NCBI RefSeq assembly: GCF_017068395.1
Contig: NZ_CP070619.1
Span: 6,882,001-6,946,000 of the forward strand
DNA length: 64,000 bases
Reading direction: 5' to 3'
Origin: Rhodococcus pseudokoreensis
GTDB taxonomy: Bacteria > Actinomycetota > Actinomycetes > Mycobacteriales > Mycobacteriaceae
Below are positions 1-64,000 of this stretch, piece after piece; the stretch's first letter is position 1; each line of letters opens with the position of its first letter. The translations under genes and the position numbers were made by a program. The notes under the pieces were generated by a model. The model made no database searches. It was given only the letters and a program-made list of their open reading frames with translations, and was not told the origin of the DNA.

Positions 1-260
1 GTCTGCCCGTCAACATCGTCGCCGTGGTGTGGGGAATCGGTATGGCCGTCAACCTCGCCTGGCCGCGCGAAGCCGTCTACGGGGAGCCTTGGTACAACAC
101 GTGGGGCGCCTTCGTCTACATCGGCGTCATCCTCGGGCTCGGACTGCTGTGGTACCTCACCACCGGCAGGCACCACATCGGGACCTTGACGTCACACTCC
201 GCGGCCGCGGCACCGGCCGCACCGCAATCCGAACCGATCGACAAGGAGCTTGCTCGATGA
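1..260 (+). CDS. C-terminal end of an APC-type amino acid permease (partial)
   Basis: The window opens inside this gene; the readable frame starts at base 3 and ends in TGA at 258-260. The 85 visible residues contain one clear hydrophobic helix near the start, a loop rich in W and Y, a second helix (YIGVILGLGLLWYLTTGR) and a polar, alanine-rich cytoplasmic tail ending in KELAR. A double-helix end with a short polar tail is typical of APC-superfamily amino acid/amine permeases, but too little is visible to name a substrate. Its stop overlaps the ATG of the GMC oxidoreductase by four bases (ATGA), so the two are probably translationally coupled. Permease plus GMC flavoprotein suggests uptake and oxidation of one alcohol-type substrate such as an amino alcohol; this is inference. 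Confidence 0.6.
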   Translation, partial: LPVNIVAVVWGIGMAVNLAWPREAVYGEPWYNTWGAFVYIGVILGLGLLWYLTTGRHHIGTLTSHSAAAAPAAPQSEPIDKELAR

Positions 261-1879
261 CCGAAAGTGAACCGCGGAGCACTGCACTGGAATTCGATTA
301 CGTGATCGCGGGTGGCGGCAGCGCGGGGTGCGTCCTCGCGGCCCGCCTGAGTGAGGATCCGTCGGTGACGGTGTGCCTGCTGGAGGCCGGCCCGTCGGAC
401 GTCGGTGACCGCAACATTCTCGAACTGTCCCAGTGGATGCACCTGCTCGATTCCGGGTACGACTGGGACTACCCGGTCGAGCCGCAGGAGCGGGGCAACA
501 GCTTCATGCGGCACGCACGGGCCAAGGTCCTCGGCGGGTGCTCGTCGCACAATTCGTGTATTGCGTTCTGGCCGCCGGCCGAGGTGCTCGACGACTGGGA
601 GGCGATGGGTGCGTCGGGGTGGGGTGCGCGCGACATCCTGCCGTACGTCGGCCGGTTGGAGAACAACGACGCCCCCGGCGACGGCCACGGTCGCAGCGGT
701 CCGGTGCGGCTGCGCGACGTCCCGCCGAACGATCCGTGCGGCCACGCGGTCCTGGACGCCGCCGCCGCGGTCGGGTTGCCGACGGTCGCGTTCAACCGCG
801 GCGGAACGGTGCTGAACGGGGCGGGGTGGTTCCAGATCAACGCGTCCGAGGACGGCACCCGGATGTCGTCGTCGCACGCCTACCTGCACCCGATCCTCGG
901 GTCCCGCCCCAACCTGGAGGTCCGGACCGGCTGCTGGGTCAGCGAGATCCTGTTCGACGAGCAGCAGACGGCGACGGGCGTGCGCTACCAGCGCCCCGAC
1001 CTCACCGGGTACGACACGGTGTCCGCGCGACGCGAGGTGATCGTCACCGCGGGCGCCATCGACACCCCGAAGTTGCTGATGCTCTCCGGTATCGGTCCGG
1101 CGGGGCATCTCGCGGAGTTCGGCATTCCCGTCCGCGTCGATTCGCCCGGTGTCGGGCAGAACCTCGACGACCACGTCGAGGGTCTCGTCTTCTGGGAGGC
1201 GTCCCGGCCGATGGTGACCGAGTCGACGCAGTGGTGGGAGATCGGACTGTTCGCCACCACCGAGGAGGGGCTGAACCATCCGGACCTGATGATGCATTAC
1301 GGCAGCGTGCCGTTCGACATGAACACCCTCCGGTGGGGGTACCCCACCACGGACAACGGATTCTGTTTGACGCCCAACGTCACGCAGGGCCGTTCACGTG
1401 GCACGGTGCGGCTGCGCTCGCGCGACTTCCGCGACCGCGCGAAGGTCGATCCCCGGTACTTCACCGACAGTGAGGGCCACGACGACCGGGTGATGCTGTC
1501 CGGGGTGAAGCTGGCCCGCACCATTGCCGAGCAGAAGGCGCTGCGCGGGTGGATCGCCCGCGAACTGGCGCCGGGACCGGATGCGGTGACCGACGACGAG
1601 ATCCTCGACTACATCCACAAGACCCACAACACGGTGTATCACCCGGCGGGCACGGCTCGGATGGGTCGTGTCGACGATCCGATGGCGGTGCTCGATCCGG
1701 AACTGCGGGTCAAGGGGGTGCGGGGACTGCGGGTGGTGGACGCGTCCGCGATGCCGAAACTGCCGCATGTCAACCCGAACATCACGGTCATGACGATGGC
1801 CGAGCGCTGCGCGGACCTGCTGCGCGGTCGCGTGGGGGCCGGGCTGCAGCCGGCGGTGGCTACGCTGTCCGAGGTCTGA
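257..1879 (+). CDS. GMC-family FAD-dependent oxidoreductase (choline dehydrogenase-like)
   Basis: Predicted 540-residue flavoprotein oxidising a primary alcohol to an aldehyde. Residues 15-30 hold the Rossmann FAD-binding motif (AGGGSAGCVLAARL). The first GMC signature lies around 88-100 (KVLGGCSSHNS) and the second is GAIDTPKLLMLSGIGP. The active-site His is in YHPAGT near 462 and the second catalytic pair in HVNPN near 504-506. Length is normal for the bacterial choline/alcohol dehydrogenase branch. The ATG at 257 is chosen because it overlaps the permease stop and has AAGGAG nine bases upstream inside the permease; an in-frame ATG upstream at 29 would lie almost wholly inside the permease gene. 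The 3' end overlaps the convergent hydrolase by 20 bases. Choline, another amino alcohol or a polyethylene-glycol-type alcohol are all possible substrates. Confidence 0.85.
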   Translation: MTESEPRSTALEFDYVIAGGGSAGCVLAARLSEDPSVTVCLLEAGPSDVGDRNILELSQWMHLLDSGYDWDYPVEPQERGNSFMRHARAKVLGGCSSHNSCIAFWPPAEVLDDWEAMGASGWGARDILPYVGRLENNDAPGDGHGRSGPVRLRDVPPNDPCGHAVLDAAAAVGLPTVAFNRGGTVLNGAGWFQINASEDGTRMSSSHAYLHPILGSRPNLEVRTGCWVSEILFDEQQTATGVRYQRPDLTGYDTVSARREVIVTAGAIDTPKLLMLSGIGPAGHLAEFGIPVRVDSPGVGQNLDDHVEGLVFWEASRPMVTESTQWWEIGLFATTEEGLNHPDLMMHYGSVPFDMNTLRWGYPTTDNGFCLTPNVTQGRSRGTVRLRSRDFRDRAKVDPRYFTDSEGHDDRVMLSGVKLARTIAEQKALRGWIARELAPGPDAVTDDEILDYIHKTHNTVYHPAGTARMGRVDDPMAVLDPELRVKGVRGLRVVDASAMPKLPHVNPNITVMTMAERCADLLRGRVGAGLQPAVATLSEV

Positions 1880-2963
1880 TCCGGGCATCGACCGCCCCGG
1901 CGATCCTCCGCCAGATCTCGCTCGCGGGATCGATGACGGCGAAGTGATCGCCGGGGCCCTCGATCAGGGTGACGTCGTCGCGGGTCTCCGCTGCGGTCGC
2001 CTGGTATTCCCTGCTCATCTCCACGAGGTCCGGCTCGTCGCCCACGGCGCACGCGACGAGTTGCGGGACACCGAGCGGCAGCCGATGGAGCGGCGACGAC
2101 CGCTCGTACGTCGCCCGATCTTCCGCCCAACGGACGCCGACGGCGTTCGCGACCGCACCCTCGCCGAGCCGGCGTTCGTCGGCGAGCCGCAGATTCAGCA
2201 CCCCGGCGAGGCTGACCGCCAGCGCGGGACGTACCGCCGCCCGGTCGGCGACAGCGTCGGCGGCGGCGCGCAGGGCGAGCTGACCGCCGGCCGAGTGGCC
2301 GAGGATCACGACGCGCCCCGGATCACCCTCCGGGACGGACCCGGCGGCTTGCAGGGCGGCGGCGACGTCGGACGTCATCGCTGCCCATCTATCTTCGGTG
2401 GGGCGCCGGTACTCGACGTTCCACGTCACGTACCCGCGGGCTGTCAGGTCCACCGCCAGACCGTCCATCAGGTCGAATTCCCAACGGGGACGCCAATATC
2501 CGCCGTGGATCAGCACGGCGACGGGGAACGGTCCGGTGCCGTCCGGGACCCGGAGTTCGGCGCGCTGGTCGGGGTCGTCGCCGTAGCGGACGATCGTCCC
2601 GGGGTGGAAACGGTGGTGGTACCAGCTGTCGACGGCGAACCGCAGTCCGTCGAGTCCCCGCCCGCGGATGTGGGCCCGGATGCCGTCGGAGCGGTCCGGC
2701 TCGCAGTCCCCGAAATCGACGCGGATCGCCCCGCAGGCCGGTGCGGTGAACGACGCTCCGGCGCCGCGCACGACGACGAACTCTCCCCGGCCCGCCGCCG
2801 TCCGCACGGCGCGCTGCAGATCCGCGGTGTCCGCGGCGAACGTCACCTCGCCAGTGAGGCCGCGGGCACCCAGCGCCCGGCCGAGGAGTTCCGCGGCGGT
2901 TCCCCTGTGCGCGACGGTCCCGGGTGCGAAGACGACGTCGAGTCGGCGAGCAGATTCGGTCAC
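1860..2963 (-). CDS. Alpha/beta hydrolase with an extra N-terminal domain
   Basis: The C-terminal about 250 residues are an alpha/beta hydrolase of the esterase/kynurenine-formamidase type: oxyanion motif HGGYW, nucleophile elbow GHSAGG, and a C-terminal GDHFAVID carrying the catalytic His. The N-terminal about 110 residues are not hydrolase; they form an alpha/beta segment (FAPGTVAHRG ... VVVRGAGASF ... IRVDFGDC) faintly like type II dehydroquinate dehydratase, which I cannot confirm. I chose the GTG at 2963 (367 aa): an in-frame ATG at 3044 would leave only 20 bases to the divergent gene at 3065, too little for two promoters. It converges on and overlaps the GMC gene by 20 bases. Cytoplasmic; substrate unknown, an ester or formamide is likely. 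Confidence 0.72.
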   Translation of the reverse strand: MTESARRLDVVFAPGTVAHRGTAAELLGRALGARGLTGEVTFAADTADLQRAVRTAAGRGEFVVVRGAGASFTAPACGAIRVDFGDCEPDRSDGIRAHIRGRGLDGLRFAVDSWYHHRFHPGTIVRYGDDPDQRAELRVPDGTGPFPVAVLIHGGYWRPRWEFDLMDGLAVDLTARGYVTWNVEYRRPTEDRWAAMTSDVAAALQAAGSVPEGDPGRVVILGHSAGGQLALRAAADAVADRAAVRPALAVSLAGVLNLRLADERRLGEGAVANAVGVRWAEDRATYERSSPLHRLPLGVPQLVACAVGDEPDLVEMSREYQATAAETRDDVTLIEGPGDHFAVIDPASEIWRRIAGAVDARIRPRTA

Positions 2964-3064
2964 CGGGTCACCGTACGTACCCGTGAGGACATCTGGCGAG
3001 GGCACGGTGGGTGGTACTGGCGATCCCTGGGTAGCGGGCGGCAACAGGTTTAGCGTGGAGAGCT

Positions 3065-3937
3065 ATGGAACTTGGACTGCACATCGCCGACTTCACCTTT
3101 CCCGCCGGACCGTCGATCCTCTCGGACGACCTGCGCCGCATTGCCGTCACCGCAGAGGACGCGGGTTTCTCCAAGCTCAGCGTCATGGACCATCTCTGGC
3201 AGATCGAACCGGTAGGACCGATCGACACCGAGATGCTCGAGGCGTACACCACCCTCGGGTTCCTCGCTGCCGTCACTGAGAAGGTGGACCTGCTGGCCTG
3301 GGTCACCGCCACCGTCTATCGCGAGCCTGGCCTCCTCGCCAAGGCCGTGAGCACGCTCGACGTCCTGTCCAAGGGTCGCGCGTACCTCGGAATCGGCGCC
3401 GCCTGGAACGAGGACGAGAGTGTCGGACTCGGCCTCCACTTCCCGCCGACGGCCGAACGCTTCGAGCGACTCGAGGAGACACTGCAGATCTGCCTGCAGA
3501 TGTGGAGCGAGAACGACGGACCGTTCGAAGGCAAGCACTACCGGCTCGGCCGCACCATGAACGTGCCGCAGCCGCTACGGCGCCCACACCCGCCCATCCT
3601 CATCGGCGGCGGGGGTGAGAAGAAGACGCTTCGGATGGTCGCGCAGTACGCGCAGGCCTGCAACTTGTTCGGTGGACCCGAGGTCGCCCACAAGCTGGAA
3701 GTGCTGAGGGATCATTGCACCGCACTCGATACCGACTACGACGCCATCGAGAAGACCGTGATGTTCCCGCTCGACCCTGGTGCGGACGGGCAGAACGTGG
3801 ACACCTTGCTCGGTCAACTCGAGGGCCTGTCGAAGCTGGGCATCACCCACGTTCACGGATGGGTGCCGCAGGTCGCGTCGATCACGCCGCTCGAGATCCT
3901 GGGCGAACGCGTCGTCCCGGTGATCGAGGACTGGTGA
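3065..3937 (+). CDS. LLM-class F420-dependent oxidoreductase
   Basis: A 290-residue luciferase-like TIM-barrel protein. It begins with the family pattern of an N-terminal beta strand (LGLHIADF), then AEDAGFSKLSVMDHLW, and carries LAKAVSTLDVLSKGRAYLGIGAAWNEDE, which is the flavin/F420 phosphate-binding region in this family, and the later HPPILIGGGGEKKTLRMVAQYAQACN stretch seen in F420-dependent subgroups. It probably uses reduced F420 to reduce or oxidise a small organic substrate in the cytoplasm. The ATG follows a GGAGAGCT ribosome-binding site. It is transcribed away from the alpha/beta hydrolase and faces the FadD-like ligase tail to tail. Substrate unknown. Confidence 0.85.
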   Translation: MELGLHIADFTFPAGPSILSDDLRRIAVTAEDAGFSKLSVMDHLWQIEPVGPIDTEMLEAYTTLGFLAAVTEKVDLLAWVTATVYREPGLLAKAVSTLDVLSKGRAYLGIGAAWNEDESVGLGLHFPPTAERFERLEETLQICLQMWSENDGPFEGKHYRLGRTMNVPQPLRRPHPPILIGGGGEKKTLRMVAQYAQACNLFGGPEVAHKLEVLRDHCTALDTDYDAIEKTVMFPLDPGADGQNVDTLLGQLEGLSKLGITHVHGWVPQVASITPLEILGERVVPVIEDW

Positions 3938-3990
3938 ATCGCGTTCGCCGACACTGACCGGACTGTCTCCCGAACGAGACGTGGCCCCCT

Positions 3991-5565
3991 CTACCGCCCG
4001 GAGTCAACCGTTGCTGCGGCGGAGGACAGCTCGCGCTTGAGGAGCTTCCCGGTGGCTGTCATCGGCAGTACCGTGACGAATTCGACGGAGCGAGGGTACT
4101 TGTAGGCGGCGATTCGTTCCTTGCACCAGGTGATCAGTTCCGGTTCGGAAATCTGCGCGCCGGGTTCGGGGATGACGAACGCCTTGATCTCCTCGCCGTG
4201 CTGTTCGTGTGGGACACCGATGACTGCGGCGAGTGAGACCGCCGGGTGGGTGATGAGCATTTCTTCGATCTCGCGGGGGTACACGTTGAACCCTCCGCGG
4301 ACGATCATGTCTTTGGCGCGGTCGACGATGAAGTAGAAACCGTCTGCGTCGCGGCGGGCGAGATCGCCCGTGCGGAACCACCCGTGGTGCATGGCTTCGT
4401 CCGTCGCGTCCGGGCGATCGTAGTAGCCCTTCATGACGTTGTGGCCGCGGATCGCGATCTCGCCGACCGTGTCGGCGCCTTCGACGGTATTCCAGTCGGG
4501 GTCGATCAGGCGCACCTGTACGCCCCAGATCGGGACGCCGATCGAGCCGGCCCGCGGCGCCTGCTCCGGATCGCTGAACAGCGCGATGGGCGAGGTTTCC
4601 GACAGCCCGTAGGCCTCGAGAATCTGGACGCCGAATCGTGTTGCGAAACGCTCGAGGATTTCCACCGGCAGTGGTGCGCCCCCGGAGATCGCCTTGCGGA
4701 GGTTGGCGGCGATGCGGTCGACGTCGACCGCATCGTCGACCGCCCCGAGCAGCCCCCAGTACATCGTCGGCACACCCGCGAACATCGTGATCGACTCGCG
4801 TTCCATGATCTCCAGTGCCGCACCGGCCTCGAAGCGCGGCAGCAACACCAGCGTTGCGCCTACCGAGAACCCGGCGTTCATGTTGACCGTCTGCCCGAAC
4901 GAATGGAACAGCGGGAGAGTCGCCAGATGGGTGTCCGGCCGACTCGGGGAGTTGTCGAACAACCTGTTGGATGCGATGGCGTTCATCGTCATGTTCGAAT
5001 GGGTCAACTCGGCGCCCTTCGGCCGGCCGGTCGTTCCGCTCGTGTAGAGGATGACGGCGGTGTCGGTGGCCTCCCGCGCCACCGACTCGAACGCCGTGGA
5101 CTGGGCGGGAAGCACGGCCGACAGGTGTGTGATCCCCTCGACGTGGGTGTCGTCGTCCGTGCCGATCACGAACATCGTGTGGCACGAGGGCACCTCACCG
5201 AACGCCGCCCGTCCATACGTGCCGATCGGCAGATCCGCCCCGCCCTCGAAGCAGAAGTAGGCGGTGGCTCCACAGTCCTGCAGGTGGTAGGCGATCTCAC
5301 CGGACTTCAACAGGATGTTGAGCGGCACGACCACGGCACCCGCCTTGAGGATGCCGTAGTAGACGATCGGAAACCAGGGCAGGTTGGGGCAGGACATCGC
5401 CACCCGGTCGCCGGGCGTGATCCCGGATGCGACGAGGAGGTTCGCGATCTGGTTCGAGAGGGAGTCGGTCTCGGCGTACGTAAGCCGCTCCTCTCCCAGG
5501 ACCAGAGCGTCGCGACTCGGGTACTTGCGGGCCGAGTCTTCGAGGAACATGGACAGGTTGAGCAT
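3991..5565 (-). CDS. Acyl-CoA ligase, FadD-like (class I adenylate-forming)
   Basis: A 524-residue AMP-binding enzyme forming an acyl-CoA from a carboxylic acid, ATP and CoA via an acyl-adenylate. The P-loop-like A3 motif YTSGTTGRPKG is at 174-184, followed by GLSETS (A5), GWFRTGDLARRDADGF (A7), the hinge DRAKDMIVRGGFNVYPREIE and the catalytic Lys in TATGKLLKREL. Length and motifs fit medium/long-chain or aryl acid CoA ligases. It is the last gene of operon 1, 44 bases after the acetoacetyl-CoA synthetase stop, with GAGGGAA before its ATG. It may activate the starting acid or a product acid of the BKACE pathway; substrate cannot be read from sequence. Confidence 0.85.
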   Translation of the reverse strand: MLNLSMFLEDSARKYPSRDALVLGEERLTYAETDSLSNQIANLLVASGITPGDRVAMSCPNLPWFPIVYYGILKAGAVVVPLNILLKSGEIAYHLQDCGATAYFCFEGGADLPIGTYGRAAFGEVPSCHTMFVIGTDDDTHVEGITHLSAVLPAQSTAFESVAREATDTAVILYTSGTTGRPKGAELTHSNMTMNAIASNRLFDNSPSRPDTHLATLPLFHSFGQTVNMNAGFSVGATLVLLPRFEAGAALEIMERESITMFAGVPTMYWGLLGAVDDAVDVDRIAANLRKAISGGAPLPVEILERFATRFGVQILEAYGLSETSPIALFSDPEQAPRAGSIGVPIWGVQVRLIDPDWNTVEGADTVGEIAIRGHNVMKGYYDRPDATDEAMHHGWFRTGDLARRDADGFYFIVDRAKDMIVRGGFNVYPREIEEMLITHPAVSLAAVIGVPHEQHGEEIKAFVIPEPGAQISEPELITWCKERIAAYKYPRSVEFVTVLPMTATGKLLKRELSSAAATVDSGR

Positions 5566-5609
5566 CAGTTTCCCTCAGTGCCGTTGGAGTGTAGGTGGAT
5601 TCGCGGCGA

Positions 5610-7625
5610 TCACGGTGCCGTCGCGTAGTTGGTCTGCCGTACTTCCGCGAGGCGTTCGAAGAACCCGAGCAGTGACGGGTCGTCGATGCCGTCGGGATTG
5701 ACCACGTCCTCGACGCGGGCGCCCTGGAGCACCCGCTTGAGTGGCACCTCGATCTTCTTTCCGGTCCGGGTGTGTGGAATACCCGTGACCTCCAGCACGT
5801 CGTCGGGAACATGCCGTGGCGATACGTGATCGCGAATCGTCGAGCAGATCTTTCCGATCAGGATCTCGTCGAGGGTGTGCCCCGCGTGGAGGACGACGAA
5901 GAGCGGCATCCAGTACGAGCCGTCGGCTTCTTCGACACCGACGACCAGGGCTTCCGAAATTTCGGGGAGCGCTTCGACAGCGGAGTAGATGTCCGCGCTT
6001 CCCATCCGGACACCGTTGCGGTTGAGGGTCGAGTCCGACCGCCCGTGCACTGCGACGGTTCCGTCTTCGTAGATGGTGGCCCAGTCGCCTTGTCGCCAGA
6101 CGCCGGGGTAGGTGTCGAAGTAGGCATCGTGGTATTTCGCTCCGTCGGGGTCGTTCCACAGGGCGACGGGCATATTCGGAAGGGGCCTGGTGACGACGAG
6201 ATCACCGACGGTCCCGCGAACCGGGTTGCCGTTCATGTCCCACGTTTCGACGGCGACGCCGAGGCATCGCCCGGAGATCCGGCCGACACGGACCGGACGG
6301 GTCGGAACGGCGCCGACGAGGGCGCCGGCGATATCGGTGCCGCCGCTCATCGACCACAGAGGAATGTCGCCGACCTCGTCGTGCGCCCACCGGTACAGGT
6401 GCTCACTCAAAGGGGCTCCGGTGCAGCCGATTGCGCGTAGTCGCGACAGCGGGTGCTCGGCCTTCGGATGTACGTCGGCGTCGGCACACGTCTGAAGGTA
6501 GCCGGGGCTGGTGCCGAGAAAGGTGGCGCCGGTGTCGGCGACGAGCTTCCACAGCGAGTCCGTGCAGGGGTAGGTCGGTGCGCCGTTGTAGCACACGATC
6601 GACGCCCCCGAGAGCAGGACGGCGACCTGCATGTTCCACATCATCCAGCTCGTCGAGGTGTACCAGAGCACGCGGTCGTCCGGCGTGAGGTTCCAGTGCA
6701 GTCCCATTTGTTTGACGGTTTCGATCATGATGCCGCCGTGCCCGTGCACCAGCCCCTTCGGTCGACCTGTCGTTCCGGAGGAGAACAGCACCCACAGCGG
6801 GTGGTCGAAGTCGACGTCGGTGAAACCGGAGCGGGCTTCTCGACGTGCGATCGCCGCATCCCAGTCGTGCCATGCCTGCACAGTGCCGTCGAGTCGGGTA
6901 CGTGCCGACGTGTTGTCGGTGGAGGTGCGCTGCACGACAATCACATCCGTCACGGACGGAAGCCCGGCCGCGATCTGTCCGACCGCGTCGATGCGCGAAT
7001 GCTGACGGCCGGCATAGATGTATCCATCCGCGGCGATCAGGACCTTCGGCGACAGTTGCGAGAACCGGTCGACGACAGCATCCGGTGCGTAGTCCTGCCC
7101 GACCGATGCCCAGGTTGCGCCGAGCGTCGCCGCGGCAAGGAAGGCGATGACGGATTCTGCGGTGTTGGGCAGGTACCCCACGACCACATCTCCGCTGCCG
7201 ACCGCGAGGGCTTCGAGCTCGGCCGCCAGCGTGAGCACCTGCTCACGTAGTTCCGACCTGGTCAGTGTCCGGACAACACCCGATTCTTCCGCGGCCACGA
7301 TTGCGACGGCGTCCGGGTCGCCCCGGTCGAGCAGGACCCGCGCAAAGTTGATCCGTGCACCCGGGAACCAGCGGGTGCCGGGCATCTGATCGTCGAGTAG
7401 AACTGCGTCGTAGTCACTTTCACTGTCGATTCCGAAGAAGTCCCACACCGACGACCAGAATCCCTCGAGATCGGTGACGGACCACTGCCAGAGCTCCTCG
7501 TAGTCGTCGACCTCGACACCCCGAGCGTCGCGAACATACTCGACGAACCTGGTGAGAGTGGTATCGGCGCGCTCGGCCGAGTCGGGGCTCCACAGGATTC
7601 CACCTGGTGAATCAGCGGACTGCAT
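5610..7625 (-). CDS. Acetoacetate--CoA ligase, copy 1
   Basis: A 671-residue acetoacetyl-CoA synthetase: ATP + acetoacetate + CoA gives acetoacetyl-CoA + AMP + PPi. The N-terminal cap (LWSPDSAERADTTLTRF, FWSSVWDFF) is diagnostic for this subfamily; the adenylation motif FSSGTTGRPKG lies at 281-291 and the C-terminal PHTRTGKKIEVPLKR carries the catalytic Lys. The ATG at 7625 is preferred to an upstream ATG at 7655 because AAAGGAC sits just before it and the shorter protein matches copy 2 (670 aa). It sits 48 bases after hydrolase 1 in operon 1. Acetoacetate is exactly the by-product expected of the BKACE enzyme encoded upstream, so this enzyme probably recovers that carbon. Confidence 0.92.
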   Translation of the reverse strand: MQSADSPGGILWSPDSAERADTTLTRFVEYVRDARGVEVDDYEELWQWSVTDLEGFWSSVWDFFGIDSESDYDAVLLDDQMPGTRWFPGARINFARVLLDRGDPDAVAIVAAEESGVVRTLTRSELREQVLTLAAELEALAVGSGDVVVGYLPNTAESVIAFLAAATLGATWASVGQDYAPDAVVDRFSQLSPKVLIAADGYIYAGRQHSRIDAVGQIAAGLPSVTDVIVVQRTSTDNTSARTRLDGTVQAWHDWDAAIARREARSGFTDVDFDHPLWVLFSSGTTGRPKGLVHGHGGIMIETVKQMGLHWNLTPDDRVLWYTSTSWMMWNMQVAVLLSGASIVCYNGAPTYPCTDSLWKLVADTGATFLGTSPGYLQTCADADVHPKAEHPLSRLRAIGCTGAPLSEHLYRWAHDEVGDIPLWSMSGGTDIAGALVGAVPTRPVRVGRISGRCLGVAVETWDMNGNPVRGTVGDLVVTRPLPNMPVALWNDPDGAKYHDAYFDTYPGVWRQGDWATIYEDGTVAVHGRSDSTLNRNGVRMGSADIYSAVEALPEISEALVVGVEEADGSYWMPLFVVLHAGHTLDEILIGKICSTIRDHVSPRHVPDDVLEVTGIPHTRTGKKIEVPLKRVLQGARVEDVVNPDGIDDPSLLGFFERLAEVRQTNYATAP

Positions 7626-7673
7626 GGATGTCCTTTCCGGATGAGGTCGTCTCATCGTTGTGTCCTGCGGGTG

Positions 7674-8267
7674 CTACGAGCCGACGGTCGCCGCAGCAGC
7701 TGTGAGTTCTTCGATCAATTCGACGGCGGCGGGCCACTCGCCGTATCCCGACGCGGGGTTGAGGTGCCCGACCTCGCCCAGGTTCACCAGCCGGCTACCC
7801 CAGGCATCGGCGAGTCGGGCCACGGCCGCGTAACTCGCGAGGGGGTCGTTGGTGCCGGCGGCGACGATGCTCGGGAAGGGAAGTGGTCCGCGGGGTACCG
7901 GGGTCCAGCCCAGTTCCGTGAGAGCCTGAGGGGACAGATTGCCGGCGGGCAGGGGAGCCTCGAGGTCGGGTGGCGCGGCGAGCAGTGCGCCCGCGATGCG
8001 ATCGGTGCCGGGGTGACGTTGCGCCCAGTGGGCCGTGATCACCACACCGGCGCTGTGTGCCACGAGGAGCGCGCGGCCGGGTACGGCCGCCAAGGTCTCG
8101 TCGAGTGCTGCCATCCGGTCGTCCAGGCTGGCATTGCTGTCGCTGCTGACCGGGACGGTGAGGGTGCCGGCGATTGTGGTGGCGAGGATCGTCTGCCAGT
8201 GTTCTTCGACGTGTCCGCGAAGTCCGGGGACGATCACGATCGTCGGTCCACTCTCGTTCGTCGTCAT
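7674..8267 (-). CDS. RBBP9/YdeN-type alpha/beta serine hydrolase, copy 1
   Basis: A 197-residue small single-domain hydrolase. The start region reads IVIVPGLRGHVEEHWQ, the nucleophile elbow is LLVAHSAGVV, and the C-terminal catalytic His is in GEVGHLNPASGYGEW; these are characteristic of the Ser_hydrolase (PF06821, RBBP9/YdeN) family. Its ATG overlaps the stop of MFS1 by four bases, so the two are translationally coupled. A paralogue (19139-19735) occupies the same place before acetoacetyl-CoA synthetase 2, so the hydrolase is a fixed part of the pathway. It could hydrolyse an ester, lactone or acyl-CoA intermediate; that role is inferred only from context. Confidence 0.82.
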   Translation of the reverse strand: MTTNESGPTIVIVPGLRGHVEEHWQTILATTIAGTLTVPVSSDSNASLDDRMAALDETLAAVPGRALLVAHSAGVVITAHWAQRHPGTDRIAGALLAAPPDLEAPLPAGNLSPQALTELGWTPVPRGPLPFPSIVAAGTNDPLASYAAVARLADAWGSRLVNLGEVGHLNPASGYGEWPAAVELIEELTAAAATVGS

Positions 8268-9598
8268 GTGGTCGCACTCCGGTCGTTGGTCGAGTTCTGT
8301 GTCAGCTCGCTGAGGTTCTTCAATCCTGCTGCGTAGTAGCGGTTTCCGATGACGAGCGCGAGAGCCGCGAGTACGGATGCGACGGGAACGACGTGCAGTG
8401 CTCCGTTGAGTCCGACACGGTCGGCCAGGGCCCCGACAACCACTGGGGCGGGAGCCAGTCCGATCAGGCTGTTGGCGAGGGTCACGGTTCCGATCGCAGA
8501 GGCCCGGATGGATGCGTGGGTGAGGTTCGCGACGAGTGCGCCTGCGGGTCCGGAGACACCTCCGGCGAAGAACGCCCCGCCGCCCAGGAAGATCAGTTGC
8601 AGCGTGCCCGGTTCGAGACTGAATGCGGTGAAGAGGAGAACCGCGGAGGCCAGGCAGAAGCCGATCGAGGACGTCCACCTCTTGCTGTGATCGAGACGGC
8701 TCACGCTGTCGGAGATCATCCCGCAGCCGACCATGCCGATGCCGATCAGCAGGACGAAGACAGCGGCGAGCAGGGCCGCCCGGTCGGGAGCGAGGTCGTA
8801 GTACCGGTTGACGTAGCTCGGCAGCCACGTCAGCAACGCTCCGGCCACGAACAGTTGCAGGCCGCTACCGAGATAGGTGCTGATGACGGCGACGCCCTTG
8901 AACAGGCTCGACAACGGCGCGCGACCGCCGTCCGCAGCACTCGGTGTCTGAACGTCGTCCGGGTGCCGGTACAGGGCGATGCGGCTCTCGTTGACCAAGG
9001 TCCGGAATGCGACGACGAGGACGAATCCGATGATCGCCATCGCCCCGAAAGCCCAACGCCATCCGAAGTTGACGGCGATGACACCGCCGAGCGACACACC
9101 GACGACAGATCCGAACATTGCGCCCGACATGAATGCCCCGGTCAGCGAAGCCCGCCGCTCTGGTGCGAACAGACCCACGATGACCGCGGCGCCGATGCTG
9201 CCGTAGGCAGCCTCACCGACCCCGACGAAGAAGCGGCCGACCAGCATTTCGCCGTAGCTGTCTGCGAACGCGCAGAACAGGGTGGCCGCACTCCACAATG
9301 CCGCCGAGGCAACCAGCATTCGGACGCGACCCCACCGGTCCGCCGCAACCGACAGCGGAAAGATCAGCACGCCGACCATCAACGCGACGATTCCGGTGAG
9401 GGAGCCGAGATGTGCATCGGACAGATCCCACTCCGCCTTGAGGATCGGGAACACGGCGCTGACCACTTGCCGCGACATGTAGTCGGACAGCATCAGGGCA
9501 AAGATCAGCGAGAAGACGACCCAGGGATAGAGGCCGGACGACCGGCTGGGTCGAGCCAGATCGACGGTCTTGTCGTCATCGGCGACGGAAAGGCCCAT
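8264..9598 (-). CDS. MFS transporter, copy 1
   Basis: A 444-residue major facilitator superfamily permease with about 12 hydrophobic helices split by a central charged loop (VNESRIALYRHPDDVQTPSAADGGR). The loop 2-3 signature is seen as FPLSVAADRWGRVRMLVASA, and helix 1 has the acidic-acid-transporter-like DYMSRQVVSAVFP. It probably imports an organic acid for operon 1. The ATG follows GAGGAG. Just upstream of its start lie a perfect 18-bp tandem repeat (9613-9648) and a hairpin (9749-9780) that separates it from BKACE1. Its stop overlaps hydrolase 1. Substrate unknown. Confidence 0.85.
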   Translation of the reverse strand: MGLSVADDDKTVDLARPSRSSGLYPWVVFSLIFALMLSDYMSRQVVSAVFPILKAEWDLSDAHLGSLTGIVALMVGVLIFPLSVAADRWGRVRMLVASAALWSAATLFCAFADSYGEMLVGRFFVGVGEAAYGSIGAAVIVGLFAPERRASLTGAFMSGAMFGSVVGVSLGGVIAVNFGWRWAFGAMAIIGFVLVVAFRTLVNESRIALYRHPDDVQTPSAADGGRAPLSSLFKGVAVISTYLGSGLQLFVAGALLTWLPSYVNRYYDLAPDRAALLAAVFVLLIGIGMVGCGMISDSVSRLDHSKRWTSSIGFCLASAVLLFTAFSLEPGTLQLIFLGGGAFFAGGVSGPAGALVANLTHASIRASAIGTVTLANSLIGLAPAPVVVGALADRVGLNGALHVVPVASVLAALALVIGNRYYAAGLKNLSELTQNSTNDRSATT

Positions 9599-9612
9599 GC
9601 GTGGTTCTCCTC

Positions 9613-9648
9613 GATATTTGGACCGATTGGGATATTTGGACCGATTGG
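9613..9648. repeat. Perfect 18-bp tandem direct repeat upstream of MFS1
   Basis: Two adjacent, identical copies of GATATTTGGACCGATTGG lie 15 bases upstream of the MFS1 ATG. They are AT-richer than their surroundings. This could be a regulator or RNA-binding site acting on MFS1 expression, or a simple slippage duplication. The sequence shows only the repeat. Confidence 0.7.
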
Positions 9649-9748
9649 ATAGCGGTGCTCATTCAGGTGTGGGTGGGGACGGCTCTGTGCCGTCGTCCGG
9701 TGGAACTCGAGGTACCGAGGATGTGCGGACCACCGGTTCAACAGCCCC

Positions 9749-9780
9749 GGGCGGCGCGAGATGGGGTGCTCGCGCCGCCC
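9749..9780 (-). terminator. Hairpin after BKACE1 (terminator or attenuator inside operon 1)
   Basis: Perfect 12-bp inverted repeat, GGGCGGCGCGAG paired with CTCGCGCCGCCC, with an 8-base loop, starting 21 bases beyond the BKACE1 stop. No clear T-run follows, as is usual in GC-rich actinobacteria. It lies within an apparently continuous gene series, so it may reduce read-through to MFS1 or stabilise the upstream mRNA end. Confidence 0.6.
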
Positions 9781-9801
9781 AGGTGTGCCCTGCTGTGTGG
9801 G

Positions 9802-10854
9802 TCAGGCGTGTCCGGTGAAACCGACCTGGCCGGGCTTGCGGTTCGGCGCGTAGCCGAGCTTGGCGAGGGTCTCGTCCGCGTCGCGGTACGTTTCGCCGAT
9901 CTTGTAGATGTCGCGGGCTTCCTTGCCGGTGGCGACCTCGCGTCCGAGTTCGTTCGCGATCCGCACGAGCTGCCTGACCTGCGCGGCCGAGGTCAGCTTC
10001 TCGCCCTTGCGACCCCACAGGGTGTCCTCGTTACCGCAGCGGGTGTGCAGGCCCATCGCGATCGCCATCGCGTTGACCGGCAACACCGACCGCATGAGGG
10101 TTTCGAGGGTCAGGCACGCGCCGTCCGGGACCCGTTGGACGAAGTTCGTGATGTTGTACGGGTTCGGGCCCTCCTGCCCGCCACCGATCGCCACCCAGGT
10201 CAGGTTCAGCGGACCGGTGTAGACGCCGCGGCGGATCAGCCGCTCCACCGTTTCCAACTGCGCGAGCGAACCGAGCTGGAACTGCGGCTGGATCCCGGCG
10301 GCCTGCAGCCGGCGCAGGTGCTCCTCGACCCATTCCGGGCCGGCCGGGACCGTCATCTCCCGGTACGCCTTGGCGAGCTCGGGACGCTCCATCGACGTGC
10401 CCGCGAGGTCGTCGGCGGTCATCAGCTCCATGAGATTCATCTGGCTGGTGTTGATCGCGATCGTCACCTGATCCGGCTTCGGATCGAGCTCGGCGAGCAT
10501 GTGCCGGGTGTCGTCCGACAGCCAATTCGCGTCGGCGCCGTCACCCTCAGGCGAGAACGAGATCGATCCTCCGACCTGCAGGATCATGTCCGGTACGGCC
10601 TCACGCAGACCCGCGAGGAGCTCGTTGAACTTCGACAGCCGCTTGGAGCCCTTGCCGTCGAGTTCGCGGACGTGGATGTGCAGGACCGTCGCGCCGGCCT
10701 CGTAGCAGTCGACCGCCTGCTGGATGTGCTCCTCCATCGTCAGGGGGAGGTCTTCGCGGAAGTCGTCCGGCTCCCACTCGGGCCCGTAGGGGGCCACCGT
10801 GATGACCAGCTTCTCCTGGGTCTCCGGGAACAGGGAATCGTCGTGGAAATGCAT
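9802..10854 (-). CDS. BKACE family (DUF849) beta-keto-acid cleavage enzyme, copy 1
   Basis: A 350-residue TIM-barrel enzyme of the BKACE/3-keto-5-aminohexanoate cleavage family. The family reaction is beta-keto acid + acetyl-CoA giving acetoacetate + a new acyl-CoA, with a divalent metal. The metal-binding HxH is at residues 59-61 (VLHIHVRELDGKG); LQVGGSISFSPEG and the C-terminal RCGNEDTLWGRKGEK region are also recognisable. The ATG at 10854 aligns with the starts of the two paralogues (MHF.DD.LFPE). It follows tauD1 by 47 bases and is followed by a hairpin. BKACE subfamilies differ in the keto acid used (dehydrocarnitine, 3-keto-5-aminohexanoate, others); this subgroup's substrate is not known to me. 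Confidence 0.9.
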   Translation of the reverse strand: MHFHDDSLFPETQEKLVITVAPYGPEWEPDDFREDLPLTMEEHIQQAVDCYEAGATVLHIHVRELDGKGSKRLSKFNELLAGLREAVPDMILQVGGSISFSPEGDGADANWLSDDTRHMLAELDPKPDQVTIAINTSQMNLMELMTADDLAGTSMERPELAKAYREMTVPAGPEWVEEHLRRLQAAGIQPQFQLGSLAQLETVERLIRRGVYTGPLNLTWVAIGGGQEGPNPYNITNFVQRVPDGACLTLETLMRSVLPVNAMAIAMGLHTRCGNEDTLWGRKGEKLTSAAQVRQLVRIANELGREVATGKEARDIYKIGETYRDADETLAKLGYAPNRKPGQVGFTGHA

Positions 10855-10901
10855 TGCGTAACTCCGTTTCTCGATATCGGGTGTGATGTGTAGGTGCCGG
10901 C

Positions 10902-11798
10902 TCAGAAGGGGCGGTCGCCGACGATCCCGGCGCGTTCCATCTTGCGGACGGCGGGCCAGTAGTCCTGGACGGCGTAGTGCTGGGTGGATCGGTTGTCCCA
11001 GATGGCGACGCTGTTCGGGGTCCACCGCCACCGCACCTGGTATTCGGGGATCGAGGCCTGGCTGATCAGGTAGTTGAGCAGGTTGCTGCTGCCTGGGGCG
11101 TAGTCGATGCCGCAGCGGATGTTGTCCGGCGTGTGGTAATTGGTGAAATGGGTGGTGAAGCAGTTGACGAACAGGATCTTCTCGCCGGTTTCGGGGTGGG
11201 TGCGGACCACGGGGTGTTCGGGGTCGGGGAACCGCTCCTTGAGTTCGAGTCGCTGTTCGAGCGGCATCCGGGCGCCGAAGGTCGCCTCGATGCTGTGGCG
11301 GGCGCGGAGGCCGTCGATCTGTTCCTTGACGCGTTCGGGCAGCCGCTCGTAGGCGAGGGCCATGTTCACCCAGATCGTGTCGCCGCCGACCTCGGGGCCG
11401 TCGATATTCCGCAGGATGGCTCCCATAGGCGGGTTGTCACGCCAGGTGGCGTCGCAGTGGTAGGCGTTCTCGTAGTGCTCCGCGGGGCTGTCGAGGTCCT
11501 TGTAGATCCGGACCAGACCTGCGTATTCGGGGTCGCTGCCGACGACCGGATGGTCCTCGAGCGAGCCGAACCGCTTCGCCAGCGCGACGTGCTCGGCCCG
11601 GCTCATGTCCTGATCGCGGAAGAACAGCACCTTGTGCTCGAGCAGCAGCGACTTCAGTTCGGCGAACAACCCGTCGTCACGCGACACCGCGGCAAGGTCG
11701 ACACCGTGGAGTTCGGCGCCGATGCTGCAGGTCAACGGCCGCGCATCCATCGGGGTCACGGTCGCCGGTCGGCTGGGCGCGAAGTCAACGGTGGTCAT
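10902..11798 (-). CDS. TauD/TfdA Fe(II)/2-oxoglutarate dioxygenase, copy 1
   Basis: A 298-residue dioxygenase that would hydroxylate its substrate using Fe(II), O2 and 2-oxoglutarate. The iron ligands are visible: H114-x-D116 (YHCDATW) and distal H274 (NRSTQHYAVQDY), with the co-substrate Arg in RKMERAGI. The ATG at 11798 is preceded by CAGGAGAG; upstream codons in frame are non-protein-like. Codons from roughly residue 96 to the end are nearly identical at DNA level to tauD2 (26510-27123) while the N-terminal third has diverged, a mosaic explained by recent gene conversion. Second gene of operon 1, 94 bases after qor1. TauD-type enzymes attack sulfonates, aryloxyalkanoates or betaines; the substrate here is unknown. 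Confidence 0.9.
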   Translation of the reverse strand: MTTVDFAPSRPATVTPMDARPLTCSIGAELHGVDLAAVSRDDGLFAELKSLLLEHKVLFFRDQDMSRAEHVALAKRFGSLEDHPVVGSDPEYAGLVRIYKDLDSPAEHYENAYHCDATWRDNPPMGAILRNIDGPEVGGDTIWVNMALAYERLPERVKEQIDGLRARHSIEATFGARMPLEQRLELKERFPDPEHPVVRTHPETGEKILFVNCFTTHFTNYHTPDNIRCGIDYAPGSSNLLNYLISQASIPEYQVRWRWTPNSVAIWDNRSTQHYAVQDYWPAVRKMERAGIVGDRPF

Positions 11799-11892
11799 GA
11801 CACTCTCCTGTGCAAGCTGGAATATTGGGTGCAGCGCCGTCACTCGCGCGCTCGAAGCGCGCGCCGGCCAGGCGACGCAGGGATGTTCGGGT

Positions 11893-12867
11893 TCAGAAGG
11901 AGAACACCGACGAGCCGATGGACTTGCCCGCCTCGAGGTCGCGGTGCGCCTGCTCGGCTTCCTCGAGCGCGTAGTGCTGGTTGATCTCGACCTTGATCCG
12001 GCCGGCTTCGACGTGCCCGAACAGCTCACCGGCGAGCTCGGCGCGTTCGAAGGGGTCGGCGATGTAGTCCGCGAGTGCAGGACGCGTGAGGAACAGCGAT
12101 CCCTTCAGCGCCAACTTCATCGGGTCGACGGGTGGGACCGGCCCGGAGGCGGTCCCGAATGCCACGAGGAGACCCCTCCGTGCGAGGGAATCCAGTGAGG
12201 CCTCGAAGGTCGTTGCCCCGATGCTGTCGAACACGACGGGGACGCCGACGCCGCCGGTGATCTCGCGGACCCGTTCGGCCACGTTCTCCCGCTTGTAGAC
12301 GATGACGTGCTCGCAGCCGTGGGCCTTCGCGACCGCCGCCTTCTCCTCGGACGAGACGGTGCCGATCACGTTGATACCCAGCAGCTTTGCCCACTGGGTG
12401 AAGATGAGTCCGACGCCGCCCGCGGCGGCGTGCAGCAGCACGGTGTCGCCTGCCTCGAGGGGGTGGATTCGACGCAGCAGGTAGGACGCGGTCAGGCCCC
12501 GCATCGTCATCGCCGCGGCGGTCTCGAATTCGATGCCCTCGGGCAGCTTGATCAGGTGCTCGGCCGGCATCACACGGTCGGTGCTGTACGCGCCCAGGGG
12601 GCTTCCGGTGTACGTGACCCGGTCGCCCTCCATGAAGTCGGACACTCCGGCGCCCACGGCCTCGATGACGCCGGCCGCCTCGACGCCGATGCCCGCCGGG
12701 AGTGCGGCGGGGTACAGACCGGTCCGGAAATAGATTTCCGCGAAGTTGAGGCCCACGGCCTCGTGACGAATCCGAACCTCCCCGGGGCCCGGATCGCCCA
12801 CCTCGACGGACTCCCACTTCAGAACTTCGGGTCCACCGGTCTCGTAGAAGCGAATTGCCTTCGCCAT
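11893..12867 (-). CDS. NADPH:quinone oxidoreductase-like MDR protein, copy 1 (Qor/zeta-crystallin type)
   Basis: A 324-residue zinc-free medium-chain dehydrogenase/reductase. The GroES-like N-terminal half includes GVEAAGVIEAVGAGV and the Rossmann half has the dinucleotide motif HAAAGGVGLIFTQWAK (147-153), typical of the quinone oxidoreductase branch; no catalytic-zinc Cys/His set is present. It would transfer hydride from NADPH to an enone or quinone, or act as an alcohol dehydrogenase. It is the first gene of operon 1 and diverges from araC1. A roughly four-fifths identical paralogue (25138-26112) likewise precedes tauD2, so qor and tauD form a conserved pair. Confidence 0.87.
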   Translation of the reverse strand: MAKAIRFYETGGPEVLKWESVEVGDPGPGEVRIRHEAVGLNFAEIYFRTGLYPAALPAGIGVEAAGVIEAVGAGVSDFMEGDRVTYTGSPLGAYSTDRVMPAEHLIKLPEGIEFETAAAMTMRGLTASYLLRRIHPLEAGDTVLLHAAAGGVGLIFTQWAKLLGINVIGTVSSEEKAAVAKAHGCEHVIVYKRENVAERVREITGGVGVPVVFDSIGATTFEASLDSLARRGLLVAFGTASGPVPPVDPMKLALKGSLFLTRPALADYIADPFERAELAGELFGHVEAGRIKVEINQHYALEEAEQAHRDLEAGKSIGSSVFSF

Positions 12868-13052
12868 AATCCTGACTCCTCACTCGATCCACGCACCGAG
12901 GTGCGGGTTGACATGCAGGTCGGCGTACACACTCGCTCGAACAAACATTTGCCGCGAAGCCAACGTGTGATGCCGACAACACAAAGTTATCGGTAAGATT
13001 GCCATCACACTTACCCTCACGTGGCATTCGACTTACCATTTGGAGGCACATC
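12868..13052. promoter_or_regulatory. Divergent control region between qor1 operon and araC1
   Basis: On the plus strand ACTTACC occurs at 13009-13015 and 13031-13037, a direct repeat with 22-bp period, and the inverted half GGTAAG at 12992-12997. Two half-sites about two helical turns apart are typical of AraC binding. Read towards qor1, the repeat is followed 17 bases later by GATAAC (complement of 12986-12991), a plausible -10, giving a leader of about 110 bases. The proximal half-site lies about 15 bases before the araC1 TTG, so AraC1 may also control itself. A perfect CGCACC-GA-GGTGCG palindrome at 12892-12905 lies 24 bases before qor1. Function is inferred. Confidence 0.5.
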
Positions 13053-14138
13053 TTGGACACCCGTCCACTCGCGCGTTACGCGGCGCTGCACGGCTACATC
13101 GAACTCGGAGAGTCGCTGGGGATCGATTCGGTCGGGCTCCTGCGTGCCGCCGGCCTCGACCCGGCAGGCATGGATGTCCAGGACCGATGGGTGCCTGCCG
13201 CGGCCATCTCTCGCGTGCTCGAGTCGTCGGCCGAGGCCGCCGGGCGGGAGGATTTCGCGCTACTCCTTGCGCAACACCGCCGGTTCTCCAACCTCGGCCC
13301 GCTCAGCGTGAGCGTCAGGGAGGCCCCGGATGCACGAAGCGCATTCGAAACGCTCATCCGCTACCAGCACATGTACAACGAGGCCCTGCGTACTCGCCTG
13401 TCGGAGCGACGAGATCTGACGACACTCATCGTCGACTACGACACGAAGGCAGACGTGGGAACCCGGCAAGCCCTCGAGCTGGCGACAGCGGTGGGCTACC
13501 AACTGCTGCGAACCATCCTCGGAGATGCGTGGCGCCCCGTCGCCGTCTGCTTCCAGCACGGACCACCCAGTGATACCGGTACCCACCGGAAGGTCTTCGA
13601 CGCGGACGTCCGGTTCAATCAGCACTTCACTGGAATGGTCATCACCACAAGTGATCTCAGAAAGCCGAACCGCATGTCGGATCCGATGCTTCGGGCGTAC
13701 ACCCGAACGCTGCTCGAATCCGTCGAAACCGCGGGCCCACCAACCGTCCTGACGCGAGTCCGCGAACTCATCGAACTGTTGCTGCCCACGGGGCGATGCT
13801 CCCTGGACCAGGTGTCACGCAGCCTCGGTGTCGATCGAAAGACGGTGCACCGCCACCTCGCCCAATACGGCGAGACGTTCACCTCCGTGCTGAACTCGAC
13901 GAGAGTCGGACTCGCGGAACGCCTGGTCGCCGACAATCGCTACTCGTTGACCGAGATCGCCGAGATGCTCGCCTTCTCCACCCCCAACAGCTTCTCCCGC
14001 TGGTTCCGGCAGAATTTCGGCGTCAGCCCCCGCGCCTGGAGAGCTTCGGCGCAGGCGGGGGTGGACGCATCCCGGCTGCGCTCCACGCCCTCGGACCGTG
14101 CCCGAACTCGCCCCGAAACCACCGGGAAAACGAACTGA
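13053..14138 (+). CDS. AraC-family regulator with arabinose-binding-like domain (AraC1)
   Basis: A 361-residue regulator: N-terminal PF12625-type ligand-binding domain (LARYAALHGYIELGESLGID ... FSNLGPLSVSVREAPD) and a C-terminal double helix-turn-helix (LDQVSRSLGVDRKTVHRHL, then YSLTEIAEMLAFSTPNSFSRWFRQNFGVSP), like OruR-type regulators. The TTG at 13053 is preferred because GGAGG is six bases upstream and the resulting N-terminus (LDTRPLARYA) matches the paralogue at 23824 (KPLARYA); an in-frame codon at 12999 would run through the operator. It is divergent from operon 1, the obvious target. Its last 116 bases overlap the 3' end of convergent araC2, giving an unusually long Arg/Thr-rich tail. 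Confidence 0.85.
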   Translation: MDTRPLARYAALHGYIELGESLGIDSVGLLRAAGLDPAGMDVQDRWVPAAAISRVLESSAEAAGREDFALLLAQHRRFSNLGPLSVSVREAPDARSAFETLIRYQHMYNEALRTRLSERRDLTTLIVDYDTKADVGTRQALELATAVGYQLLRTILGDAWRPVAVCFQHGPPSDTGTHRKVFDADVRFNQHFTGMVITTSDLRKPNRMSDPMLRAYTRTLLESVETAGPPTVLTRVRELIELLLPTGRCSLDQVSRSLGVDRKTVHRHLAQYGETFTSVLNSTRVGLAERLVADNRYSLTEIAEMLAFSTPNSFSRWFRQNFGVSPRAWRASAQAGVDASRLRSTPSDRARTRPETTGKTN

Positions 14139-15069
14139 GGGAGGAGAACCCGAGTTCCTCGGCGACCCATGTCAGTGAATGCTCTCGGTTTCTCACATAG
14201 CATTCCGCCAATTCCACGCGAACGGAATTTCGAATCCCGGCAAAGGTCTCGTTCGAATGGGCAAGGCGTCGCTGCAGCGTCCTTTGGTCCAGGCTGAGGC
14301 TCTGCGCCACATAATTGATCGAACATCGACCGGTCGGCAGCAGTGTTTCGATGGCCTTTCTCACCTGCCCTGTGATGGTCGGATGCGAACGGCGGGAGAT
14401 GGATTCGAGATATTGCTGAGCGTAGGGCCGCAGCGACGGGTCGGACATCGGGTTCTCGGCATCCAGTTGATCGGAGTAGAGAACGATCCCGTTGAACGTG
14501 TGATTGAAAACGACAGAATCGCCCAGGACTCGCTGGTGCACCTCGAGGCCGGACGGAGAGTCATGTGTGAAGCAGACCGATACCGGCTGCCAGTCGGGTT
14601 TCAGAAAATTTCGAAGTATCTGTACGAGCACCGCAACGGCGAGTTCAGTGCTCTGACGTCCCAGCGCAATTTCGGTACCGGCGACTCGGACGGTAGCCAG
14701 GCCGTGTGCTTCGACCAGCCTGCTGTGCACTGCCTCGTTGTGCAGGTCCCCGTGGAGCAGTAGTACGGACACAGCGCTCCGAACGTCCGGCTCCTCCTGG
14801 GCGACCAGGCTGAGGGCTCCGAAATGGGACAATTGCCGCGTCTCCGCAAGTCTGAGTCCGAAGCTCTCGCATGCAGCGGCGGCCGCGGAAGCCTCGAGAA
14901 GGTGGTCGACGGCCACCGCGGAAATCCAGCCGTCCGGATTCACCAGCGCCAACGGGTCGAGGCCTGCCGATCGGATCAAGGCCAGCGGATCCACCCCGAG
15001 CGACCTCGCCAGACCCACATACCCACTCAGCGCAGCGTTACGCACTCTGTGTCCGGCCACGTCATCCAC
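14023..15069 (-). CDS. AraC-family regulator with arabinose-binding-like domain (AraC2)
   Basis: A 348-residue AraC protein of the same subfamily as AraC1 and AraC3: ligand domain (RNAALSGYVGLARSLGVD ... LSHFGALSLVAQEEPDVRS) and C-terminal HTH region (INYVAQSLSLDQRTLQRRLAHSNETF, then LTWVAEELGFSSLSSFSRWFRGEFGHGPRAW). The start used is GTG at 15067-15069. It diverges from the carboxymuconolactone-decarboxylase-like/MFS2 pair, its likely target. The final 116 bases, coding for the C-terminal proline-rich tail (RPPPPAPKLSRRGG) and the end of the last helix, overlap araC1 antisense, so the two mRNAs have complementary 3' ends. Confidence 0.85.
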   Translation of the reverse strand: MDDVAGHRVRNAALSGYVGLARSLGVDPLALIRSAGLDPLALVNPDGWISAVAVDHLLEASAAAAACESFGLRLAETRQLSHFGALSLVAQEEPDVRSAVSVLLLHGDLHNEAVHSRLVEAHGLATVRVAGTEIALGRQSTELAVAVLVQILRNFLKPDWQPVSVCFTHDSPSGLEVHQRVLGDSVVFNHTFNGIVLYSDQLDAENPMSDPSLRPYAQQYLESISRRSHPTITGQVRKAIETLLPTGRCSINYVAQSLSLDQRTLQRRLAHSNETFAGIRNSVRVELAECYVRNREHSLTWVAEELGFSSLSSFSRWFRGEFGHGPRAWSAAGMRPPPPAPKLSRRGG

Positions 15070-15225
15070 CTGTCGTTTCAGTCATTGATTGACAACTAAT
15101 TTGACGTCTGAGGTCAAGACCACGTGTCGCGCCGAGTGTAGCGTGATCCACGTCACCCCGACCTCCGGCCTCCGGAGTGCTCACATCAATGCGGGGCGAA
15201 CCATCCTCAGACCCTGGAGAAACCG
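15070..15225. promoter_or_regulatory. Divergent control region araC2 / CMD-like gene, TTGAC half-sites
   Basis: TTGAC occurs at 15089-15093 and 15101-15105, and its complement GTCAA at 15113-15117, so the last two form an inverted repeat with a 7-base spacer. The same TTGAC/TTGAT core appears in the 41-nt elements near the BKACE operons 2 and 3. I infer an AraC2 operator serving both directions. No convincing -35/-10 pair was identified. Confidence 0.4.
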
Positions 15226-15639
15226 ATGACCATCGATGCGCCGATTTCCACCCCGGTCGTGGACCGACTACAAGCCACCGGATACTGGAACCCCCTGTGG
15301 GACCAGCTGTTCGAGTGGGATCCGGAATGGACCGAGCAGTTCGTGACCATGGGCACGATGTCGAACCGTGACGGCATCCTGTCGCCGAAGTTCGTCGAGT
15401 TGCTCAGCATCGGCATCGACGCCTCGACGACGCACCTGTACGCACCCGGGGTTCGGCGTCATATCCGGGCTGCGCTCGAAATCGGTGTCACCCGACAGGA
15501 GATCCTCGCGGTGCTCCAACTGGTCAGCGTGCTCGGAATTCACTCGTGCAATTTGGGCGTTCCCATCCTCGCGGAAGAACTGAAGGCGTTCGAGGCCGAA
15601 TCCGGCCAGCCCACCCCTATGACGAAAGAGCGTCAATGA
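15226..15639 (+). CDS. Carboxymuconolactone decarboxylase-like (AhpD-fold) protein
   Basis: A 137-residue all-helical protein of the CMD family. The conserved patterns are LSPKFVELLSIGIDASTTHLYAPGVRRHIRAALEIGVTRQEI. The usual redox CxxC of AhpD-type members is absent; in its place is the ST-HLYAPG-RRH pattern of the decarboxylase/uncharacterised branch, so peroxidase activity is unlikely. Its stop overlaps the MFS2 start (ATGA), forming a two-gene operon divergent from araC2. It may decarboxylate or isomerise a small lactone or keto acid connected with the neighbouring pathway; that role is inferred. Confidence 0.75.
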   Translation: MTIDAPISTPVVDRLQATGYWNPLWDQLFEWDPEWTEQFVTMGTMSNRDGILSPKFVELLSIGIDASTTHLYAPGVRRHIRAALEIGVTRQEILAVLQLVSVLGIHSCNLGVPILAEELKAFEAESGQPTPMTKERQ

Positions 15640-17036
15640 TTTCGAGTACATACCCTCGTGTTTCGGTGTCTGCACGGCTGGAGCGGCTACCGCTGAGCCG
15701 GTGGCATCGGATGATCTGCGCATTGATTGCCGGCGCGCTGGTCTTCGAGTTCATCGATCTGTACGCCTTCTCCTTCAGTGCGCCGGCGCTGCTCGTGCAC
15801 CAAGGGTTCACGGTTCCGAACATCGGATCCATCACCGCTGCCACAGGTGTCGGGGCCTTCCTGGGGGCCTTTGTCGGAGGGTGGGCCGCAGACAGGTGGG
15901 GGCGCAAGCCGGTCCTGATGGTCCTACTCGTGGTGTTCTCGTTGCCCTGCCTGGTCAACGCGTTCGTATCGACCCCGGACATGTTCTTGATCTTGAGATT
16001 CATCACGGCAATTGGCTATCAGGGCACGAGCGTCGCAGCGATCGTGCTGTTGGCCGAGATCTTTCCCGGGGCGATCCGGGGCCGTGCCATCGCGTGGGCC
16101 ATCGCCATCTCCGGCCTCGGCCCGATCACGCTCACCTGGATCGCCTACCTGCTGGTGCCGAACTACGGCTGGGGATGGCGTGCGCTCTTCGTGGTCGGCG
16201 GGATGGGCCTGTTCCTGATGATCCCGTTCGGCCGCTGTCTCCCGGAGTCGCCGCGGTGGCTGGAATCACGGGGCCGGCTCGACAGGGCCGATGACGTCAT
16301 GGGCAACATCGAGGCCGCGGTGCGACGCGACGGCCACGAGTTGTGCGAGCCGATTGCTGTTGCCATCGAGCGGCCGGCAGGCGAGGCCGGACGTGAATCG
16401 GGATTGCGAGCACTGATCAGAGGCGGATACGGCAAGCGGTTCATCGTGACCTGCTCGCTGTGGATTCTCGGAGTTGTCGGCTATTTCGGCTTCACGGCCT
16501 GGCTCTCCACGCTGTTGAAGCTCAAGGGTTACAGCCTGGGAGAAGCTGCCCTGATCACCGCCATCATCACGACCGTCGGAATGCTGGGGCTCCTGACCAG
16601 CACCGTCGTGGCCGACCGGTGGGAGCGTAAGTACACCCTGGCGGTGGTCGCGGTCCTGATCTGTGCCGTTGCGGTTATCTTCACCACCAGCGACTCGACC
16701 GCCATCCTGATCGGCCTCGGTTGCATCCTGCAGGTGCTCTTCCACGTGACCGTGCCGCTGACCAACGCCTACTCGAGCGAGGTATTCCCCACCCAGTTCC
16801 GTTCGGTCGGGTCGGGTTGGGCGAGCTCATCCTCCAGGATTGCCAATATCTTTGCACCGCTCGTGATCTCGTCACTGATCGTCGGCTACGGAATATCCGC
16901 GGTGTTCTATTTCATTGCCGCGGTGATGGCAGTCATGGCCCTGGTCATGGCGCTGTTCGGAGAATCCACCAAGGGTGTGAGCCTCGAGGCCGCGAACAAG
17001 GCGCCCTCCGAGACGTCGTTGCCGGCCGTCTGCTGA
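15636..17036 (+). CDS. MFS transporter, copy 2 (aromatic acid/sugar-porter-like)
   Basis: A 466-residue, 12-helix major facilitator permease. The loop 2-3 signature GGWAADRWGRKPVLM, the helix 5 region LAEIFPGAIRGRAIAWAIA and the second-half repeat VVADRWERKYTL are typical of organic acid:proton symporters in the sugar-porter/AAHS group. The ATG at 15636 overlaps the CMD-like stop by four bases, supporting this start over one further upstream. A perfect 17-bp hairpin follows 19 bases after the stop. It probably imports a carboxylate used by the BKACE pathway. Confidence 0.85.
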   Translation: MISSTYPRVSVSARLERLPLSRWHRMICALIAGALVFEFIDLYAFSFSAPALLVHQGFTVPNIGSITAATGVGAFLGAFVGGWAADRWGRKPVLMVLLVVFSLPCLVNAFVSTPDMFLILRFITAIGYQGTSVAAIVLLAEIFPGAIRGRAIAWAIAISGLGPITLTWIAYLLVPNYGWGWRALFVVGGMGLFLMIPFGRCLPESPRWLESRGRLDRADDVMGNIEAAVRRDGHELCEPIAVAIERPAGEAGRESGLRALIRGGYGKRFIVTCSLWILGVVGYFGFTAWLSTLLKLKGYSLGEAALITAIITTVGMLGLLTSTVVADRWERKYTLAVVAVLICAVAVIFTTSDSTAILIGLGCILQVLFHVTVPLTNAYSSEVFPTQFRSVGSGWASSSSRIANIFAPLVISSLIVGYGISAVFYFIAAVMAVMALVMALFGESTKGVSLEAANKAPSETSLPAVC

Positions 17037-17055
17037 TCGCTGCACCTGGTTCCAC

Positions 17056-17095
17056 GTCGGCGCCGGCTCGAGTTCGATCTCGAGCCGGCGCCGAC
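17056..17095. terminator. Bidirectional hairpin terminator
   Basis: A perfect 17-bp inverted repeat (17056-17072 with 17079-17095) with the 6-base loop TTCGAT lies between the 3' ends of convergent MFS2 and acetoacetyl-CoA synthetase 2. It is well placed to stop both transcripts. Confidence 0.85.
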
Positions 17096-17104
17096 ACGTA
17101 GCTG

Positions 17105-19117
17105 TTACCGGGTCTCGGCCGGCACAAGGTTGCGGCGGGCGACGAGGTCACTGTAGAAATCCAGTAGTGATGCGTCGTCGACAGCGTCTCTGCTGATTAC
17201 CTCGTCCACAGCCGCACCCTGCAGGATCCTCTTGATGGGTACCTCGATCTTCTTCCCGGTGCGTGTGTGCGGAAGAGCCGGGACGGCGAAGATCTCGTCG
17301 GGAACATGTCGGGGCGAGACCTTGTCCCGGATCTCGGACCTGATTCGCTCTCTCGCGAAGTCGTCGAGATGGAAGTCGGGTCGGAGGACGACGAACAGCG
17401 GCATCCAGTAGGTGCCGTCGGGCTGTTCGGCGCCGATGACGAGTGCTTCGGTGATCTCGGGCAGGGATTCGACGACCGCGTAGATGTCAGAACTGCCCAT
17501 GCGGATGCCGTTGCGGTTGAGGGTGGAATCCGATCGACCGTGAATAACGACAGTCCCGTCACCGTGCACGGTGATCCAGTCGCCCTGCCGCCACACGCCG
17601 GGATAGTTCTCGAAATAGGCGCTTCGGTATTTTGTGCCGTCGGGGTCGTTCCACAGCCTGATCGGCATGCTCGGCATCGGCTTGCGGACGACGAGTTCAC
17701 CGACGCTGTCGTGGACGGGATTACCGTGCTCGTCCCATGCTTCCACAGCGGCGCCGAGACAGCGGCCGGAGATCCTGCCGGACCACACCGGTTGTGTCGG
17801 CACTCCACCGACCAGTGCACTGGCCAAATCGGTGCCGCCGCTCATCGACCACAGCGGAAGATCGCCGACGCGATCGCGGGCCCACAGTTGGAGGTGAGCG
17901 GCCAGAGGCGAGCCTGTGCTGCCCATCGCACGCAGTCGGCTGAGGTCGAACTGCGCGGCGGGATGCACATCCTCGTTGGCACTGGCTTGCAAATACCCTG
18001 GGCTGACGCCCAGAAAACTGACGTCCAGGTCGGCAGCGATCCTCCACAGCCAGTTACTGTCGGGGTGGATCGGCGAGCCGTCGTAGCAGACGATGCTCCC
18101 ACCACTGAGTAGTGCCGACACCTGGGTATTCCACATCATCCAACTCGGGGAGGTGTACCAGAAGACGCGATCATCGGGCCCCAGGTCCCAATGCAGTCCG
18201 ATCTGTTTGACCTTCTCGACCAGCACCCCGCCGTGCCCGTGCACCAGGCCCTTGGGCCGACCTGTCGTCCCTGAGGAAAACAGAACCCAGAGCGGATGAT
18301 CGAATGGAACATCGACGGGGGTATTCCGCCCTACGGTCGTCATCGCCTCGTCCCAGCTGCGCCATGTCACCGGGGAACGGGCGCCTCGACGAATGTCGGT
18401 GGTGGGGCTGTCTCCCACATTGTCGACGAGAATCACCTGAGCGAGGGATGGGAGCTGGGACACGATCTCGTCCACCGTCGAACCGCGAGTGTGGGTTCTC
18501 CCTCCGAATGTGTAGCCATCGGCGGCAATGAGTACCTTGGGTGCGAGCTGCTCGAATCGGTCGACAACAGCCTGCGCCGCATAGTCCTGACCAACCGAGG
18601 ACCACACGGCACCAATCGACGCGGTCGCCAGAAACGCCACGACGGCCTCGGCGATATTCGGCAGGTACCCGGCCACCACGTCGCCCACCGCGACCTCTGC
18701 TCGATCGAGTTCGGCCGCCAGAGCGGATACCTGCTGACGCAGTGCAGACCAGGTGAGGTACCTCGTGTGTCCGGTCTCGTCGATGCTGACGACGGCGGTG
18801 GCCTCGGGCTTGCCCCGCTCGAGCAGGAAGCGCGCGAAGTTCACGCGGGCGCCGGGGAACCATCGAGTGCCGGGCATCGCCTCGTCGGTGAGAACTCGTT
18901 CGTACCCTGATTCGCTGTCCAGTCCGAAAAAATTCCACACGGACGACCAGAATCCCTCGAGGTCCGTCACGGACCAACGCCACAAGCTCTCGTAGTCCTC
19001 GAATTCAAGGCCGTGTGTCGCCCGCACGTGATCCTGGAATCGTGTGAGGGTGGTTGTGCCGATCTGCTCGTCGCTCGGAGCCCATATCGGCCGGCTCGGA
19101 AGTGCTGTCGATGACAT
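17105..19117 (-). CDS. Acetoacetate--CoA ligase, copy 2
   Basis: A 670-residue acetoacetyl-CoA synthetase closely related to copy 1: N-terminal cap (WAPSDEQIGTTTLTRFQDHV, FWSSVWNFFGLDSESGYE), adenylation motif FSSGTTGRPKGLVHGHGG, RSDSTLNRNGIRMGSSDIY, and C-terminal HTRTGKKIEVPIKR. It is the last gene of operon 2, 21 bases after hydrolase 2, with GAAGGA before the ATG. It would convert acetoacetate released by BKACE2/3 to acetoacetyl-CoA for thiolysis. Two such synthetases within 12 kb show that acetoacetate is a main product of both gene sets. Confidence 0.92.
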   Translation of the reverse strand: MSSTALPSRPIWAPSDEQIGTTTLTRFQDHVRATHGLEFEDYESLWRWSVTDLEGFWSSVWNFFGLDSESGYERVLTDEAMPGTRWFPGARVNFARFLLERGKPEATAVVSIDETGHTRYLTWSALRQQVSALAAELDRAEVAVGDVVAGYLPNIAEAVVAFLATASIGAVWSSVGQDYAAQAVVDRFEQLAPKVLIAADGYTFGGRTHTRGSTVDEIVSQLPSLAQVILVDNVGDSPTTDIRRGARSPVTWRSWDEAMTTVGRNTPVDVPFDHPLWVLFSSGTTGRPKGLVHGHGGVLVEKVKQIGLHWDLGPDDRVFWYTSPSWMMWNTQVSALLSGGSIVCYDGSPIHPDSNWLWRIAADLDVSFLGVSPGYLQASANEDVHPAAQFDLSRLRAMGSTGSPLAAHLQLWARDRVGDLPLWSMSGGTDLASALVGGVPTQPVWSGRISGRCLGAAVEAWDEHGNPVHDSVGELVVRKPMPSMPIRLWNDPDGTKYRSAYFENYPGVWRQGDWITVHGDGTVVIHGRSDSTLNRNGIRMGSSDIYAVVESLPEITEALVIGAEQPDGTYWMPLFVVLRPDFHLDDFARERIRSEIRDKVSPRHVPDEIFAVPALPHTRTGKKIEVPIKRILQGAAVDEVISRDAVDDASLLDFYSDLVARRNLVPAETR

Positions 19118-19138
19118 GAAACTCTTCCTTCACATGAA

Positions 19139-19735
19139 CTATGAGTCGGTACCGGCCCCAGTGGCTACTTCTTCCAGTAGCTCCTCGAGGAATTGGTGGC
19201 CTTGTTCCCAATGGCCGTATCCGGAGATGGGATTGAGATGGCCGACAGCGCCGGCGTTCACGAGACGTGCGCCCCAGGACTCGGCAAAATCGGCGGCACG
19301 ATCAAATGTGGACAACGGATCATTCGTGCTGGCCACCGCGGTGCAGGGGAACGGCAACGGCTCACGCGGAATGGGCAACCATCCGGCATCGTCGAGATCT
19401 TGGACCGTCGAATGTCCCTCGGGCATCGGGGTTTCGAGGTCTGGTGGCGCAACCAGCAATGCGCCGACAATCTGATGACCGTCTCGTCGAGCCGCCCAGT
19501 GCACTGTGATCATCACGCCGGCGCTGTGCGCGACGAGCACGACTGGTCCGTCGATCTCGGACAGGATCGTGTCGAGTGCGGCCTCGCGTGCATCCAGATT
19601 CAGGGAGTTGCGTTCGAGAGGTGGCACCGTGCGGGTCTTGGGCAAAGTATCCGCGAGCAAACTTTGCCAGTGGTCAGGGTTGTGGTCGCGTAGTCCGGGG
19701 ACGAAGACCACGGTTGGCGTGTCGGTGTTGTGCAT
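19139..19735 (-). CDS. RBBP9/YdeN-type alpha/beta serine hydrolase, copy 2
   Basis: A 198-residue small serine hydrolase with VVFVPGLRDHNPDHWQ, nucleophile elbow VLVAHSAGVMITVHW and catalytic His in VGHLNPISGYGHW, matching copy 1 residue for residue in the motifs. The ATG at 19735 follows AGGGAA. It begins 46 bases after the hairpin that follows BKACE2, so its expression depends on read-through or on a promoter within that gap. The co-location with an acetoacetyl-CoA synthetase is the same as in operon 1. Confidence 0.82.
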   Translation of the reverse strand: MHNTDTPTVVFVPGLRDHNPDHWQSLLADTLPKTRTVPPLERNSLNLDAREAALDTILSEIDGPVVLVAHSAGVMITVHWAARRDGHQIVGALLVAPPDLETPMPEGHSTVQDLDDAGWLPIPREPLPFPCTAVASTNDPLSTFDRAADFAESWGARLVNAGAVGHLNPISGYGHWEQGHQFLEELLEEVATGAGTDS

Positions 19736-19780
19736 CGACGGTTCCCTTGTGTAGACGGAATGGGGTAGTTCACGTACGGA

Positions 19781-19827
19781 GGCGCAACACGGGTCGGGGA
19801 AGATGTGTGCACGACCCGTGTTGCGCC
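19781..19827 (-). terminator. Perfect 16-bp hairpin after BKACE2
   Basis: GGCGCAACACGGGTCG (19781-19796) pairs perfectly with CGACCCGTGTTGCGCC (19812-19827), loop 15 bases, starting 23 bases beyond the BKACE2 stop. The same arms occur after BKACE3 (28246-28293), and the flanks are also nearly the same. In operon 2 it lies between two genes of one strand, so it may act as a partial terminator setting BKACE2 above hydrolase 2/synthetase 2. Confidence 0.8.
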
Positions 19828-19850
19828 GGTTATGTTCTGTGACAGCTACT

Positions 19851-20903
19851 TCAGGCGTGGTGGGTGAATCCGACCTGTCCGGGTCGGCGGTTGGGCGAGA
19901 ACCCGGTCTTGGCCAGGGTCTCGTCGACGTTGTCGTATCGTTCGTCGAGCTTGTAGATTTCGCGGGCCTCCTTGCCGGTAGCGACCTCGCGGCCGAGTTC
20001 GCCGGCAATGCGGACCAGCTGTTCGATCTGCTGGACCGAGGTCATCCTCTCGCCCTTGCGACCCCAGATGGTGTCCTCGTTGCCGCAGCGAACGTGCAGG
20101 CCCATCGCGATCGCCATCGTGTTGATCGGCAACACCGAACGCATGAGTGACTCGAGTGTCAGGACCGCGCCCTCGGGAGCCCGGCGAATGAATTCCATTG
20201 CGTTGAAGGGGTTCGGGCCATCGCCGCCACCCCCGATCCCCACCCAGGTCAGCACGAGCGGGCCGGTGTACGCGCCGCGCCTGAGCAGACGTTCGAGCTT
20301 CTCGAGTTGCGGAATTCCGGGGATCTGGAAATGCGGCTGGATTCCGGCGGCCTGCAACCGCCGCACGTGTTCTTCAACCCAGCTGGGTCCGGCGGGAACC
20401 ACCATCTCGCGGTAGGCCTCCCACACCTCGGGACGCTCGAAAGACGTGCCCGCGATGGTGTCCGGAGTCATCAGGTCGGTGATGTTCATCTGCTTCGTCG
20501 ACACGGCGACGGTGACCTGGTCGGGCTTCGGATCGAGTTCGGCAAGCATGTGCCGGGTGTCGTCGGTGAGCCACTTCGCGTCCGCGCCCTCGCCCTCGGG
20601 GGCGAAGGAGATGGAACCGCCGACCTGCAGGATCATGTCCGGCACCGCCTCGCGCAGACCCGCGAGCAGTTCGTTGAACTTCGACAGGCGCTTGGAGCCC
20701 TTGCCGTCGAGTTCGCGGACGTGGATGTGCAGTACCGTCGCGCCGGCCTCGTAGCAATCGACGGCAGCCTGAACGTGCTCCTCCATCGTCAACGGCAGGT
20801 CCTCGCGGAAGTCGTCCAACTCCCATTCGGGTCCGTACGGCGCTGCGGTGATGACCAGCTTCTCCTGGTTCTCGGGGAAGAGTGAATCGTCAAGGAAATG
20901 CAC
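19851..20903 (-). CDS. BKACE family (DUF849) beta-keto-acid cleavage enzyme, copy 2
   Basis: A 350-residue BKACE protein starting at GTG 20903 (HFLDDSLFPENQEKLVITAAPYG), with GAAATGGAG upstream exactly as in copy 3. The metal-binding VLHIHVRELDGKG and RCGNEDTIWGRKGER regions are intact. It differs from copy 1 mainly around the substrate pocket stretch after the HMLAELDPKPDQVT segment (VSTKQMNITDLMTPDTIAG instead of INTSQMNLMELMTADDLAG), features shared with copy 3. First gene of operon 2. The 3' end, from about codon 285 on, is nearly identical in DNA to BKACE3. Expected products are acetoacetate plus an acyl-CoA. Confidence 0.9.
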   Translation of the reverse strand: MHFLDDSLFPENQEKLVITAAPYGPEWELDDFREDLPLTMEEHVQAAVDCYEAGATVLHIHVRELDGKGSKRLSKFNELLAGLREAVPDMILQVGGSISFAPEGEGADAKWLTDDTRHMLAELDPKPDQVTVAVSTKQMNITDLMTPDTIAGTSFERPEVWEAYREMVVPAGPSWVEEHVRRLQAAGIQPHFQIPGIPQLEKLERLLRRGAYTGPLVLTWVGIGGGGDGPNPFNAMEFIRRAPEGAVLTLESLMRSVLPINTMAIAMGLHVRCGNEDTIWGRKGERMTSVQQIEQLVRIAGELGREVATGKEAREIYKLDERYDNVDETLAKTGFSPNRRPGQVGFTHHA

Positions 20904-21435
20904 TGTGAGACTCCATTTCTCATAGATTGAGCTCTTGCAGGTAGTGCAGCTGAGTAGTGGATGGGGCTGCCACCGATGATTCGAGAATTTCTCGACCACC
21001 CTGTTCAGGTGTGATAGGCGCAACACTACGAACTGGCAGGCGGGAGTGCTTAACCTGACGGGCTCTTGGCTTGACAATTTGGGCGTCCTGCCGCTTCGGG
21101 CCATGTTTGCCCGCGTGATCGCACCACGGCCGCCCCGATTTCTATCACCTTCTCGCGCTGCAGGACTCGTCTTGTGCAAGGTGCGAAAGGGTGTGCAATC
21201 GGTCACCCACGGCGAGCAACGCGGCATTCGCCGGCCGCGGCCTTGCGGGCTGGAGACGCCTGATGTACTTTGTGACGGCCGCCACATCGATCTTCCGGCC
21301 GGCTGACAGGCCGCCGCAAGCCCTCCCTCTCATTTCCTCCCCAGAATTTCCTGCACGTCCCTGGGCAGGTGGAAGCAAGTATCAAGAAACCGTGCTGTCG
21401 CAGTGTTCTGCTGTCCGACTCGTGAAGGATTCCCA
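20904..21435. promoter_or_regulatory. 532-bp divergent intergenic region BKACE2 / MFS3
   Basis: No gene is supported here. It contains the 41-nt element at 21044-21084 and, read towards BKACE2, a TAGTGT -10-like hexamer (complement of 21023-21028) 15 bases further on. This predicts a transcript start near 21016 and a leader of about 110 bases. The remaining 350 bases up to MFS3 are featureless apart from a GC-rich block at 21210-21310 and GAAGGA before MFS3. A promoter for MFS3 must lie here but I could not place it. Confidence 0.5.
21044..21084 (-). promoter_or_regulatory. 41-nt conserved element, copy A (probable AraC3 site for operon 2)
   Basis: Matches the element at 23843-23883 at 34 of 41 positions once one is reverse-complemented. 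The ends GAGTGCTTAAC and ATTTGGGC and the inner CTTGA/TGACGGGC blocks are conserved, while a 6-base middle varies. Read in the direction of BKACE2 its end is 15 bases from a TAGTGT -10 hexamer, so it covers the -35 position as in class II AraC activation. Confidence 0.6.
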
Positions 21436-22785
21436 ATGACTACTGCCAAGACGTACCGGGGCCGTTCAACCGGTCACTCCGGTGGCCTCGCCCGACCTCG
21501 TCTCGTGACGAATCGACGGGTATGGGGTACGACAGGACTCGTCATCTTCCTCTATATCGTGAACTACGCCGACAAGGCAGTCTTGGGCATCATCGCCCAG
21601 CCGTTGGCGCGCGAGCTCGATTTCACCGCTTCGCAGATCGGACTGGTCGGCTCGCTGTTCTATCTGGCATTTACGATCGGAGGCTTCCTGGCCGGTCCCT
21701 TGAACAGGTACCTCACGCTCAAATGGGCGTTGCTGGTGGTTGCCCTCATATGGTCGGTCGTCATGTTGCCGCTGGTGCTCGCGGCCTCCTTTGCGGTACT
21801 GGTCGCTTCACGGATGCTACTCGGACTGTCCGAGGGGCCGGCTACTGCACTGATGCACACCGCTGCGTATTCGTGGCATCCGCCCGCCAAGCGCGGCCTG
21901 GTGACCGCATTGCTCGGTAGTTCCGCCTCCGTTGCGAAGATCGTCATTGCACCCATCCTTGCCTTCGTCACCATCGAGTACGGCTGGCGCGTAGCGATCT
22001 TGGTCCTTTCCGGGCTGGGGGCATTGTGGGCAGTGTGTTGGCTGATCGGCTGGACCGAGGGCCCACACATCGCGAAGACGGTCGAGGCTGAGGATTCGGT
22101 GCCGGCGCAGGCCACGGGGGATGCGTCGCCCACGCAGCCCTCCGTTCCATGGCGTCGGATCTTTCTCTCGCGCACGTTCGTCACCTGCGCTCTCCTGGCG
22201 ATGGCTCTCTATGCCTTGACCACGGTCGTGCTTACCTGGCTGCCGTCCTACTTCGAGCTGGGCCTCGGCTACACGGCCTTGCAGGCTGGGTCGCTGTTCG
22301 CGCTTCCGTCCGTCGTAGCTCTGGTGACCATGATCGCGTCCGGCGCGATCACTGACCGTTTGATTCAGCGCGGCGTCGGCTCGCGGGTCGCGCGCATCGT
22401 CATCGCGAGTGCAGGTGTCCTCGTGTGCGGGGCCGTGCTGGTGACGCTTCCGTTGATCGAGGTGCCGGTAGTGGCCGTCGTCGTGCTCTCCCTCGGATAC
22501 GGCTCCGCTTTGATCGCGTTGCCGTTGATACATTCCGCCGTCTCCGAGCTGTGCCCACCGCAGCAGACCGCCGGCACGATGGGTATGTACCTGGCCCTGA
22601 TGGGCATCGGAGGTTTGATCGCTCCGTATGCGACTGGTGTCGTCGTCGAGCACGCGGCGACTGCAGCAGATGGATACGCTCTAGCGTTTCAAGGCGTCGG
22701 CATCTTCGTAGCGATCGGCGGCATCCTCATTCTGCTGTTCGCGAACCCCGAGCGGGACCGCCTACTCATCTGCCGTACGCCGTAG
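21436..22785 (+). CDS. MFS transporter, copy 3
   Basis: A 449-residue MFS permease. Helix 1 reads LVIFLYIVNYADKAVLGIIAQPLARELDF, closely resembling the fourth MFS gene at 28896-30221 (FINFADKAVLGLVAKPLSEEFGL). This NYADK/NFADK pattern is found in transporters for aromatic or small carboxylic acids (anion:cation symporter-type). The ATG at 21436 follows GAAGGA. It stands alone on the plus strand between BKACE operon 2 and araC3. It may bring in the substrate of the split operon 2/3 pathway. Confidence 0.83.
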   Translation: MTTAKTYRGRSTGHSGGLARPRLVTNRRVWGTTGLVIFLYIVNYADKAVLGIIAQPLARELDFTASQIGLVGSLFYLAFTIGGFLAGPLNRYLTLKWALLVVALIWSVVMLPLVLAASFAVLVASRMLLGLSEGPATALMHTAAYSWHPPAKRGLVTALLGSSASVAKIVIAPILAFVTIEYGWRVAILVLSGLGALWAVCWLIGWTEGPHIAKTVEAEDSVPAQATGDASPTQPSVPWRRIFLSRTFVTCALLAMALYALTTVVLTWLPSYFELGLGYTALQAGSLFALPSVVALVTMIASGAITDRLIQRGVGSRVARIVIASAGVLVCGAVLVTLPLIEVPVVAVVVLSLGYGSALIALPLIHSAVSELCPPQQTAGTMGMYLALMGIGGLIAPYATGVVVEHAATAADGYALAFQGVGIFVAIGGILILLFANPERDRLLICRTP

Positions 22786-22816
22786 TCGCCAGTCCCGGGT
22801 CGCTTCGTCGGCGGCC

Positions 22817-23824
22817 TCATGACGACGACTGGTGCTGGAGACGCCATTGGGTGGGGCTGCAGCCGAACTGTCCGTGGAACCAGCGTGAGAAACTGCTCGG
22901 TGCAGAGAAGGCGAGAAGAGTGGAAATCTCGGTGAGGTCGGGGCGTGCGCTTCCGACCATGCGTTCTGCGAGGTCGGTCCGTACCGAGTTCAGGATCGAC
23001 GAGTAGGTTTCGCCGGTTTCGGTCAGTCGTCGGTGCAGCGACCGACGGTCGATGCCGAGGCTGCGAGCTACCTGTTCAGCACTGCAACGCCCGGTCGGTA
23101 ACAGAACCTCGATTGATTCGCGAACTCGTAGAGCGACGCTCACATCTCCGGGCTCGCCGAACGACGCGAGAATGTGGTGGGTGTAGGGGCGAAGAGATGG
23201 GTCCGACATCCGGTTGGGGGAGTCGAGGTCACGAGACTCGATGACGATCCCGGTGAAATCGGAATCGAAATTGATAGTCCCCCCGAAGATGCGGCGGTGG
23301 GTGCTGACATCCGCGGGTGCCGGGTGGGGAAAACACACCGCGAGTGGCTTCCAGCGTGAACCGATGAAGCCGCGCAACAATCGATATATTGCGGCGACCC
23401 CGAGTTCGACAAATTGCCTCGCTTCGATCTGTTCCCCGACATTGGTGTCGATGCGTACCGTCATCACGCCGTTCGCCTCGTGCAAGTGAGGCTGCAGCGC
23501 CTCGTTATAGACGTGCGTATATCGGGCGAGGATTCGAAGAGCACTCCGAACATCCGGTTCGTCCCGGACAACCACGCTGAGCGGACCGAGATTTGCGAAC
23601 TGACGGCGTACGGCCAGTTGTAACCCGAAGTCTTCGCGCCCGGACTGGGCCGCAGATTGCTCGAGGAGCCGGGCAATCGCCGCCGCGGAGATCCATCGAT
23701 CTTGCGTGCCGAGACCGCCGACATCAACTCCCGCGTCCTTCATCAGCGGTACCGGTTCGATCCCCACATCGCGACATACGTCGAGATAGCCGATCAACGT
23801 TGCGTAGCGAGCAAGAGGTTTCAC
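22817..23824 (-). CDS. AraC-family regulator with arabinose-binding-like domain (AraC3)
   Basis: A 335-residue regulator starting at GTG 23824 with AGGAG upstream (the nearby ATG runs straight into a stop). N-terminal ligand domain (KPLARYATLIGYLDVCRDVGIE ... FANLGPLSVVVRDEPDVRS); C-terminal HTH region (AEQVARSLGIDRRSLHRRLTETGETY, then LTEISTLLAFSAPSSFSRWFHGQFGCSPTQWR). It is divergent from operon 3, with a 41-nt element only 19 bases ahead of its own start. A second copy of that element lies ahead of operon 2. I infer that AraC3 activates operons 2 and 3 and represses itself by covering its own start region. Confidence 0.86.
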   Translation of the reverse strand: MKPLARYATLIGYLDVCRDVGIEPVPLMKDAGVDVGGLGTQDRWISAAAIARLLEQSAAQSGREDFGLQLAVRRQFANLGPLSVVVRDEPDVRSALRILARYTHVYNEALQPHLHEANGVMTVRIDTNVGEQIEARQFVELGVAAIYRLLRGFIGSRWKPLAVCFPHPAPADVSTHRRIFGGTINFDSDFTGIVIESRDLDSPNRMSDPSLRPYTHHILASFGEPGDVSVALRVRESIEVLLPTGRCSAEQVARSLGIDRRSLHRRLTETGETYSSILNSVRTDLAERMVGSARPDLTEISTLLAFSAPSSFSRWFHGQFGCSPTQWRLQHQSSS

Positions 23825-23842
23825 TGCAACATGCTCCTAAGT

Positions 23843-23883
23843 GCCCAAATCATCAAGTCATCCGCCCGTCAAGTTAAGCACTC
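23843..23883 (+). promoter_or_regulatory. 41-nt conserved element, copy B, with TAATGT -10 for operon 3
   Basis: Same element as 21044-21084 (34/41 identical in inverted orientation). Towards operon 3 it ends at 23883; 15 bases later TAATGT (23899-23904) is a plausible -10, followed by a short leader and GAGGAGGAG before the ATG at 23935. Copy A has exactly the same 15-base spacing to TAGTGT. Within the element CTTGAC and CTTGAT recur at 16-base spacing. It also lies immediately upstream of araC3. Confidence 0.62.
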
Positions 23884-23934
23884 GGCTCAACTCATTCCTA
23901 ATGTTGGGAACATCACACGAGAGGAGGAGAGCCA

Positions 23935-24993
23935 ATGATCCCCCAACAGTTCGGGATTCACGTTCCTCCGCAGCCGGCTTCCGCGTCGGCCGGGGCCGTA
24001 TTGCAGGTGCCGTACCGTTCACGTAATTCGTGGCACGCCGGTGATCTGGTCGATGCCACTGACTGGTGCATCCAGCTGTCGGCCGCAGACGTCGCAGAGC
24101 TCGACTCGGCCTTGCGAGCTGCCCAGGCATGTAGTTTGCCGATCCTCAGGCTCGAGTCCGAGCATTTTCCGCTTCCGAACCTTGCGGCGAGGCTGCGGCA
24201 GGTCGCGACCAGCCTCGACGGCGGCCTCGGGTTTGCCGCGATCCGTGGGATCCCGGCGGAACACTACGGCGAGGCAGATCTCAGGACGATCCTGTGGGGA
24301 ATCGGTCAGCACCTCGGGATCCCGGTATCCCAGAACGCATACGGCCACATGCTCGGCACGGTGCGGCCGTCAGCGGCGACCGAGAAGGCTGCGCCGCTCA
24401 CCTCCGCGGGGTCCGATGTCACCGCGGTACTCGGCCTGGGATCCGGCAATCGGTCTGTCGTGGTCAGTTCGGCGGCAATCTTCAACGAGATTCTTGCCGG
24501 GTGGCCGCATCTCGCCGAGCGGCTGTTCAGGACCTATCACCTCGACCGTCGCGGGGATCAGCCTCCAGGTGAGCGACCGTACCGTGCAGTGCCCTTGGCC
24601 TGTTGGTTCGACGGCAAACTGAGCATTCGCTACTCCCGACACGATATTGATTCCGCACAACGGTATTCCGGCGTGCCAGGACTCGATTCTGACGACCTCG
24701 CACTGTTGGACCTTGTCGATGAACTGCTCGGATCGGCGCGCTTGCGGTTCGAGGTAGACCTGCGGCCCGGCGAGATTCACCTGTTCAACAATTACGCCGT
24801 ACTGCACGCGCAGACCCACGTCAGCTCACGTGGGCGCGCGGCCACAGACTTGCTCGAGCTCTGGTTGACCCTCCGTCACGGACGTGCGCTGCCCTCGGCT
24901 TTCACCTGGCTGAACGGCCGGGGCGGTCGAGGCGAGGTAACTCCCCGCGACGTCGTGATGCCCACCGGCATCGGTCGGTCGCAGCGCCCATAG
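23935..24993 (+). CDS. TauD/CAS-like dioxygenase homologue lacking the iron-binding HxD
   Basis: A 352-residue protein with the fold pattern of the clavaminate-synthase/TauD branch: GFAAIRGIP near 100, LGIPVSQNAYGHMLGTV, VVSSAAIFNEIL near 177-188, and PGEIHLFNNYAVLHAQT near 279-294. Where active members read HTD just before D-V-x-A-L, this one has T156-S157-A158 (PLTSAGSDVTAVLGL). The usual LLRLW co-substrate Arg site reads LLELW (E308). Only the distal H291 remains. It is probably not an ordinary Fe(II)/2-oxoglutarate enzyme: a regulatory or scaffolding pseudo-enzyme, or one with altered chemistry. It is intact, has a strong ribosome site (GAGGAGGAG) and is the first gene of operon 3. Confidence 0.72.
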   Translation: MIPQQFGIHVPPQPASASAGAVLQVPYRSRNSWHAGDLVDATDWCIQLSAADVAELDSALRAAQACSLPILRLESEHFPLPNLAARLRQVATSLDGGLGFAAIRGIPAEHYGEADLRTILWGIGQHLGIPVSQNAYGHMLGTVRPSAATEKAAPLTSAGSDVTAVLGLGSGNRSVVVSSAAIFNEILAGWPHLAERLFRTYHLDRRGDQPPGERPYRAVPLACWFDGKLSIRYSRHDIDSAQRYSGVPGLDSDDLALLDLVDELLGSARLRFEVDLRPGEIHLFNNYAVLHAQTHVSSRGRAATDLLELWLTLRHGRALPSAFTWLNGRGGRGEVTPRDVVMPTGIGRSQRP

Positions 24994-25137
24994 CGACGGG
25001 CCGCGCAGAACTCACCGGCGGGTGCTACCCCGCGCAGGTTCCGGCCCGCTCGAGAACACGGATCGACTACTGCTGAATGACACCCGCCGTCATCGTGCCT
25101 TCGGGGCGAAGACGGCAACAACCTGAAGGAGAATCAT

Positions 25138-26112
25138 ATGGCCAAGGCCATCCGTTACTACGAGATCGGTAGCCCGGACGTCCTCAAGTGGGAGTGGATC
25201 GAGGTCGGAGATCCAGGGCTCGGTGAGGTCCGTATCCGGCACGAGGCAGTGGGACTGAACTTCGCCGACACCTACTATCGCACCGGCCTGTATCCAGCCG
25301 CGTTGCCGGCAGGAATGGGTGTCGAGGCTGCCGGAATCATCGAGGCCGTCGGCGAGGGGGTCACCGACTTCCAGCCGGGCGACCGGGTCACGTACACCGG
25401 CAGTCCACTCGGTGCGTACAGCACGGAGCGGGTCATGCCCGCAAAACACCTGATCGCAATTCCGGAGGCGATCCCGTTCGAGATTGCCGCCGCGATGACA
25501 ATGCGTGGACTCACCACCTCATATCTGTTGCGGAGGATCTGGGATGTGCAGGCAGGCGACACGGTTCTGCTTCACGCCGCGGCGGGTGGAGTAGGGCTGA
25601 TATTCACTCAGTGGGCAAAGCTACTCGGCGTGAAGGTGATCGGGACTGTCTCGAGCGAACACAAGGCTGAGATTGCCCGTGCGAACGGGTGCGACGAAGT
25701 GATCATCTACACGCAAGAAGACGTCGCGAGCCGCGTTCGCGATATGACGGACGGCAAGGGTGTTTCGGTCGTCTACGACAGTATCGGAGCTACCACCTTC
25801 GACAGCTCGCTGAAGTCGCTCAAACGGCGAGGGTTGCTGGTGTGTTTCGGCACCGCGTCCGGGCCGATTCCGCCCATCGAGGCGATGCAGCTGGCGCTCA
25901 ACGGCTCGGTCTACGTGACCCGCCCGGCGCTCGCAGACTACATCGCCGACCCGGCAGAGAAGGCCGCCTTGTCTGCCGAGCTGTTCGAACATGTTGCGGC
26001 AGGCCGAATCGCCATCAATATCAACCAGCGGTATGCGCTGGACGATGCGGTGCGTGCCCATCGCGATCTGGAATCCGGAAGTACCACCGGTTCCTCGGTG
26101 TTCACATTCTGA
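25138..26112 (+). CDS. NADPH:quinone oxidoreductase-like MDR protein, copy 2
   Basis: A 324-residue zinc-free MDR enzyme, same length as copy 1 and colinear with it throughout (AKAIRYYEIGSPDVLKWEW ... HAAAGGVGLIFTQWAKLLG ... GSSVFTF). The dinucleotide-binding AAAGGVG is intact. AAGGAG precedes the ATG. It follows the HxD-less dioxygenase-like gene by 144 bases and precedes tauD2 by 99 bases. Unlike tauD2 it shows no near-identical DNA block with its paralogue, so the duplication of the pair is old and only parts were later homogenised. Confidence 0.87.
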   Translation: MAKAIRYYEIGSPDVLKWEWIEVGDPGLGEVRIRHEAVGLNFADTYYRTGLYPAALPAGMGVEAAGIIEAVGEGVTDFQPGDRVTYTGSPLGAYSTERVMPAKHLIAIPEAIPFEIAAAMTMRGLTTSYLLRRIWDVQAGDTVLLHAAAGGVGLIFTQWAKLLGVKVIGTVSSEHKAEIARANGCDEVIIYTQEDVASRVRDMTDGKGVSVVYDSIGATTFDSSLKSLKRRGLLVCFGTASGPIPPIEAMQLALNGSVYVTRPALADYIADPAEKAALSAELFEHVAAGRIAININQRYALDDAVRAHRDLESGSTTGSSVFTF

Positions 26113-26211
26113 CCGTCCACCACAGCCGATTTCGTGGGTGTATTCGCCGCCGCTTGCCGTGCCCTTGCCGGCCGATGCCACCCACTGACCCAGTCAGTAC
26201 AGGAGTACGCC

Positions 26212-27123
26212 ATGGGCGCAATATCTGACCTCGAGCCTGTTCGACCGACCGACCTGTCCACCATTCGGACGACTTTCACCGCAGAACCTCTCACCTGCAG
26301 CATCGGCGCCGAGCTGAGCGGCGTCGACCTCGCCGCCGTCGTCCACGACGACGGGTTGTTCGCCGAACTGAGATCGCTGCTGCTGAAGTACAAGGTGCTG
26401 TTCTTCCGCGATCAGGAGATGAGCCGGGCGGAGCACGTCGCGTTGGCAGAACGTTTCGGTCTGCTCGAAGATCACCCGAAGGCCGGGAGCGACCCGAATC
26501 ACCCGGGGTTGGTCCGGATCTACAAGGACCTCGACAGCCCCGCGGAGCACTACGAGAACGCCTACCACTGCGACGCCACCTGGCGTGACAACCCGCCGAT
26601 GGGAGCCATCCTGCGGAATATCGACGGCCCCGAGGTCGGCGGCGACACGATCTGGGTGAACATGGCACTCGCCTACGAGCGGCTGCCCGAACGCGTCAAG
26701 GAACAGATCGACGGCCTCCGCGCCCGCCACAGCATCGAGGCGACCTTCGGCGCCCGCATGCCGCTCGAACAGCGACTCGAACTCAAGGAGCGGTTCCCCG
26801 ACCCCGAACACCCCGTGGTCCGCACCCACCCGGAGACGGGCGAGAAGATCCTGTTCGTCAACTGCTTCACCACCCATTTCACCAATTACCACACGCCGGA
26901 CAACATCCGGTGCGGCATCGACTACGCCCCCGGCAGCAGCAACCTGCTCAACTACCTGATCAGCCAGGCCTCGATCCCCGAATACCAGGTGCGCTGGCGG
27001 TGGACCCCGAACAGCGTCGCCATCTGGGACAACCGATCCACCCAGCACTACGCCGTCCAGGACTACTGGCCCGCCGTCCGCAAGATGGAACGCGCCGGGA
27101 TCGTCGGCGACCGCCCCTTCTGA
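26212..27123 (+). CDS. TauD/TfdA Fe(II)/2-oxoglutarate dioxygenase, copy 2
   Basis: A 303-residue dioxygenase with all ligands: HCD in YHCDATW, distal His in QHYAVQDY and the RKMERAG Arg. The ATG at 26212 follows ACAGGAG. Residues before about 100 differ at many positions from TauD1 (for example KAGSDPNHPGL against VVGSDPEYAGL). From the codons at 26510 to the stop the predicted protein is identical and the DNA differs only at scattered silent positions (for example at the codons in CCGCCGATG, ATGGCACTC and GCCCGCATG). The sharp change in divergence marks a conversion tract. The similarity stops right at the TGA. Substrate as for copy 1, unknown. Confidence 0.9.
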   Translation: MGAISDLEPVRPTDLSTIRTTFTAEPLTCSIGAELSGVDLAAVVHDDGLFAELRSLLLKYKVLFFRDQEMSRAEHVALAERFGLLEDHPKAGSDPNHPGLVRIYKDLDSPAEHYENAYHCDATWRDNPPMGAILRNIDGPEVGGDTIWVNMALAYERLPERVKEQIDGLRARHSIEATFGARMPLEQRLELKERFPDPEHPVVRTHPETGEKILFVNCFTTHFTNYHTPDNIRCGIDYAPGSSNLLNYLISQASIPEYQVRWRWTPNSVAIWDNRSTQHYAVQDYWPAVRKMERAGIVGDRPF

Positions 27124-27175
27124 CGCGCAGTTCCACGGCCCCGTAAGAACAACTTGTGAGAAATGGAGTTTCACA

Positions 27176-28222
27176 ATGCATTTCCTCGACGATGCACTCT
27201 TCCCCGAAAACCAGGACAAACTGGTCATCACCGCGGCGCCGTACGGTCCCAAGTGGGAACTGGACGACTTCCGCGAAGACCTGCCGTTGACGATGGAGGA
27301 GCACGTTCAGGCCGCCGTCGACTGCTATGAGGCCGGCGCTTCGGTCCTCCATATCCACGTCCGCGAACTCGACGGCAAGAGATCGACACGGCTCTCGACG
27401 TTCAACGAACTCCTCGGCCGTTTGCGCGAGGCCGTGCCGGATATGATCCTGCAGGTCGGCGGGTCGGTCTCGTTCGAGCCGGAAGACGAGGGTGCGCAGT
27501 GGTCGGCCGAGGATGCCCGGCACATGATCGCCGAGCTCGATCCGAAGCCCGACCAGGTCGCCGTCGCCGTGTCGACGAAGCAGATGAACATCACCGACCT
27601 GATGACTCCGGACACCATCGCGGGCACGTCCTTCGAGCGTCCCGAGGTATGGGAGGAGAACCGCGAGATGGTGGTTCCCGCCGGACCCAGCTGGGTCGAG
27701 GAGCACCTGAGGCGGTTGCAGGCCGCCGGAATCCAGCCACACTTCCAGGTTCCCGGAATTCAGCACCTCGAGAAGCTCGAGCGTCTGCTCAGGAGTGGCG
27801 CGTACACCGGTCCGCTGAACCTGACCTGGGTGGGGATCGGTGGTGGCGGCGATGGCCCGAACCCCTGCAATGCAATGGAATTCATCCGTCGGGCTCCCGA
27901 GGGTGCGGTCGTGACCTTCGAATCCTTCATGCGTTCGGTGTTGCCGATCAACGCGATGGCCATCGCGATGGGCATGCACACCCGTTGTGGTAACGAGGAC
28001 ACTCTGTGGGGTCGCAAGGGCGAGAAGATCACCTCGGTCCAGCAGATCGAACAGCTGGTCCGCATTGCCGGCGAACTCGGCCGCGAGGTCGCCACCGGCA
28101 AGGAGGCCCGCGAAATCTACAAGCTCGACGAACGATACGACAACGTCGACGAGACCCTGGCCAAGACCGGGTTCTCGCCCAACCGCCGACCCGGCCAGGC
28201 CGGATTCACCCACCACGCCTGA
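27176..28222 (+). CDS. BKACE family (DUF849) beta-keto-acid cleavage enzyme, copy 3
   Basis: A 348-residue BKACE protein (HFLDDALFPENQDKLVITAAPYG) with intact VLHIHVRELDGK and RCGNEDTLWGRKGEK motifs. Two residues are missing relative to copies 1 and 2 in the loop after VSFEPEDEG. The ribosome site and leader (TGAGAAATGGAGT, TCACA) are the same as for BKACE2. The last about 70 codons, the hairpin and 20 bases beyond are nearly identical to the BKACE2 region. There is no hydrolase or acetoacetyl-CoA synthetase after it, so this set depends on copies elsewhere. It lies 52 bases after tauD2 and ends operon 3. Confidence 0.9.
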   Translation: MHFLDDALFPENQDKLVITAAPYGPKWELDDFREDLPLTMEEHVQAAVDCYEAGASVLHIHVRELDGKRSTRLSTFNELLGRLREAVPDMILQVGGSVSFEPEDEGAQWSAEDARHMIAELDPKPDQVAVAVSTKQMNITDLMTPDTIAGTSFERPEVWEENREMVVPAGPSWVEEHLRRLQAAGIQPHFQVPGIQHLEKLERLLRSGAYTGPLNLTWVGIGGGGDGPNPCNAMEFIRRAPEGAVVTFESFMRSVLPINAMAIAMGMHTRCGNEDTLWGRKGEKITSVQQIEQLVRIAGELGREVATGKEAREIYKLDERYDNVDETLAKTGFSPNRRPGQAGFTHHA

Positions 28223-28245
28223 AGTAGCTGTCACAGAACACAACC

Positions 28246-28293
28246 GGCGCAACACGGGTCGTGCACACACCTCGCCCCGACCCGTGTTGCGCC
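28246..28293 (+). terminator. Perfect 16-bp hairpin terminator after BKACE3
   Basis: Arms GGCGCAACACGGGTCG (28246-28261) and CGACCCGTGTTGCGCC (28278-28293) with a 16-base loop, 23 bases past the stop. Identical arms follow BKACE2. Here it closes operon 3. Confidence 0.88.
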
Positions 28294-28315
28294 ACCGAAC
28301 GTGAACTACCCCATG

Positions 28316-28895
28316 AGCATCGGTCCGCCGGGCAACATTCGCAGGCCCCGCGGCGTACATCTCTCGAGTGACAGACACAATGTATTCACCAAGGACGAAG
28401 TCCGCGTCATCGATGCCGTCGAGCTCACGCCCGGCGGCATCGTTGTCGTGATGGCGGCCTCCTGTGCGATAGCATCAGTGCCTTCCACCGGGTCGCGGTC
28501 TACTCACTCGTGATCGCCGAGGACCGGGGCTATTGGTCCACCGTCGTCGGCGAAGTCTCCCGGTTGGCTCGCAGCGGAAAAGGTCAAGTACCAGGCATCG
28601 CGGAAGATGGGTTCCGACCATGGCGTTCATCGCCGCACCCTCCGGCGGATCTTCTGCAAACAGTTCGTCAACGTCGGGACCTGACCGCCCCGTTGCCCGC
28701 CTGCGCAGCCCTTGGGGGCACAGGCGGGCATCGGATCACGCAGTCCAACTCTTGTCACAAGCAATCTTTCGATCGCCACAATTCCGAAAGCTTTGTGAGC
28801 ATGCCGGAAGCAGGCGGCGCGCGCCAGATCCTTCGGGCCACAGTTCGAACTGGCGAGGAAATCCGGTCGGTTCTGTGTTCTCGGGGCGGGACGGT
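28316..28895. other. 580-bp region without an intact gene; possible regulator remnant
   Basis: Homology to the BKACE2 downstream region ends at about 28314. Beyond it no frame stays open convincingly. One plus-strand frame, interrupted by a stop at 28511-28513, ends at about 28683 with GVHRRTLRRIFCKQF, which is reminiscent of an AraC-type recognition helix, followed by a GCCCGCCTG/CAGGCGGGC hairpin (28695-28729). This may be the decayed end of a regulator; the evidence is weak. The rest, up to the MFS stop at 28896, shows nothing recognisable. Confidence 0.25.
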
Positions 28896-30221
28896 TTATC
28901 GACTGCCGAGCAAACGCGCGGCGTCGCGGGCCGGGTTGATCAGGGCGAACCCGAGTATGGCGGCCAGCATGCAGATTGCGCCGAGCACCTTGAAACCATT
29001 CTGGTACCCGGCGAGCGAGCCCAGATCGGCCTGCACGAGGACTCCCATCACGCTGGGTGCGATGACTCCGCTCAGTGTTGCTACCCCGACCGTGAGCCCC
29101 AGTACCGTCCCGCGTTGCCGCATGGGGGTGATTTCACCTTGGATCGTGGCGCTGATTGCGAACACGGCACTCGGCGCGCCCATGCCCAGCGCGACGAGGG
29201 CGAAGCTCGAGGTCGGTGTTTGGACGACAGCGGCCAGGGAGATCGACACTCCGCCGACGAGTATCATCGCAGCGCCCACCGCCCCACGTGACCAGCGGGT
29301 CGAGATCCCGCGCAAAGTCATTCGCTGGGAGACCAGCCCTGCCCCGAACGTGAGAAGCGCGGCGACACCCCAGTAGACCGCGACGAGGCTGCCCGTTGTC
29401 GTCAGCGATCGGTGCAGTCCTTCCTGCAGGAAGCTGGGCAGCCATGTCACTGCCAGGGCGAGGCCGAAGTAGCCTGCACAGGAAAGTATCAACTGTCCTA
29501 AATAGGTGCGGGACAAGAGAAGCTGCCGGTAGGGCACCTTGCGCTCCTCGGCGTCGGCCGCTGTGTCGCCCTCGCGGTCGGCGGGTTCTTGGTGAACGCT
29601 CGTGATCGGTCCCTCGCGGCCCACGGCGAGCCAGAGCAGGCTCCAGATCAATCCGGCAATGGCGACCGCAACGAAGGCCTGGCGCCAGCCGAACTGCACG
29701 ATGACCCATGTCAGCATCGGGGCGGCGACGAGCGACCCAAGCTTCGCGCCGACTGCGACCACGCTGTTGGGCAGTTGGAGGTGCGCGTTGTCGAACCACT
29801 TGTGGACGGCGTGACTCGCCAACCCGAATGCCGGCCCCTCGGCTGCTCCGAGTGCGATTCTGCTGGCATACACGACTGCGATGCTTGTGGTCCAGATCAT
29901 CGGCACCTGGGTCAGCGACCACAGCAACGCCAGAATGAGCAGCAGCCACCGTGTCGAAATGCGGTTCGTCAGCATTCCCACCAGAAAGGCCGCGACACTG
30001 AACAGTAGGTAAAAGGCACTCGCCAGGTGCCCGTACGCGGCGTGATCGAGTCCGAACTCCTCACTCAGCGGCTTGGCCACCAAGCCCAGGACCGCCTTGT
30101 CTGCGAAGTTGATGAAGAGGAAAGCGGACAGCAGCAGGGTGATGGCCCATGGCTGTAGCCGGCTCTTGGTGGTACGCACGCGCTGACTGGTTCCAATATC
30201 GATGAGATCGCTGGTTGACAC
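28896..30221 (-). CDS. MFS transporter, copy 4 (probable IclR-regulon member)
   Basis: A 441-residue 12-helix permease starting at GTG 30221 with GAGGAG five bases upstream. Helix 1 (LLSAFLFINFADKAVLGLVAKPLSEEFGLDHAAYGHLASAFYLLFS) resembles MFS3; helix 5 region IALGAAEGPAFGLASHAVHKWF and the central acidic loop are present. It stands alone on its strand. About 420 bases upstream a TTGACG-17-TATGGT promoter and a perfect palindrome match the control signals of the aromatic operon and iclR at 42.8-43.1 kb, so it probably imports that pathway's substrate. The leader between promoter and start is unusually long. Confidence 0.83.
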   Translation of the reverse strand: MSTSDLIDIGTSQRVRTTKSRLQPWAITLLLSAFLFINFADKAVLGLVAKPLSEEFGLDHAAYGHLASAFYLLFSVAAFLVGMLTNRISTRWLLLILALLWSLTQVPMIWTTSIAVVYASRIALGAAEGPAFGLASHAVHKWFDNAHLQLPNSVVAVGAKLGSLVAAPMLTWVIVQFGWRQAFVAVAIAGLIWSLLWLAVGREGPITSVHQEPADREGDTAADAEERKVPYRQLLLSRTYLGQLILSCAGYFGLALAVTWLPSFLQEGLHRSLTTTGSLVAVYWGVAALLTFGAGLVSQRMTLRGISTRWSRGAVGAAMILVGGVSISLAAVVQTPTSSFALVALGMGAPSAVFAISATIQGEITPMRQRGTVLGLTVGVATLSGVIAPSVMGVLVQADLGSLAGYQNGFKVLGAICMLAAILGFALINPARDAARLLGSR

Positions 30222-30621
30222 TCTGGCTCCTCACAGTTTGGCATTTCGATCGACAAACCTCGGCTGTGCGGGGCGAAAACCGCACTGCGGAAGTTACTTC
30301 AGGGAGGGTTTGCGGAACCCGGATTTGTCCTAACCGGACGTCGACGGCGTCCCGTTACCGTCCGCGCTCAGGGTCGTGTGGCTCGCGCTATCCGGTGAGA
30401 CCAGTTGAAAGCCTCTGGCCAAGCGTGCTCTCCATTGCGGCGAGAGCCGAGCGTGAAGACGAGATGCAAGGCATTGGGATCTCTTCCTGTGCCGCTAGGG
30501 ATGGCTATTCCATCGAGAGCTCGATGGTGGGCTGCCGTGTCGGAGGCTCGTCCAGGTAAGTGCGCACGATACGAGGTCTGATCCTGCCGACAGTGGGTGG
30601 CTGCAAATCAGCTCTGGTGAC
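30222..30621 (-). other. 400-base leader between predicted promoter and MFS4
   Basis: No gene with coding character could be recognised. On the minus strand a 62-codon open frame (30505-30693) begins inside the promoter and is not credible. The region may be an untranslated leader, or MFS4 may have a second promoter closer to its start. Confidence 0.35.
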
Positions 30622-30693
30622 TATCACTGTGCGATAAAATTGATATCGTTCTGTGAACGATATCACCATAGGATGGGTTGCGTGTGGCGTCAA
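30622..30693 (-). promoter_or_regulatory. Promoter and double operator for MFS4 (IclR-type site)
   Basis: On the minus strand TTGACG (complement of 30688-30693) and TATGGT (30665-30670) are separated by exactly 17 bases. Immediately downstream lies a perfect 10-bp inverted repeat with a 3-base centre: GATATCGTTC, TGT, GAACGATATC (30642-30664). A second site, TATCACTGTGCGATA (30622-30636), follows. The latter is identical to a site upstream of iclR at 43116-43130. Operators at the transcription start suggest repression, relieved by an inducer; the regulator assignment is inferred. Confidence 0.68.
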
Positions 30694-31072
30694 TAGAGCA
30701 ATTGTGGTCGTCGACGCTGCTCGGCTGAGGCCTCGGCGACCATCGAGTTTGCCGGGTTAGGATTCGGCGGCAGTGCTTCCCGATTGCAGTGGCCTCAGGC
30801 TCCGGCGCCCGCCGTCTCTTTCGGGCCTGGGTGCCGTTGTAGGGGGATGTGTGTTCAGAGTTGTTTGCGGCCCAACATATGTGGGCAGAACGATTCGCCC
30901 GACGATAGTGAGGTTCGGTCTTCCGGACGTCGCGGAGCGCGAGCAGTGGCCAAAACCAGCGCGGTACGTCAAGGGCCGGCCTGGGATCCCATGGTGATCA
31001 TCAGGGCGGAACCCCAGGCCGTGCGCACCCCTTCGTCACTTCAGGGTCGGGAAGAAGAGGTCGACAATTTGG
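30694..31072. other. Intergenic region; weak hairpin after the IFOR-like gene
   Basis: Nothing gene-like is supported. A 9-bp inverted repeat, CGGCCTGGG (30977-30985) with CCCAGGCCG (31013-31021), loop 27, lies about 50 bases beyond the stop of the minus-strand operon. It could contribute to termination of that 11-kb transcript. Confidence 0.3.
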
Positions 31073-34000
31073 TCACAGTGTTGCAGTCAGTTCGGCGAGC
31101 TTGGTGCGGAACTGTTCCACATTGGCCAGCTTGATGTGCTCATACCCGCGGACGATGTCGGGTAGCGATGCAATCTCGGTGACGACGGACAGGTTGACGG
31201 GTGTCAAAGCGGACAGTGCGATGCCGAGCGCGTTGGAGTACTCCTCGATCAGGGACCGCTCGGTTTCGCGGACTTCGCCCCGGCCGAACGGGTCCAGCCG
31301 GGTTCCTCGCAGTCGGCGCATTCTGTACAAGGCCTTGAAGGCTGGTTTGGACCAGGATCCGAGGCTGATCTTCCGCTCCATCCCGAGAGTTCGCAGGATC
31401 GGGGGGTGCAGCTTGAAGGCGTAGCGGGCGCCCTCACCAAATTGTTCTCGAATGCTCCGCTCCAGCGTTGGAGCAAGGCAGAGGCGGGCGACTTCGTATT
31501 CGTCCTTGTAAGCCATCAGCTTGTACATGTTCTTGGCGACCGCGTCGGTAATGGGGCCGGTGTTGCCGAAGACCTCGGCCTCCCGGTGCCGCGCAAGTTC
31601 CACGGCCTGTGCGTACTTCTCGGCGTATCGGTCGTCCTGGTAGGCGATGAGTTCACCGACAAGGCGTTGAACGACCTCGGCGAGCTGGGTGTTTTCACCA
31701 GAGCGCACCAGCTCGGCGATGTGCCGTGTCCGGGCGGTGACGACGGGGGAGTGGCGGGGTTCGGTGGGCAGTGCGGCGTTGAAAGCGTCGGGGTCGGCGA
31801 TGAGCTGCCGGCCCCGGCGGAAGGCCTGAATGTTCCGGTCCACCGCCACCCCGTTGAGCTCGATGGCCTGCTCGATGTGTGCAGAGCCGACGGGCAGGGC
31901 CCCTGCCTGAACGGCCATTCCGACCAGGAAGGTGTTGGCGTACTGGTCGTTGCCGAAGAGCGCTTCCACCAGCGTGCGGACGTCAGCGAACGCGCTGTCC
32001 GGCTCTCGGGTCAGCCGGCGGATGTGAGAGAACACTTCATCCACGTCGGGGAAGGTGACGGCGGTGTCGGTCACCATCTTCCCGGTGGGGACCTGTGCCG
32101 TGGAGACCACGGCGATGGTTCGTGACGTGGAGGTAACCTCCAGATTGGTGTCGGCGGCCGCCACCAGGAGGTCGCAGCCGAGATAGAGGTCGCATTCGCC
32201 GGGGCCCAACTTGTTGGTTGCAGTGAACGGTGTGGTCGATAGTTTGATGTCGGAGACGACTGCACCTCCCTTCTGCGCCATGCCCATCTGGTCCAGGCTG
32301 CGCACGTGCATGCCGGACATCACCGCGGCGGTGGAGATGATCTGGGCCGTGGTCACCACTCCGGTGCCCCCGATTCCGGTGATCCGAAGGTTGAAGTCGG
32401 TGGTATTCACCTTGATCACCGGGTCCGGCATGTCACCGGCGCCGAGCGATCGGGGAGCGGAGGTGGCGGTCTTCTTGCCGGGGATGACGGAGATGAATGA
32501 GGGGCAGTCCCCGTCGAGGCAGGAGAAGTCCTTGTTGCAGGAGGATTGGTGGATCTGTGTCTTACGACCGAATTCGGTCTCGACGGGCTGCACGGAAAGG
32601 CAATTGGACTTCACTCCGCAGTCGCCGCAGCCTTCACACACACGCTCGTTGATGATAACCCGCGGTGCGGGTTCTCCAGCCAGGTTGCGCTTGCGCTTGC
32701 GCCGAAGTTCGGTGGCACACTCCTGGTCGTGGATCAGGACCGTCACGCCGGGGACTTCGGCCAGCTCCTCCTGGGTCTCGATCAGCCGGTCACGGTGCCG
32801 AATCTTGACCCCACGTGGAAGGCGCACCTTCTTGTAGCGTTTCGGGTCTTCTGTGGTGATGACCACCTTGGTCACTCCCTCGGCGAGCAGCTCGGCCACG
32901 ATCTGCGGGATCGCCATCTTCCCGACGGCCTGCTGCCCGCCGGTCATCGCGACTGCATCGTTGTAGAGGAGTTTGTAGGTGATGTTCACCCCTGCGGCGA
33001 CGCAGGCCCGGATGGCCAGGCTCCCGGAGTGGTGGAAGGTTCCGTCACCGAGGTTCTGGATCAGATGGTCGTGCGCGAGGAAGGGCGCCATGCCAATCCA
33101 CGCCGTCCCTTCCCCGCCCATCTGGCACATACCCACGATGTTTCCGACTTGCTCCTCCGGCATCATCGCGGAGAGGGTTGAACACCCGATGCCCGATCCG
33201 ACGAGGGATCCGGCGGGGACGGCCGTGGATCGGTTGTGGGGGCAGCCCGAACAGAAGTACGGCGTTCGGTTCAGCAGTGGCAGAAGCGGCCGCGCCCGCT
33301 GCGTGGACGATGCGGCCTGGCGCTCGAGCCAGGCGCGGACGGTCACGTTGTCGAGATGTTCGAGGAGCCTGGGAGCGATTGCTCCGGCGATGACATGCGG
33401 GGGCAGGTCGGCATCGGCGCGGAATATGGGCTGGCCTGTGGGTGAGCGCTTTCCTGAGACGGCCGGCACGCCGGGCTGTCCGTAGAGCAAATCCTTGATG
33501 CCGAGCTCGATGAAGGGACGTTTCTCCTCCACGACGATGATCTCGTCCAGTCCGGTCGCGAACTCGTGGAGGATCCGTGGTTCCAAGGGCGAGATCATTC
33601 CCAATTTAAGGATTCGAATGCCCGACGAGGCCAGCTCGTCGGGAGCGATTCCCAGTGTCTTCAATGCTTGGTGGACGTCCAGATACGTTGTGCCCGCCGC
33701 CACGATCCCTACTTTGGCTTCGGGGTCACCTTCGATCTTGTTCAGGTGATTGGCATGTGCGTAGCGGCGGGCCAGTTCGGTGCGGCTGCCCATCATGCTG
33801 TTCTCGAGTTCGGCCAATTTCGGCTGCAGGAAGTACGCCGAGACCGTGTGGTTGTACGGCCGGCCATCGATCTCCCGTTCCGGGAAGACGGGTTGGAATT
33901 GGTCGGTTCGAGCCACCGCTACCCCGGATCCATCCATGACATTGGTGGCGAGTTTGAGTCCGGTCCACAGGCCGCAGAAACGGGACAGAGCGACACCGTG

Positions 34001-34561
34001 GAGACCGAGGTCGAGCACGTCCTGGGGGTCCGCGGGCGACAGTACCGTCATTCCGATCTCGGCCATCGCGGTTTCCGAACTGCTGGGCACGGTCGAGGAT
34101 TTCGCGATGGAGTCGTCTCCGACCAGCACCAGGGCGCCGCCGGTCGGTGCGGAACCGCCGAGGTTGGCGTGTCGTAGGGCATCGGTTGATCGGTCCAGTC
34201 CGGGCGCCTTGCCGTACCAGATACCCACGACTCCGTCGTAGTTCTGTTCCTCGAGCGTCGATACCAACTGGGAGCCCATGACAGCGGTCGCTGCAAGTTC
34301 CTCGTTCACGGACGGCTTGAACACGACGTTGTGCTCGTCGAGCAGCTTGCGCTGCCGGGTCAGTTCGAGGTCGTAGCCGGCCAGCGGTGACCCCTCGTAA
34401 CCGGAGATGAACGTCGCCGTGTTCAGCCCGGACCGGCGGTCCAGGCGCATTTGGTCCAATGGGATACGGACAAGTGCTTGAAGGCCGGACAAATAGATTT
34501 CGCCGTCGATGGCGTTGTAGCGGTCCTCGAGCCGGACTGGTCGATCAGCTGTGGCAGTCAC
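31073..34561 (-). CDS. Indolepyruvate ferredoxin oxidoreductase-like protein (fused 2-oxoacid:ferredoxin oxidoreductase)
   Basis: A 1162-residue fusion of the alpha/TPP-binding part, a ferredoxin-like cysteine segment and the gamma-type subunit. Order: N-terminal GYEGSPLAGYDLELTRQRKLL, TPP-binding-type GIGCSTLSAMMP and GMGGEG-like MCQMGGEGTAWIGMAPF, cysteine region CEGCGDCGVKSNCLSV ... SCNKDFSCLDGDCPSF, then GIGGTGVVTTAQIISTAAVMSG. The GTG at 34561 is chosen for GGAGGG six bases upstream. The family oxidatively decarboxylates aryl- or branched-chain 2-oxoacids to acyl-CoA with a ferredoxin. Last gene of the operon, after a 249-base gap. It suggests that the pathway passes through a 2-oxoacid. 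Confidence 0.87.
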   Translation of the reverse strand: MTATADRPVRLEDRYNAIDGEIYLSGLQALVRIPLDQMRLDRRSGLNTATFISGYEGSPLAGYDLELTRQRKLLDEHNVVFKPSVNEELAATAVMGSQLVSTLEEQNYDGVVGIWYGKAPGLDRSTDALRHANLGGSAPTGGALVLVGDDSIAKSSTVPSSSETAMAEIGMTVLSPADPQDVLDLGLHGVALSRFCGLWTGLKLATNVMDGSGVAVARTDQFQPVFPEREIDGRPYNHTVSAYFLQPKLAELENSMMGSRTELARRYAHANHLNKIEGDPEAKVGIVAAGTTYLDVHQALKTLGIAPDELASSGIRILKLGMISPLEPRILHEFATGLDEIIVVEEKRPFIELGIKDLLYGQPGVPAVSGKRSPTGQPIFRADADLPPHVIAGAIAPRLLEHLDNVTVRAWLERQAASSTQRARPLLPLLNRTPYFCSGCPHNRSTAVPAGSLVGSGIGCSTLSAMMPEEQVGNIVGMCQMGGEGTAWIGMAPFLAHDHLIQNLGDGTFHHSGSLAIRACVAAGVNITYKLLYNDAVAMTGGQQAVGKMAIPQIVAELLAEGVTKVVITTEDPKRYKKVRLPRGVKIRHRDRLIETQEELAEVPGVTVLIHDQECATELRRKRKRNLAGEPAPRVIINERVCEGCGDCGVKSNCLSVQPVETEFGRKTQIHQSSCNKDFSCLDGDCPSFISVIPGKKTATSAPRSLGAGDMPDPVIKVNTTDFNLRITGIGGTGVVTTAQIISTAAVMSGMHVRSLDQMGMAQKGGAVVSDIKLSTTPFTATNKLGPGECDLYLGCDLLVAAADTNLEVTSTSRTIAVVSTAQVPTGKMVTDTAVTFPDVDEVFSHIRRLTREPDSAFADVRTLVEALFGNDQYANTFLVGMAVQAGALPVGSAHIEQAIELNGVAVDRNIQAFRRGRQLIADPDAFNAALPTEPRHSPVVTARTRHIAELVRSGENTQLAEVVQRLVGELIAYQDDRYAEKYAQAVELARHREAEVFGNTGPITDAVAKNMYKLMAYKDEYEVARLCLAPTLERSIREQFGEGARYAFKLHPPILRTLGMERKISLGSWSKPAFKALYRMRRLRGTRLDPFGRGEVRETERSLIEEYSNALGIALSALTPVNLSVVTEIASLPDIVRGYEHIKLANVEQFRTKLAELTATL

Positions 34562-34810
34562 GAAAGGCCCTCCTTCAGGGCGGAAGCGCAGACAGGGCCT
34601 CGCGAGCCGGGGTATCGGCTGTCGCAAGGCCGTCAAGATCAGAGCTGGAACCACACAAGGGGGCACCATAGGGAACACGGTTCTTGCGAAGACGTGTCGA
34701 ATTTCGGGTACCGCCGGCGCGCGCTTCACGGCGGGCGCCCGCGGCACCCAAGGGATGTCAGGGCGGGTGTGAGTGTGCCACCGCGCTCGGTTTTCGCGAG
34801 GACGCCGCCC

Positions 34811-35698
34811 TCAGATGGATTGTCGGAGGACTGTTTCCGGCAGACGCGCCCCAGGATCGGTCCTGATCGTGTTCCGCAGTTCACCCAGACCTGCGATCTC
34901 GCAGCGCACGACGTCACCGTCCTTCAGGAACATCGGGGGCTCATGTCCCACTCCCACACCCGGCGGGGTACCGGTGAGGATCACATCGCCTGCCTCGAGT
35001 GTCATGCTCGCGGACAGATGGACTAGGAGGTCCGCGACCGTGAACAGCATTTGATCGGTCGACGAGTCCTGTCGGGTTTCCCCATTGACCCAGGAGGAGA
35101 TACGCAGGTCCTGCGGACTTCCCGCACTGTCCGCGACGGTGATCCACGGACCGATGGGGCAGAAGGTGTCGAACCCCTTGGACCTGGACAATTGGCTGTC
35201 CCGGCGTTGCAGATCCCGGGCGGACACATCGTTGGCGATGGCATAGCCGAATACACAGTCCAAGGCGTTGTCCCGGGTGAGGCGCCGGGCCTCGGTCCCG
35301 ATCACGACAGCCAGTTCGACCTCGTAATCGACTTGTTCTGTGAGATGTGGGTCGACGAGAATGGGACCCCTCGGGCTGTTGAGTGAACTTGGGTACTTTG
35401 CGAACACCACGGGCTGCTCGGGCACTGGTGAGTTCGTTTCACGAATGTGATCCATGTAGTTCAGGCCGATCGCGACGATCTTGCTCGGCGACACCACCGG
35501 ACAGAGCAGTTCCGGATCTGTCACGCCGGCGCCGACCGACCGGGTGTATGCCTCGTCGATGTCACTCCAACGGGAAATCGCTTCCGCTGTGCGGCTGACA
35601 TCCATGCCCAGGTCCGTCAGGCAGGTCCATGGCTCGTCGTTCTTTCCTCTGACGGCGAAATCGACTCCGGCAGTGGCCTTTATCCTGGCTAGCTGCAT
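34811..35698 (-). CDS. Fumarylacetoacetate hydrolase (FAH) family protein
   Basis: A 295-residue protein with the complete FAH C-terminal domain: AIGLNYMDHIRE, FAKYPSSLNSPRGPI, the metal-binding acidic motif DYEVELAVVIG, YAIANDVSARDLQRRD, GFDTFCPIGPW, and GDVILTGTPPGVG. Members hydrolyse C-C bonds of ring-fission products (fumarylpyruvate, acylpyruvates), decarboxylate/isomerise homoprotocatechuate products, or cleave oxaloacetate. GAGGAAG precedes the ATG. It follows the RraA-like gene by 15 bases. Together these fit the lower part of a meta- or gentisate-type aromatic pathway, although no ring-cleavage dioxygenase is encoded in the operon. Confidence 0.87.
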   Translation of the reverse strand: MQLARIKATAGVDFAVRGKNDEPWTCLTDLGMDVSRTAEAISRWSDIDEAYTRSVGAGVTDPELLCPVVSPSKIVAIGLNYMDHIRETNSPVPEQPVVFAKYPSSLNSPRGPILVDPHLTEQVDYEVELAVVIGTEARRLTRDNALDCVFGYAIANDVSARDLQRRDSQLSRSKGFDTFCPIGPWITVADSAGSPQDLRISSWVNGETRQDSSTDQMLFTVADLLVHLSASMTLEAGDVILTGTPPGVGVGHEPPMFLKDGDVVRCEIAGLGELRNTIRTDPGARLPETVLRQSI

Positions 35699-35713
35699 CA
35701 GATCTTCCTCTCT

Positions 35714-36385
35714 CTATTTGGATATACCAAGCAATGAAGCGCTGGTTCGGCCCGCCAGGAGTTGCGCCTTCCAGTCGGTTTCGGCCTCCATGCGGTCGAC
35801 CGGTGCGTGATACGTCTCATCCGACTTCGCCGCCGGAACGACCACCACTCCGTCCTCGTCAGCGATGACCAGGTCGCCTGGGGAAACGGTGGTCCCCCCG
35901 CAGGAGATTGGTTCTCCCCACGCCCCGCCCCCGGACTTGTGGGGGCCCGCAGGGCTCACCGCGCGACTCCAGCAGCCGAAACCCAGTTCGCGTTGGGCCG
36001 AGACGTCCCGGACTGCTCCGTCGACTACGACACCGACCGCACCTCGGGCCATTGCCGCGGCTGACAGGAGTTCTCCCCACACTGCCCGGTTGGCGTAACC
36101 CCCTGCGTCGATGACCAGAACCGATCCGGCCGGGACCGATGAGATCGCCTCGTGGATCGTCAGATTGTCTCCGGGCATCACCCTGACCGGGAACGCGTGT
36201 CCGACCATCCGCTCACCGCAGCGCCGCTCGACAGCGGCATCCATTGCATGCCAGCGGCCAAGGCAGTCGGACACGGTCGCCGCAGTCACATTCCGCCACT
36301 TCTCGAGCAGACCGCAGTCGGACTCGTTCACACGCGTTCCACCGAAAACCGGATCGAGCCCGCTCGTTTCGCTGACCTCACCCAT
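35714..36385 (-). CDS. RraA/HMG-aldolase-like protein (4-carboxy-4-hydroxy-2-oxoadipate aldolase family)
   Basis: A 223-residue protein of the RraA-like fold. Visible: VTAATVSDCLGR, GHAFPVRVMPGDNLTIHEAIS, GSVLVIDAGGYANRAVWGELLSAAAMARGAVGVVVDGAVRDV (the metal/pyruvate-binding Asp-Arg-Asp region), and GDLVIADEDGVVVVP. Relatives are class II aldolases splitting 4-hydroxy-4-methyl- or 4-carboxy-4-hydroxy-2-oxo acids to pyruvate and pyruvate/oxaloacetate, the last step of protocatechuate 4,5-cleavage. I chose ATG 36385 with GAGGG upstream; an in-frame ATG at 36409 is possible. It sits 50 bases after the reductase and 15 before the FAH gene. RNase-E inhibitor function is unlikely in this context. 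Confidence 0.8.
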   Translation of the reverse strand: MGEVSETSGLDPVFGGTRVNESDCGLLEKWRNVTAATVSDCLGRWHAMDAAVERRCGERMVGHAFPVRVMPGDNLTIHEAISSVPAGSVLVIDAGGYANRAVWGELLSAAAMARGAVGVVVDGAVRDVSAQRELGFGCWSRAVSPAGPHKSGGGAWGEPISCGGTTVSPGDLVIADEDGVVVVPAAKSDETYHAPVDRMEAETDWKAQLLAGRTSASLLGISK

Positions 36386-36435
36386 AGATGCCCTCAGTTC
36401 CTTTTTCATCGGTCCATGAGGACGACCGTGCGCCA

Positions 36436-37395
36436 CTACAGGTCCAGTTCGAGCCTGCAGGTACGGGATCGCCCGACACATATCATCATTGTGTTTCCCT
36501 CTCGCCGTTCACTTTCGGAGAGAATGGAATCGTTATGCTCGGGGATTCCGCCGAGAACTTTCGTCTCGCAACTTCCGCAGAATCCGTCCTCGCACGAGGA
36601 CGGCACGTCAGGAATCGCTTCCCGCACAGCCTGCAAAATGCTTTGGTTCTCAGCGACCCGCAGCACCTGCCCAGTCCGGCGCAGCTCAACCTCGAAGGAG
36701 CGGGTTGTCCCATCAAGGACCGACGCTGCGCCGGCCTCGGGGTTCGCTGCGAACCTCTCGAAGTGGAACTCCATCTGTCGCTCGGAGCATGCATCCTCGA
36801 CGCTCGAAATCAGCCCGGACGGTCCACAGCAGTAAACTGCGGCCCTCGAACCGGCCGAGTCCAGCACCAGTTTCAGGTCGATCCGCCCGTGTTCGTCTTC
36901 AGCGACGAACCAAACACTACCCTGTGAGATATCACTGAGGTGTTCTCGGAAGGCCATGGAGGTCAGCGTCTTACCGCCGTAGACCAGGGTCCATTTTTTC
37001 CTCCTGCGCTGAACGTCGCGCACCATCGGGATGATAGGCGTGATTCCTATTCCGCCGGCGATGAAGAGGTATTCATCGTTGTCCCGCAAAGGGAAGCGGT
37101 TGACCGGACCGCGCACACGCACCATCTCGCCGGCGAGCAGAGACTCGTGGAGTTCAACGGAACCGCCCCGCCCGCTTTCCTGACGCAGAACGGCGATGTC
37201 GTAGCTGTGCTCATCGGCGGGATCGCCGTGCAGCGAATACTGTCTGACGCGCCCTGATGGCAGAGTGAGCTCGATGTGGGCCCCCGGCGTCCAGCCGGAC
37301 AGCTTACGACCGTCCGGCGATTCCAATCGTAACGAATTCACCTCCTCCGCCTCAGATTTGACGCTTGCAACACGCATCATGTGCGACGAATCCAT
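36436..37395 (-). CDS. Phthalate-dioxygenase-reductase-type flavin/2Fe-2S oxidoreductase
   Basis: A 319-residue electron-transfer protein: flavin domain with RQYSLHGDP, NAD-binding domain with AGGIGITPIIPM and VYCCGPSGLI, and a C-terminal plant-type 2Fe-2S ferredoxin domain with Cys268, Cys273, Cys276 (CEDGFCGSC) and Cys306. This FMN-NAD-ferredoxin order is that of class IA reductases such as phthalate dioxygenase reductase and VanB. It would pass electrons from NADH to the Rieske oxygenase encoded two genes upstream (37805-39112). Since the operon also encodes a separate Rieske ferredoxin, two electron routes may exist. Confidence 0.9.
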   Translation of the reverse strand: MDSSHMMRVASVKSEAEEVNSLRLESPDGRKLSGWTPGAHIELTLPSGRVRQYSLHGDPADEHSYDIAVLRQESGRGGSVELHESLLAGEMVRVRGPVNRFPLRDNDEYLFIAGGIGITPIIPMVRDVQRRRKKWTLVYGGKTLTSMAFREHLSDISQGSVWFVAEDEHGRIDLKLVLDSAGSRAAVYCCGPSGLISSVEDACSERQMEFHFERFAANPEAGAASVLDGTTRSFEVELRRTGQVLRVAENQSILQAVREAIPDVPSSCEDGFCGSCETKVLGGIPEHNDSILSESERREGNTMMICVGRSRTCRLELDL

Positions 37396-37520
37396 GACTC
37401 TCCAATCCTCGGTGATTCGTCAACCCTGCGTCGAACTCGCCGTCGCCGGCGTTGTGCGGGCAGGGTTCACCGGCCTGCACTCGGTGCCAGACCATGCCGA
37501 TCGTGCGCCGACAGACTCCG

Positions 37521-37727
37521 CTAGGAGTCGCGGCGCACGAGGTACTGCTGTTTGAGCTGCTCGACCGCCGCGACGGCTTCCTCGGCAGTCCCCGCAGCCG
37601 CGACACATCCCGGTATGTCCAGATACTCCGCCACCCTGACCCATTCGCCGTCCTCGCTCTCATGCGAGGAGGTCGTCAACACCCCTACAGGTTCGTAGAG
37701 CCAATCACGGATATCATTTGCGGGCAT
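37521..37727 (-). CDS. Small HicB-like protein inside the aromatic operon
   Basis: A 68-residue acidic protein. The pattern EDGEWVRVAEYLDIPGCVAAAGTAEEAVAAVEQLKQQYL resembles the partial RNase-H fold of HicB antitoxins (consensus like W.....LPGC...G.T.EEA). There is no C-terminal DNA-binding extension and no hicA toxin next to it. The start at 37727 is the Met of PANDIRDW; an upstream Met at 37754 is also in frame. It lies between the oxygenase alpha subunit and its reductase, 77 and 125 bases away. It may be a structural or regulatory partner of the oxygenase rather than part of a toxin-antitoxin system. Confidence 0.55.
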   Translation of the reverse strand: MPANDIRDWLYEPVGVLTTSSHESEDGEWVRVAEYLDIPGCVAAAGTAEEAVAAVEQLKQQYLVRRDS

Positions 37728-37804
37728 GACCCCTCCTGTGAGAAAACAGTTCAATGTAGAGCCTTGACCAGCATCGATGTGAGCGCATGCGTCCCTGGGC
37801 CCGG

Positions 37805-39112
37805 CTAGCTTTCGTACAGCACGTCGGGGAGGTCGATCTTGTCGACGATCTCCTGGATCCAGGAGGTGTTCTTATCGAGGAACATGGTCGCGCCTCGAAG
37901 GTCTCTCAGCGAGTTGGTTGTGTACGGATAGGCAGACCGATCCTGCTCGCGATCAATTTCCTGGTGCAGTCGGCGCCGGAGTTTGATCACGGCCAGATCG
38001 CTCGATCCGAGGTGCTCACGTGCAGTGTCGGGGACGACTCCCATGGACTCCTGGATGTACTGATCCTGCATGCCGAGACCGTGAACGCCTGTGAATTCTG
38101 CTCTCTTCTGCCTCTCCCTGTCGATCTCGTACACGTTCCACCGGTTCTGACTCGGGCGGCAGTTTCCGTAGGGCTTTGACGGGTCGGGCGGGAGGACGTC
38201 TACCACGTGCTGCCCGACCCCCGCCATGATGACTGCCAGGTCCTCGTCGCTGATCGGCCTCTGCGGATGCCACGAGATGGTCCAGTTGATCGTGTTGTCG
38301 TCGTCGACCGGCACCGCGATCTTGCAGGAGTAATACGGGCCGTCTTCGGGTGAAGGGGCCATCCAGTAAAACGGCAAGACAAGCTGTGTGATGCGCCAGT
38401 AGTAGCGGTCGGGGTCGGCGACGTTCCGGCGGGCGCCGACCATGTAGCCGTACTTCGTCTCGACTATGTCGAAGCGCGGGAACCCGTCGTTTGTCTGCAG
38501 GGTTTCCCCGATGCCAGGGATCGGATTCGGCCGCTCCTTGCCCTCGTCGTCTTTGAGGGTGGAGTGCAGGAACGTGACGTGGCTCGAGTCGACACCGCCC
38601 TCGACGACCGCGAGCCAGTTGCAGTCCTGGTACCGCTTGGTGACGACGAGGTGTTCGGCGCTGACCCAGGCGAAATCGGGGAGGGGAGGCGGGTTGCCCT
38701 GGCCCATGAACACCCAGACGACTCCACCCACTTCGGCGGTGGGATACCCGATCGGCTTGATCTTCTCTTTGAAGCGCGACTCCGGCGGCTCGTTCGGCAT
38801 GTCGACAACGTGTCCGTCGACGTCGTACTTCCATCCGTGGAAGACGCATCGCAGGCCACAGTCCTCGTTCCGGCCATAGAACAGAGACACTCCGCGGTGG
38901 GCGCACGCCTCCTGAAGGATTCCGACCCGCCCCTCGGTGTTCCGGAAGGCCAGCAGCGATTCACCGAGGAGCTTGATCCGATACGGCTCTCCCTCATTCG
39001 TCGGTGCATCCTCCGACTGGAGCGCTGGGAGCCAGAATCGCCTGAGATACTCTCCCATTTCTGTACCTCGGCCGACCTTGAACAGCCGTTGCTGCTCTTT
39101 GGTGTTACTCAT
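37805..39112 (-). CDS. Rieske aromatic ring-hydroxylating oxygenase, terminal oxygenase subunit
   Basis: A 435-residue oxygenase. Rieske 2Fe-2S ligands are Cys70, His72, Cys89 and His92 (CAHRGVSLFYG ... CVFHGW). The mononuclear iron site is in VVEGGVDSSHVTFLHS, with bridging Asp175 and ligands His178 and His183. Length and motifs place it with the phthalate 4,5-dioxygenase/vanillate demethylase-type (alpha-only, class IA) oxygenases, which use a reductase such as the one downstream. No small beta subunit is present, as expected for this class. It either dihydroxylates an aromatic carboxylate or O-demethylates a methoxyaryl acid; the exact substrate cannot be read. Confidence 0.9.
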   Translation of the reverse strand: MSNTKEQQRLFKVGRGTEMGEYLRRFWLPALQSEDAPTNEGEPYRIKLLGESLLAFRNTEGRVGILQEACAHRGVSLFYGRNEDCGLRCVFHGWKYDVDGHVVDMPNEPPESRFKEKIKPIGYPTAEVGGVVWVFMGQGNPPPLPDFAWVSAEHLVVTKRYQDCNWLAVVEGGVDSSHVTFLHSTLKDDEGKERPNPIPGIGETLQTNDGFPRFDIVETKYGYMVGARRNVADPDRYYWRITQLVLPFYWMAPSPEDGPYYSCKIAVPVDDDNTINWTISWHPQRPISDEDLAVIMAGVGQHVVDVLPPDPSKPYGNCRPSQNRWNVYEIDRERQKRAEFTGVHGLGMQDQYIQESMGVVPDTAREHLGSSDLAVIKLRRRLHQEIDREQDRSAYPYTTNSLRDLRGATMFLDKNTSWIQEIVDKIDLPDVLYES

Positions 39113-39178
39113 GGGTTTCTCCTAGTTGGAAAGATCTTGCGAGTTCCGTCGCGGCTCTCACGCCGGCGGGGCGGTCGG

Positions 39179-40621
39179 TCACGCCCACTGGTGCGAGACG
39201 TATTTGAGGGTGGTGTAGGCCTGCAGCCCTTCGATGCCGCCTTCCTTGCCGTATCCGCTGCCCTTGATACCGCCGAACGGAGCGCTGGTCGGTACGGCCC
39301 CGATGTGGTTGATGGACAGAACGCCGCACTCCACGCGCTCGGTCAGCCGTCCCGCGGCTTGTGCCGATTCGGTGAAGGCGTAGGCAGCCAGCGCATACGG
39401 GAGACTGTTCGCCGTGTCGATCGCCTCGTCGAGTTCGGCGAACGATGCGATCAGGGCAATGGGGCCGAACGGCTCCTCACACATGGCCATGGCCTGTTCG
39501 GGGACATCGGCGATCACTGTCGGTGCGTAGAAGTAGCCGCTCCCTTCAAGTCGGTGCCCGCCGGCGGTCAGCCGGCCACCGGTCCGCACGGCGTCGGTAA
39601 CGAGCGCGTCGATTGCGTCCACGCGCCGCTGGTTGATCAAGGGGCCCATGTCGGTATCCGGGTCGGTTCCCGCTCCGACTCGAATGTTCTTCGCTGCCGC
39701 GGTCAGCGCGTCGACGAAGTCCTCATACAGGCTCTGGTGCACGATGAATCGAGTGGGGGCGACACAGACCTGTCCGGCGTTGTTTGCGAACTTCGCAGTA
39801 ATCGAGGCGGTGACCACACGCTGCAGGTCGGCATCCGCGCACACGATCACCGGTGCGTGGCCGCCGAGTTCCATCACGCAGGGCTTGAGTTCAGCCGCTG
39901 CCAGACCCGCTACGATCCGCCCTACCTCCGCGGAGCCGGTGAAGCTGACCGCGCGCACCGCAGGATGCCGGATCAGCCGCTCGGAGATCATCGGCGGATC
40001 ACCGAGTACGAGATTCGCAGCACCAGCGGGGATGCCGGCGTCGACGAAACACTGCACGAGCGCAACGCACGTTCCCGGTGTCTCCTCGCTCGCCTTGAGT
40101 ATCACGGAACAGCCTGCCGCCAGGGCGCCGCCGACCTTGCGCGCAAGGAAGCTCGCGGGGAAGTTCCAGGCGATGAGGGCAGCGACCGGTCCGATCGGTT
40201 CACGCACCGTCACGTGCTGAATTCCGCTGTCGGACGGCAGAACCCTGCCGTAGAGCCTGCGCGCCTCGTGGGCGTCCCACTCGATGAAGTCGGCGGCGCG
40301 CAGGACCTCCCATCGGGCCTCCGCGAGCCGCTTCCCGCCCTCCGCACACAGGATCTGCGCAAGATGGTCGGCACGCTGTCTGATCAGGTCGGCGCAGCGG
40401 AGCAGGATGGCCGTGCGCTCCTGGAGGGGGATCGTGCGCCATGCGAGGAAGCCATTGTGTGCCGCGGTGATCGCCCGCTCGAGATCGGCCGCGTCGGCCT
40501 CGCGGTAGTGGGCGATTACTTTTTCGTCGGCGGGGTTGAGGACCGGGTGCGTCGTGGTGCTGCCGCCGTGGACCCATGCACCGTCTATGTACTGCTTCAG
40601 TTCCGGATATGCCGTTGCCAT
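39179..40621 (-). CDS. NAD(P)-dependent aldehyde dehydrogenase
   Basis: A 480-residue ALDH-superfamily enzyme. Catalytic Cys286 (NNAGQVCVAPTR), general base Glu251 (MELGGHAP), Asn153 (AWNFP), cofactor Lys176 and FTGSAEVG are all present. It resembles succinate-semialdehyde/aromatic aldehyde dehydrogenases. The ATG at 40621 is preferred because codons further upstream run into the amidohydrolase gene. It would oxidise an aldehyde arising in the pathway, for instance an aryl aldehyde before oxygenation or a semialdehyde after ring cleavage. Fourth gene of the operon, 65 bases after the amidohydrolase. Confidence 0.88.
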   Translation of the reverse strand: MATAYPELKQYIDGAWVHGGSTTTHPVLNPADEKVIAHYREADAADLERAITAAHNGFLAWRTIPLQERTAILLRCADLIRQRADHLAQILCAEGGKRLAEARWEVLRAADFIEWDAHEARRLYGRVLPSDSGIQHVTVREPIGPVAALIAWNFPASFLARKVGGALAAGCSVILKASEETPGTCVALVQCFVDAGIPAGAANLVLGDPPMISERLIRHPAVRAVSFTGSAEVGRIVAGLAAAELKPCVMELGGHAPVIVCADADLQRVVTASITAKFANNAGQVCVAPTRFIVHQSLYEDFVDALTAAAKNIRVGAGTDPDTDMGPLINQRRVDAIDALVTDAVRTGGRLTAGGHRLEGSGYFYAPTVIADVPEQAMAMCEEPFGPIALIASFAELDEAIDTANSLPYALAAYAFTESAQAAGRLTERVECGVLSINHIGAVPTSAPFGGIKGSGYGKEGGIEGLQAYTTLKYVSHQWA

Positions 40622-40686
40622 CGTTAGCCTTTCAGGAATGGTCTGTTTCCGCACATGGCGTCCACCGCTCGGACGTCGTGTCTTCG

Positions 40687-41889
40687 TCACAGGCCGAACA
40701 GTTTGCGTGCGTTGCCACCGAGGATGTTGAGCTTGGCATCGCGGTCGAGGAAGGGCAGGTTCATGATTCGGCTGGGCAGGTCGAAGTCCCAGTGCGGCCA
40801 ATCCGAGGCATACAGAAGGCTATCCTGCGCGTTCATGGCGGTGAACGTGGATTCGAGCAGTTTCATGTCGGTCACCTCGAGAGGCTGTGAGGTGTGGTAC
40901 ATCTGCCGGATGTAGTCACTCGGGAGCTGGCGGAGCAGTGGCGCTTCCGACTGGCGCATCAGGTATTCGTGGTCCAGGCGCTGCATCATGAACGGGATCC
41001 ACGCCAGGCCGCTTTCGATCCAGATGACCTTGAGGTTGGGGAACCGCTCGGGCAGTCCGTTGATGATCCAGTTCGTCATGTGCGTCATGTTGCAAGTGAC
41101 GAAGGACATGGCGTGCACGGACAGGAATCGATTCATCGTGGAGGTCATCGTGTCCTTCCACGAGGGGCCGGCGTGGAAACCCAGCGGCAGCCCGCGTTCC
41201 TCGAGCTCGGCGTACAGGCGCATGTATTCATTTCTGTGCACGCCGGCGTGGCGTTGGCTGGTCACCATGAAGCCCAGCACGTCAGGGTTGTCGCCGTAGA
41301 GGTGGACCGTCTCCAGACACGCCTGTGGGTCTTCAAACGGCAGTGCGATCAGGCTTTTGATGCGGGGGTCCTTGGGCAGGATGTGCTCCACGAACCATCT
41401 GTTGTAGGCCTTCAGCAGGGGCACCGCGATGGTGGGGTCGGGATGCAGACCGATCCCGAGCATCGGCTGGGGGAAGACGACCTGCACGTCGATGCTCATC
41501 GCGTCCATGGCCCGGCGAGCCAACTCGACGTCTCGGTGGTCGTCGCCAGGGGGGATCGGCTCCGCCAGGTTGGACTGGTGCGGGATGCGGGCTCCAGCAT
41601 CCTGCAGGGCCAGTCCCGGATCGTAGCTGCTCAGTGCCATCTTGCCGGCCAGCGGCCGGTGGAGCATCATCTGCTCAGCGGTGTCACGCAGCACCGGATC
41701 TTCGACGTAGCTGATGATCTCCGGCCACGAGGCCAGTTCCGAGTGGTGGGAGTCCACGTCGACGATGAACACATCGTCGAGCCCGTAGCGCTCCCGGTCC
41801 CGCTGGGCGTTGGCGAGAATGTCGGGCGTGCTGGTGTGCGTGGTGATCTCTTGGATGGCGTGAGGCTGGATGCGGGGGCCGTTGGTCAC
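40687..41889 (-). CDS. Amidohydrolase-2 family protein (ACMSD-like decarboxylase/hydrolase)
   Basis: A 400-residue metal-dependent TIM-barrel protein starting at GTG 41889 with AAGGAG upstream. The N-terminal metal motif is varied (FIVDVDSHHSE; ACMSD-type proteins usually show DxH/HxH). GFHAGPSW, a central Glu-rich IWIESGLAWIPFMMQRLDHEY and a late metal/catalytic Asp in YASDWPHWDFD are conserved. Relatives include 2-amino-3-carboxymuconate semialdehyde, 4-oxalomesaconate and aryl-acid decarboxylases/hydratases. In an operon with a Rieske oxygenase and an RraA-type aldolase, a decarboxylase or hydratase acting on an aromatic acid or ring-fission product is plausible. Confidence 0.78.
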   Translation of the reverse strand: MTNGPRIQPHAIQEITTHTSTPDILANAQRDRERYGLDDVFIVDVDSHHSELASWPEIISYVEDPVLRDTAEQMMLHRPLAGKMALSSYDPGLALQDAGARIPHQSNLAEPIPPGDDHRDVELARRAMDAMSIDVQVVFPQPMLGIGLHPDPTIAVPLLKAYNRWFVEHILPKDPRIKSLIALPFEDPQACLETVHLYGDNPDVLGFMVTSQRHAGVHRNEYMRLYAELEERGLPLGFHAGPSWKDTMTSTMNRFLSVHAMSFVTCNMTHMTNWIINGLPERFPNLKVIWIESGLAWIPFMMQRLDHEYLMRQSEAPLLRQLPSDYIRQMYHTSQPLEVTDMKLLESTFTAMNAQDSLLYASDWPHWDFDLPSRIMNLPFLDRDAKLNILGGNARKLFGL

Positions 41890-41920
41890 TATCGGCTCCT
41901 TTTCGGTCGGGCTGAGCGAG

Positions 41921-42229
41921 TCAGTGGGAACGTGAGAACCACAGTGCGAGGTCGAACGGGTTGAGGTCTCGGGCCTTGAGCAGTGCGCAGGCCAATACGA
42001 TCGCCTCGGTTGCAATGACATCGTCGTGCAACGGATTCACCTCTTGGCCAGTGGCTTCGGTCCGTGCGGCGCACAGCCGCGTGGCAGCGCTGACGAGGCG
42101 GCGGACGGTTTCTTCGGACACCTCGGTAGCTTCGCCGTGTTCGAGTAGGACAGTGACGCTCTGCTCCAAACGCTGCCCAAAATCGGCGAGGTCTTCCGCG
42201 GCCTGTCTGCGGACTTCAGAGACGGACAC
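41921..42229 (-). CDS. Hypothetical 102-residue helical protein in the oxygenase operon
   Basis: Not recognised. A mostly helical protein: charged N-terminus (EVRRQAAEDLADFGQRLEQSVTVLLEHG), TEVSEETVRRLVSAATRLCAAR, and an end rich in hydrophobics (IATEAIVLACALLKARDLNPFDLALWFSRSH). No Cys pair or catalytic motif. GTG at 42229 is used (a second GTG at 42238 is in frame); either start lies inside the 3' end of the Rieske ferredoxin gene, so the two are translationally coupled. It ends 31 bases before the amidohydrolase. It may be a small partner of the amidohydrolase or oxygenase. Confidence 0.65.
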   Translation of the reverse strand: MSVSEVRRQAAEDLADFGQRLEQSVTVLLEHGEATEVSEETVRRLVSAATRLCAARTEATGQEVNPLHDDVIATEAIVLACALLKARDLNPFDLALWFSRSH

Positions 42230-42605
42230 GGATCTCACCGCCGTCCTCCGTGACAGGAAACGACCGCAGCCGGATCTTCGAGAAACCGGCGTGTTCTCCG
42301 GTCGTGATCCGGAATTCGAATCCGTGCCAGGGACACACCACATGCGGATCGTCCTCGTCGAACGTCATGCCTCGACTGGTTCGGTCGTCCTCGATGCGCT
42401 CGAGCACACCGTCGACCATCCGGTCCTGGCAAACCGGACCACCCATGTGCGGGCAGGCGTTCTCGTAGGCATAGAGCTTCCCGCGGAACCGAAACAGTCC
42501 GAGGTGCACATCGTCGACGGCGACCAGGTGCCGTCTGCCTTCGAGGACGTCAGTACTACGGGCGACCACGATGTCCGGTGCGACCGGGCGGGCGCTAATG
42601 GCCAT
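42216..42605 (-). CDS. Rieske-type [2Fe-2S] ferredoxin
   Basis: A 129-residue soluble Rieske protein with ligands Cys51, His53 (CPHMGGPV), Cys91 and His94 (CPWHGFEF). The insertion between the two motifs (about 38 residues) is longer than in BphF-type ferredoxins and resembles NirD/assimilatory or demethylase-associated ferredoxins. AAGGAGA is eight bases before the ATG at 42605; an upstream Met at 42674 gives an unrelated N-terminal stretch. First gene of the operon. It would carry electrons to the oxygenase, or be a subunit together with the small hypothetical protein whose start it overlaps. Confidence 0.88.
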   Translation of the reverse strand: MAISARPVAPDIVVARSTDVLEGRRHLVAVDDVHLGLFRFRGKLYAYENACPHMGGPVCQDRMVDGVLERIEDDRTSRGMTFDEDDPHVVCPWHGFEFRITTGEHAGFSKIRLRSFPVTEDGGEIRVRL

Positions 42606-42836
42606 GCTGCTGTCTCCTTCGGGGCCGGGCCGGGCACGAATAGTTGTGCCCGGCATTTTGTATCGCTGCGACATATCTGAGACGGCAAACCGGTTGGTGA
42701 AGAAACGAATCCAGCGCGCGAGCGGCCGCGCTGTCCGTCCAGTTGCCGGGCGCCGAGGAGTCGGCGCTCAGCCGTCCACTAGGCATGTCGTCACGTTCAA
42801 GCCGCGTTCGAACTATCACTTGGCGAGAATTAGAAT

Positions 42837-42888
42837 TATCGCTGAGTGATATGAGCGAAATCATAGGGTGGGTTGCGGCACACGTCAA
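42837..42888 (-). promoter_or_regulatory. Promoter and IclR-type operator of the 11-kb aromatic operon
   Basis: On the minus strand TTGACG (complement of 42883-42888), a 17-base spacer and TATGAT (42860-42865) form a near-consensus sigma-70-type promoter. Just downstream lies TATCGCTGAGTGATA (42837-42851), an imperfect palindrome that matches the reverse complement of the iclR-proximal site at 13 of 15 positions. The spacer shares the block CGCAACCCA.CC with the MFS4 promoter at 30.67 kb. The predicted leader is about 240 bases. Confidence 0.72.
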
Positions 42889-43113
42889 CGTGTTGTCGCG
42901 ACCTCACGAAGCGGTGGGTCTGCGTGCCAAGCGCACGCACTGTTCGACGTCGTCTGCCGGCTGTCGATCACGTGTCTCGGTGCGCGCGCCTCTCGGGTGC
43001 GTCTGCGCGGTATCGGGCTGTTCGAGAGGCGCGCGGATCATTCGTGCTGCAGCTGATCGACCGGATGAGACGGGGAGGGTTGGTGCTCGGTTATCACCGA
43101 GCCGAGCCCGATT

Positions 43114-43132
43114 GCTATCACTGTGCGATAGC
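43114..43132 (+). promoter_or_regulatory. Operator upstream of iclR
   Basis: GCTATC-ACTGTGC-GATAGC, an inverted repeat with 6-bp arms, 59 bases ahead of the iclR GTG. The 15-base core is identical to the site at 30622-30636 beside the MFS4 promoter. It suggests autoregulation of iclR and one regulon for both loci. Confidence 0.65.
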
Positions 43133-43191
43133 GTTTCTATGGCTCTGCGCGATCAGGGCGCTCGAGAAGACGTCGATTGGGAGGTAATTCG

Positions 43192-43968
43192 GTGACAACC
43201 TCAGGCAGTGGGTCGGAAGGCGCTCGCAAGGAAAGTGCGCGCAGGGCCTTGGAACTTCTGTTTGCCTTTACCGAGGACCGTCCGGTCGCCTCCGTGCGCC
43301 AGCTGGCTGACGCGATCGGCGTACCGGTGCCCACAGTCCATCGGTACGTAGCGCTCCTGCGCGACATGGGCCTGGTCGAGGAAAGCGCCCGCGGCCAATA
43401 CCACCTGACCGCGCGGGTAACCGGGCTCTACCGGGCGTTTCGGCAGGTGACATCGATCGTCGACATCGCCGAACCATTCATGCGCGAGCTTGCCGAGCAG
43501 ATCGAGGAGACCGTGCTGCTCATTCGGCTTGTGAACGGCGTTCCCGCATGCATCCACCGCATCGAGGCACCACGACTGTTCCGGATGTCGATCGAGGTCG
43601 GCCAGCATTTGCCGCCACTACGCGGCGCAAGCGCCCGCCTGCTCCTCGGCGACCTTCCCTCCGCGGAACGGGAGCGCTACGTCGACCGAGCGCTTGCCTC
43701 GAATGCCCTCCCGCCGCTCAACGGCAAGGACGAGTTCCTCCGGGAAGCTCAACAAGAAGCCAGTCGAGGATGGACCGTGTCCAGCGAGGAGATCGGCGAG
43801 GGCTTCTGGACGGCCGCGGCCGCGATCAAGCAACATGGTCGCACGATCGCCACCGTCTCCACCCCGTGCGCCGGGTTTCTGCTCGATGACGAGAAACGCT
43901 CGATCATCGTCGAAATGATCCAGAAAACGGCGTCGCAGATCTCCGGCAGCCTCGCGGACGTGTCATGA
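43192..43968 (+). CDS. IclR-family transcriptional regulator
   Basis: A 258-residue IclR protein: N-terminal winged helix (ARRALELLFAFTEDRPVASVRQLADAIGVPVPTVHRYVALLRDMGLVEES) and C-terminal effector-binding domain (IAEPFMRELAEQIEETVLLIRLVNGVPACIHRIEAPRLFRMSIEVGQHLPPLRGASARLLL). The GTG at 43192 has GGGAGG seven bases upstream; a TTG at 43177 overlaps that site and is less likely. It is divergent from the 11-kb aromatic operon, the standard arrangement for local IclR regulators of aromatic catabolism, and shared palindromes also link it to MFS4 at 28896-30221. Confidence 0.9.
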   Translation: MTTSGSGSEGARKESARRALELLFAFTEDRPVASVRQLADAIGVPVPTVHRYVALLRDMGLVEESARGQYHLTARVTGLYRAFRQVTSIVDIAEPFMRELAEQIEETVLLIRLVNGVPACIHRIEAPRLFRMSIEVGQHLPPLRGASARLLLGDLPSAERERYVDRALASNALPPLNGKDEFLREAQQEASRGWTVSSEEIGEGFWTAAAAIKQHGRTIATVSTPCAGFLLDDEKRSIIVEMIQKTASQISGSLADVS

Positions 43969-44141
43969 GCGAGGCCTGAGTCGCCGGCGATTCGACCACC
44001 ACCGAGTCTGGGATCGAAGCGCCTGCGTTGCGGGTCGGATTGACCTGGCCTCTGGGGCGGATCAGCCGAGACCAATTGGCATATAAGACCGAACAATTGA
44101 GCACCTCCGCCGGGCAACGATGGGAATCGTGGCGACGGCGC

Positions 44142-47100
44142 TCAGTTCGTTTTGTCCTGTGCCTGTTCGACAACCCAGGCGGCGATCTGCGCTCGGGAGT
44201 TGAAGCCGAGTTTGACGAGGACGTGTTCGACGTGGCCCTGCGCGGTGCGTTGGGAGATCACGAGGCGGGCGGCGATCGCCTTGTTGGTCAGGCCTTGCGC
44301 GACCAGGTCGGCGACCTGTTGTTCGCGTTTGGTCAGTGCCGTCGTGGTGTCGACGGCCGGCCGCGCAGCCGGTGAGTGTTCGTCCAGTGCGTAGGAGACG
44401 GCGGCGGTGAAACCCAGCGCCTCGCCCTCGCGGGAGGCTGCCGTGAACGCCCGCGGGCCGAGTGCGCGGTGCGTGATGCGTTCGCATTCCTGATGGGAGG
44501 CAGTCAAGTTGGGAATCTGATCGACGGAGGTACCCACCCGCCGTCGCAGTACCGCGGCGGCCGCCATCAGGACGGCAGCGCGGTGAAAGCGCTTCTCACT
44601 GGACGCGATCCAGGCGAGTATCTCCAGACACCAAGTGGCACCGATGGGATCGTCGACGCGACGTGCCAGCTCGAGTCCCTCCCGCAGAAGCGCTACCGCG
44701 CGTTCGCGGTCACCCTCACGCCACATCACCAGCCCCAAGGTGTAGGTCGAGCGGCCCCGCATGACCGATTCGCCGTGCACTTCGGCGATTCGGATCGCCT
44801 CGTCGAGGCAGGCGATGGCCTGCGCGGGGTGTCCGAGTATTTCGTGGGCCAGTCCGAGCCCGTGCAGGGTGGCGATCTGCGCGAAGAGGTCATCCCCACC
44901 GCGCAACACCTCGAGCGCCTGCGAGTGGGCTGTGACGGCGTGCTCCGGATCCCCGCTGTGCATGGCGAGAGCCGCGTCGGCGTGCTGTATGAGGGCGCGA
45001 TCGAGCGCGCTTCCCCGACCTTCGGCGAGCGCGCGCCCGTCGTCGGTCAGTGCGGCGGCCCGGGCCAGGTCTTCGTGTCTGCTGGCCAGGACACTGGCCG
45101 CGTACAGCGCCTTGACCTGCAGAGCGGGGGATTGTTCCTCCCGTTGCGCCAGGGCACGGTCGAGCCAGCGGCGTCCCTCGCTGAGCAGTCCACGGGAGAG
45201 CCAGAACGGGAACAGCGCGGTGGCGATCTGCAGCCCCGCCTCGGCCGAGGCAGTACCCGGTTCCGACAGGCTGAACTCCATCGCTTCGCGCAGGTTGGGT
45301 AGTTCCCGATCGAGGCGGACAAGCCAGCTGACCTGCTGGGGACTGATCCATCCGGCCTCCGCGTCGAGGGCCAGCTTCCGGTACCAGTTCCGGTGCCGTA
45401 GACGCAGGCCCGGGTAGGCGCCGGCCCGTTCGAGCTTGTCCCGACCGTAGTCACGCAACGTGTCGAGCATCCGGAATCGCACCGCGTTCCCTGATTCCTC
45501 GCGCAGGAGGATCGACTTGTCCACCAGGGACGCGACGATATCGAGCCGACGGTCCGGGTCCACGTCGTCCATGGACACCTCTTCGGCGGCATCGAGTTCG
45601 AAGTTGCCCGCGAACACCGACAGTCGAGCCCAGAGCTGCTGTTCTTCCGGGGTGCACAGCTCGTAGCTCCAGTCGATGCTCCACCGCAGCGTCTGCTGCC
45701 GGGTCGGCGCGCCCCGGCTGCCGCGGGTCAGCAGCGCATACCGGTCCGTCAGCCGCTGCAGGATCTGCTCGGGCGACATCGCGCGTAGGCGGGCCGCAGC
45801 CAATTCGATCGCCAGTGGCAATCCGTCCAGCCGGGTGCAAATGTGGGTGACGGTGGCAGCATTGTCCTCGGTGATCTCGAAGCCGGTCACCGCGGCGGTG
45901 GCCCGCTGCGCGAACAATGTCACCGCGTCGTAGTGGGGCAAGCCGGCCGGCCGAGGCTCCCGGTCGGAGTTCGGAACCGTCAGAGGGGGTACCCGCATGA
46001 CCGCTTCCCCGCCGATGCCCAGGGCTTCGCGACTGGTGGCGAGTATCCGCAGGCCGGGGCAGGCGTGCAGCAGTGTCTCCGCCAGCTCCGCTGCCGCGTT
46101 CACCACCTGCTCGCAGTTGTCGAGTATCAACAGCATCTCTTGTGCGGTGAGGAACTCCATTACGGTCTGCAGCGCTCTCGGCGAACGCTGTCGCAACCCC
46201 AGCGCGGTCGCCACCACCTCGACAAGGAGCGTCCCGTCGCGTAGCTCGCCGAGTTCGACCAGGCACACCCCGTCGGCGAACGCTCGCCGCGTGTTGGCCG
46301 CGACCCGCAGCGCCAGCCGGGTCTTGCCTACACCACCGATTCCGGTCAACGTCACGAGCCGCGACGCCGAGAGCAGCCGCTTGGCCTCGGTGAGTTCTGT
46401 TCGGCGGCCGACGAAGCTGGTCAACTCGACGGGAAGATTCCCGGTCCCTGCCGGTGACGGGTGCCCGTTGGGCAGGGGCCGGCCGACACCGGTGCCCCCG
46501 GCGGTCAGCGGCACCGGGTCCACTGCGCCCCGCTCGGGGCGCAGTGCCATCTCGTCGACGGGGGCACCCCGGCGGGATTGAATTTCCCGCAGGTCTTCGC
46601 CCAGTGCCGCGGCGGTGGGCCGCTCCGCCGGATCCCGGGACATGGCCTGCTCCACTACCGCGGACACGTCGGCGTCGATACCGGACTCCCGCAGGTCCGG
46701 CACCGGCTGCGTGGTGATCCGCAGGAACTGCGCCACCACCTGCTCACCGCTGCGGCGCTCGAACGCCGCGTGCCCGGTCAGCGCAACGAACAGCGTCGCC
46801 CCGAGCCCGTATACGTCTGACGCCGGACTCGGCACGTCACCGCCGAGGACCTCCGGTGCGGTGAACGCCGGCGACCCGGTGACAGTGCCCGTCGCGGTCT
46901 GGAAAGCGCCCGCGATGTGCGCGATCCCGAAATCGGTCAGAATCGGCTCGCCGTAGTCGGTGAGGAGAATGTTGCCGGGCTTGACGTCGCGGTGCACGAT
47001 GCCGGACCGGTGCGCGGTGGCGAGCGCGCCGGCCATCTTCACTCCCAGCCGCAGCGACTCCTCCACCGTGAGCGGCCCGTGCCTTCGGATTCGGGCGTCG

Positions 47101-47432
47101 AGGGAATCCTGCGGGTAGTACGGCATCACCAGGAAGGGGAGGCCGCTGTCGGTGACGCCGACCTCGAGCACACTCACGACGTTCGGGTGCCCGGTCAGTC
47201 GGCCCATCGCCCGCTGCTCCCGAAGGAACCGGGCTCGACTCTCCTCGTCGAGGCTGCCGGTGAGGACCTTCACCGCTATCGTGCGGTCCAGAGCGGACTG
47301 GATGCAGCGATACACCAAGCCGAAGCCTCCGCGCCCGATTTCCCGGGCGTCATCGAATCCGACCGCGCGCAGTTGATCCAACACCGTGCTGACCACATCA
47401 CGATGTGTTCGAAGCGGGTCGTCGTCGGTCAT
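44142..47432 (-). CDS. PknK-like Ser/Thr kinase fused to a MalT/LuxR-type ATPase regulator
   Basis: A 1096-residue multidomain regulator with the same order as M. tuberculosis PknK. Residues 30-285 are a protein kinase: glycine loop GRGGFGLVY (33-41), Lys55, HRDVKPGN (147-154) and DFG (167-169). A proline/glycine-rich linker follows, then an NB-ARC/STAND ATPase with P-loop GIGGVGKT (364-371) and LILDNCEQV, a long helical TPR-like region, and a C-terminal LuxR helix-turn-helix (LTKREQQVADLVAQGLTNKAIAARLVISQRTAQGHV) over the last 64 residues. All catalytic kinase residues are present. Targets are unknown; it stands alone, convergent with iclR. Confidence 0.9.
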   Translation of the reverse strand: MTDDDPLRTHRDVVSTVLDQLRAVGFDDAREIGRGGFGLVYRCIQSALDRTIAVKVLTGSLDEESRARFLREQRAMGRLTGHPNVVSVLEVGVTDSGLPFLVMPYYPQDSLDARIRRHGPLTVEESLRLGVKMAGALATAHRSGIVHRDVKPGNILLTDYGEPILTDFGIAHIAGAFQTATGTVTGSPAFTAPEVLGGDVPSPASDVYGLGATLFVALTGHAAFERRSGEQVVAQFLRITTQPVPDLRESGIDADVSAVVEQAMSRDPAERPTAAALGEDLREIQSRRGAPVDEMALRPERGAVDPVPLTAGGTGVGRPLPNGHPSPAGTGNLPVELTSFVGRRTELTEAKRLLSASRLVTLTGIGGVGKTRLALRVAANTRRAFADGVCLVELGELRDGTLLVEVVATALGLRQRSPRALQTVMEFLTAQEMLLILDNCEQVVNAAAELAETLLHACPGLRILATSREALGIGGEAVMRVPPLTVPNSDREPRPAGLPHYDAVTLFAQRATAAVTGFEITEDNAATVTHICTRLDGLPLAIELAAARLRAMSPEQILQRLTDRYALLTRGSRGAPTRQQTLRWSIDWSYELCTPEEQQLWARLSVFAGNFELDAAEEVSMDDVDPDRRLDIVASLVDKSILLREESGNAVRFRMLDTLRDYGRDKLERAGAYPGLRLRHRNWYRKLALDAEAGWISPQQVSWLVRLDRELPNLREAMEFSLSEPGTASAEAGLQIATALFPFWLSRGLLSEGRRWLDRALAQREEQSPALQVKALYAASVLASRHEDLARAAALTDDGRALAEGRGSALDRALIQHADAALAMHSGDPEHAVTAHSQALEVLRGGDDLFAQIATLHGLGLAHEILGHPAQAIACLDEAIRIAEVHGESVMRGRSTYTLGLVMWREGDRERAVALLREGLELARRVDDPIGATWCLEILAWIASSEKRFHRAAVLMAAAAVLRRRVGTSVDQIPNLTASHQECERITHRALGPRAFTAASREGEALGFTAAVSYALDEHSPAARPAVDTTTALTKREQQVADLVAQGLTNKAIAARLVISQRTAQGHVEHVLVKLGFNSRAQIAAWVVEQAQDKTN

Positions 47433-47724
47433 CAGCCAGCTATCCGCCCGTGTTCCCCTCGGGGGACCTGGGAAACATCCTCCACCTCTCGAAGAGACGT
47501 CTTCCCCAGACTATCGCCACGTCCTCGCCCAAAGAACCGTGGACTGCTCGGATTCTCCGGGTGCCGCCACGACATCACACGGTGCGTGGGAGCGTCCTCC
47601 CCGATGGGGTGAGGAATCGTGCACCTCGAGGTGGGGCCGGTAGTCCCTGTGTCGTCTGGTTGCCGGGGGTGGGTGTGCCGAGGATTGCGGTATCAGCGAA
47701 TATTCCCGGCGACGAGGTAGGCGA

Positions 47725-48813
47725 ATGTACGACAACGGCGATGAGTACCAGCCCGATTCCGGCGAGGAGGTCCGCAGCGTGGCGCGGGGTCGCGCGTCGG
47801 ATGCGGCGAGGATGCGCGTTGCCGTTGCTGTACTCCTCGGCGTCTCGGCGTGTACAGGACTGCTGTTTCCCCTGGTGTGGGGGCCGACGTCGAATGCGCG
47901 TGGGCTCGCGGCGATCGTCGGCGACTCGTTCGGGCTCGCCGCGGGCGCCGTGGGGCTGTCGGTCGTCGCGTGGGGCGCGGGTCGGCTGTGGTCGCGAAGT
48001 GCCCGCGAGAAGCTCCCCGAGCCGCCGGTGCGGTACGGACCCGTGCCCGGTCTCGGGCCTGCACAGACCGAATTCGTCGTGCGGAAGTGGATCGGCGACA
48101 GCGCGCCGACGGCGACACTGCTGCACCTGGCCGAACAGTCGGTGGTCCGGCTGACCTTGGTCGACGACGGCCTGTGGCAGATCGAGGGGATCGGCACCCC
48201 ACAACGGTGGAGGCGGATCGACTCCATTTCGCGGGTGTTGGCCGATCACCTCGGAATCCGTTCGCCGGGTGGGGTATTCGTTGCCGACGGCTCGCCGACA
48301 TCCGGCTGCGCGGTCAGAGAGGGCATGCGCGCGATGTCCGACGCATGCCGGTCGTGGGCGGCGCGGGATGATCTGCTCGTGCTCTCGGTCAGGACGTGGA
48401 TCGGGCGGGCGATGGCGTGCCTGTGCACGGTTCTCGCCGCACTCGGATTCCTGGGCGTACTCGGTCCCACGATCCTCGGTGCTCCGTTCGTCGCATTCGT
48501 CATCGGCTCCCTCGGCGTGTTCGCTGCGGGAACGGGTCTTCGGCACACGCCGACGGGACGCCACGTGTGGGCGGGCGCCGCCGGGTTCGAACGCGTGCTG
48601 TCGGGCCGGTCGACGACGATCGGGTCCGCCGCGGTCCGTGAGTGCTTCCTCGCCGCCGTCCCCTACGCCTTCGCGTTCGGTGTTGCCGACCGGTGGTCGG
48701 CGCAGTACCGCCGCGTGACCGGACGGGCCGCCCCGCATCCCGACTGGTACCCGTCGACCGCGTTGTACGACGACGAGACAGGCCTGCAGTGGGCGGCGAA
48801 GCCGCATAATTGA
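47725..48813 (+). CDS. DUF2207-like predicted membrane protein
   Basis: A 362-residue protein with a charged N-terminus, two hydrophobic helices (VAVAVLLGVSACTGLLFPLVW and GDSFGLAAGAVGLSVVAWGA), a soluble domain (PPVRYGPVPGLGPAQTEFVVRKW ... LLHLAEQSVVRLTLVDDGLWQIEG), two more helices (MACLCTVLAALGFLGVLG and FVAFVIGSLGVFAAG) and a C-terminal FLAAVPYAFAFGVADRWSAQY. The last pattern and the winged-helix-like middle segment resemble the C-terminal half of DUF2207 proteins; the typical N-terminal domain is missing. Function unknown. It is followed nine bases later by a secreted protein and probably forms an operon with it. The 292-base region before it (47433-47724) holds no recognisable feature. 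Confidence 0.62.
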   Translation: MYDNGDEYQPDSGEEVRSVARGRASDAARMRVAVAVLLGVSACTGLLFPLVWGPTSNARGLAAIVGDSFGLAAGAVGLSVVAWGAGRLWSRSAREKLPEPPVRYGPVPGLGPAQTEFVVRKWIGDSAPTATLLHLAEQSVVRLTLVDDGLWQIEGIGTPQRWRRIDSISRVLADHLGIRSPGGVFVADGSPTSGCAVREGMRAMSDACRSWAARDDLLVLSVRTWIGRAMACLCTVLAALGFLGVLGPTILGAPFVAFVIGSLGVFAAGTGLRHTPTGRHVWAGAAGFERVLSGRSTTIGSAAVRECFLAAVPYAFAFGVADRWSAQYRRVTGRAAPHPDWYPSTALYDDETGLQWAAKPHN

Positions 48814-48822
48814 GGGTGCGAG

Positions 48823-49347
48823 GTGAGACCGGTGCGACAGACACCCTGGTTGGCGGCGACGACATTCGTCGGGACGATTGCTGTCCTGCTCGCAGTCCAC
48901 ACCGGCGGCGGTGCGTCGAGCGAACCCGACAGGGAAGCGGCGCGCATGCTCGATCCCGCCGGGCCTGTCCTCTTCGTCACTCCGCCGAGCGGGCAGCCGG
49001 GCGACCGCATCCAGTACCACGCGACGAATCTTCCGACGTGCGGTGGGCCGTGGTCGGTGGAGTTCGGAGATCGCGTCCTGGGTGAGACCCGTCAGGTCGG
49101 CAGCGTCGCGGACTTCCGCGCGATGGTGCCGAACCGTGGCAGTCGCGGTTTCCAGGTGGCCGGGCTGCGGTGCGTGCCGATCCCGTCGATGGTGGTGCAG
49201 ACGACGTTCGAGGTGCTCCCCGTGACACGGACGACGGAGCCGACCACCACCTGGTTGCTGCCGCCACCACCAGACCTCCCGACGCGGACGAAGCGACCCA
49301 CACCGACGGCCACCACCACCACAGCTCCTGCTGACGCGGAGCGGTAG
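48823..49347 (+). CDS. Secreted or membrane-anchored hypothetical protein
   Basis: A 174-residue protein beginning at GTG 48823 (GAGGG upstream). Positively charged N-terminus and hydrophobic stretch (WLAATTFVGTIAVLLAVHTGGGA) form a signal peptide or anchor. The middle (PVLFVTPPSGQPGDRIQYHATNLPTC ... GFQVAGLRCVPIPSMVVQTTFEVLP) looks like an Ig-type beta domain with two Cys that could form a disulfide. The end is a low-complexity Thr/Pro tail, typical of cell-wall spanning segments in Mycobacteriales. No family was recognised. Probably co-transcribed with the DUF2207-like gene. Confidence 0.6.
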   Translation: MRPVRQTPWLAATTFVGTIAVLLAVHTGGGASSEPDREAARMLDPAGPVLFVTPPSGQPGDRIQYHATNLPTCGGPWSVEFGDRVLGETRQVGSVADFRAMVPNRGSRGFQVAGLRCVPIPSMVVQTTFEVLPVTRTTEPTTTWLLPPPPDLPTRTKRPTPTATTTTAPADAER

Positions 49348-49376
49348 GTGCGCACATTTTGGGCTTGAATACGTAC

Positions 49377-49619
49377 ATGACGACTCTTCCTGTTGCTGAT
49401 GCCCAAGCCCAGCTGCCGCGGCTGGTCGAGGAGGCTGAACGCACCCATGAGCGGTTCGAGATCACCCGCAACGGGCACCGCGCCGCGGTCCTGCTGGGCG
49501 CCGACGACTATGACGCGTTGCGAGAGACGATCGCCGTGTTGTCGGACACGGATCTGCTGGCGGCGCATCTCGCCGGCCGGGCCGACGTCGAGGGCGGGGA
49601 CGTCGTTGATGCGCAGTAG
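49377..49619 (+). CDS. Phd/YefM-type antitoxin, without an adjacent toxin
   Basis: An 80-residue protein with the PhdYeFM fold pattern: TLPVADAQAQLPRLVEEAERTHERFEITRNGHRAAVLLGADDYDALRETIAVLSD. The N-terminal half would bind operator DNA and the C-terminal tail would normally cover a RelE/Doc toxin. The ATG at 49377 is supported by homologous starts (MTTLPV); an in-frame Met at 49359 is also open. No toxin frame follows: after the stop there are about 70 non-coding bases and then a convergent gene. It is therefore orphan, possibly acting on a toxin elsewhere. Confidence 0.78.
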   Translation: MTTLPVADAQAQLPRLVEEAERTHERFEITRNGHRAAVLLGADDYDALRETIAVLSDTDLLAAHLAGRADVEGGDVVDAQ

Positions 49620-49692
49620 CTGGCGCGACTGATGCGTGACGTTCGGTCGTCCGAGAGGTGAGCGAGCCAGCCGACCGGCCTCGGTGGAGTCC

Positions 49693-50238
49693 TCAGACGG
49701 TGTAGTGCAGCAGGGAGACGCCGTTCTGGAAGCCGCGGGCCTCGACCAGCTGTAGCCTCGGCGTCTCGTAGCCGTCGGGGAACAGCCGTCGTCCCCGACC
49801 CTGGACGACGGGGTATACGAACAGCCGGTACTCGTCGACCAGACCGGACTCGATCAGGGCATGGGTCAGCGTGACGCTACCGGTGACGATGATGTCACGG
49901 CCCTCCTGCCCCTTCAGGGCTCGCACCTGGGCGATCCAGTCGCCCGTGAGCACGGTCGAGTTCTCCCACTCGGGGTCGGACATAGTGGACGAGACGACGT
50001 ACTTCTGAATCTGGTTCAGCTCATCGGTGATGCCTGTCCGGTCGTCGGTCTGTCGGGGCCAATAGCTGCGGAAGTCCTCGAACGTCTGCCGACCCAGCAA
50101 CATGGCGTCCGCGCGCTCGGACTGCCGGTTGGTCGCCTCCAGCAACTCTGGATCCTGGTCTGCCGGGTCGAACCAGTCGCCGAGCATCTCGATCGAGCCG
50201 TCGAGGGTGATGTTCTGGGTGATCGCGAGTGTTCTCAT
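49693..50238 (-). CDS. Dihydrofolate reductase-like (RibD C-terminal) protein
   Basis: A 181-residue RibD_C/DHFR-fold protein: RTLAITQNITLDGSIEM at the start, ADAMLLGRQTFEDFRSYWP, YVVSSTMSDPEW, IIVTGSVTLTHALIESGLVDEYRLFVYPVVQGRGRRLFPDG. These are the usual signatures of the widespread small reductase family of actinobacteria, whose substrates are largely unknown (NADPH-dependent reduction is presumed). It follows the XRE/MmyB regulator by 30 bases on the same strand, so it is probably controlled by it. Confidence 0.85.
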   Translation of the reverse strand: MRTLAITQNITLDGSIEMLGDWFDPADQDPELLEATNRQSERADAMLLGRQTFEDFRSYWPRQTDDRTGITDELNQIQKYVVSSTMSDPEWENSTVLTGDWIAQVRALKGQEGRDIIVTGSVTLTHALIESGLVDEYRLFVYPVVQGRGRRLFPDGYETPRLQLVEARGFQNGVSLLHYTV

Positions 50239-50268
50239 GCGAATACTGACACGGCCAGGGCCGCAAAG

Positions 50269-51117
50269 TCATCGCCGGCAGGCCGCGGTCGGCAGTTTCG
50301 ATGCCGTGTCCTCGTCGGCCGGTGTGAAGGTGGACATCGTGATCTCCGAATGAACTCCGGCGTTCAGGTGGGTCACGTGGAACGTCAGCGGCCCCGCAGC
50401 GGGGTGCTCGAAGCGCCGATCGGTGACGGGCTCGCGGGTCACGTCGCATCGCTTCCACAGCTGTTCGAACAGGGGAGACTCGGCAGTCAGTCGAGTTACC
50501 AAGTTTTTCCACGCCGGCTCACCGAGGTGCTCCGCCCACGCGGCGCGGAAGCCCGCCACGATACGGGGAATGTGCTCCTCCCAGCCGACAATGCGCGCCC
50601 GCCACTGCGGGTTGAGCAGATTTTGGACGAGAAGATTCCGCTCCCGGGACGGAACAGCGTCCAGGTCGCCCATCAGCCAGCAGTAGCCCCGGTTATATGC
50701 AAGGACGTCGTAGCGCGCATTGCTCACTATCACCGGATAGGGGTCGAGCTTGGTCATCATTGCCTTCATCGAAGGCGTGACGGCATTGCACTCCGTCGCG
50801 CTCGACGGTTCTGTCACGCCCGCCAGCGTCAGCAAATGTGCGTGCTCGTGCAGATCCAGCCGTAGCGTCCGCGAGATCGCCGTAAGCACTTGCTCGGATG
50901 CCTTGATGTCGCGACCTTGTTCGAGCCACGTGTACCAAGTGACTCCGACGCCGGCCAGTTGGGCAATCTCCTCGCGTCGCAATCCCGGGGTCCGGCGGCG
51001 CCCCCCGGTGGGCAGGCCGACCTGCTCCGGCGTGATGCGGGCCCGGCGGCTCTTCAGGAAAGCGCCGAACTCGCCGCGACGGGCACGGACTTCGGGACGT
51101 GCGTTCACATTCTTCAT
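50269..51117 (-). CDS. XRE-family regulator with MmyB-type ligand-binding domain
   Basis: A 282-residue regulator. N-terminal helix-turn-helix: FLKSRRARITPEQVGLPTGGRRRTPGLRREEIAQLAGVGVTWYTWLEQGRDIKASEQVLTAISRTL. C-terminal MmyB-like PAS domain: PYPVIVSNARYDVLAYNRGYCWLMGDL ... NLLVQNLLNPQWRARIVGWEE. The GLRREE motif is diagnostic for this group, which often controls a neighbouring short-chain dehydrogenase or reductase. It is divergent from the F420-type oxidoreductase at 51213 (95-base shared promoter region) and upstream of the RibD_C reductase; both are likely targets. Confidence 0.9.
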   Translation of the reverse strand: MKNVNARPEVRARRGEFGAFLKSRRARITPEQVGLPTGGRRRTPGLRREEIAQLAGVGVTWYTWLEQGRDIKASEQVLTAISRTLRLDLHEHAHLLTLAGVTEPSSATECNAVTPSMKAMMTKLDPYPVIVSNARYDVLAYNRGYCWLMGDLDAVPSRERNLLVQNLLNPQWRARIVGWEEHIPRIVAGFRAAWAEHLGEPAWKNLVTRLTAESPLFEQLWKRCDVTREPVTDRRFEHPAAGPLTFHVTHLNAGVHSEITMSTFTPADEDTASKLPTAACRR

Positions 51118-51212
51118 GGAAGCCGAACCTGGGACGGCGGCGATCCAGGTGGCGCGAATACCAGGATAAATTCACTCCTTGTACCAGGACGACGATCGTT
51201 CATTCTTGACTC

Positions 51213-52175
51213 ATGAGACTTGGACTTCGACTGCCCCAGCGGATCGGCACTGATTTGCGTCACGACGTCACGGAAGTAGCCAGAGTTGCCGAACGCGCTG
51301 GGTTCGACAGTGTCTGGGCCTGGGAGAGACTGTTGTTTCCGGTGGCACCCCGCGATTCCTTTACTCCGGGCGCGCCGTGGCCGTCCGCGTATCGGCAAGC
51401 GGCTGACCCGCTGATCGTCCTCACCGCCGCAGCAGTGGTGACGGAGCGAGTCCGACTGGGCACCAGCGTGATAGTTGCCGGCCTTCATCAGCCTCTCCAA
51501 CTTGCGAAGAGATTCGCGACGCTCGACCAGATCAGTGGCGGGCGTGTGGTCGCGGGGTTGGGAACAGGCTGGGCAGTAGACGAGTTCGAGGCGGTCGGCA
51601 TGGCCAAGTCCGACCGCGGCCGACTCCTCGACGAGACCCTCGACGTCTTCGACGCAGCCTGGGGGCCGGATCCAGTGAACTATCGCGGGCCCCACACGCT
51701 CATCGACAACGCCTACGTCCTGCCGAAGCCCGCGTCGCCGATCCCCGTCATCTTGGCCGGCGATGTCGATGTCAGCTCGGCAGGAGGCCCCAATGCACGT
51801 GTGCTGGAACGGATTGCCCGACGTTCCGACGGCTGGATGCCGCTCTTCCCGACGCCTGGCGCCGCCGGTGCTGACAAGCTTCGCACGGGGTGGGACGTGA
51901 TCCGCCAGTCCGCGGCCGCCGCGGGGCGGGACCCGTCCGAGATGGAAATGATCGTGGTGGGGAACGTCGCGTTCTCCGAGACTCCGCTCGGCGACGATCG
52001 GATCGGTTTCTCGGGCACAACCGCGCAGATTCTCGACGACATCGCCTCCGTGGCAAGTGCGGGCGCAGACGAGTTGATCCTCGACCTGCACCTGCAGGAC
52101 TGGTGGCGGGACACAAGTCAGATGCTGGACAAAGCTCTCGAGATTCGGGAGCTCGTCTCGGCGGCGGGAGTCTGA
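51213..52175 (+). CDS. LLM-class F420-dependent oxidoreductase
   Basis: A 320-residue luciferase-like protein: LGLRLPQRIGTDLRHDVTEVARVAERAGFDSVWAWERLLFP, then VRLGTSVIVAGLHQPLQLAKRFATLDQISGGRVVAGLGTGWAVDEF, PIPVILAGDV and a C-terminal GADELILDLHLQ. These mark the F420-binding subfamilies common in mycobacteria and rhodococci. It is divergent from the XRE/MmyB regulator. Substrate unknown; it may oxidise or reduce a small alcohol, ketone or nitro-type compound. Confidence 0.85.
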   Translation: MRLGLRLPQRIGTDLRHDVTEVARVAERAGFDSVWAWERLLFPVAPRDSFTPGAPWPSAYRQAADPLIVLTAAAVVTERVRLGTSVIVAGLHQPLQLAKRFATLDQISGGRVVAGLGTGWAVDEFEAVGMAKSDRGRLLDETLDVFDAAWGPDPVNYRGPHTLIDNAYVLPKPASPIPVILAGDVDVSSAGGPNARVLERIARRSDGWMPLFPTPGAAGADKLRTGWDVIRQSAAAAGRDPSEMEMIVVGNVAFSETPLGDDRIGFSGTTAQILDDIASVASAGADELILDLHLQDWWRDTSQMLDKALEIRELVSAAGV

Positions 52176-52252
52176 GTCCGAGCCCGCATGCCGGTGGGTG
52201 ACGCGCCTGACGATTCGGCCTTCACGCACGTCACCCGGACCGGTCGCCGTCG

Positions 52253-52546
52253 TCACGATGCGCTGGATCGCTCGAGAATCTCTTTGCGTTCCCATTCGGT
52301 CAAGCCTCCCCACACGCCGTACGGCTGTGCGGTCTCGAGCGAGTACCGGCGGCAGTGGTGGCGGGCGGCGCAGCCTCCGCAGATGCCGCGGGCGATGTCT
52401 TCTCGGAGATAGCGGGCGTGGTCTGTTTCGCTCTCCGGAGCGAAGAAGAAATAGTCGCCCACCGAAGTGCAGCTGGCTGATTCGCGCCAGTGGGCCGGAT
52501 CCACTGTCGGTCGATCGTGACATACGGAGACGGTCGTCAGTGCCAT
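52253..52546 (-). CDS. WhiB-family iron-sulfur transcriptional regulator
   Basis: A 97-residue Wbl protein. The four cluster Cys are Cys26, Cys56, Cys59 and Cys65 (SCTS ... GICGGCAARHHC), followed by the GVWGGLTEWER turn and a short basic end. Wbl proteins bind a [4Fe-4S] cluster and act with sigma factors on redox- or nitric-oxide-responsive promoters. The ATG at 52546 lies 10 bases inside the end of the malic enzyme gene, so translation is probably coupled to it. The closest subclass cannot be decided from sequence alone. Confidence 0.9.
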   Translation of the reverse strand: MALTTVSVCHDRPTVDPAHWRESASCTSVGDYFFFAPESETDHARYLREDIARGICGGCAARHHCRRYSLETAQPYGVWGGLTEWERKEILERSSAS

Positions 52547-53736
52547 GCGGTGACACGGTCGGCCCGCGCTGCGGCGGCGACTGCCTCCGCGACAGCGGGG
52601 GCGACGCGAGGATCGAGCGGGCTGGGAACGATCCTGTCGACAGCCAGCTCGTCACCGACGACCGAGAGGATCGCCTCGGCGGCGGCGAGCTTCATGCCCT
52701 CGGTGATCCGGCGGGCACCGGCGTCGAGGGCACCGCGGAACACGCCGGGGAAGGCGAGCACATTGTTGATCTGGTTCGGGAAGTCCGAGCGGCCGGTGGC
52801 GACGATCGCCGCGTGCTTGCGGGCGATGTCGGGGTGGATTTCCGGGTCCGGGTTCGACAGTGCGAACACGATGGAGTTCTCCGCCATCGTCGCGATCAAC
52901 TCCTCCGGGACGGTGCCCGCGGACACGCCGAGGAACACATCTGCACCGTCGAGGGCCCGGGCGACACCGCCGCGGCGGGCGGCCGGGTTGGTGCGTCCGG
53001 CCAGGTCGACCTTCACCGCGTTCAAATCCTGACGATCCTCGGAGACGATGCCCTTCGAGTCCAGCACCGTCACGTCCGCGATCCCGGCGGCGAGCAGGAT
53101 GTTTGCGCACGCGACACCGGCGGCGCCGGCACCGGAAATCACCACGCGCAACCCACGGATGTCGCGGTCCTGGACCTTCACCGCGCCCTTGAGGGCGGCG
53201 AGGACGACGATGGCGGTGCCGTGCTGGTCGTCGTGCATGACTGGGCAGTCCAGGGCCTCGATGACCCGCTGTTCGATCTCGAAGCAGCGGGGTGCGGAGA
53301 TGTCCTCGAGGTTGACGGCGCCGAAACTGGGTCGCAGCCGGATCAGGGTCTCGACGATCTCGTCGGGGTCCTGGGTGTCGAGGACCAGCGGGATCGAGTT
53401 CAGGCCGGCGAAGTTCTTGAACAGCGCCGACTTGCCTTCCATGACGGGGAGGGAGGCGCGGGGGCCGATGTCCCCGAGGCCGAGGACCGCGGAGCCATCG
53501 GAGACGACGACCACGAGGCGGTTGGTCCAGGTGTAGCGGTCGGCGAGGGTCTCGTCGGCGTGGATGGCGCGGGAGACCTGCGCGACACCGGGCGTGTAAG
53601 CGATGGACAGATCCCTCTGGGAATCGAGGGGGGCGGTCAGCTCGACGGACAGCTTGCCGCCGAGGTGGCCGGCGAAGACTTCCTCGTCGGTCAGCTCGAC
53701 TGTCTGTGGTGCGGTGGGTTCGGACACGCGGGTCAC
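52537..53736 (-). CDS. Malic enzyme (NAD(P)-dependent, short bacterial type)
   Basis: A 399-residue malate dehydrogenase (decarboxylating): malate + NAD(P)+ gives pyruvate + CO2 + NAD(P)H. Motifs: SIAYTPGVAQVSRAI, VVVVSDGSAVLGLGDIGP, MEGKSALFKNFAGLNSIPLVLDT, FGAVNLEDISAPRCFEIE, MHDDQHGTAIVVLAAL, VISGAGAAGVACANIL and FALSNPDPEI. The start is GTG 53736. It could feed pyruvate or NADPH to lipid synthesis during growth on C4-yielding aromatics. The stop overlaps the whiB start by 10 bases, linking central carbon flux and a redox regulator in one transcript. Confidence 0.92.
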   Translation of the reverse strand: MTRVSEPTAPQTVELTDEEVFAGHLGGKLSVELTAPLDSQRDLSIAYTPGVAQVSRAIHADETLADRYTWTNRLVVVVSDGSAVLGLGDIGPRASLPVMEGKSALFKNFAGLNSIPLVLDTQDPDEIVETLIRLRPSFGAVNLEDISAPRCFEIEQRVIEALDCPVMHDDQHGTAIVVLAALKGAVKVQDRDIRGLRVVISGAGAAGVACANILLAAGIADVTVLDSKGIVSEDRQDLNAVKVDLAGRTNPAARRGGVARALDGADVFLGVSAGTVPEELIATMAENSIVFALSNPDPEIHPDIARKHAAIVATGRSDFPNQINNVLAFPGVFRGALDAGARRITEGMKLAAAEAILSVVGDELAVDRIVPSPLDPRVAPAVAEAVAAAARADRVTAWH

Positions 53737-53803
53737 GGAAACTCTTTTCTCTGAACGGCTTTGCGAAGTGGGCGAGGACGCTGTTCTGGGCCCCTCTGTG
53801 GTG

Positions 53804-54322
53804 TCAGACGACCATCGGGGTCATGCCCAGGATCATCAGTGCCGACCCCGCCGCCGCGAACTTGACGCCGGGACGCTCGCGGCGCGGGGTGGAGCGATAG
53901 AGGTGCAGGGTCAACAGGGCCCAGCACACGAGCACGACGAGGGGAAGCCAGCCCGTCGAGATTCCTGCGCCACCGTGATGGTGGCCGGAGGGTGCCGGCG
54001 CCGACGCCGCTGGGGTGGCAGCGGACGTCGGCGCCAGGAGCAGCAGCACCCCCATGGCCGTGAGGTCGACCGCGCAGGGAACCGCGGTTCGGCGGTGCAT
54101 GGTCTCGCCGGTGACGAACACGGCGAGGCCGATGAGGACGGCACCCTCCAGCAGGTGGATCCCTGCCGGCATGCCGGGGATCATCATCGCGACCATGGAC
54201 AGCGCCATCGCGGCGTGCGCGATCCGGACCCGGCAGGTGGTTCCGTGCGCTCGCCACATCGGGACGAGGGCACCGACCGCTCCGACGAACATCGTCGCGT
54301 ACGCGACTGGGATATCGAACAT
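53804..54322 (-). CDS. DUF5134-like small membrane protein
   Basis: A 172-residue integral membrane protein with about five hydrophobic helices: VAYATMFVGAVGALVPMW, MALSMVAMMIPGMPAG, LEGAVLIGLAVFVTGETMH, AVDLTAMGVLLLLAP and a C-terminal pair (WLPLVVLVCWALLTLHLY; SALMILGMTPMVV). Met- and His-rich stretches (SGHHHGG) suggest metal binding. The pattern is that of the actinobacterial DUF5134 family. The ATG at 54322 is used (a GTG two codons earlier is possible). Function unknown. It lies just after the AhpD-like gene, by 32 bases, and may be the last member of the P450 operon. Confidence 0.65.
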   Translation of the reverse strand: MFDIPVAYATMFVGAVGALVPMWRAHGTTCRVRIAHAAMALSMVAMMIPGMPAGIHLLEGAVLIGLAVFVTGETMHRRTAVPCAVDLTAMGVLLLLAPTSAATPAASAPAPSGHHHGGAGISTGWLPLVVLVCWALLTLHLYRSTPRRERPGVKFAAAGSALMILGMTPMVV

Positions 54323-54354
54323 CGTCACACTCGGCGACCCACAGAATGCACGCT

Positions 54355-54792
54355 CTACGGCGCCACTGGGTAGTGGCTGGTGATGGCAACCCGGTTCCAG
54401 GCATTCATCACGATCGTGAGCCAGCTGATCGCGGACACCTGATCGTCTGTGAGGGAGCCGTCGTCCCAGGTGCGCCGTTCCGGAACGGCGAGACCGGTGA
54501 CCTGTTCGGCGAGGGCGAGCGCAGCACGCTCCTGGTCGCTGAAGTACTGCGCTTCCCACCACGCCGCGACGACCGCGAGCCGATCAGCCTTTTCGCCCTT
54601 GGCCAGGGAGTCGCGGGTGTGCATGCGAAGGCAGAAGGCGCAGCCGTTGAGCTGGGAGACGCGGATCTTCACCAACTCCACCAGAAGCGGATCCACGCCC
54701 GCAAGATCCAGAGCGGACTTCACTTCCGCGTCCAGCTTCACCAGGCTCTTGTAGACGGTCGGGTGCTGCTTGCCGACATTTACGCTGCTCAT
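54355..54792 (-). CDS. AhpD-like carboxymuconolactone decarboxylase-family protein
   Basis: A 145-residue protein with the peroxidase-type redox motif Cys51-AF-Cys54 and His58 (NGCAFCLRMH), flanked by LVELVKIRVSQL and ERAALALAEQVTGL. This is the alkylhydroperoxidase/AhpD core, so thiol-dependent peroxide reduction is plausible, unlike the CxxC-less relative at 15226-15639. The ATG at 54792 follows AAAAGGAAC. It lies 47 bases after the esterase at the end of the P450 operon, where it may handle peroxide from P450 uncoupling. Confidence 0.85.
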   Translation of the reverse strand: MSSVNVGKQHPTVYKSLVKLDAEVKSALDLAGVDPLLVELVKIRVSQLNGCAFCLRMHTRDSLAKGEKADRLAVVAAWWEAQYFSDQERAALALAEQVTGLAVPERRTWDDGSLTDDQVSAISWLTIVMNAWNRVAITSHYPVAP

Positions 54793-54839
54793 ATTGTTCC
54801 TTTTGGGTAGGTTGTCGAATGGTTGTGGGACTGAATGTT

Positions 54840-55748
54840 TCAGTCGATCGCCCGGTTGACGTGAGCGGCGATCACCTCGTACATCCGGCGGGTTATCTCG
54901 GTCTCGTCGGTCATGATGTCGTAACCGTGGTCGACACCGCGCACCTCGACGTACTCGGCGAGCGCGCCGACCGCCTCGAGCTTGTCCGCGTACCGCTTGG
55001 CTTCGCTGCGCAGTCGGTCGAACTCCGCGGTGATGACCAATGCCGGTGCGATACCCGCGATGCCGTTGGCGTTGTCTCCCCATGCCGGCGAGACGAACCG
55101 GTGGCTACGTTGTGCGCGATCGGGGGTGTAGGCGGTATCGAACACCTCGCACAACCACGGCTGCAGGACGGCTTTCGAGCCCAGCGGTGACGGCTTCTGG
55201 GAGGGAGGCGTCACGATGTCGAGCGGCGGGTAGTGCAGAATCTGCAACGAGATGGCGGGGCCGTCGTTCTCCAGCGACATCCGCGACACGGCTGCCGACA
55301 GATTGCCTCCCGCGCTCTGGCCGCCGACGCACAACCGCCTGCCGTCCCAGTCACGCTCCGGTGCCGATGCCCACTGAACTACGTCGTAGAACTGCTCGGC
55401 GGGCGTGGGAAATCGTTTGTGCGGCGCCAACGCGTAATCCGTATTGAGCACATAGACATTGGCGTGGGCGGCGAGGAAGCGGCACCAGGCGTCGTCCTGC
55501 TCCCGGCGTCCCACTACGAAGCCGCCGCCGTGAGCATTCACGTACACCCCGGGGGTGCCTGTCGGCGACTGCGGGGGATAGATGGTCGCAGCAACCGGAC
55601 CGTGGCGCGTCTCGATGCTGATATCGGTGGTGCGAATAGCGATTTCAGGGAACCGCGGTTCGCCGGCGGGGTGAATCGCAGAGTTGATCTTGGCGGCGAA
55701 CCGGCGGGCAATGACGTCGGCCACCGCCCGTCGCGACAGTATTGACAT
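54840..55748 (-). CDS. HSL-family alpha/beta hydrolase (esterase/lipase)
   Basis: A 302-residue hormone-sensitive-lipase-type esterase: oxyanion motif NAHGGGFVVG, TDYALAPHKRFPTPAEQFYDVVQW, nucleophile elbow GGQSAGGNLS, Asp in VITAEFDRL and His in VRGVDHGYD. Cytoplasmic. Such enzymes hydrolyse short acyl esters or lactones. It sits 47 bases after the cupin gene in the P450 operon, so it may open an ester or lactone formed or exposed by P450 oxidation. Confidence 0.87.
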   Translation of the reverse strand: MSILSRRAVADVIARRFAAKINSAIHPAGEPRFPEIAIRTTDISIETRHGPVAATIYPPQSPTGTPGVYVNAHGGGFVVGRREQDDAWCRFLAAHANVYVLNTDYALAPHKRFPTPAEQFYDVVQWASAPERDWDGRRLCVGGQSAGGNLSAAVSRMSLENDGPAISLQILHYPPLDIVTPPSQKPSPLGSKAVLQPWLCEVFDTAYTPDRAQRSHRFVSPAWGDNANGIAGIAPALVITAEFDRLRSEAKRYADKLEAVGALAEYVEVRGVDHGYDIMTDETEITRRMYEVIAAHVNRAID

Positions 55749-55795
55749 GAATCCTCATTTCGTCTCGATTGCGCGACTCGGAGTCGCAGCGGCGC

Positions 55796-56206
55796 TCAGC
55801 CCTGGTGCTGACGTGCGCTGGGGTGACGCAGATGGTCGCGGGCAATGATCTCTTCCGGTTCGAGCATGGTGATCATGTCCACGTCGGGAGCGCAGATGCA
55901 CACGGCGACGAACCGGCTCCAGGCCTGCGGATCGGGATTGGAGACCTGGTAGTGCACGACGTCACCGCCGGGTTCCCAGAACGCCTCGCCCGCAACGATT
56001 ACCCGGGGCTCTTCGCCTTCCAGTTCGAAGAAGATGCTTCCCTCCAGTACGTAACCGAACACCGGTCCGGAGTGGCGATGGGGCGCGAGTCCGGGGTCTG
56101 CCGGTGGGAGTTCGACGAGCTGTGTCATCGCGTGCGAACCCTCGGGAATCGCGGGCGGGGTGGCGCAGAGCAGGTCGGTGACCTTGACGTTTCCTTTGGC
56201 CAACAT
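55796..56206 (-). CDS. Single-domain cupin protein
   Basis: A 136-residue cupin: PHRHSGPVFGYVLEGSIFFELEGEE (motif 1, with His and Glu ligands partly kept) and GEAFWEPGGDVVHYQVSNPDP (motif 2). It would form a small beta-barrel binding a metal and an acid or sugar. It overlaps nothing but is only 12 bases after the MoaF-like stop. A role as an isomerase, hydrolase or sensor in the P450 pathway is possible; none can be assigned from the sequence. Confidence 0.8.
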   Translation of the reverse strand: MLAKGNVKVTDLLCATPPAIPEGSHAMTQLVELPPADPGLAPHRHSGPVFGYVLEGSIFFELEGEEPRVIVAGEAFWEPGGDVVHYQVSNPDPQAWSRFVAVCICAPDVDMITMLEPEEIIARDHLRHPSARQHQG

Positions 56207-56218
56207 GGGCTTGTCCTT

Positions 56219-57040
56219 TCAGGAGTGAGTGTTTCGTATCGTGTGACTGAGTAGCTCGCCTACTGCGCCGAACGTGAAGTGCGTCGGCAGTTCACCTGTC
56301 TCGTCCAGCCCGAAGAGGGCCCCGTACGATCGCAGAGACGTGATATCGCGGTGATCGGCAATGGTGACCGACGCGCAGGGGATCACCTTTTCCCGCGAGG
56401 CGAAGACGTAGATTCCGGGGCGTAGTTGATAGGTCGTGCACTCGTCGGTGTCCGCAAGGCCGGCCGCGGGTCCGGCCAGACAGTGCCACGTGTACGAGTG
56501 CTGTCCGAGGTAGATGTGCTCGTAGCTGTGATCGTCGCTGAAGGTCCACAGCAATCGTCGACCCAGGAGTGCGGTCGTGGGTGCCGGTTCCGGTCCGCGG
56601 GTCTCCAGTCCCTCGATGCGGCCCTGCAGGAAGTTGTGCTGGACCCGGGTCCGGCCTTCGGCCGGATCTCCGATCGTGCTCACGATGGCCAGGCTTCGTC
56701 CGTGGTCGAAGTCGAGGACGAGGCTGACTGCTGTATTCGGCACGTTCTCACGATGATGGAATTGTGTGTACACCAACCCTTCTGCGACGTCGAAGGCCTC
56801 GTAGTCGTCAATTCCGGAGATCGCGGGGTGCGGGTCGCCGGCTCCGGGCTCGTAGCTCCATTCGACGGTGGCCGTGCCGAAGCGATGCGACACCCGGCTG
56901 CCGTGGGAGTTGGTGAACACGATGTTGCGGCCGGCCACACTGCTCGACCTGACGGCCTTGTTGCCGTCGAATCCCGGCGCGAGTCCGTCCAGTGGCGGCC
57001 AGGTCCTGGTATCAGAGAAGTCGATGGAGTTGGTGGTCAT
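56219..57040 (-). CDS. MoaF-like protein
   Basis: A 273-residue protein with two lipocalin-like halves resembling MoaF: N-terminal WPPLDGLAPGFDGNKA and SSVAGRNIVFTNSHGSRVSHRFGTATVEWSYE; C-terminal ALLGRRLLWTFSDDHSYEHIYLGQHSYTWHCL and GLADTDECTTYQLRPGIYVFASREKVIPCASVTIADHRD. MoaF belongs to the monoamine (tyramine) regulon in enterics; its function is not settled and molybdenum is not clearly involved. The ATG at 57040 follows GGAGAA. It lies 62 bases after the P450. Its presence suggests an amine or aromatic substrate, or a small-molecule binding role in the operon. Confidence 0.75.
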   Translation of the reverse strand: MTTNSIDFSDTRTWPPLDGLAPGFDGNKAVRSSSVAGRNIVFTNSHGSRVSHRFGTATVEWSYEPGAGDPHPAISGIDDYEAFDVAEGLVYTQFHHRENVPNTAVSLVLDFDHGRSLAIVSTIGDPAEGRTRVQHNFLQGRIEGLETRGPEPAPTTALLGRRLLWTFSDDHSYEHIYLGQHSYTWHCLAGPAAGLADTDECTTYQLRPGIYVFASREKVIPCASVTIADHRDITSLRSYGALFGLDETGELPTHFTFGAVGELLSHTIRNTHS

Positions 57041-57102
57041 GCGTGCTTTCTCCGTTCGTAGCGTTCGGGAGTACTCGAAAGTGCTCGGCGCGCGAGGGCC
57101 GG

Positions 57103-58365
57103 TCAGGTGAGGACGGGGTTCTTCTCGACGTCCCAACTGACGTGCAGCGACTCCGGGCCGCGGAACGAGGTGTTCGGAACGTAGTGGAACTCCTGGTGAT
57201 CGAGAGTCATGTGAGGCAGGCGCCGCGTCAGTTCCTCCAGGTAGATGATCATCTCCAGCCGGGCGAGATGGTTACCCAGGCACATGTGTGTTCCCGCGCC
57301 GAATGCGATGTGCGCTTTGGCGTCTCGGTCGATATCGAACCGTTCGGGATCGTCGAACACGGAGCCGTCCTGGTTCGCTGACGCGATCACCATGAGGATC
57401 TTTCCGCCCGCGGGAATCGTCACGTCGCCGACCTGTACGTCCTGCTTCGCGACTCGGCGCCAAGCGGCCACAGAGGGATTGAGTCGCAGACACTCCTCGA
57501 CCGCCGCGGGGATCAGAGATGGGTCCGCACACAGGCGATCCCACTGGTCGCGGTTCCTCAACAGAGTGACGACCGCGTTCGCGGTGGCATTCGTCGTGGT
57601 CTCGTGCGCCGCCATCGCGCCACCCATGACGTTCGTCTGCAGCCACGTGTCGGAGATGACGTCCGGGTGTTCGCGCTGCATCGTGATCGCATGGCCCAGC
57701 CACCCTGGTGGATTGTCGAGTTCCTTGAGTTTCCCGATGACGCGTTCACCCATCTCCCAGAACTGGCCCAGGCCGTCGGCGGCACGGATCTGCTCCTCTG
57801 GGCTCGGCCGGCCCCACACGAATTCGGTCATGGACGTGGCCAGCTTGCGTACGGTGTCGACGTCCTCCTCGGGAATCCCCAGGAACTGCAGAGCGACCAA
57901 ACAGGGGATGTCCCAGAGCATATCGGCGACGAGATCGGCGTGACCCTGATCGACGAATTGATCGATGTAGGCGTTCGTCGTATCCCGAATGTAGGGAGCG
58001 AGAGGGTCGATCCGGTCCGGCATGAATGCCGGAGCGTTCAGCCGGCGGTACTGCCGATGCATGGGCGGGTCGGAATCCGCGAGGACAGGGCAGGGCGCGA
58101 AGTTGTACTTGCCGAGCTGCGCGCCGGCCTCCTCGGAAGGAGGGGTGACCGGCGTCAGGGTGATGGCCGCAGAGAAGTGATTGAATTGGCTGAAGACCGA
58201 TTTCACGTCTTCGTGCCGCGTGACGACCCAGTAGTCCGAATCGTCGTTGTAGAACACCGGTTGGCTCTCGCGAGCCCACGCCAGCGAGGCCCCCGGATTC
58301 TCCTGATATTCGCGGTCGAAGAACGAGAATCCTGCGGCGGTATGAGCGACCGGGCACCCAGTCAT
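57103..58365 (-). CDS. Cytochrome P450
   Basis: A 420-residue soluble bacterial P450. The haem-binding loop is FGAGTHMCLGNHLARLE with Cys362, the I-helix oxygen-activation motif is GGAMAAHETTTNA, and the K-helix ExxR is in AAVEECLRLNPSV. It is of normal length for class I enzymes. The gene is 24 bases after a phthalate-dioxygenase-reductase-type protein, which may be its unusual electron donor in place of a separate ferredoxin and ferredoxin reductase. Substrate unknown; hydroxylation or O-dealkylation is typical. Confidence 0.92.
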   Translation of the reverse strand: MTGCPVAHTAAGFSFFDREYQENPGASLAWARESQPVFYNDDSDYWVVTRHEDVKSVFSQFNHFSAAITLTPVTPPSEEAGAQLGKYNFAPCPVLADSDPPMHRQYRRLNAPAFMPDRIDPLAPYIRDTTNAYIDQFVDQGHADLVADMLWDIPCLVALQFLGIPEEDVDTVRKLATSMTEFVWGRPSPEEQIRAADGLGQFWEMGERVIGKLKELDNPPGWLGHAITMQREHPDVISDTWLQTNVMGGAMAAHETTTNATANAVVTLLRNRDQWDRLCADPSLIPAAVEECLRLNPSVAAWRRVAKQDVQVGDVTIPAGGKILMVIASANQDGSVFDDPERFDIDRDAKAHIAFGAGTHMCLGNHLARLEMIIYLEELTRRLPHMTLDHQEFHYVPNTSFRGPESLHVSWDVEKNPVLT

Positions 58366-58389
58366 TGTTTTCCTCTCTTCGGTGGGCTG

Positions 58390-59406
58390 TCAGAGGTCGA
58401 GCGTTATCTTTGGACACGCAGCCCTACTGATGCAGATCATCAAGGTGCTGTTTTCTTCCTGCTCTGCGGGGCTGAGAACTGAATCGCGGTGGTCGGCCAG
58501 GCCCGACACGATATTTGTTTCGCAGGTCCCGCACGTTCCCTCGGAGCAGGAGAATGGTGCGGGTATGCCGGCGGCCCGTGCTACGTCGAGGATTGATTGA
58601 TCCGATCCGACCGAGACGGTGATACCGCTCCGGACGAATTCGACTTCGAATTCATCGAGGACGGGTGCGTCCGTCGGAGTTTTCGGAGTGAACCGCTCCA
58701 GGTGAATTTCGCCGATATTGTCGAAGTCGGCGGCCATCGCCTCCACAGCACACAGCAGACTCTCCGGGCCGCACACGTACACCGCGGTTTCGGGAGTGAC
58801 ATCCGCAAGGATGCGCGCGAGATCGATCCGCCCGTGGATGTCTGCCGGAACCAACGTCACGCGGTCGTGGTGAGCCTGTTTCAGGTCGTCTGCGAATGCC
58901 ATGTTGCGTCGACTGCGACCTCCATAAATCAGGGACCATTCGGCGCCCACTCGATCGACCGACGTGATCATCGGGAGGAACGGGGTGATTCCGATTCCTC
59001 CCGCAATGAACAGATACCGGGGCGCGTCGACGAGGTGAAAGTTGTTGCGTGGCCCACGAATGGTGATGCTTTCGCCTTCGCGTAATTCGTGATGAAGGCG
59101 TGTGGAGCCGCCTCGGCCGTCGGGTTGGTACAGGACGCTCACCTGCCACGAACGACGATCGCCGGGTTCCCCGCACAGGGAGTACTGCCGGACCATGTCC
59201 GGTCCGAGTACGACGTCGATGTGGGAACCGGGCGTCCACTCGGGGAGGTCTCGACCGTCGGCGCGGACGAGGGTCAGCTGCGTGACGGTGTCGGTGATCG
59301 GCGTCTTGGCCTTGATTTCCATCGCGAGGTCCTCGTGTGCCTGATTCTCGGGGTCCGCTCGCCGAGGCTCCTGGCCGGAGTGTCGGGCCTCGAACTGCGA
59401 TGCCAT
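58390..59406 (-). CDS. PDR/VanB-type flavin and [2Fe-2S] reductase
   Basis: A 338-residue reductase: FMN domain with HIDVVLGPDMVRQYSLCGEP, NAD domain with AGGIGITPFLPM and VYVCGPESLL, and a C-terminal ferredoxin domain with Cys287, Cys292, Cys295 (CSEGTCGTC) and Cys325. The ATG at 59406 has GAAGGAG upstream and is preferred to a codon at 59511. The first about 40 residues are hydrophilic and not part of the fold. First gene of the P450 operon. It parallels the reductase of the Rieske system at 36436-37395; here the natural partner is the P450. Confidence 0.9.
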   Translation of the reverse strand: MASQFEARHSGQEPRRADPENQAHEDLAMEIKAKTPITDTVTQLTLVRADGRDLPEWTPGSHIDVVLGPDMVRQYSLCGEPGDRRSWQVSVLYQPDGRGGSTRLHHELREGESITIRGPRNNFHLVDAPRYLFIAGGIGITPFLPMITSVDRVGAEWSLIYGGRSRRNMAFADDLKQAHHDRVTLVPADIHGRIDLARILADVTPETAVYVCGPESLLCAVEAMAADFDNIGEIHLERFTPKTPTDAPVLDEFEVEFVRSGITVSVGSDQSILDVARAAGIPAPFSCSEGTCGTCETNIVSGLADHRDSVLSPAEQEENSTLMICISRAACPKITLDL

Positions 59407-59661
59407 GGGGACTCCTTCGAATTTCGGCCGGATGCCCCGGCGTGGACTGTGTTGCACCAAGCCACGGTGTGATCGGACGCACCATCGGGCTGCGCGAATG
59501 GGGTAGGTCACAACGTGTGGTCCGTCGTAATCTGCCGTAGCGAGCGATTACGCACATGGGGCAGATCACGGTAGGGGGTACGGAAGTTGCGGATGTCCGT
59601 ACTGGGTGCGGTCAGCGTCGAACGCGGTGAAACGGTTCCGACCTACGAGTTCGCGGTCCGG
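59407..59661. promoter_or_regulatory. Upstream region of the P450 operon with an inverted repeat
   Basis: Between the reductase start and the LuxR stop lies CGTAATC (59526-59532), 13 bases, then GATTACG (59546-59552), a 7-bp inverted repeat 120 bases ahead of the reductase ATG. It is the best operator candidate for the operon. No clear -35/-10 pair was found. Confidence 0.4.
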
Positions 59662-61983
59662 TCAGTGGGACTGTCCGATGTACCACGAGGCGATCTGGCT
59701 GCGCGAGACGAACCCGAGGCGCGTCATGATGTTCTCGATGTGGCTCTCCACGGTGCGCACGGAGATCACGAGAGCCGCCGCGATCTGTGGACTGGTCAGG
59801 CCCTTCGATATCAGGGCTGCGATCTCTTGCTGCCGACTGGTGAGCGCGGGTGGCTCATCCTCGGGAATCGACTCGGCGACCTGTTCCGCCAGTGCATAGG
59901 CGATGATTCCCGTCGGGGACCGCTTTGCGCCTGCCTGTAGAGCTGCCGACAGGGCCCGAGGCGCCATGGCCTGCTCGAGCAGACCGCGGCAGGCAGAGTG
60001 ATATCCCGTGAGTGTCGGTCCGAATGCCACCAATTCCGTGCCCGTGCGCCGCCACAGGCTTCGAGAGGCCCCTATCAGTTGTGCCGCGCGCTCGAACTGA
60101 CCGGTCGATCCCGCGATCCAGGCCAGAAGCTCGGTCATCAGGGCGGTCCCCAGGGACGGATCGAAGATGCGGTGATCACGAAGCGCGTCGAGCGCGGTCT
60201 CATGTGCCGCGGTGAAGTCGCCTTGCAGCCAGTGGTCGAGGCCCTGGCTCCACTTCAGGTACGAGCGCGCCCATCGTTCACCGCGATCCCGGCACACGGC
60301 CAGCGCCGACGTGCTGACGGCCGAGGCTTCCGCGCTACGGCCGTCGAGGGAAAGCACGACGGCGTACTCGAAGGACGCCATCAGCCATTCGGCGGTCTCG
60401 CCGACGTCGGCCAACTCTCGCAGCGCGACCTCGAAATGAGTCTCGGCCTCGGCAAGGTCGCCGCGAAGCTGTGCAGCGAGTCCCCGCAGCCCGACGCAGT
60501 GGGCCGCCGCATCAGCAAGGTGAAGCTGCGTCGCCAATGCTTCGCATTCGTCGAGGCGCAGTGCTGCCACCTCGTGGTCGCCCTGGAGAAGCGACACCCT
60601 GGCAGCGACCCACAGCGCTTTTGCCCGGGCCGGCGTGGGCGCCCGGTCACCGTCGGGTGCGTCGAGCGCTTCGTCTGCCCACCTGCGACCCTCGGCAATG
60701 TATCCATCGGCGTACCAGCGATATCGCAGTCCGGCGATCAACTCGAGTTGGTAGTCGTGGCCCGGGCCTACGGTGTCCAGCGCGGCGCGGAGATTTTCCC
60801 GCTCGATGCGCATCCACTTGGCAGAGGCGGCTTGGTCGGGCCCGCACCAGGACCGTTCCAGGCCTTTGACCACGCCGAGAAAGTACTGACGGTGGCGGCT
60901 GTGGAATTTCTCGGAGTCTCCCGTCAGCGCGAGTATCTCTGCGCCGTAGGCCCGGATGGTTTCCAGCATCCGGAAGCGCATCGTCGATTCTTGGTCCTCG
61001 ACTCCGAGGATGGATTGATTCACCAGGGAACTCAACAGATCGAGCGTGGTTGTGGACAGGTGGCCGCCCTCGGCGTCTCCGCCCCCGCACACGCCTTCGG
61101 CCGACGTCAGGTCGAAACTGCCTGCGAAAACGGAGAGGCGCGCCCACAGATCACGTTCCGGTTCCGTGCAGAGTGCAAAACTCCAATCGACGAGCGATCG
61201 GAGGGTCTGCTGGCGCGGTGCGGCCGATCGACTTCCCATTGTGAGCAGCCCGAATCGGTCCGTCAGTCGTTCCAGGATCTGGTCGAGCGAAAGAATGCGC
61301 ATTCGGGCGACCGCGAGTTCGATTGCCAGCGGAATTCCCTCCAGCTGAATAACCAAACGCGCCGCTGCGGCAGCATTGTGCTCGTCGAGGACGAAACCGG
61401 GCGAGGCGGCCTCCGCACGTTCATGGAGTAATCGGATCGACTCGAATTGCGACAAGGATTCCACGGTGACCGGCGCCGCGTCATCGGGAACGGTGAGTGG
61501 AGGTACTGGATAAAGGAATTCTTCGGTCATCGTCAGCGAGGTGCGGGTAGTGACCAGAATCCGTGTCGACGGCGCATATCGCAGAATTTCGCTGACCAAT
61601 GCGACGCACCCCGGGAGCACGTGCTCGCAATTGTCGAGGATGAGCAGGATCTCGCGATCGCGAAGATATTCGATCAGCTTTGCCGTGGCGTCACGATTCG
61701 ACTGATCGACAATTCCCAGTGCGTGAATGACTGCAGAAGGTACGTCGCCTCCGTCCGAGACGGACGCCAATTCGACGAAGTACACGCCGTTTTCGAAAAG
61801 GTGGTTCGTCTCGTCGGCGACGTGCAACGCCAATCGGGTCTTGCCGACTCCGCCCGGCCCGATCAGGCTCACCAGCCGTCCGTTCGCCAGGCGGTCGCGG
61901 ATCTCCTTGCGCTGCTGACGCCTGCCGACGAAGCTGGTCGCGGTGGACGGAACGTTGCCGCTGCGAGTTCTCGCCTTCGACAC
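59662..61983 (-). CDS. STAND ATPase/LuxR-type transcriptional regulator
   Basis: A 773-residue regulator starting at GTG 61983. ATPase domain with P-loop IGPGGVGKT (41-49) and LILDNCEHV, a long helical sensor region with TPR-like repeats, and a C-terminal LuxR HTH (LTSRQQEIAALISKGLTSPQIAAALVISVRTVESHIENIMTRLGF) over the last 60 residues. It closely parallels the C-terminal 750 residues of the PknK-like protein at 44142-47432 (FVGRR, PRQQTLR, ALCTEPERDLWARLSVFAGSFDL), but has no kinase domain. It lies between the P450 operon and an AraC gene and may activate the former in response to a ligand bound by the sensor region. Confidence 0.88.
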   Translation of the reverse strand: MSKARTRSGNVPSTATSFVGRRQQRKEIRDRLANGRLVSLIGPGGVGKTRLALHVADETNHLFENGVYFVELASVSDGGDVPSAVIHALGIVDQSNRDATAKLIEYLRDREILLILDNCEHVLPGCVALVSEILRYAPSTRILVTTRTSLTMTEEFLYPVPPLTVPDDAAPVTVESLSQFESIRLLHERAEAASPGFVLDEHNAAAAARLVIQLEGIPLAIELAVARMRILSLDQILERLTDRFGLLTMGSRSAAPRQQTLRSLVDWSFALCTEPERDLWARLSVFAGSFDLTSAEGVCGGGDAEGGHLSTTTLDLLSSLVNQSILGVEDQESTMRFRMLETIRAYGAEILALTGDSEKFHSRHRQYFLGVVKGLERSWCGPDQAASAKWMRIERENLRAALDTVGPGHDYQLELIAGLRYRWYADGYIAEGRRWADEALDAPDGDRAPTPARAKALWVAARVSLLQGDHEVAALRLDECEALATQLHLADAAAHCVGLRGLAAQLRGDLAEAETHFEVALRELADVGETAEWLMASFEYAVVLSLDGRSAEASAVSTSALAVCRDRGERWARSYLKWSQGLDHWLQGDFTAAHETALDALRDHRIFDPSLGTALMTELLAWIAGSTGQFERAAQLIGASRSLWRRTGTELVAFGPTLTGYHSACRGLLEQAMAPRALSAALQAGAKRSPTGIIAYALAEQVAESIPEDEPPALTSRQQEIAALISKGLTSPQIAAALVISVRTVESHIENIMTRLGFVSRSQIASWYIGQSH

Positions 61984-62207
61984 GACACCTCCACATTGCG
62001 ACAGACGAAGTCAGAATATCGCAACCCCGGCGATGTGACGTCGGAATACCGAAACTCTGTTCGAAGGCGGCGTCATCGCTGAGCCGTCGGGCGGCGGTCC
62101 GTGTCGGACCGTCGTATCCGCGCTCTCTTCTGATTCTGCGGTGAGTGTGATAGAAGATAGGCACGGACACGCCGCGTGGCGATCCGTTCACCGCGAGGTC
62201 GATTACA

Positions 62208-63173
62208 TTGCGCGAGAGCTTTTCCGGCACCCAGTCAAGCGGCGAGCACCCCGGGGGTGGCATACGAAATCCCGATTGGGACGCGGTGTCCCATGCAGTA
62301 TCCGACGCCTATTTTCCGCATGAGCTCATGCCCCTGGCGGCTTCCGGCCCTGCCACGTCTTCAGGGGTGTCGGCCCTGCATCTCGGGCCGCTGCACATTG
62401 TGCGAATCAATTGGGGCGCTGATGTTGCCGTTCACAGTGAGCATCCCGGCGCCGTCGGCATCAACATCCCGCTTCGCGGCGAGCTGGAGACCCGGATCAG
62501 GGGGCGACTCGTCGTGTCCACCCCGGGCTTCGCCACGGTCAACCCCGCTGACACGCCGGCCGATATCACGCGGTGGCCGGGCACCTGCACGATTCTCGGC
62601 GTCAAGATCGATCGGGATTTCGTCCAACGCGAGTTGTGGCGCGTGACAGGCCGAGCCGACGCAGTGATCCCCGATCAGATCGATTTGCGCAGGCCCGCTG
62701 CTGCAAGCTGGTTTCGACTGCTGAGCAGCATTGTCGATCAACCCGTTGATGACGCGCTGTTGACCAACACACATGTGGCACAGGGACTGGCGGCATCGCT
62801 CACCGATGGATTCCTGCTCGCTGTTCTTCCGGACGAGACCGACGATCGGTACGCTGTCCGACCCCGGATCGTCACTCGCGTGATCGATGCCATCCATGCC
62901 GAGCCCGACCGTCTGTGGACCGCAGCGGAGATGGCCGACGTCGCCGGGGTCAGCGTACGGCGCCTGCAGGAGGGCTTCCGCATCTACCTCGGCAAGACTC
63001 CCCGCGAATGCCTGACCGAGATCCGTCTCGCCGGCGTCCGAGCCGAACTCGCCTCGGGCTCGGCCCGTTCGGTGACCGACGTTGCCCTGAAATGGGGGTT
63101 CACTCATTTCGGCCGGTTCGCCGCCGCGTTCCGGCAGCGCTACGGTGTGCCACCTTCTTCGTTGTTGCATTGA
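62208..63173 (+). CDS. AraC-family regulator (AraC-binding-like N-terminal domain)
   Basis: A 321-residue AraC regulator of a different subfamily from the three near the BKACE genes. The N-terminal domain (VSALHLGPLHIVRINWGADVAVHSEHPGAVGINIPLRGELETR) is of the AraC_binding_2 type; the C-terminal HTHs are LWTAAEMADVAGVSVRRLQEGFRIYLGKTPRECL and SVTDVALKWGFTHFGRFAAAFRQRYGVPP. TTG 62208 has GAGG upstream and is the earliest credible start. It is divergent from the LuxR regulator (224-base gap) and probably belongs to the control of the P450 operon. Confidence 0.83.
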   Translation: MRESFSGTQSSGEHPGGGIRNPDWDAVSHAVSDAYFPHELMPLAASGPATSSGVSALHLGPLHIVRINWGADVAVHSEHPGAVGINIPLRGELETRIRGRLVVSTPGFATVNPADTPADITRWPGTCTILGVKIDRDFVQRELWRVTGRADAVIPDQIDLRRPAAASWFRLLSSIVDQPVDDALLTNTHVAQGLAASLTDGFLLAVLPDETDDRYAVRPRIVTRVIDAIHAEPDRLWTAAEMADVAGVSVRRLQEGFRIYLGKTPRECLTEIRLAGVRAELASGSARSVTDVALKWGFTHFGRFAAAFRQRYGVPPSSLLH

Positions 63174-63243
63174 CTCGGCATCCGCGGCGAGATGCCCGCA
63201 CCGGCGTAAGCTCCTGGTCAGGCCTTCCCGTCAACTGGAGGAT

Positions 63244-64000
63244 GTGCTGAGCGCCGACGAAGGGGTGTCCGCCGACACCACGGACACCGATCCACCACCG
63301 GCCCCGAGGGCCGGGTTGGATCTGCACCTCGAGCGGCCTGCCGGCCGGGTCCGCGACAGCGTGATGGACGCTCTGCGTGACGCCATCCGTTCGGGCCGGC
63401 TGTCCCCGGGCACTCGGCTGCCGTCGAGTCGCGCGTTCGCCTCGGACCTGGGCATCGCGCGGAACACAGTGGCGCGGGCGTACGCGGAACTCGTCGAGGA
63501 GGGTTGGCTGACGTCACAACACGGCTCCGGGACGACGGTGTCCCGCCGTGCTGCGGAGGCAGTGCGGGCCGAAGGGCTTCGCGTGCGGAGGCTGCCGGCG
63601 CGCCGCCCGGGCCACGATCTGCGACCGGGACAGCCCGACCTGTCGTCGTTCCCGCGCGGGCAGTGGAGTCGCGCCGTCAAGCAGGCGCTCCACGCGGTCC
63701 CGTTCGAGGCGTTCGGTTACGCGGACCCGTACGGCCGTCCCGAACTGCGTCTGGCGCTTGCCGAGTACCTGGCGCGGGCTCGCGGCGTCGTCTGCAGGCC
63801 CGACAACATCGTGGTCTGCTGTGGTGCCGCGGAGGGGCTCACCCTGTTGGCCCGTGCGCTGGCCGGTGCCGGGGTGGTCTCCCTGGCCGTCGAGTCTTAC
63901 GGGTTGCCGACCCACCGCGAAGCACTGCGCACGGCAGGGTTGCGCTGTCCGCCGCTGGCCGTCGACGGCGGTGGCGCAGATGTCGCCGCGCTCGACGACA
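63244..64000 (+). CDS. MocR/PdxR-type GntR regulator with aminotransferase-like domain (partial)
   Basis: The gene runs off the window end; about 252 residues are visible. N-terminal winged helix of the GntR family (VMDALRDAIRSGRLSPGTRLPSSRAFASDLGIARNTVARAYAELVEEGWLTSQHGSGTTV), then the start of a class I aminotransferase-like fold (DLRPGQPDLSSFPRGQWSRAVKQAL, YADPYGRPELRLALAEYLARARGV, IVVCCGAAEGLTLLARALA). MocR proteins use pyridoxal phosphate as effector and control vitamin B6, GABA or taurine genes. The start may be GTG 63244 or GTG 63265; GGAGG at 63237 is rather close to the first. Confidence 0.85.
   Translation, partial: MLSADEGVSADTTDTDPPPAPRAGLDLHLERPAGRVRDSVMDALRDAIRSGRLSPGTRLPSSRAFASDLGIARNTVARAYAELVEEGWLTSQHGSGTTVSRRAAEAVRAEGLRVRRLPARRPGHDLRPGQPDLSSFPRGQWSRAVKQALHAVPFEAFGYADPYGRPELRLALAEYLARARGVVCRPDNIVVCCGAAEGLTLLARALAGAGVVSLAVESYGLPTHREALRTAGLRCPPLAVDGGGADVAALDD

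Follow-up and report, generated by a model that had tools for sequence, protein, structure and literature searches.

The window, the whole 64,000-nucleotide stretch of Rhodococcus pseudokoreensis DNA that was analysed, carries three gene sets between positions 3991 and 28222 (Table 1). Set 1 (3991-12867, minus strand) has the order Qor1-TauD1-BKACE1-MFS-SerH1-AACS1-acyl-CoA ligase, and strong profile scores confirm all five families named in a preliminary description of this DNA (TauD, Qor, BKACE, SerH and AACS). That description also held that the five families recur in duplicated sets with their own transporters and AraC regulators. MFS and AraC genes do lie beside the sets, but only set 1 holds all five families, the others being complementary halves, namely set 2, BKACE2-SerH2-AACS2 (17105-20903, minus strand), and set 3, Qor2-TauD2-BKACE3 (25138-28222, plus strand), both surrounded by MFS and AraC genes. 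The acyl-CoA ligase, the CMD-family protein and the divergent TauD-like oxygenase were absent from the preliminary description. The nearest PDB chains to the ligase are fatty-acyl/feruloyl-CoA synthetase and FadD13; the CMD-family ORF has no match in an NCBIfam scan and was assigned by its relatives, one of which, from Nocardia, matches PF02627 at 30.1 bits. The C-terminal 206 residues of TauD2 are identical to those of TauD1. The 9.87-Mb host genome has six BKACE genes, five belonging to the clade described below and one with the canonical motif, and the duplicated versions may serve related substrates. BKACE1 has its nearest named relatives in Nocardia, Prescottella and Rhodococcus (94-95% identity).

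Table 1. Genes of the three sets and their surroundings in the R. pseudokoreensis window.
Feature	Position	Strand	Evidence or remark
Acyl-CoA ligase (ACS), last gene of set 1	3991..5565	-	NF004837 477.6 bits (cut-off 476); PF00501
Acetoacetyl-CoA synthetase AACS1	5610..7655	-	TIGR01217 765.9 bits (equivalog cut-off 520.9)
Small serine hydrolase SerH1	7674..8264	-	PF06821 138.8 bits; start set by inspection
MFS transporter MFSa	8264..9598	-	PF07690 162.5 bits
BKACE1, DUF849/BKACE fold	9802..10854	-	PF05853 215 bits; Gln193 at catalytic Glu position, Gly195 at Tyr position
TauD1, Fe(II)/2-oxoglutarate dioxygenase	10902..11798	-	PF02668 214.9 bits
Qor1, NADPH:quinone reductase family, first gene of set 1	11893..12867	-	NF008024 357.2 bits (cut-off 348); ADH_zinc_N
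AraC-type regulator, divergent from set 1	12999..14138	+	PF12625 138.1 bits, PF12833 61.6 bits (13047-14138 scanned)
AraC-type regulator	14023..15069	-	PF12625 127.7 bits
CMD-family (carboxymuconolactone decarboxylase-like) protein	15226..15639	+	tblastn, 68% identity to CMD of the R. gordoniae set
MFS transporter MFSb	15636..17036	+	PF07690 153.2 bits
Acetoacetyl-CoA synthetase AACS2	17105..19117	-	TIGR01217 770.5 bits (cut-off 520.9)
Small serine hydrolase SerH2	19139..19735	-	PF06821 150.5 bits
BKACE2	19851..20903	-	PF05853 209 bits; Gln/Pro at Glu/Tyr positions
MFS transporter MFSc	21436..22785	+	PF07690 177 bits
AraC-type regulator	22817..23824	-	PF12625 150.8 bits
Divergent TauD-like oxygenase	23935..24993	+	PF02668 55.7 bits; nearest PDB chain FrbJ, 99.6 bits
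Qor2	25138..26112	+	NF008024 365.5 bits (cut-off 348)
TauD2	26212..27123	+	PF02668 215.3 bits
BKACE3	27176..28222	+	PF05853 209 bits; Gln/Pro at Glu/Tyr positions
MFS transporter MFSd, just beyond 3991-28222	28896..30221	-	PF07690 149.3 bits

The clade BKACE gene is widespread. A scan of species genomes yielded 60 loci, and 24 plasmid records carry the gene as well; with strict thresholds 35 of 151 genomes carry it in the host's family, 10 of 249 in the family of a Sphingomonas and 52 of 150 in that of a Paraburkholderia. The host's canonical BKACE (C6:7129635) occurs in only 1 of the 151 genomes of the host's family. From 110 loci we obtained 108 distinct proteins, and 93 of these loci had 8-kb flanks on both sides. 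A gene counted as a neighbour if it lay no more than 8 kb away and reached 50% identity (Qor, TauD, SerH) or 35% identity (all others); on this basis we found TauD at 82 of the 93 distinct loci, Qor at 78 (both at 76), MFS at 76, AraC at 80, acyl-CoA ligase at 46, CMD at 41 and SerH at 60, the last a lower bound because of the 50% threshold; TauD stood without Qor at six loci, Qor without TauD at two, and neither was present at nine. Gene calls are crude in the fetched Sphingomonas-family and Paraburkholderia-family regions. The neighbourhood search for tauD-qor-BKACE-AACS sets that the preliminary description had suggested thus shows that the core recurs in both Actinobacteria and Proteobacteria. 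The Tsukamurella tyrosinosolvens genes stand between unrelated neighbours as a compact island of the order AraC | Qor-TauD-BKACE-MFS-SerH-CMD, and on a Streptomyces plasmid the order is BKACE-Qor-TauD-MFS-SerH-AACS. Two loci without TauD and Qor have other companions: an NMT1/SsuA-type ABC importer below the SsuA cut-off in L031, and a TTT binding protein, an SDR and a CMD protein in L072. Because the same set recurs across phyla, it is not a chance assembly, and the view that TauD-Qor-BKACE is a real conserved catabolic operon is supported. No description of a TauD-BKACE-Qor set was found in the literature searched, subscription journals lying largely outside it, in agreement with the preliminary description, which knew of no such route; within the same literature, DUF849 together with TauD gave nothing, nor did 3-keto-5-aminohexanoate cleavage together with taurine dioxygenase or with TauD and quinone oxidoreductase, and the same cleavage together with Rhodococcus gave, in the accessible texts, aromatic-regulon work only and no description of the set. 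The families are known singly; what is apparently undescribed is their combination, together with a DUF849 clade without the catalytic Glu.

The preliminary description regarded the second half of the pathway as clear, on the understanding that BKACE releases acetoacetate from acetyl-CoA and a beta-keto acid. This confidence is not borne out by the clade alignment, in which the proposed catalytic Glu is present in none of the 108 distinct proteins (Gln in 101, Met in six and Val in one) and the Tyr position is kept in only 15, none of them a window copy. The zinc ligands are kept in all 108, the equivalents of R226, E230 and D231 are invariant, and the position of Kce Glu14 is Glu in 85. In the accessible part of PMC11961710 the Glu is proposed to act as the catalytic base of BKACE, and the E171L variant of the model enzyme is reported to be inactive. 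As the proposed base is missing, the mechanism should differ from that of textbook BKACE. The best NCBIfam BKACE equivalog reaches 133 bits, short of its cut-off of 382, and a single-sequence fold prediction was too poor for use (pLDDT 38.7). We regard the clade enzyme as distinct from textbook BKACE; it may nevertheless cleave a beta-keto acid. With the enzymes of known BKACE pathways (Kce of lysine fermentation and the deoxyribonate BKACE; carnitine CdhC is another PF05853 member) the clade shares the fold, the zinc ligands, the conserved Arg, Glu and Asp, the handling of acetoacetate and the clustering with a transporter and a regulator, whereas the absence of the Glu, and mostly of the Tyr, and the pairing with TauD and Qor set it apart. 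BsfD, a DUF849 protein of flavophos biosynthesis, has likewise lost the canonical Tyr according to the part of its description available; it is, however, biosynthetic and acts on a phosphonate, whereas the clade also lacks the Glu and its context looks catabolic. A cis-epoxysuccinate hydrolase (5zmu) is only 20% identical. A protein search returned at least 6667 relatives at E <= 1e-60, and the named ones among the 120 matches listed are mostly called '3-keto-5-aminohexanoate cleavage protein'. As all 108 aligned clade members lack a residue that this reaction is thought to need, a large body of automatic annotation may be wrong.

AACS was found at seven of the 93 clade loci and a 3-oxoacid CoA-transferase at 24, never both at one locus; in L015 the two-subunit transferase scores above cut-off for TIGR02429 and TIGR02428. 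The interchange of two acetoacetate-activating enzymes points to acetoacetate as the likely product of the route, as the preliminary description had held. The remaining 62 loci have neither enzyme, which is neutral if one is encoded elsewhere.

The solved structure closest to TauD1 is 5vn6, deposited as a 'taurine dioxygenase' (462.9 bits), with further matches to E. coli TauD (182.8 bits), AtsK (142.6 bits) and phenoxypropionate dioxygenase (135.6 bits). In all of 128 aligned TauD rows, which include duplicates from overlapping loci, the HxD...H iron triad and the 2-oxoglutarate Thr and Arg are kept, as are H70 and R270, and the residues at Y73 (now Ala, Leu or Val) and N95 (now Glu) are lost; from E. 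coli TauD we take the former pair to be the sulfonate side and the latter the amine side of the substrate pocket. PlaO1, which is not known to be a sulfonate enzyme, also has His and Arg at the H70 and R270 positions. With respect to a sulfonate substrate the residue pattern is permissive evidence only. The window TauDs fall below the cut-off for taurine dioxygenase NF007104 (233.9 and 229.9 versus 313 bits). The clade TauD resembles the taurine enzyme and AtsK in its iron and 2-oxoglutarate residues and in H70/R270, and differs from the taurine enzyme, which usually lies in a tauABCD cluster, in its changed amine-side residues and in sharing an operon with BKACE and AraC.

A link to sulfur comes from YeiH. 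In the accessible texts, YeiH makes Salmonella resistant to sulfite under control of the LysR protein YeiE (PMC12880088), and Hyphomicrobium YeiH is taken to be a sulfite exporter (PMC12423496). Of the 35 carrier genomes (46 loci) in the host's family, 12 have a yeiH gene at a distance of 2.4-7.0 kb from the clade gene; compared with random expectation, 0.18 pairs within 10 kb would be expected (Poisson P ~2e-18, ignoring relatedness). YeiH is also found in 12 of the 71 loci L010-L080, a count that overlaps in part with the 12 genomes and in which L016 and L079 represent one species, and in four of eight fetched Sphingomonas-family regions (L082-L084, and also L086, where identity is just 35%). 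Sphingomonad YeiH (PF03601) is an internal or terminal gene of the operon in L059, L060, L070 and L082-L084, in R. gordoniae YeiH overlaps the stop of the ligase gene, and in L104 and L105 a LysR gene adjoins YeiH, as yeiE adjoins yeiH. Across several lineages the position of YeiH relative to the set varies. In a tree of 38 YeiH proteins, with a background of 18 author-chosen rows from the host's family only and without L081 and five more rows (duplicates and a long branch), eight changes of the label 'beside the set' are required, of which supported branches force seven, indicating that linkage to the set was gained or lost several times; some of the eight changes may be losses. YeiH occurs at 18 of the 93 loci, a figure inflated by seven regions (L102-L108) picked for carrying it, so that 12 of 35 genomes and 12 of 71 loci are the less biased figures; all 18 have TauD (18 of 82 loci with TauD versus 0 of 11 without). 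Its presence beside the set suggests that TauD probably releases sulfite from an organosulfonate, and the SsuA-type importer of L031 points the same way. Confidence in this link is capped by the sets without adjacent YeiH: the host has a single YeiH, ~274 kb away from the closest of its sets, and none was found in the 20 fetched Paraburkholderia-family (Burkholderiaceae) regions or in the Nocardia, Gordonia or Tsukamurella loci among L010-L080. A distant exporter or sulfite assimilation could account for sets of this kind. The set-borne YeiH of L079, too, counts against the link, being below the TIGR00698 cut-off (160 versus 233).

From the gene content, its recurrence, the residue changes and the YeiH and CoA-transferase associations, all of which were computed, we infer each reaction, the order of reactions and the substrate class of the following route. 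Tentatively, and short of calling it probable, we propose an AraC-controlled, inducible route for an organosulfonate (possibly sulfate-ester) acid, in which a variant DUF849 enzyme cleaves a beta-keto acid made by TauD. MFS would take up the organosulfonate acid, and Qor would reduce a conjugated C=C or quinoid bond. TauD, using Fe(II), O2 and 2-oxoglutarate, would hydroxylate the sulfonate-bearing carbon, so that sulfite leaves and a carbonyl stays; if the sulfonate is beta to the carboxylate, the product would be the beta-keto acid directly. The zinc-dependent DUF849/BKACE-like enzyme would convert it into acetoacetate and an acyl fragment, AACS or the 3-oxoacid CoA-transferase would activate the acetoacetate, the acyl-CoA ligase and SerH would handle the other fragment, and YeiH would export sulfite in some hosts. 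We know of no nameable beta-sulfo acid that fits every gene of the set, and the organosulfonate reading leaves the roles of Qor, CMD and SerH unexplained. Overall, the preliminary reading of the set is partly supported. For the first half, the sulfite exporter beside the set and the retained sulfonate-side residues make removal of the sulfonate by TauD the better-supported step, compared with a simple hydroxylation and a later oxidation, and Qor, which scores as an NADPH:quinone reductase, is unlikely to be an oxidising enzyme.

The same description, made explicit, amounts to a carnitine-like, sulfur-free route, which we consider doubtful: TauD would hydroxylate an acid at its beta carbon, in the manner of gamma-butyrobetaine hydroxylase, a dehydrogenase would give the beta-keto acid, BKACE would cleave it and AACS would activate the acetoacetate. 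The frequent Glu at the Kce Glu14 position is in keeping with this, as are SDR genes beside BKACE or TauD in L062, L072, L089, L095 and L112, most of which lack Qor, and the deoxyribonate BKACE, which in the accessible text of PMC6365646 acts after a dehydrogenase and yields acetoacetate. The YeiH association would be left unexplained, however, Qor is above the NADPH:quinone reductase cut-off, and no other dehydrogenase was found in set 1 of the window. Known pathways were also compared with the set. The marks of the carnitine/gamma-butyrobetaine operon are a hydroxyacyl dehydrogenase and a hotdog thioesterase, and a Pfam scan of 20 ORFs (3991-30221) plus Qor1 and AraC1 found no HCDH or hotdog thioesterase. 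Beta-ketoadipate cleavage (NF053568, 87 bits, cut-off 350) and the phloroglucinol/3,5-dioxohexanoate pathway (NF053538, 96, cut-off 430) were rejected on score, and the deoxyribonate pathway uses an SDR and a lactonase, TauD being absent from the accessible text (PMC6365646). As far as the available parts of these reports go, desulfurisation proteomics of R. qingshengii mention TauD, with 'quinone oxidoreductase' and 'acetoacetate' absent (PMC8557817); C. metallidurans CH34 has at least six TauD genes and no such pathway is described (PMC2864759); and a TauD/TfdA gene is lower in a nifA mutant of P. phymatum, with no tie to the set found (PMC8305402).

There are two other readings. The DUF849 enzyme may be a zinc hydrolase (retro-Claisen) or acyl transferase that does not depend on acetyl-CoA, with acetoacetate released and the ligase activating the other acid; this is compatible with a sulfonate substrate, and we judge it unlikely. 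Against it, the zinc ligands and the R226/E230/D231 equivalents are invariant, AACS or the CoA-transferase is present at 31 of 93 loci, and canonical turnover might still be sustained by Gln or by some other residue; a common fold, moreover, shows no function. Cleavage of a sulfate ester or ether by an AtsK- or TfdA-like TauD, with the YeiH neighbours as sulfate exporters or generic stress genes, seems to us improbable. AtsK and phenoxypropionate dioxygenase are indeed relatives of TauD1, and YeiH proteins carry the annotation of putative sulfate exporter, but taurine dioxygenase is closer, and the recent papers cited above tie YeiH, in their accessible parts, to sulfite.

In its broadest form the organosulfonate route would be widespread in Actinobacteria and Proteobacteria, with TauD turning a beta-sulfo acid into a beta-keto acid and sulfite and the Glu-less DUF849 enzyme cleaving by new chemistry (CoA-independent hydrolysis or a relocated base), an extension that we hold to be rather unlikely. 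Should the link to sulfite prove right, soil bacteria would have in common an unrecognised sulfonate route that bears on sulfur cycling and sulfonated pollutants, and with an operon, a regulator and a sulfite readout the question is directly testable. As to the acyl fragment, one Caballeronia locus has the 2-methylcitrate genes prpB, prpC, acnD and prpF downstream, and these hint at propionyl-CoA as the acyl part there.

The TauD genes of the two catabolic gene sets, TauD1 and TauD2, encode proteins whose C-terminal 206 residues are identical when the two window copies are compared, and the last 597 bases of the genes match at 588 positions. The adjoining Qor and BKACE copies, in contrast, share 73% and 79% DNA identity, respectively, so that the two sets have probably undergone a recent gene conversion. 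Three relatives of BKACE1 with 88–89% identity to it (P0074, P0081 and P0093), among the matches listed, carry the source name 'transposase', evidently a misannotation.

The set frequently has a sixth partner, a gene of the carboxymuconolactone decarboxylase-like (CMD) family, which is present at 41 of the 93 loci. At a Caballeronia grimmiae locus (L078, 5537-11998), a gene for a Rieske protein and the 2-methylcitrate cycle genes prpB, prpC, acnD and prpF lie downstream of the set, which hints that propionyl-CoA is a product there. Four loci (L031, L041, L062 and L072) hold clade BKACE genes with neither TauD nor Qor nearby. L031 encodes an NMT1/SsuA-like binding protein and a permease, homologues of which also occur in L041 and L062; L062 and L072 each contain an SDR gene and CMD, and L072 also encodes a TTT binding protein. 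This gene content possibly represents a second front end feeding the same BKACE-clade enzyme.

Features of the window considered here
Feature	Position	Strand	Remark
TauD1	10902-11798	-	
TauD2	26212-27123	+	
CMD-family protein	15226-15639	+	
Divergent TauD-family protein	23935-24993	+	Closest solved structure FrbJ, 99.6 bits
Separate catabolic group	31073-37395	-	Four proteins
F420-dependent luciferase-like oxidoreductase	3065-3937	+	TIGR03560, 298 bits

FrbJ is a hydroxylase that acts in phosphonate biosynthesis; the divergent TauD-family protein had no separate match among those listed for other loci. The separate catabolic group comprises an indolepyruvate ferredoxin oxidoreductase, an FAH-family hydrolase, an RraA/aldolase-like protein and a ferredoxin reductase-like protein, and the F420-dependent oxidoreductase gene adjoins that of the acyl-CoA ligase.
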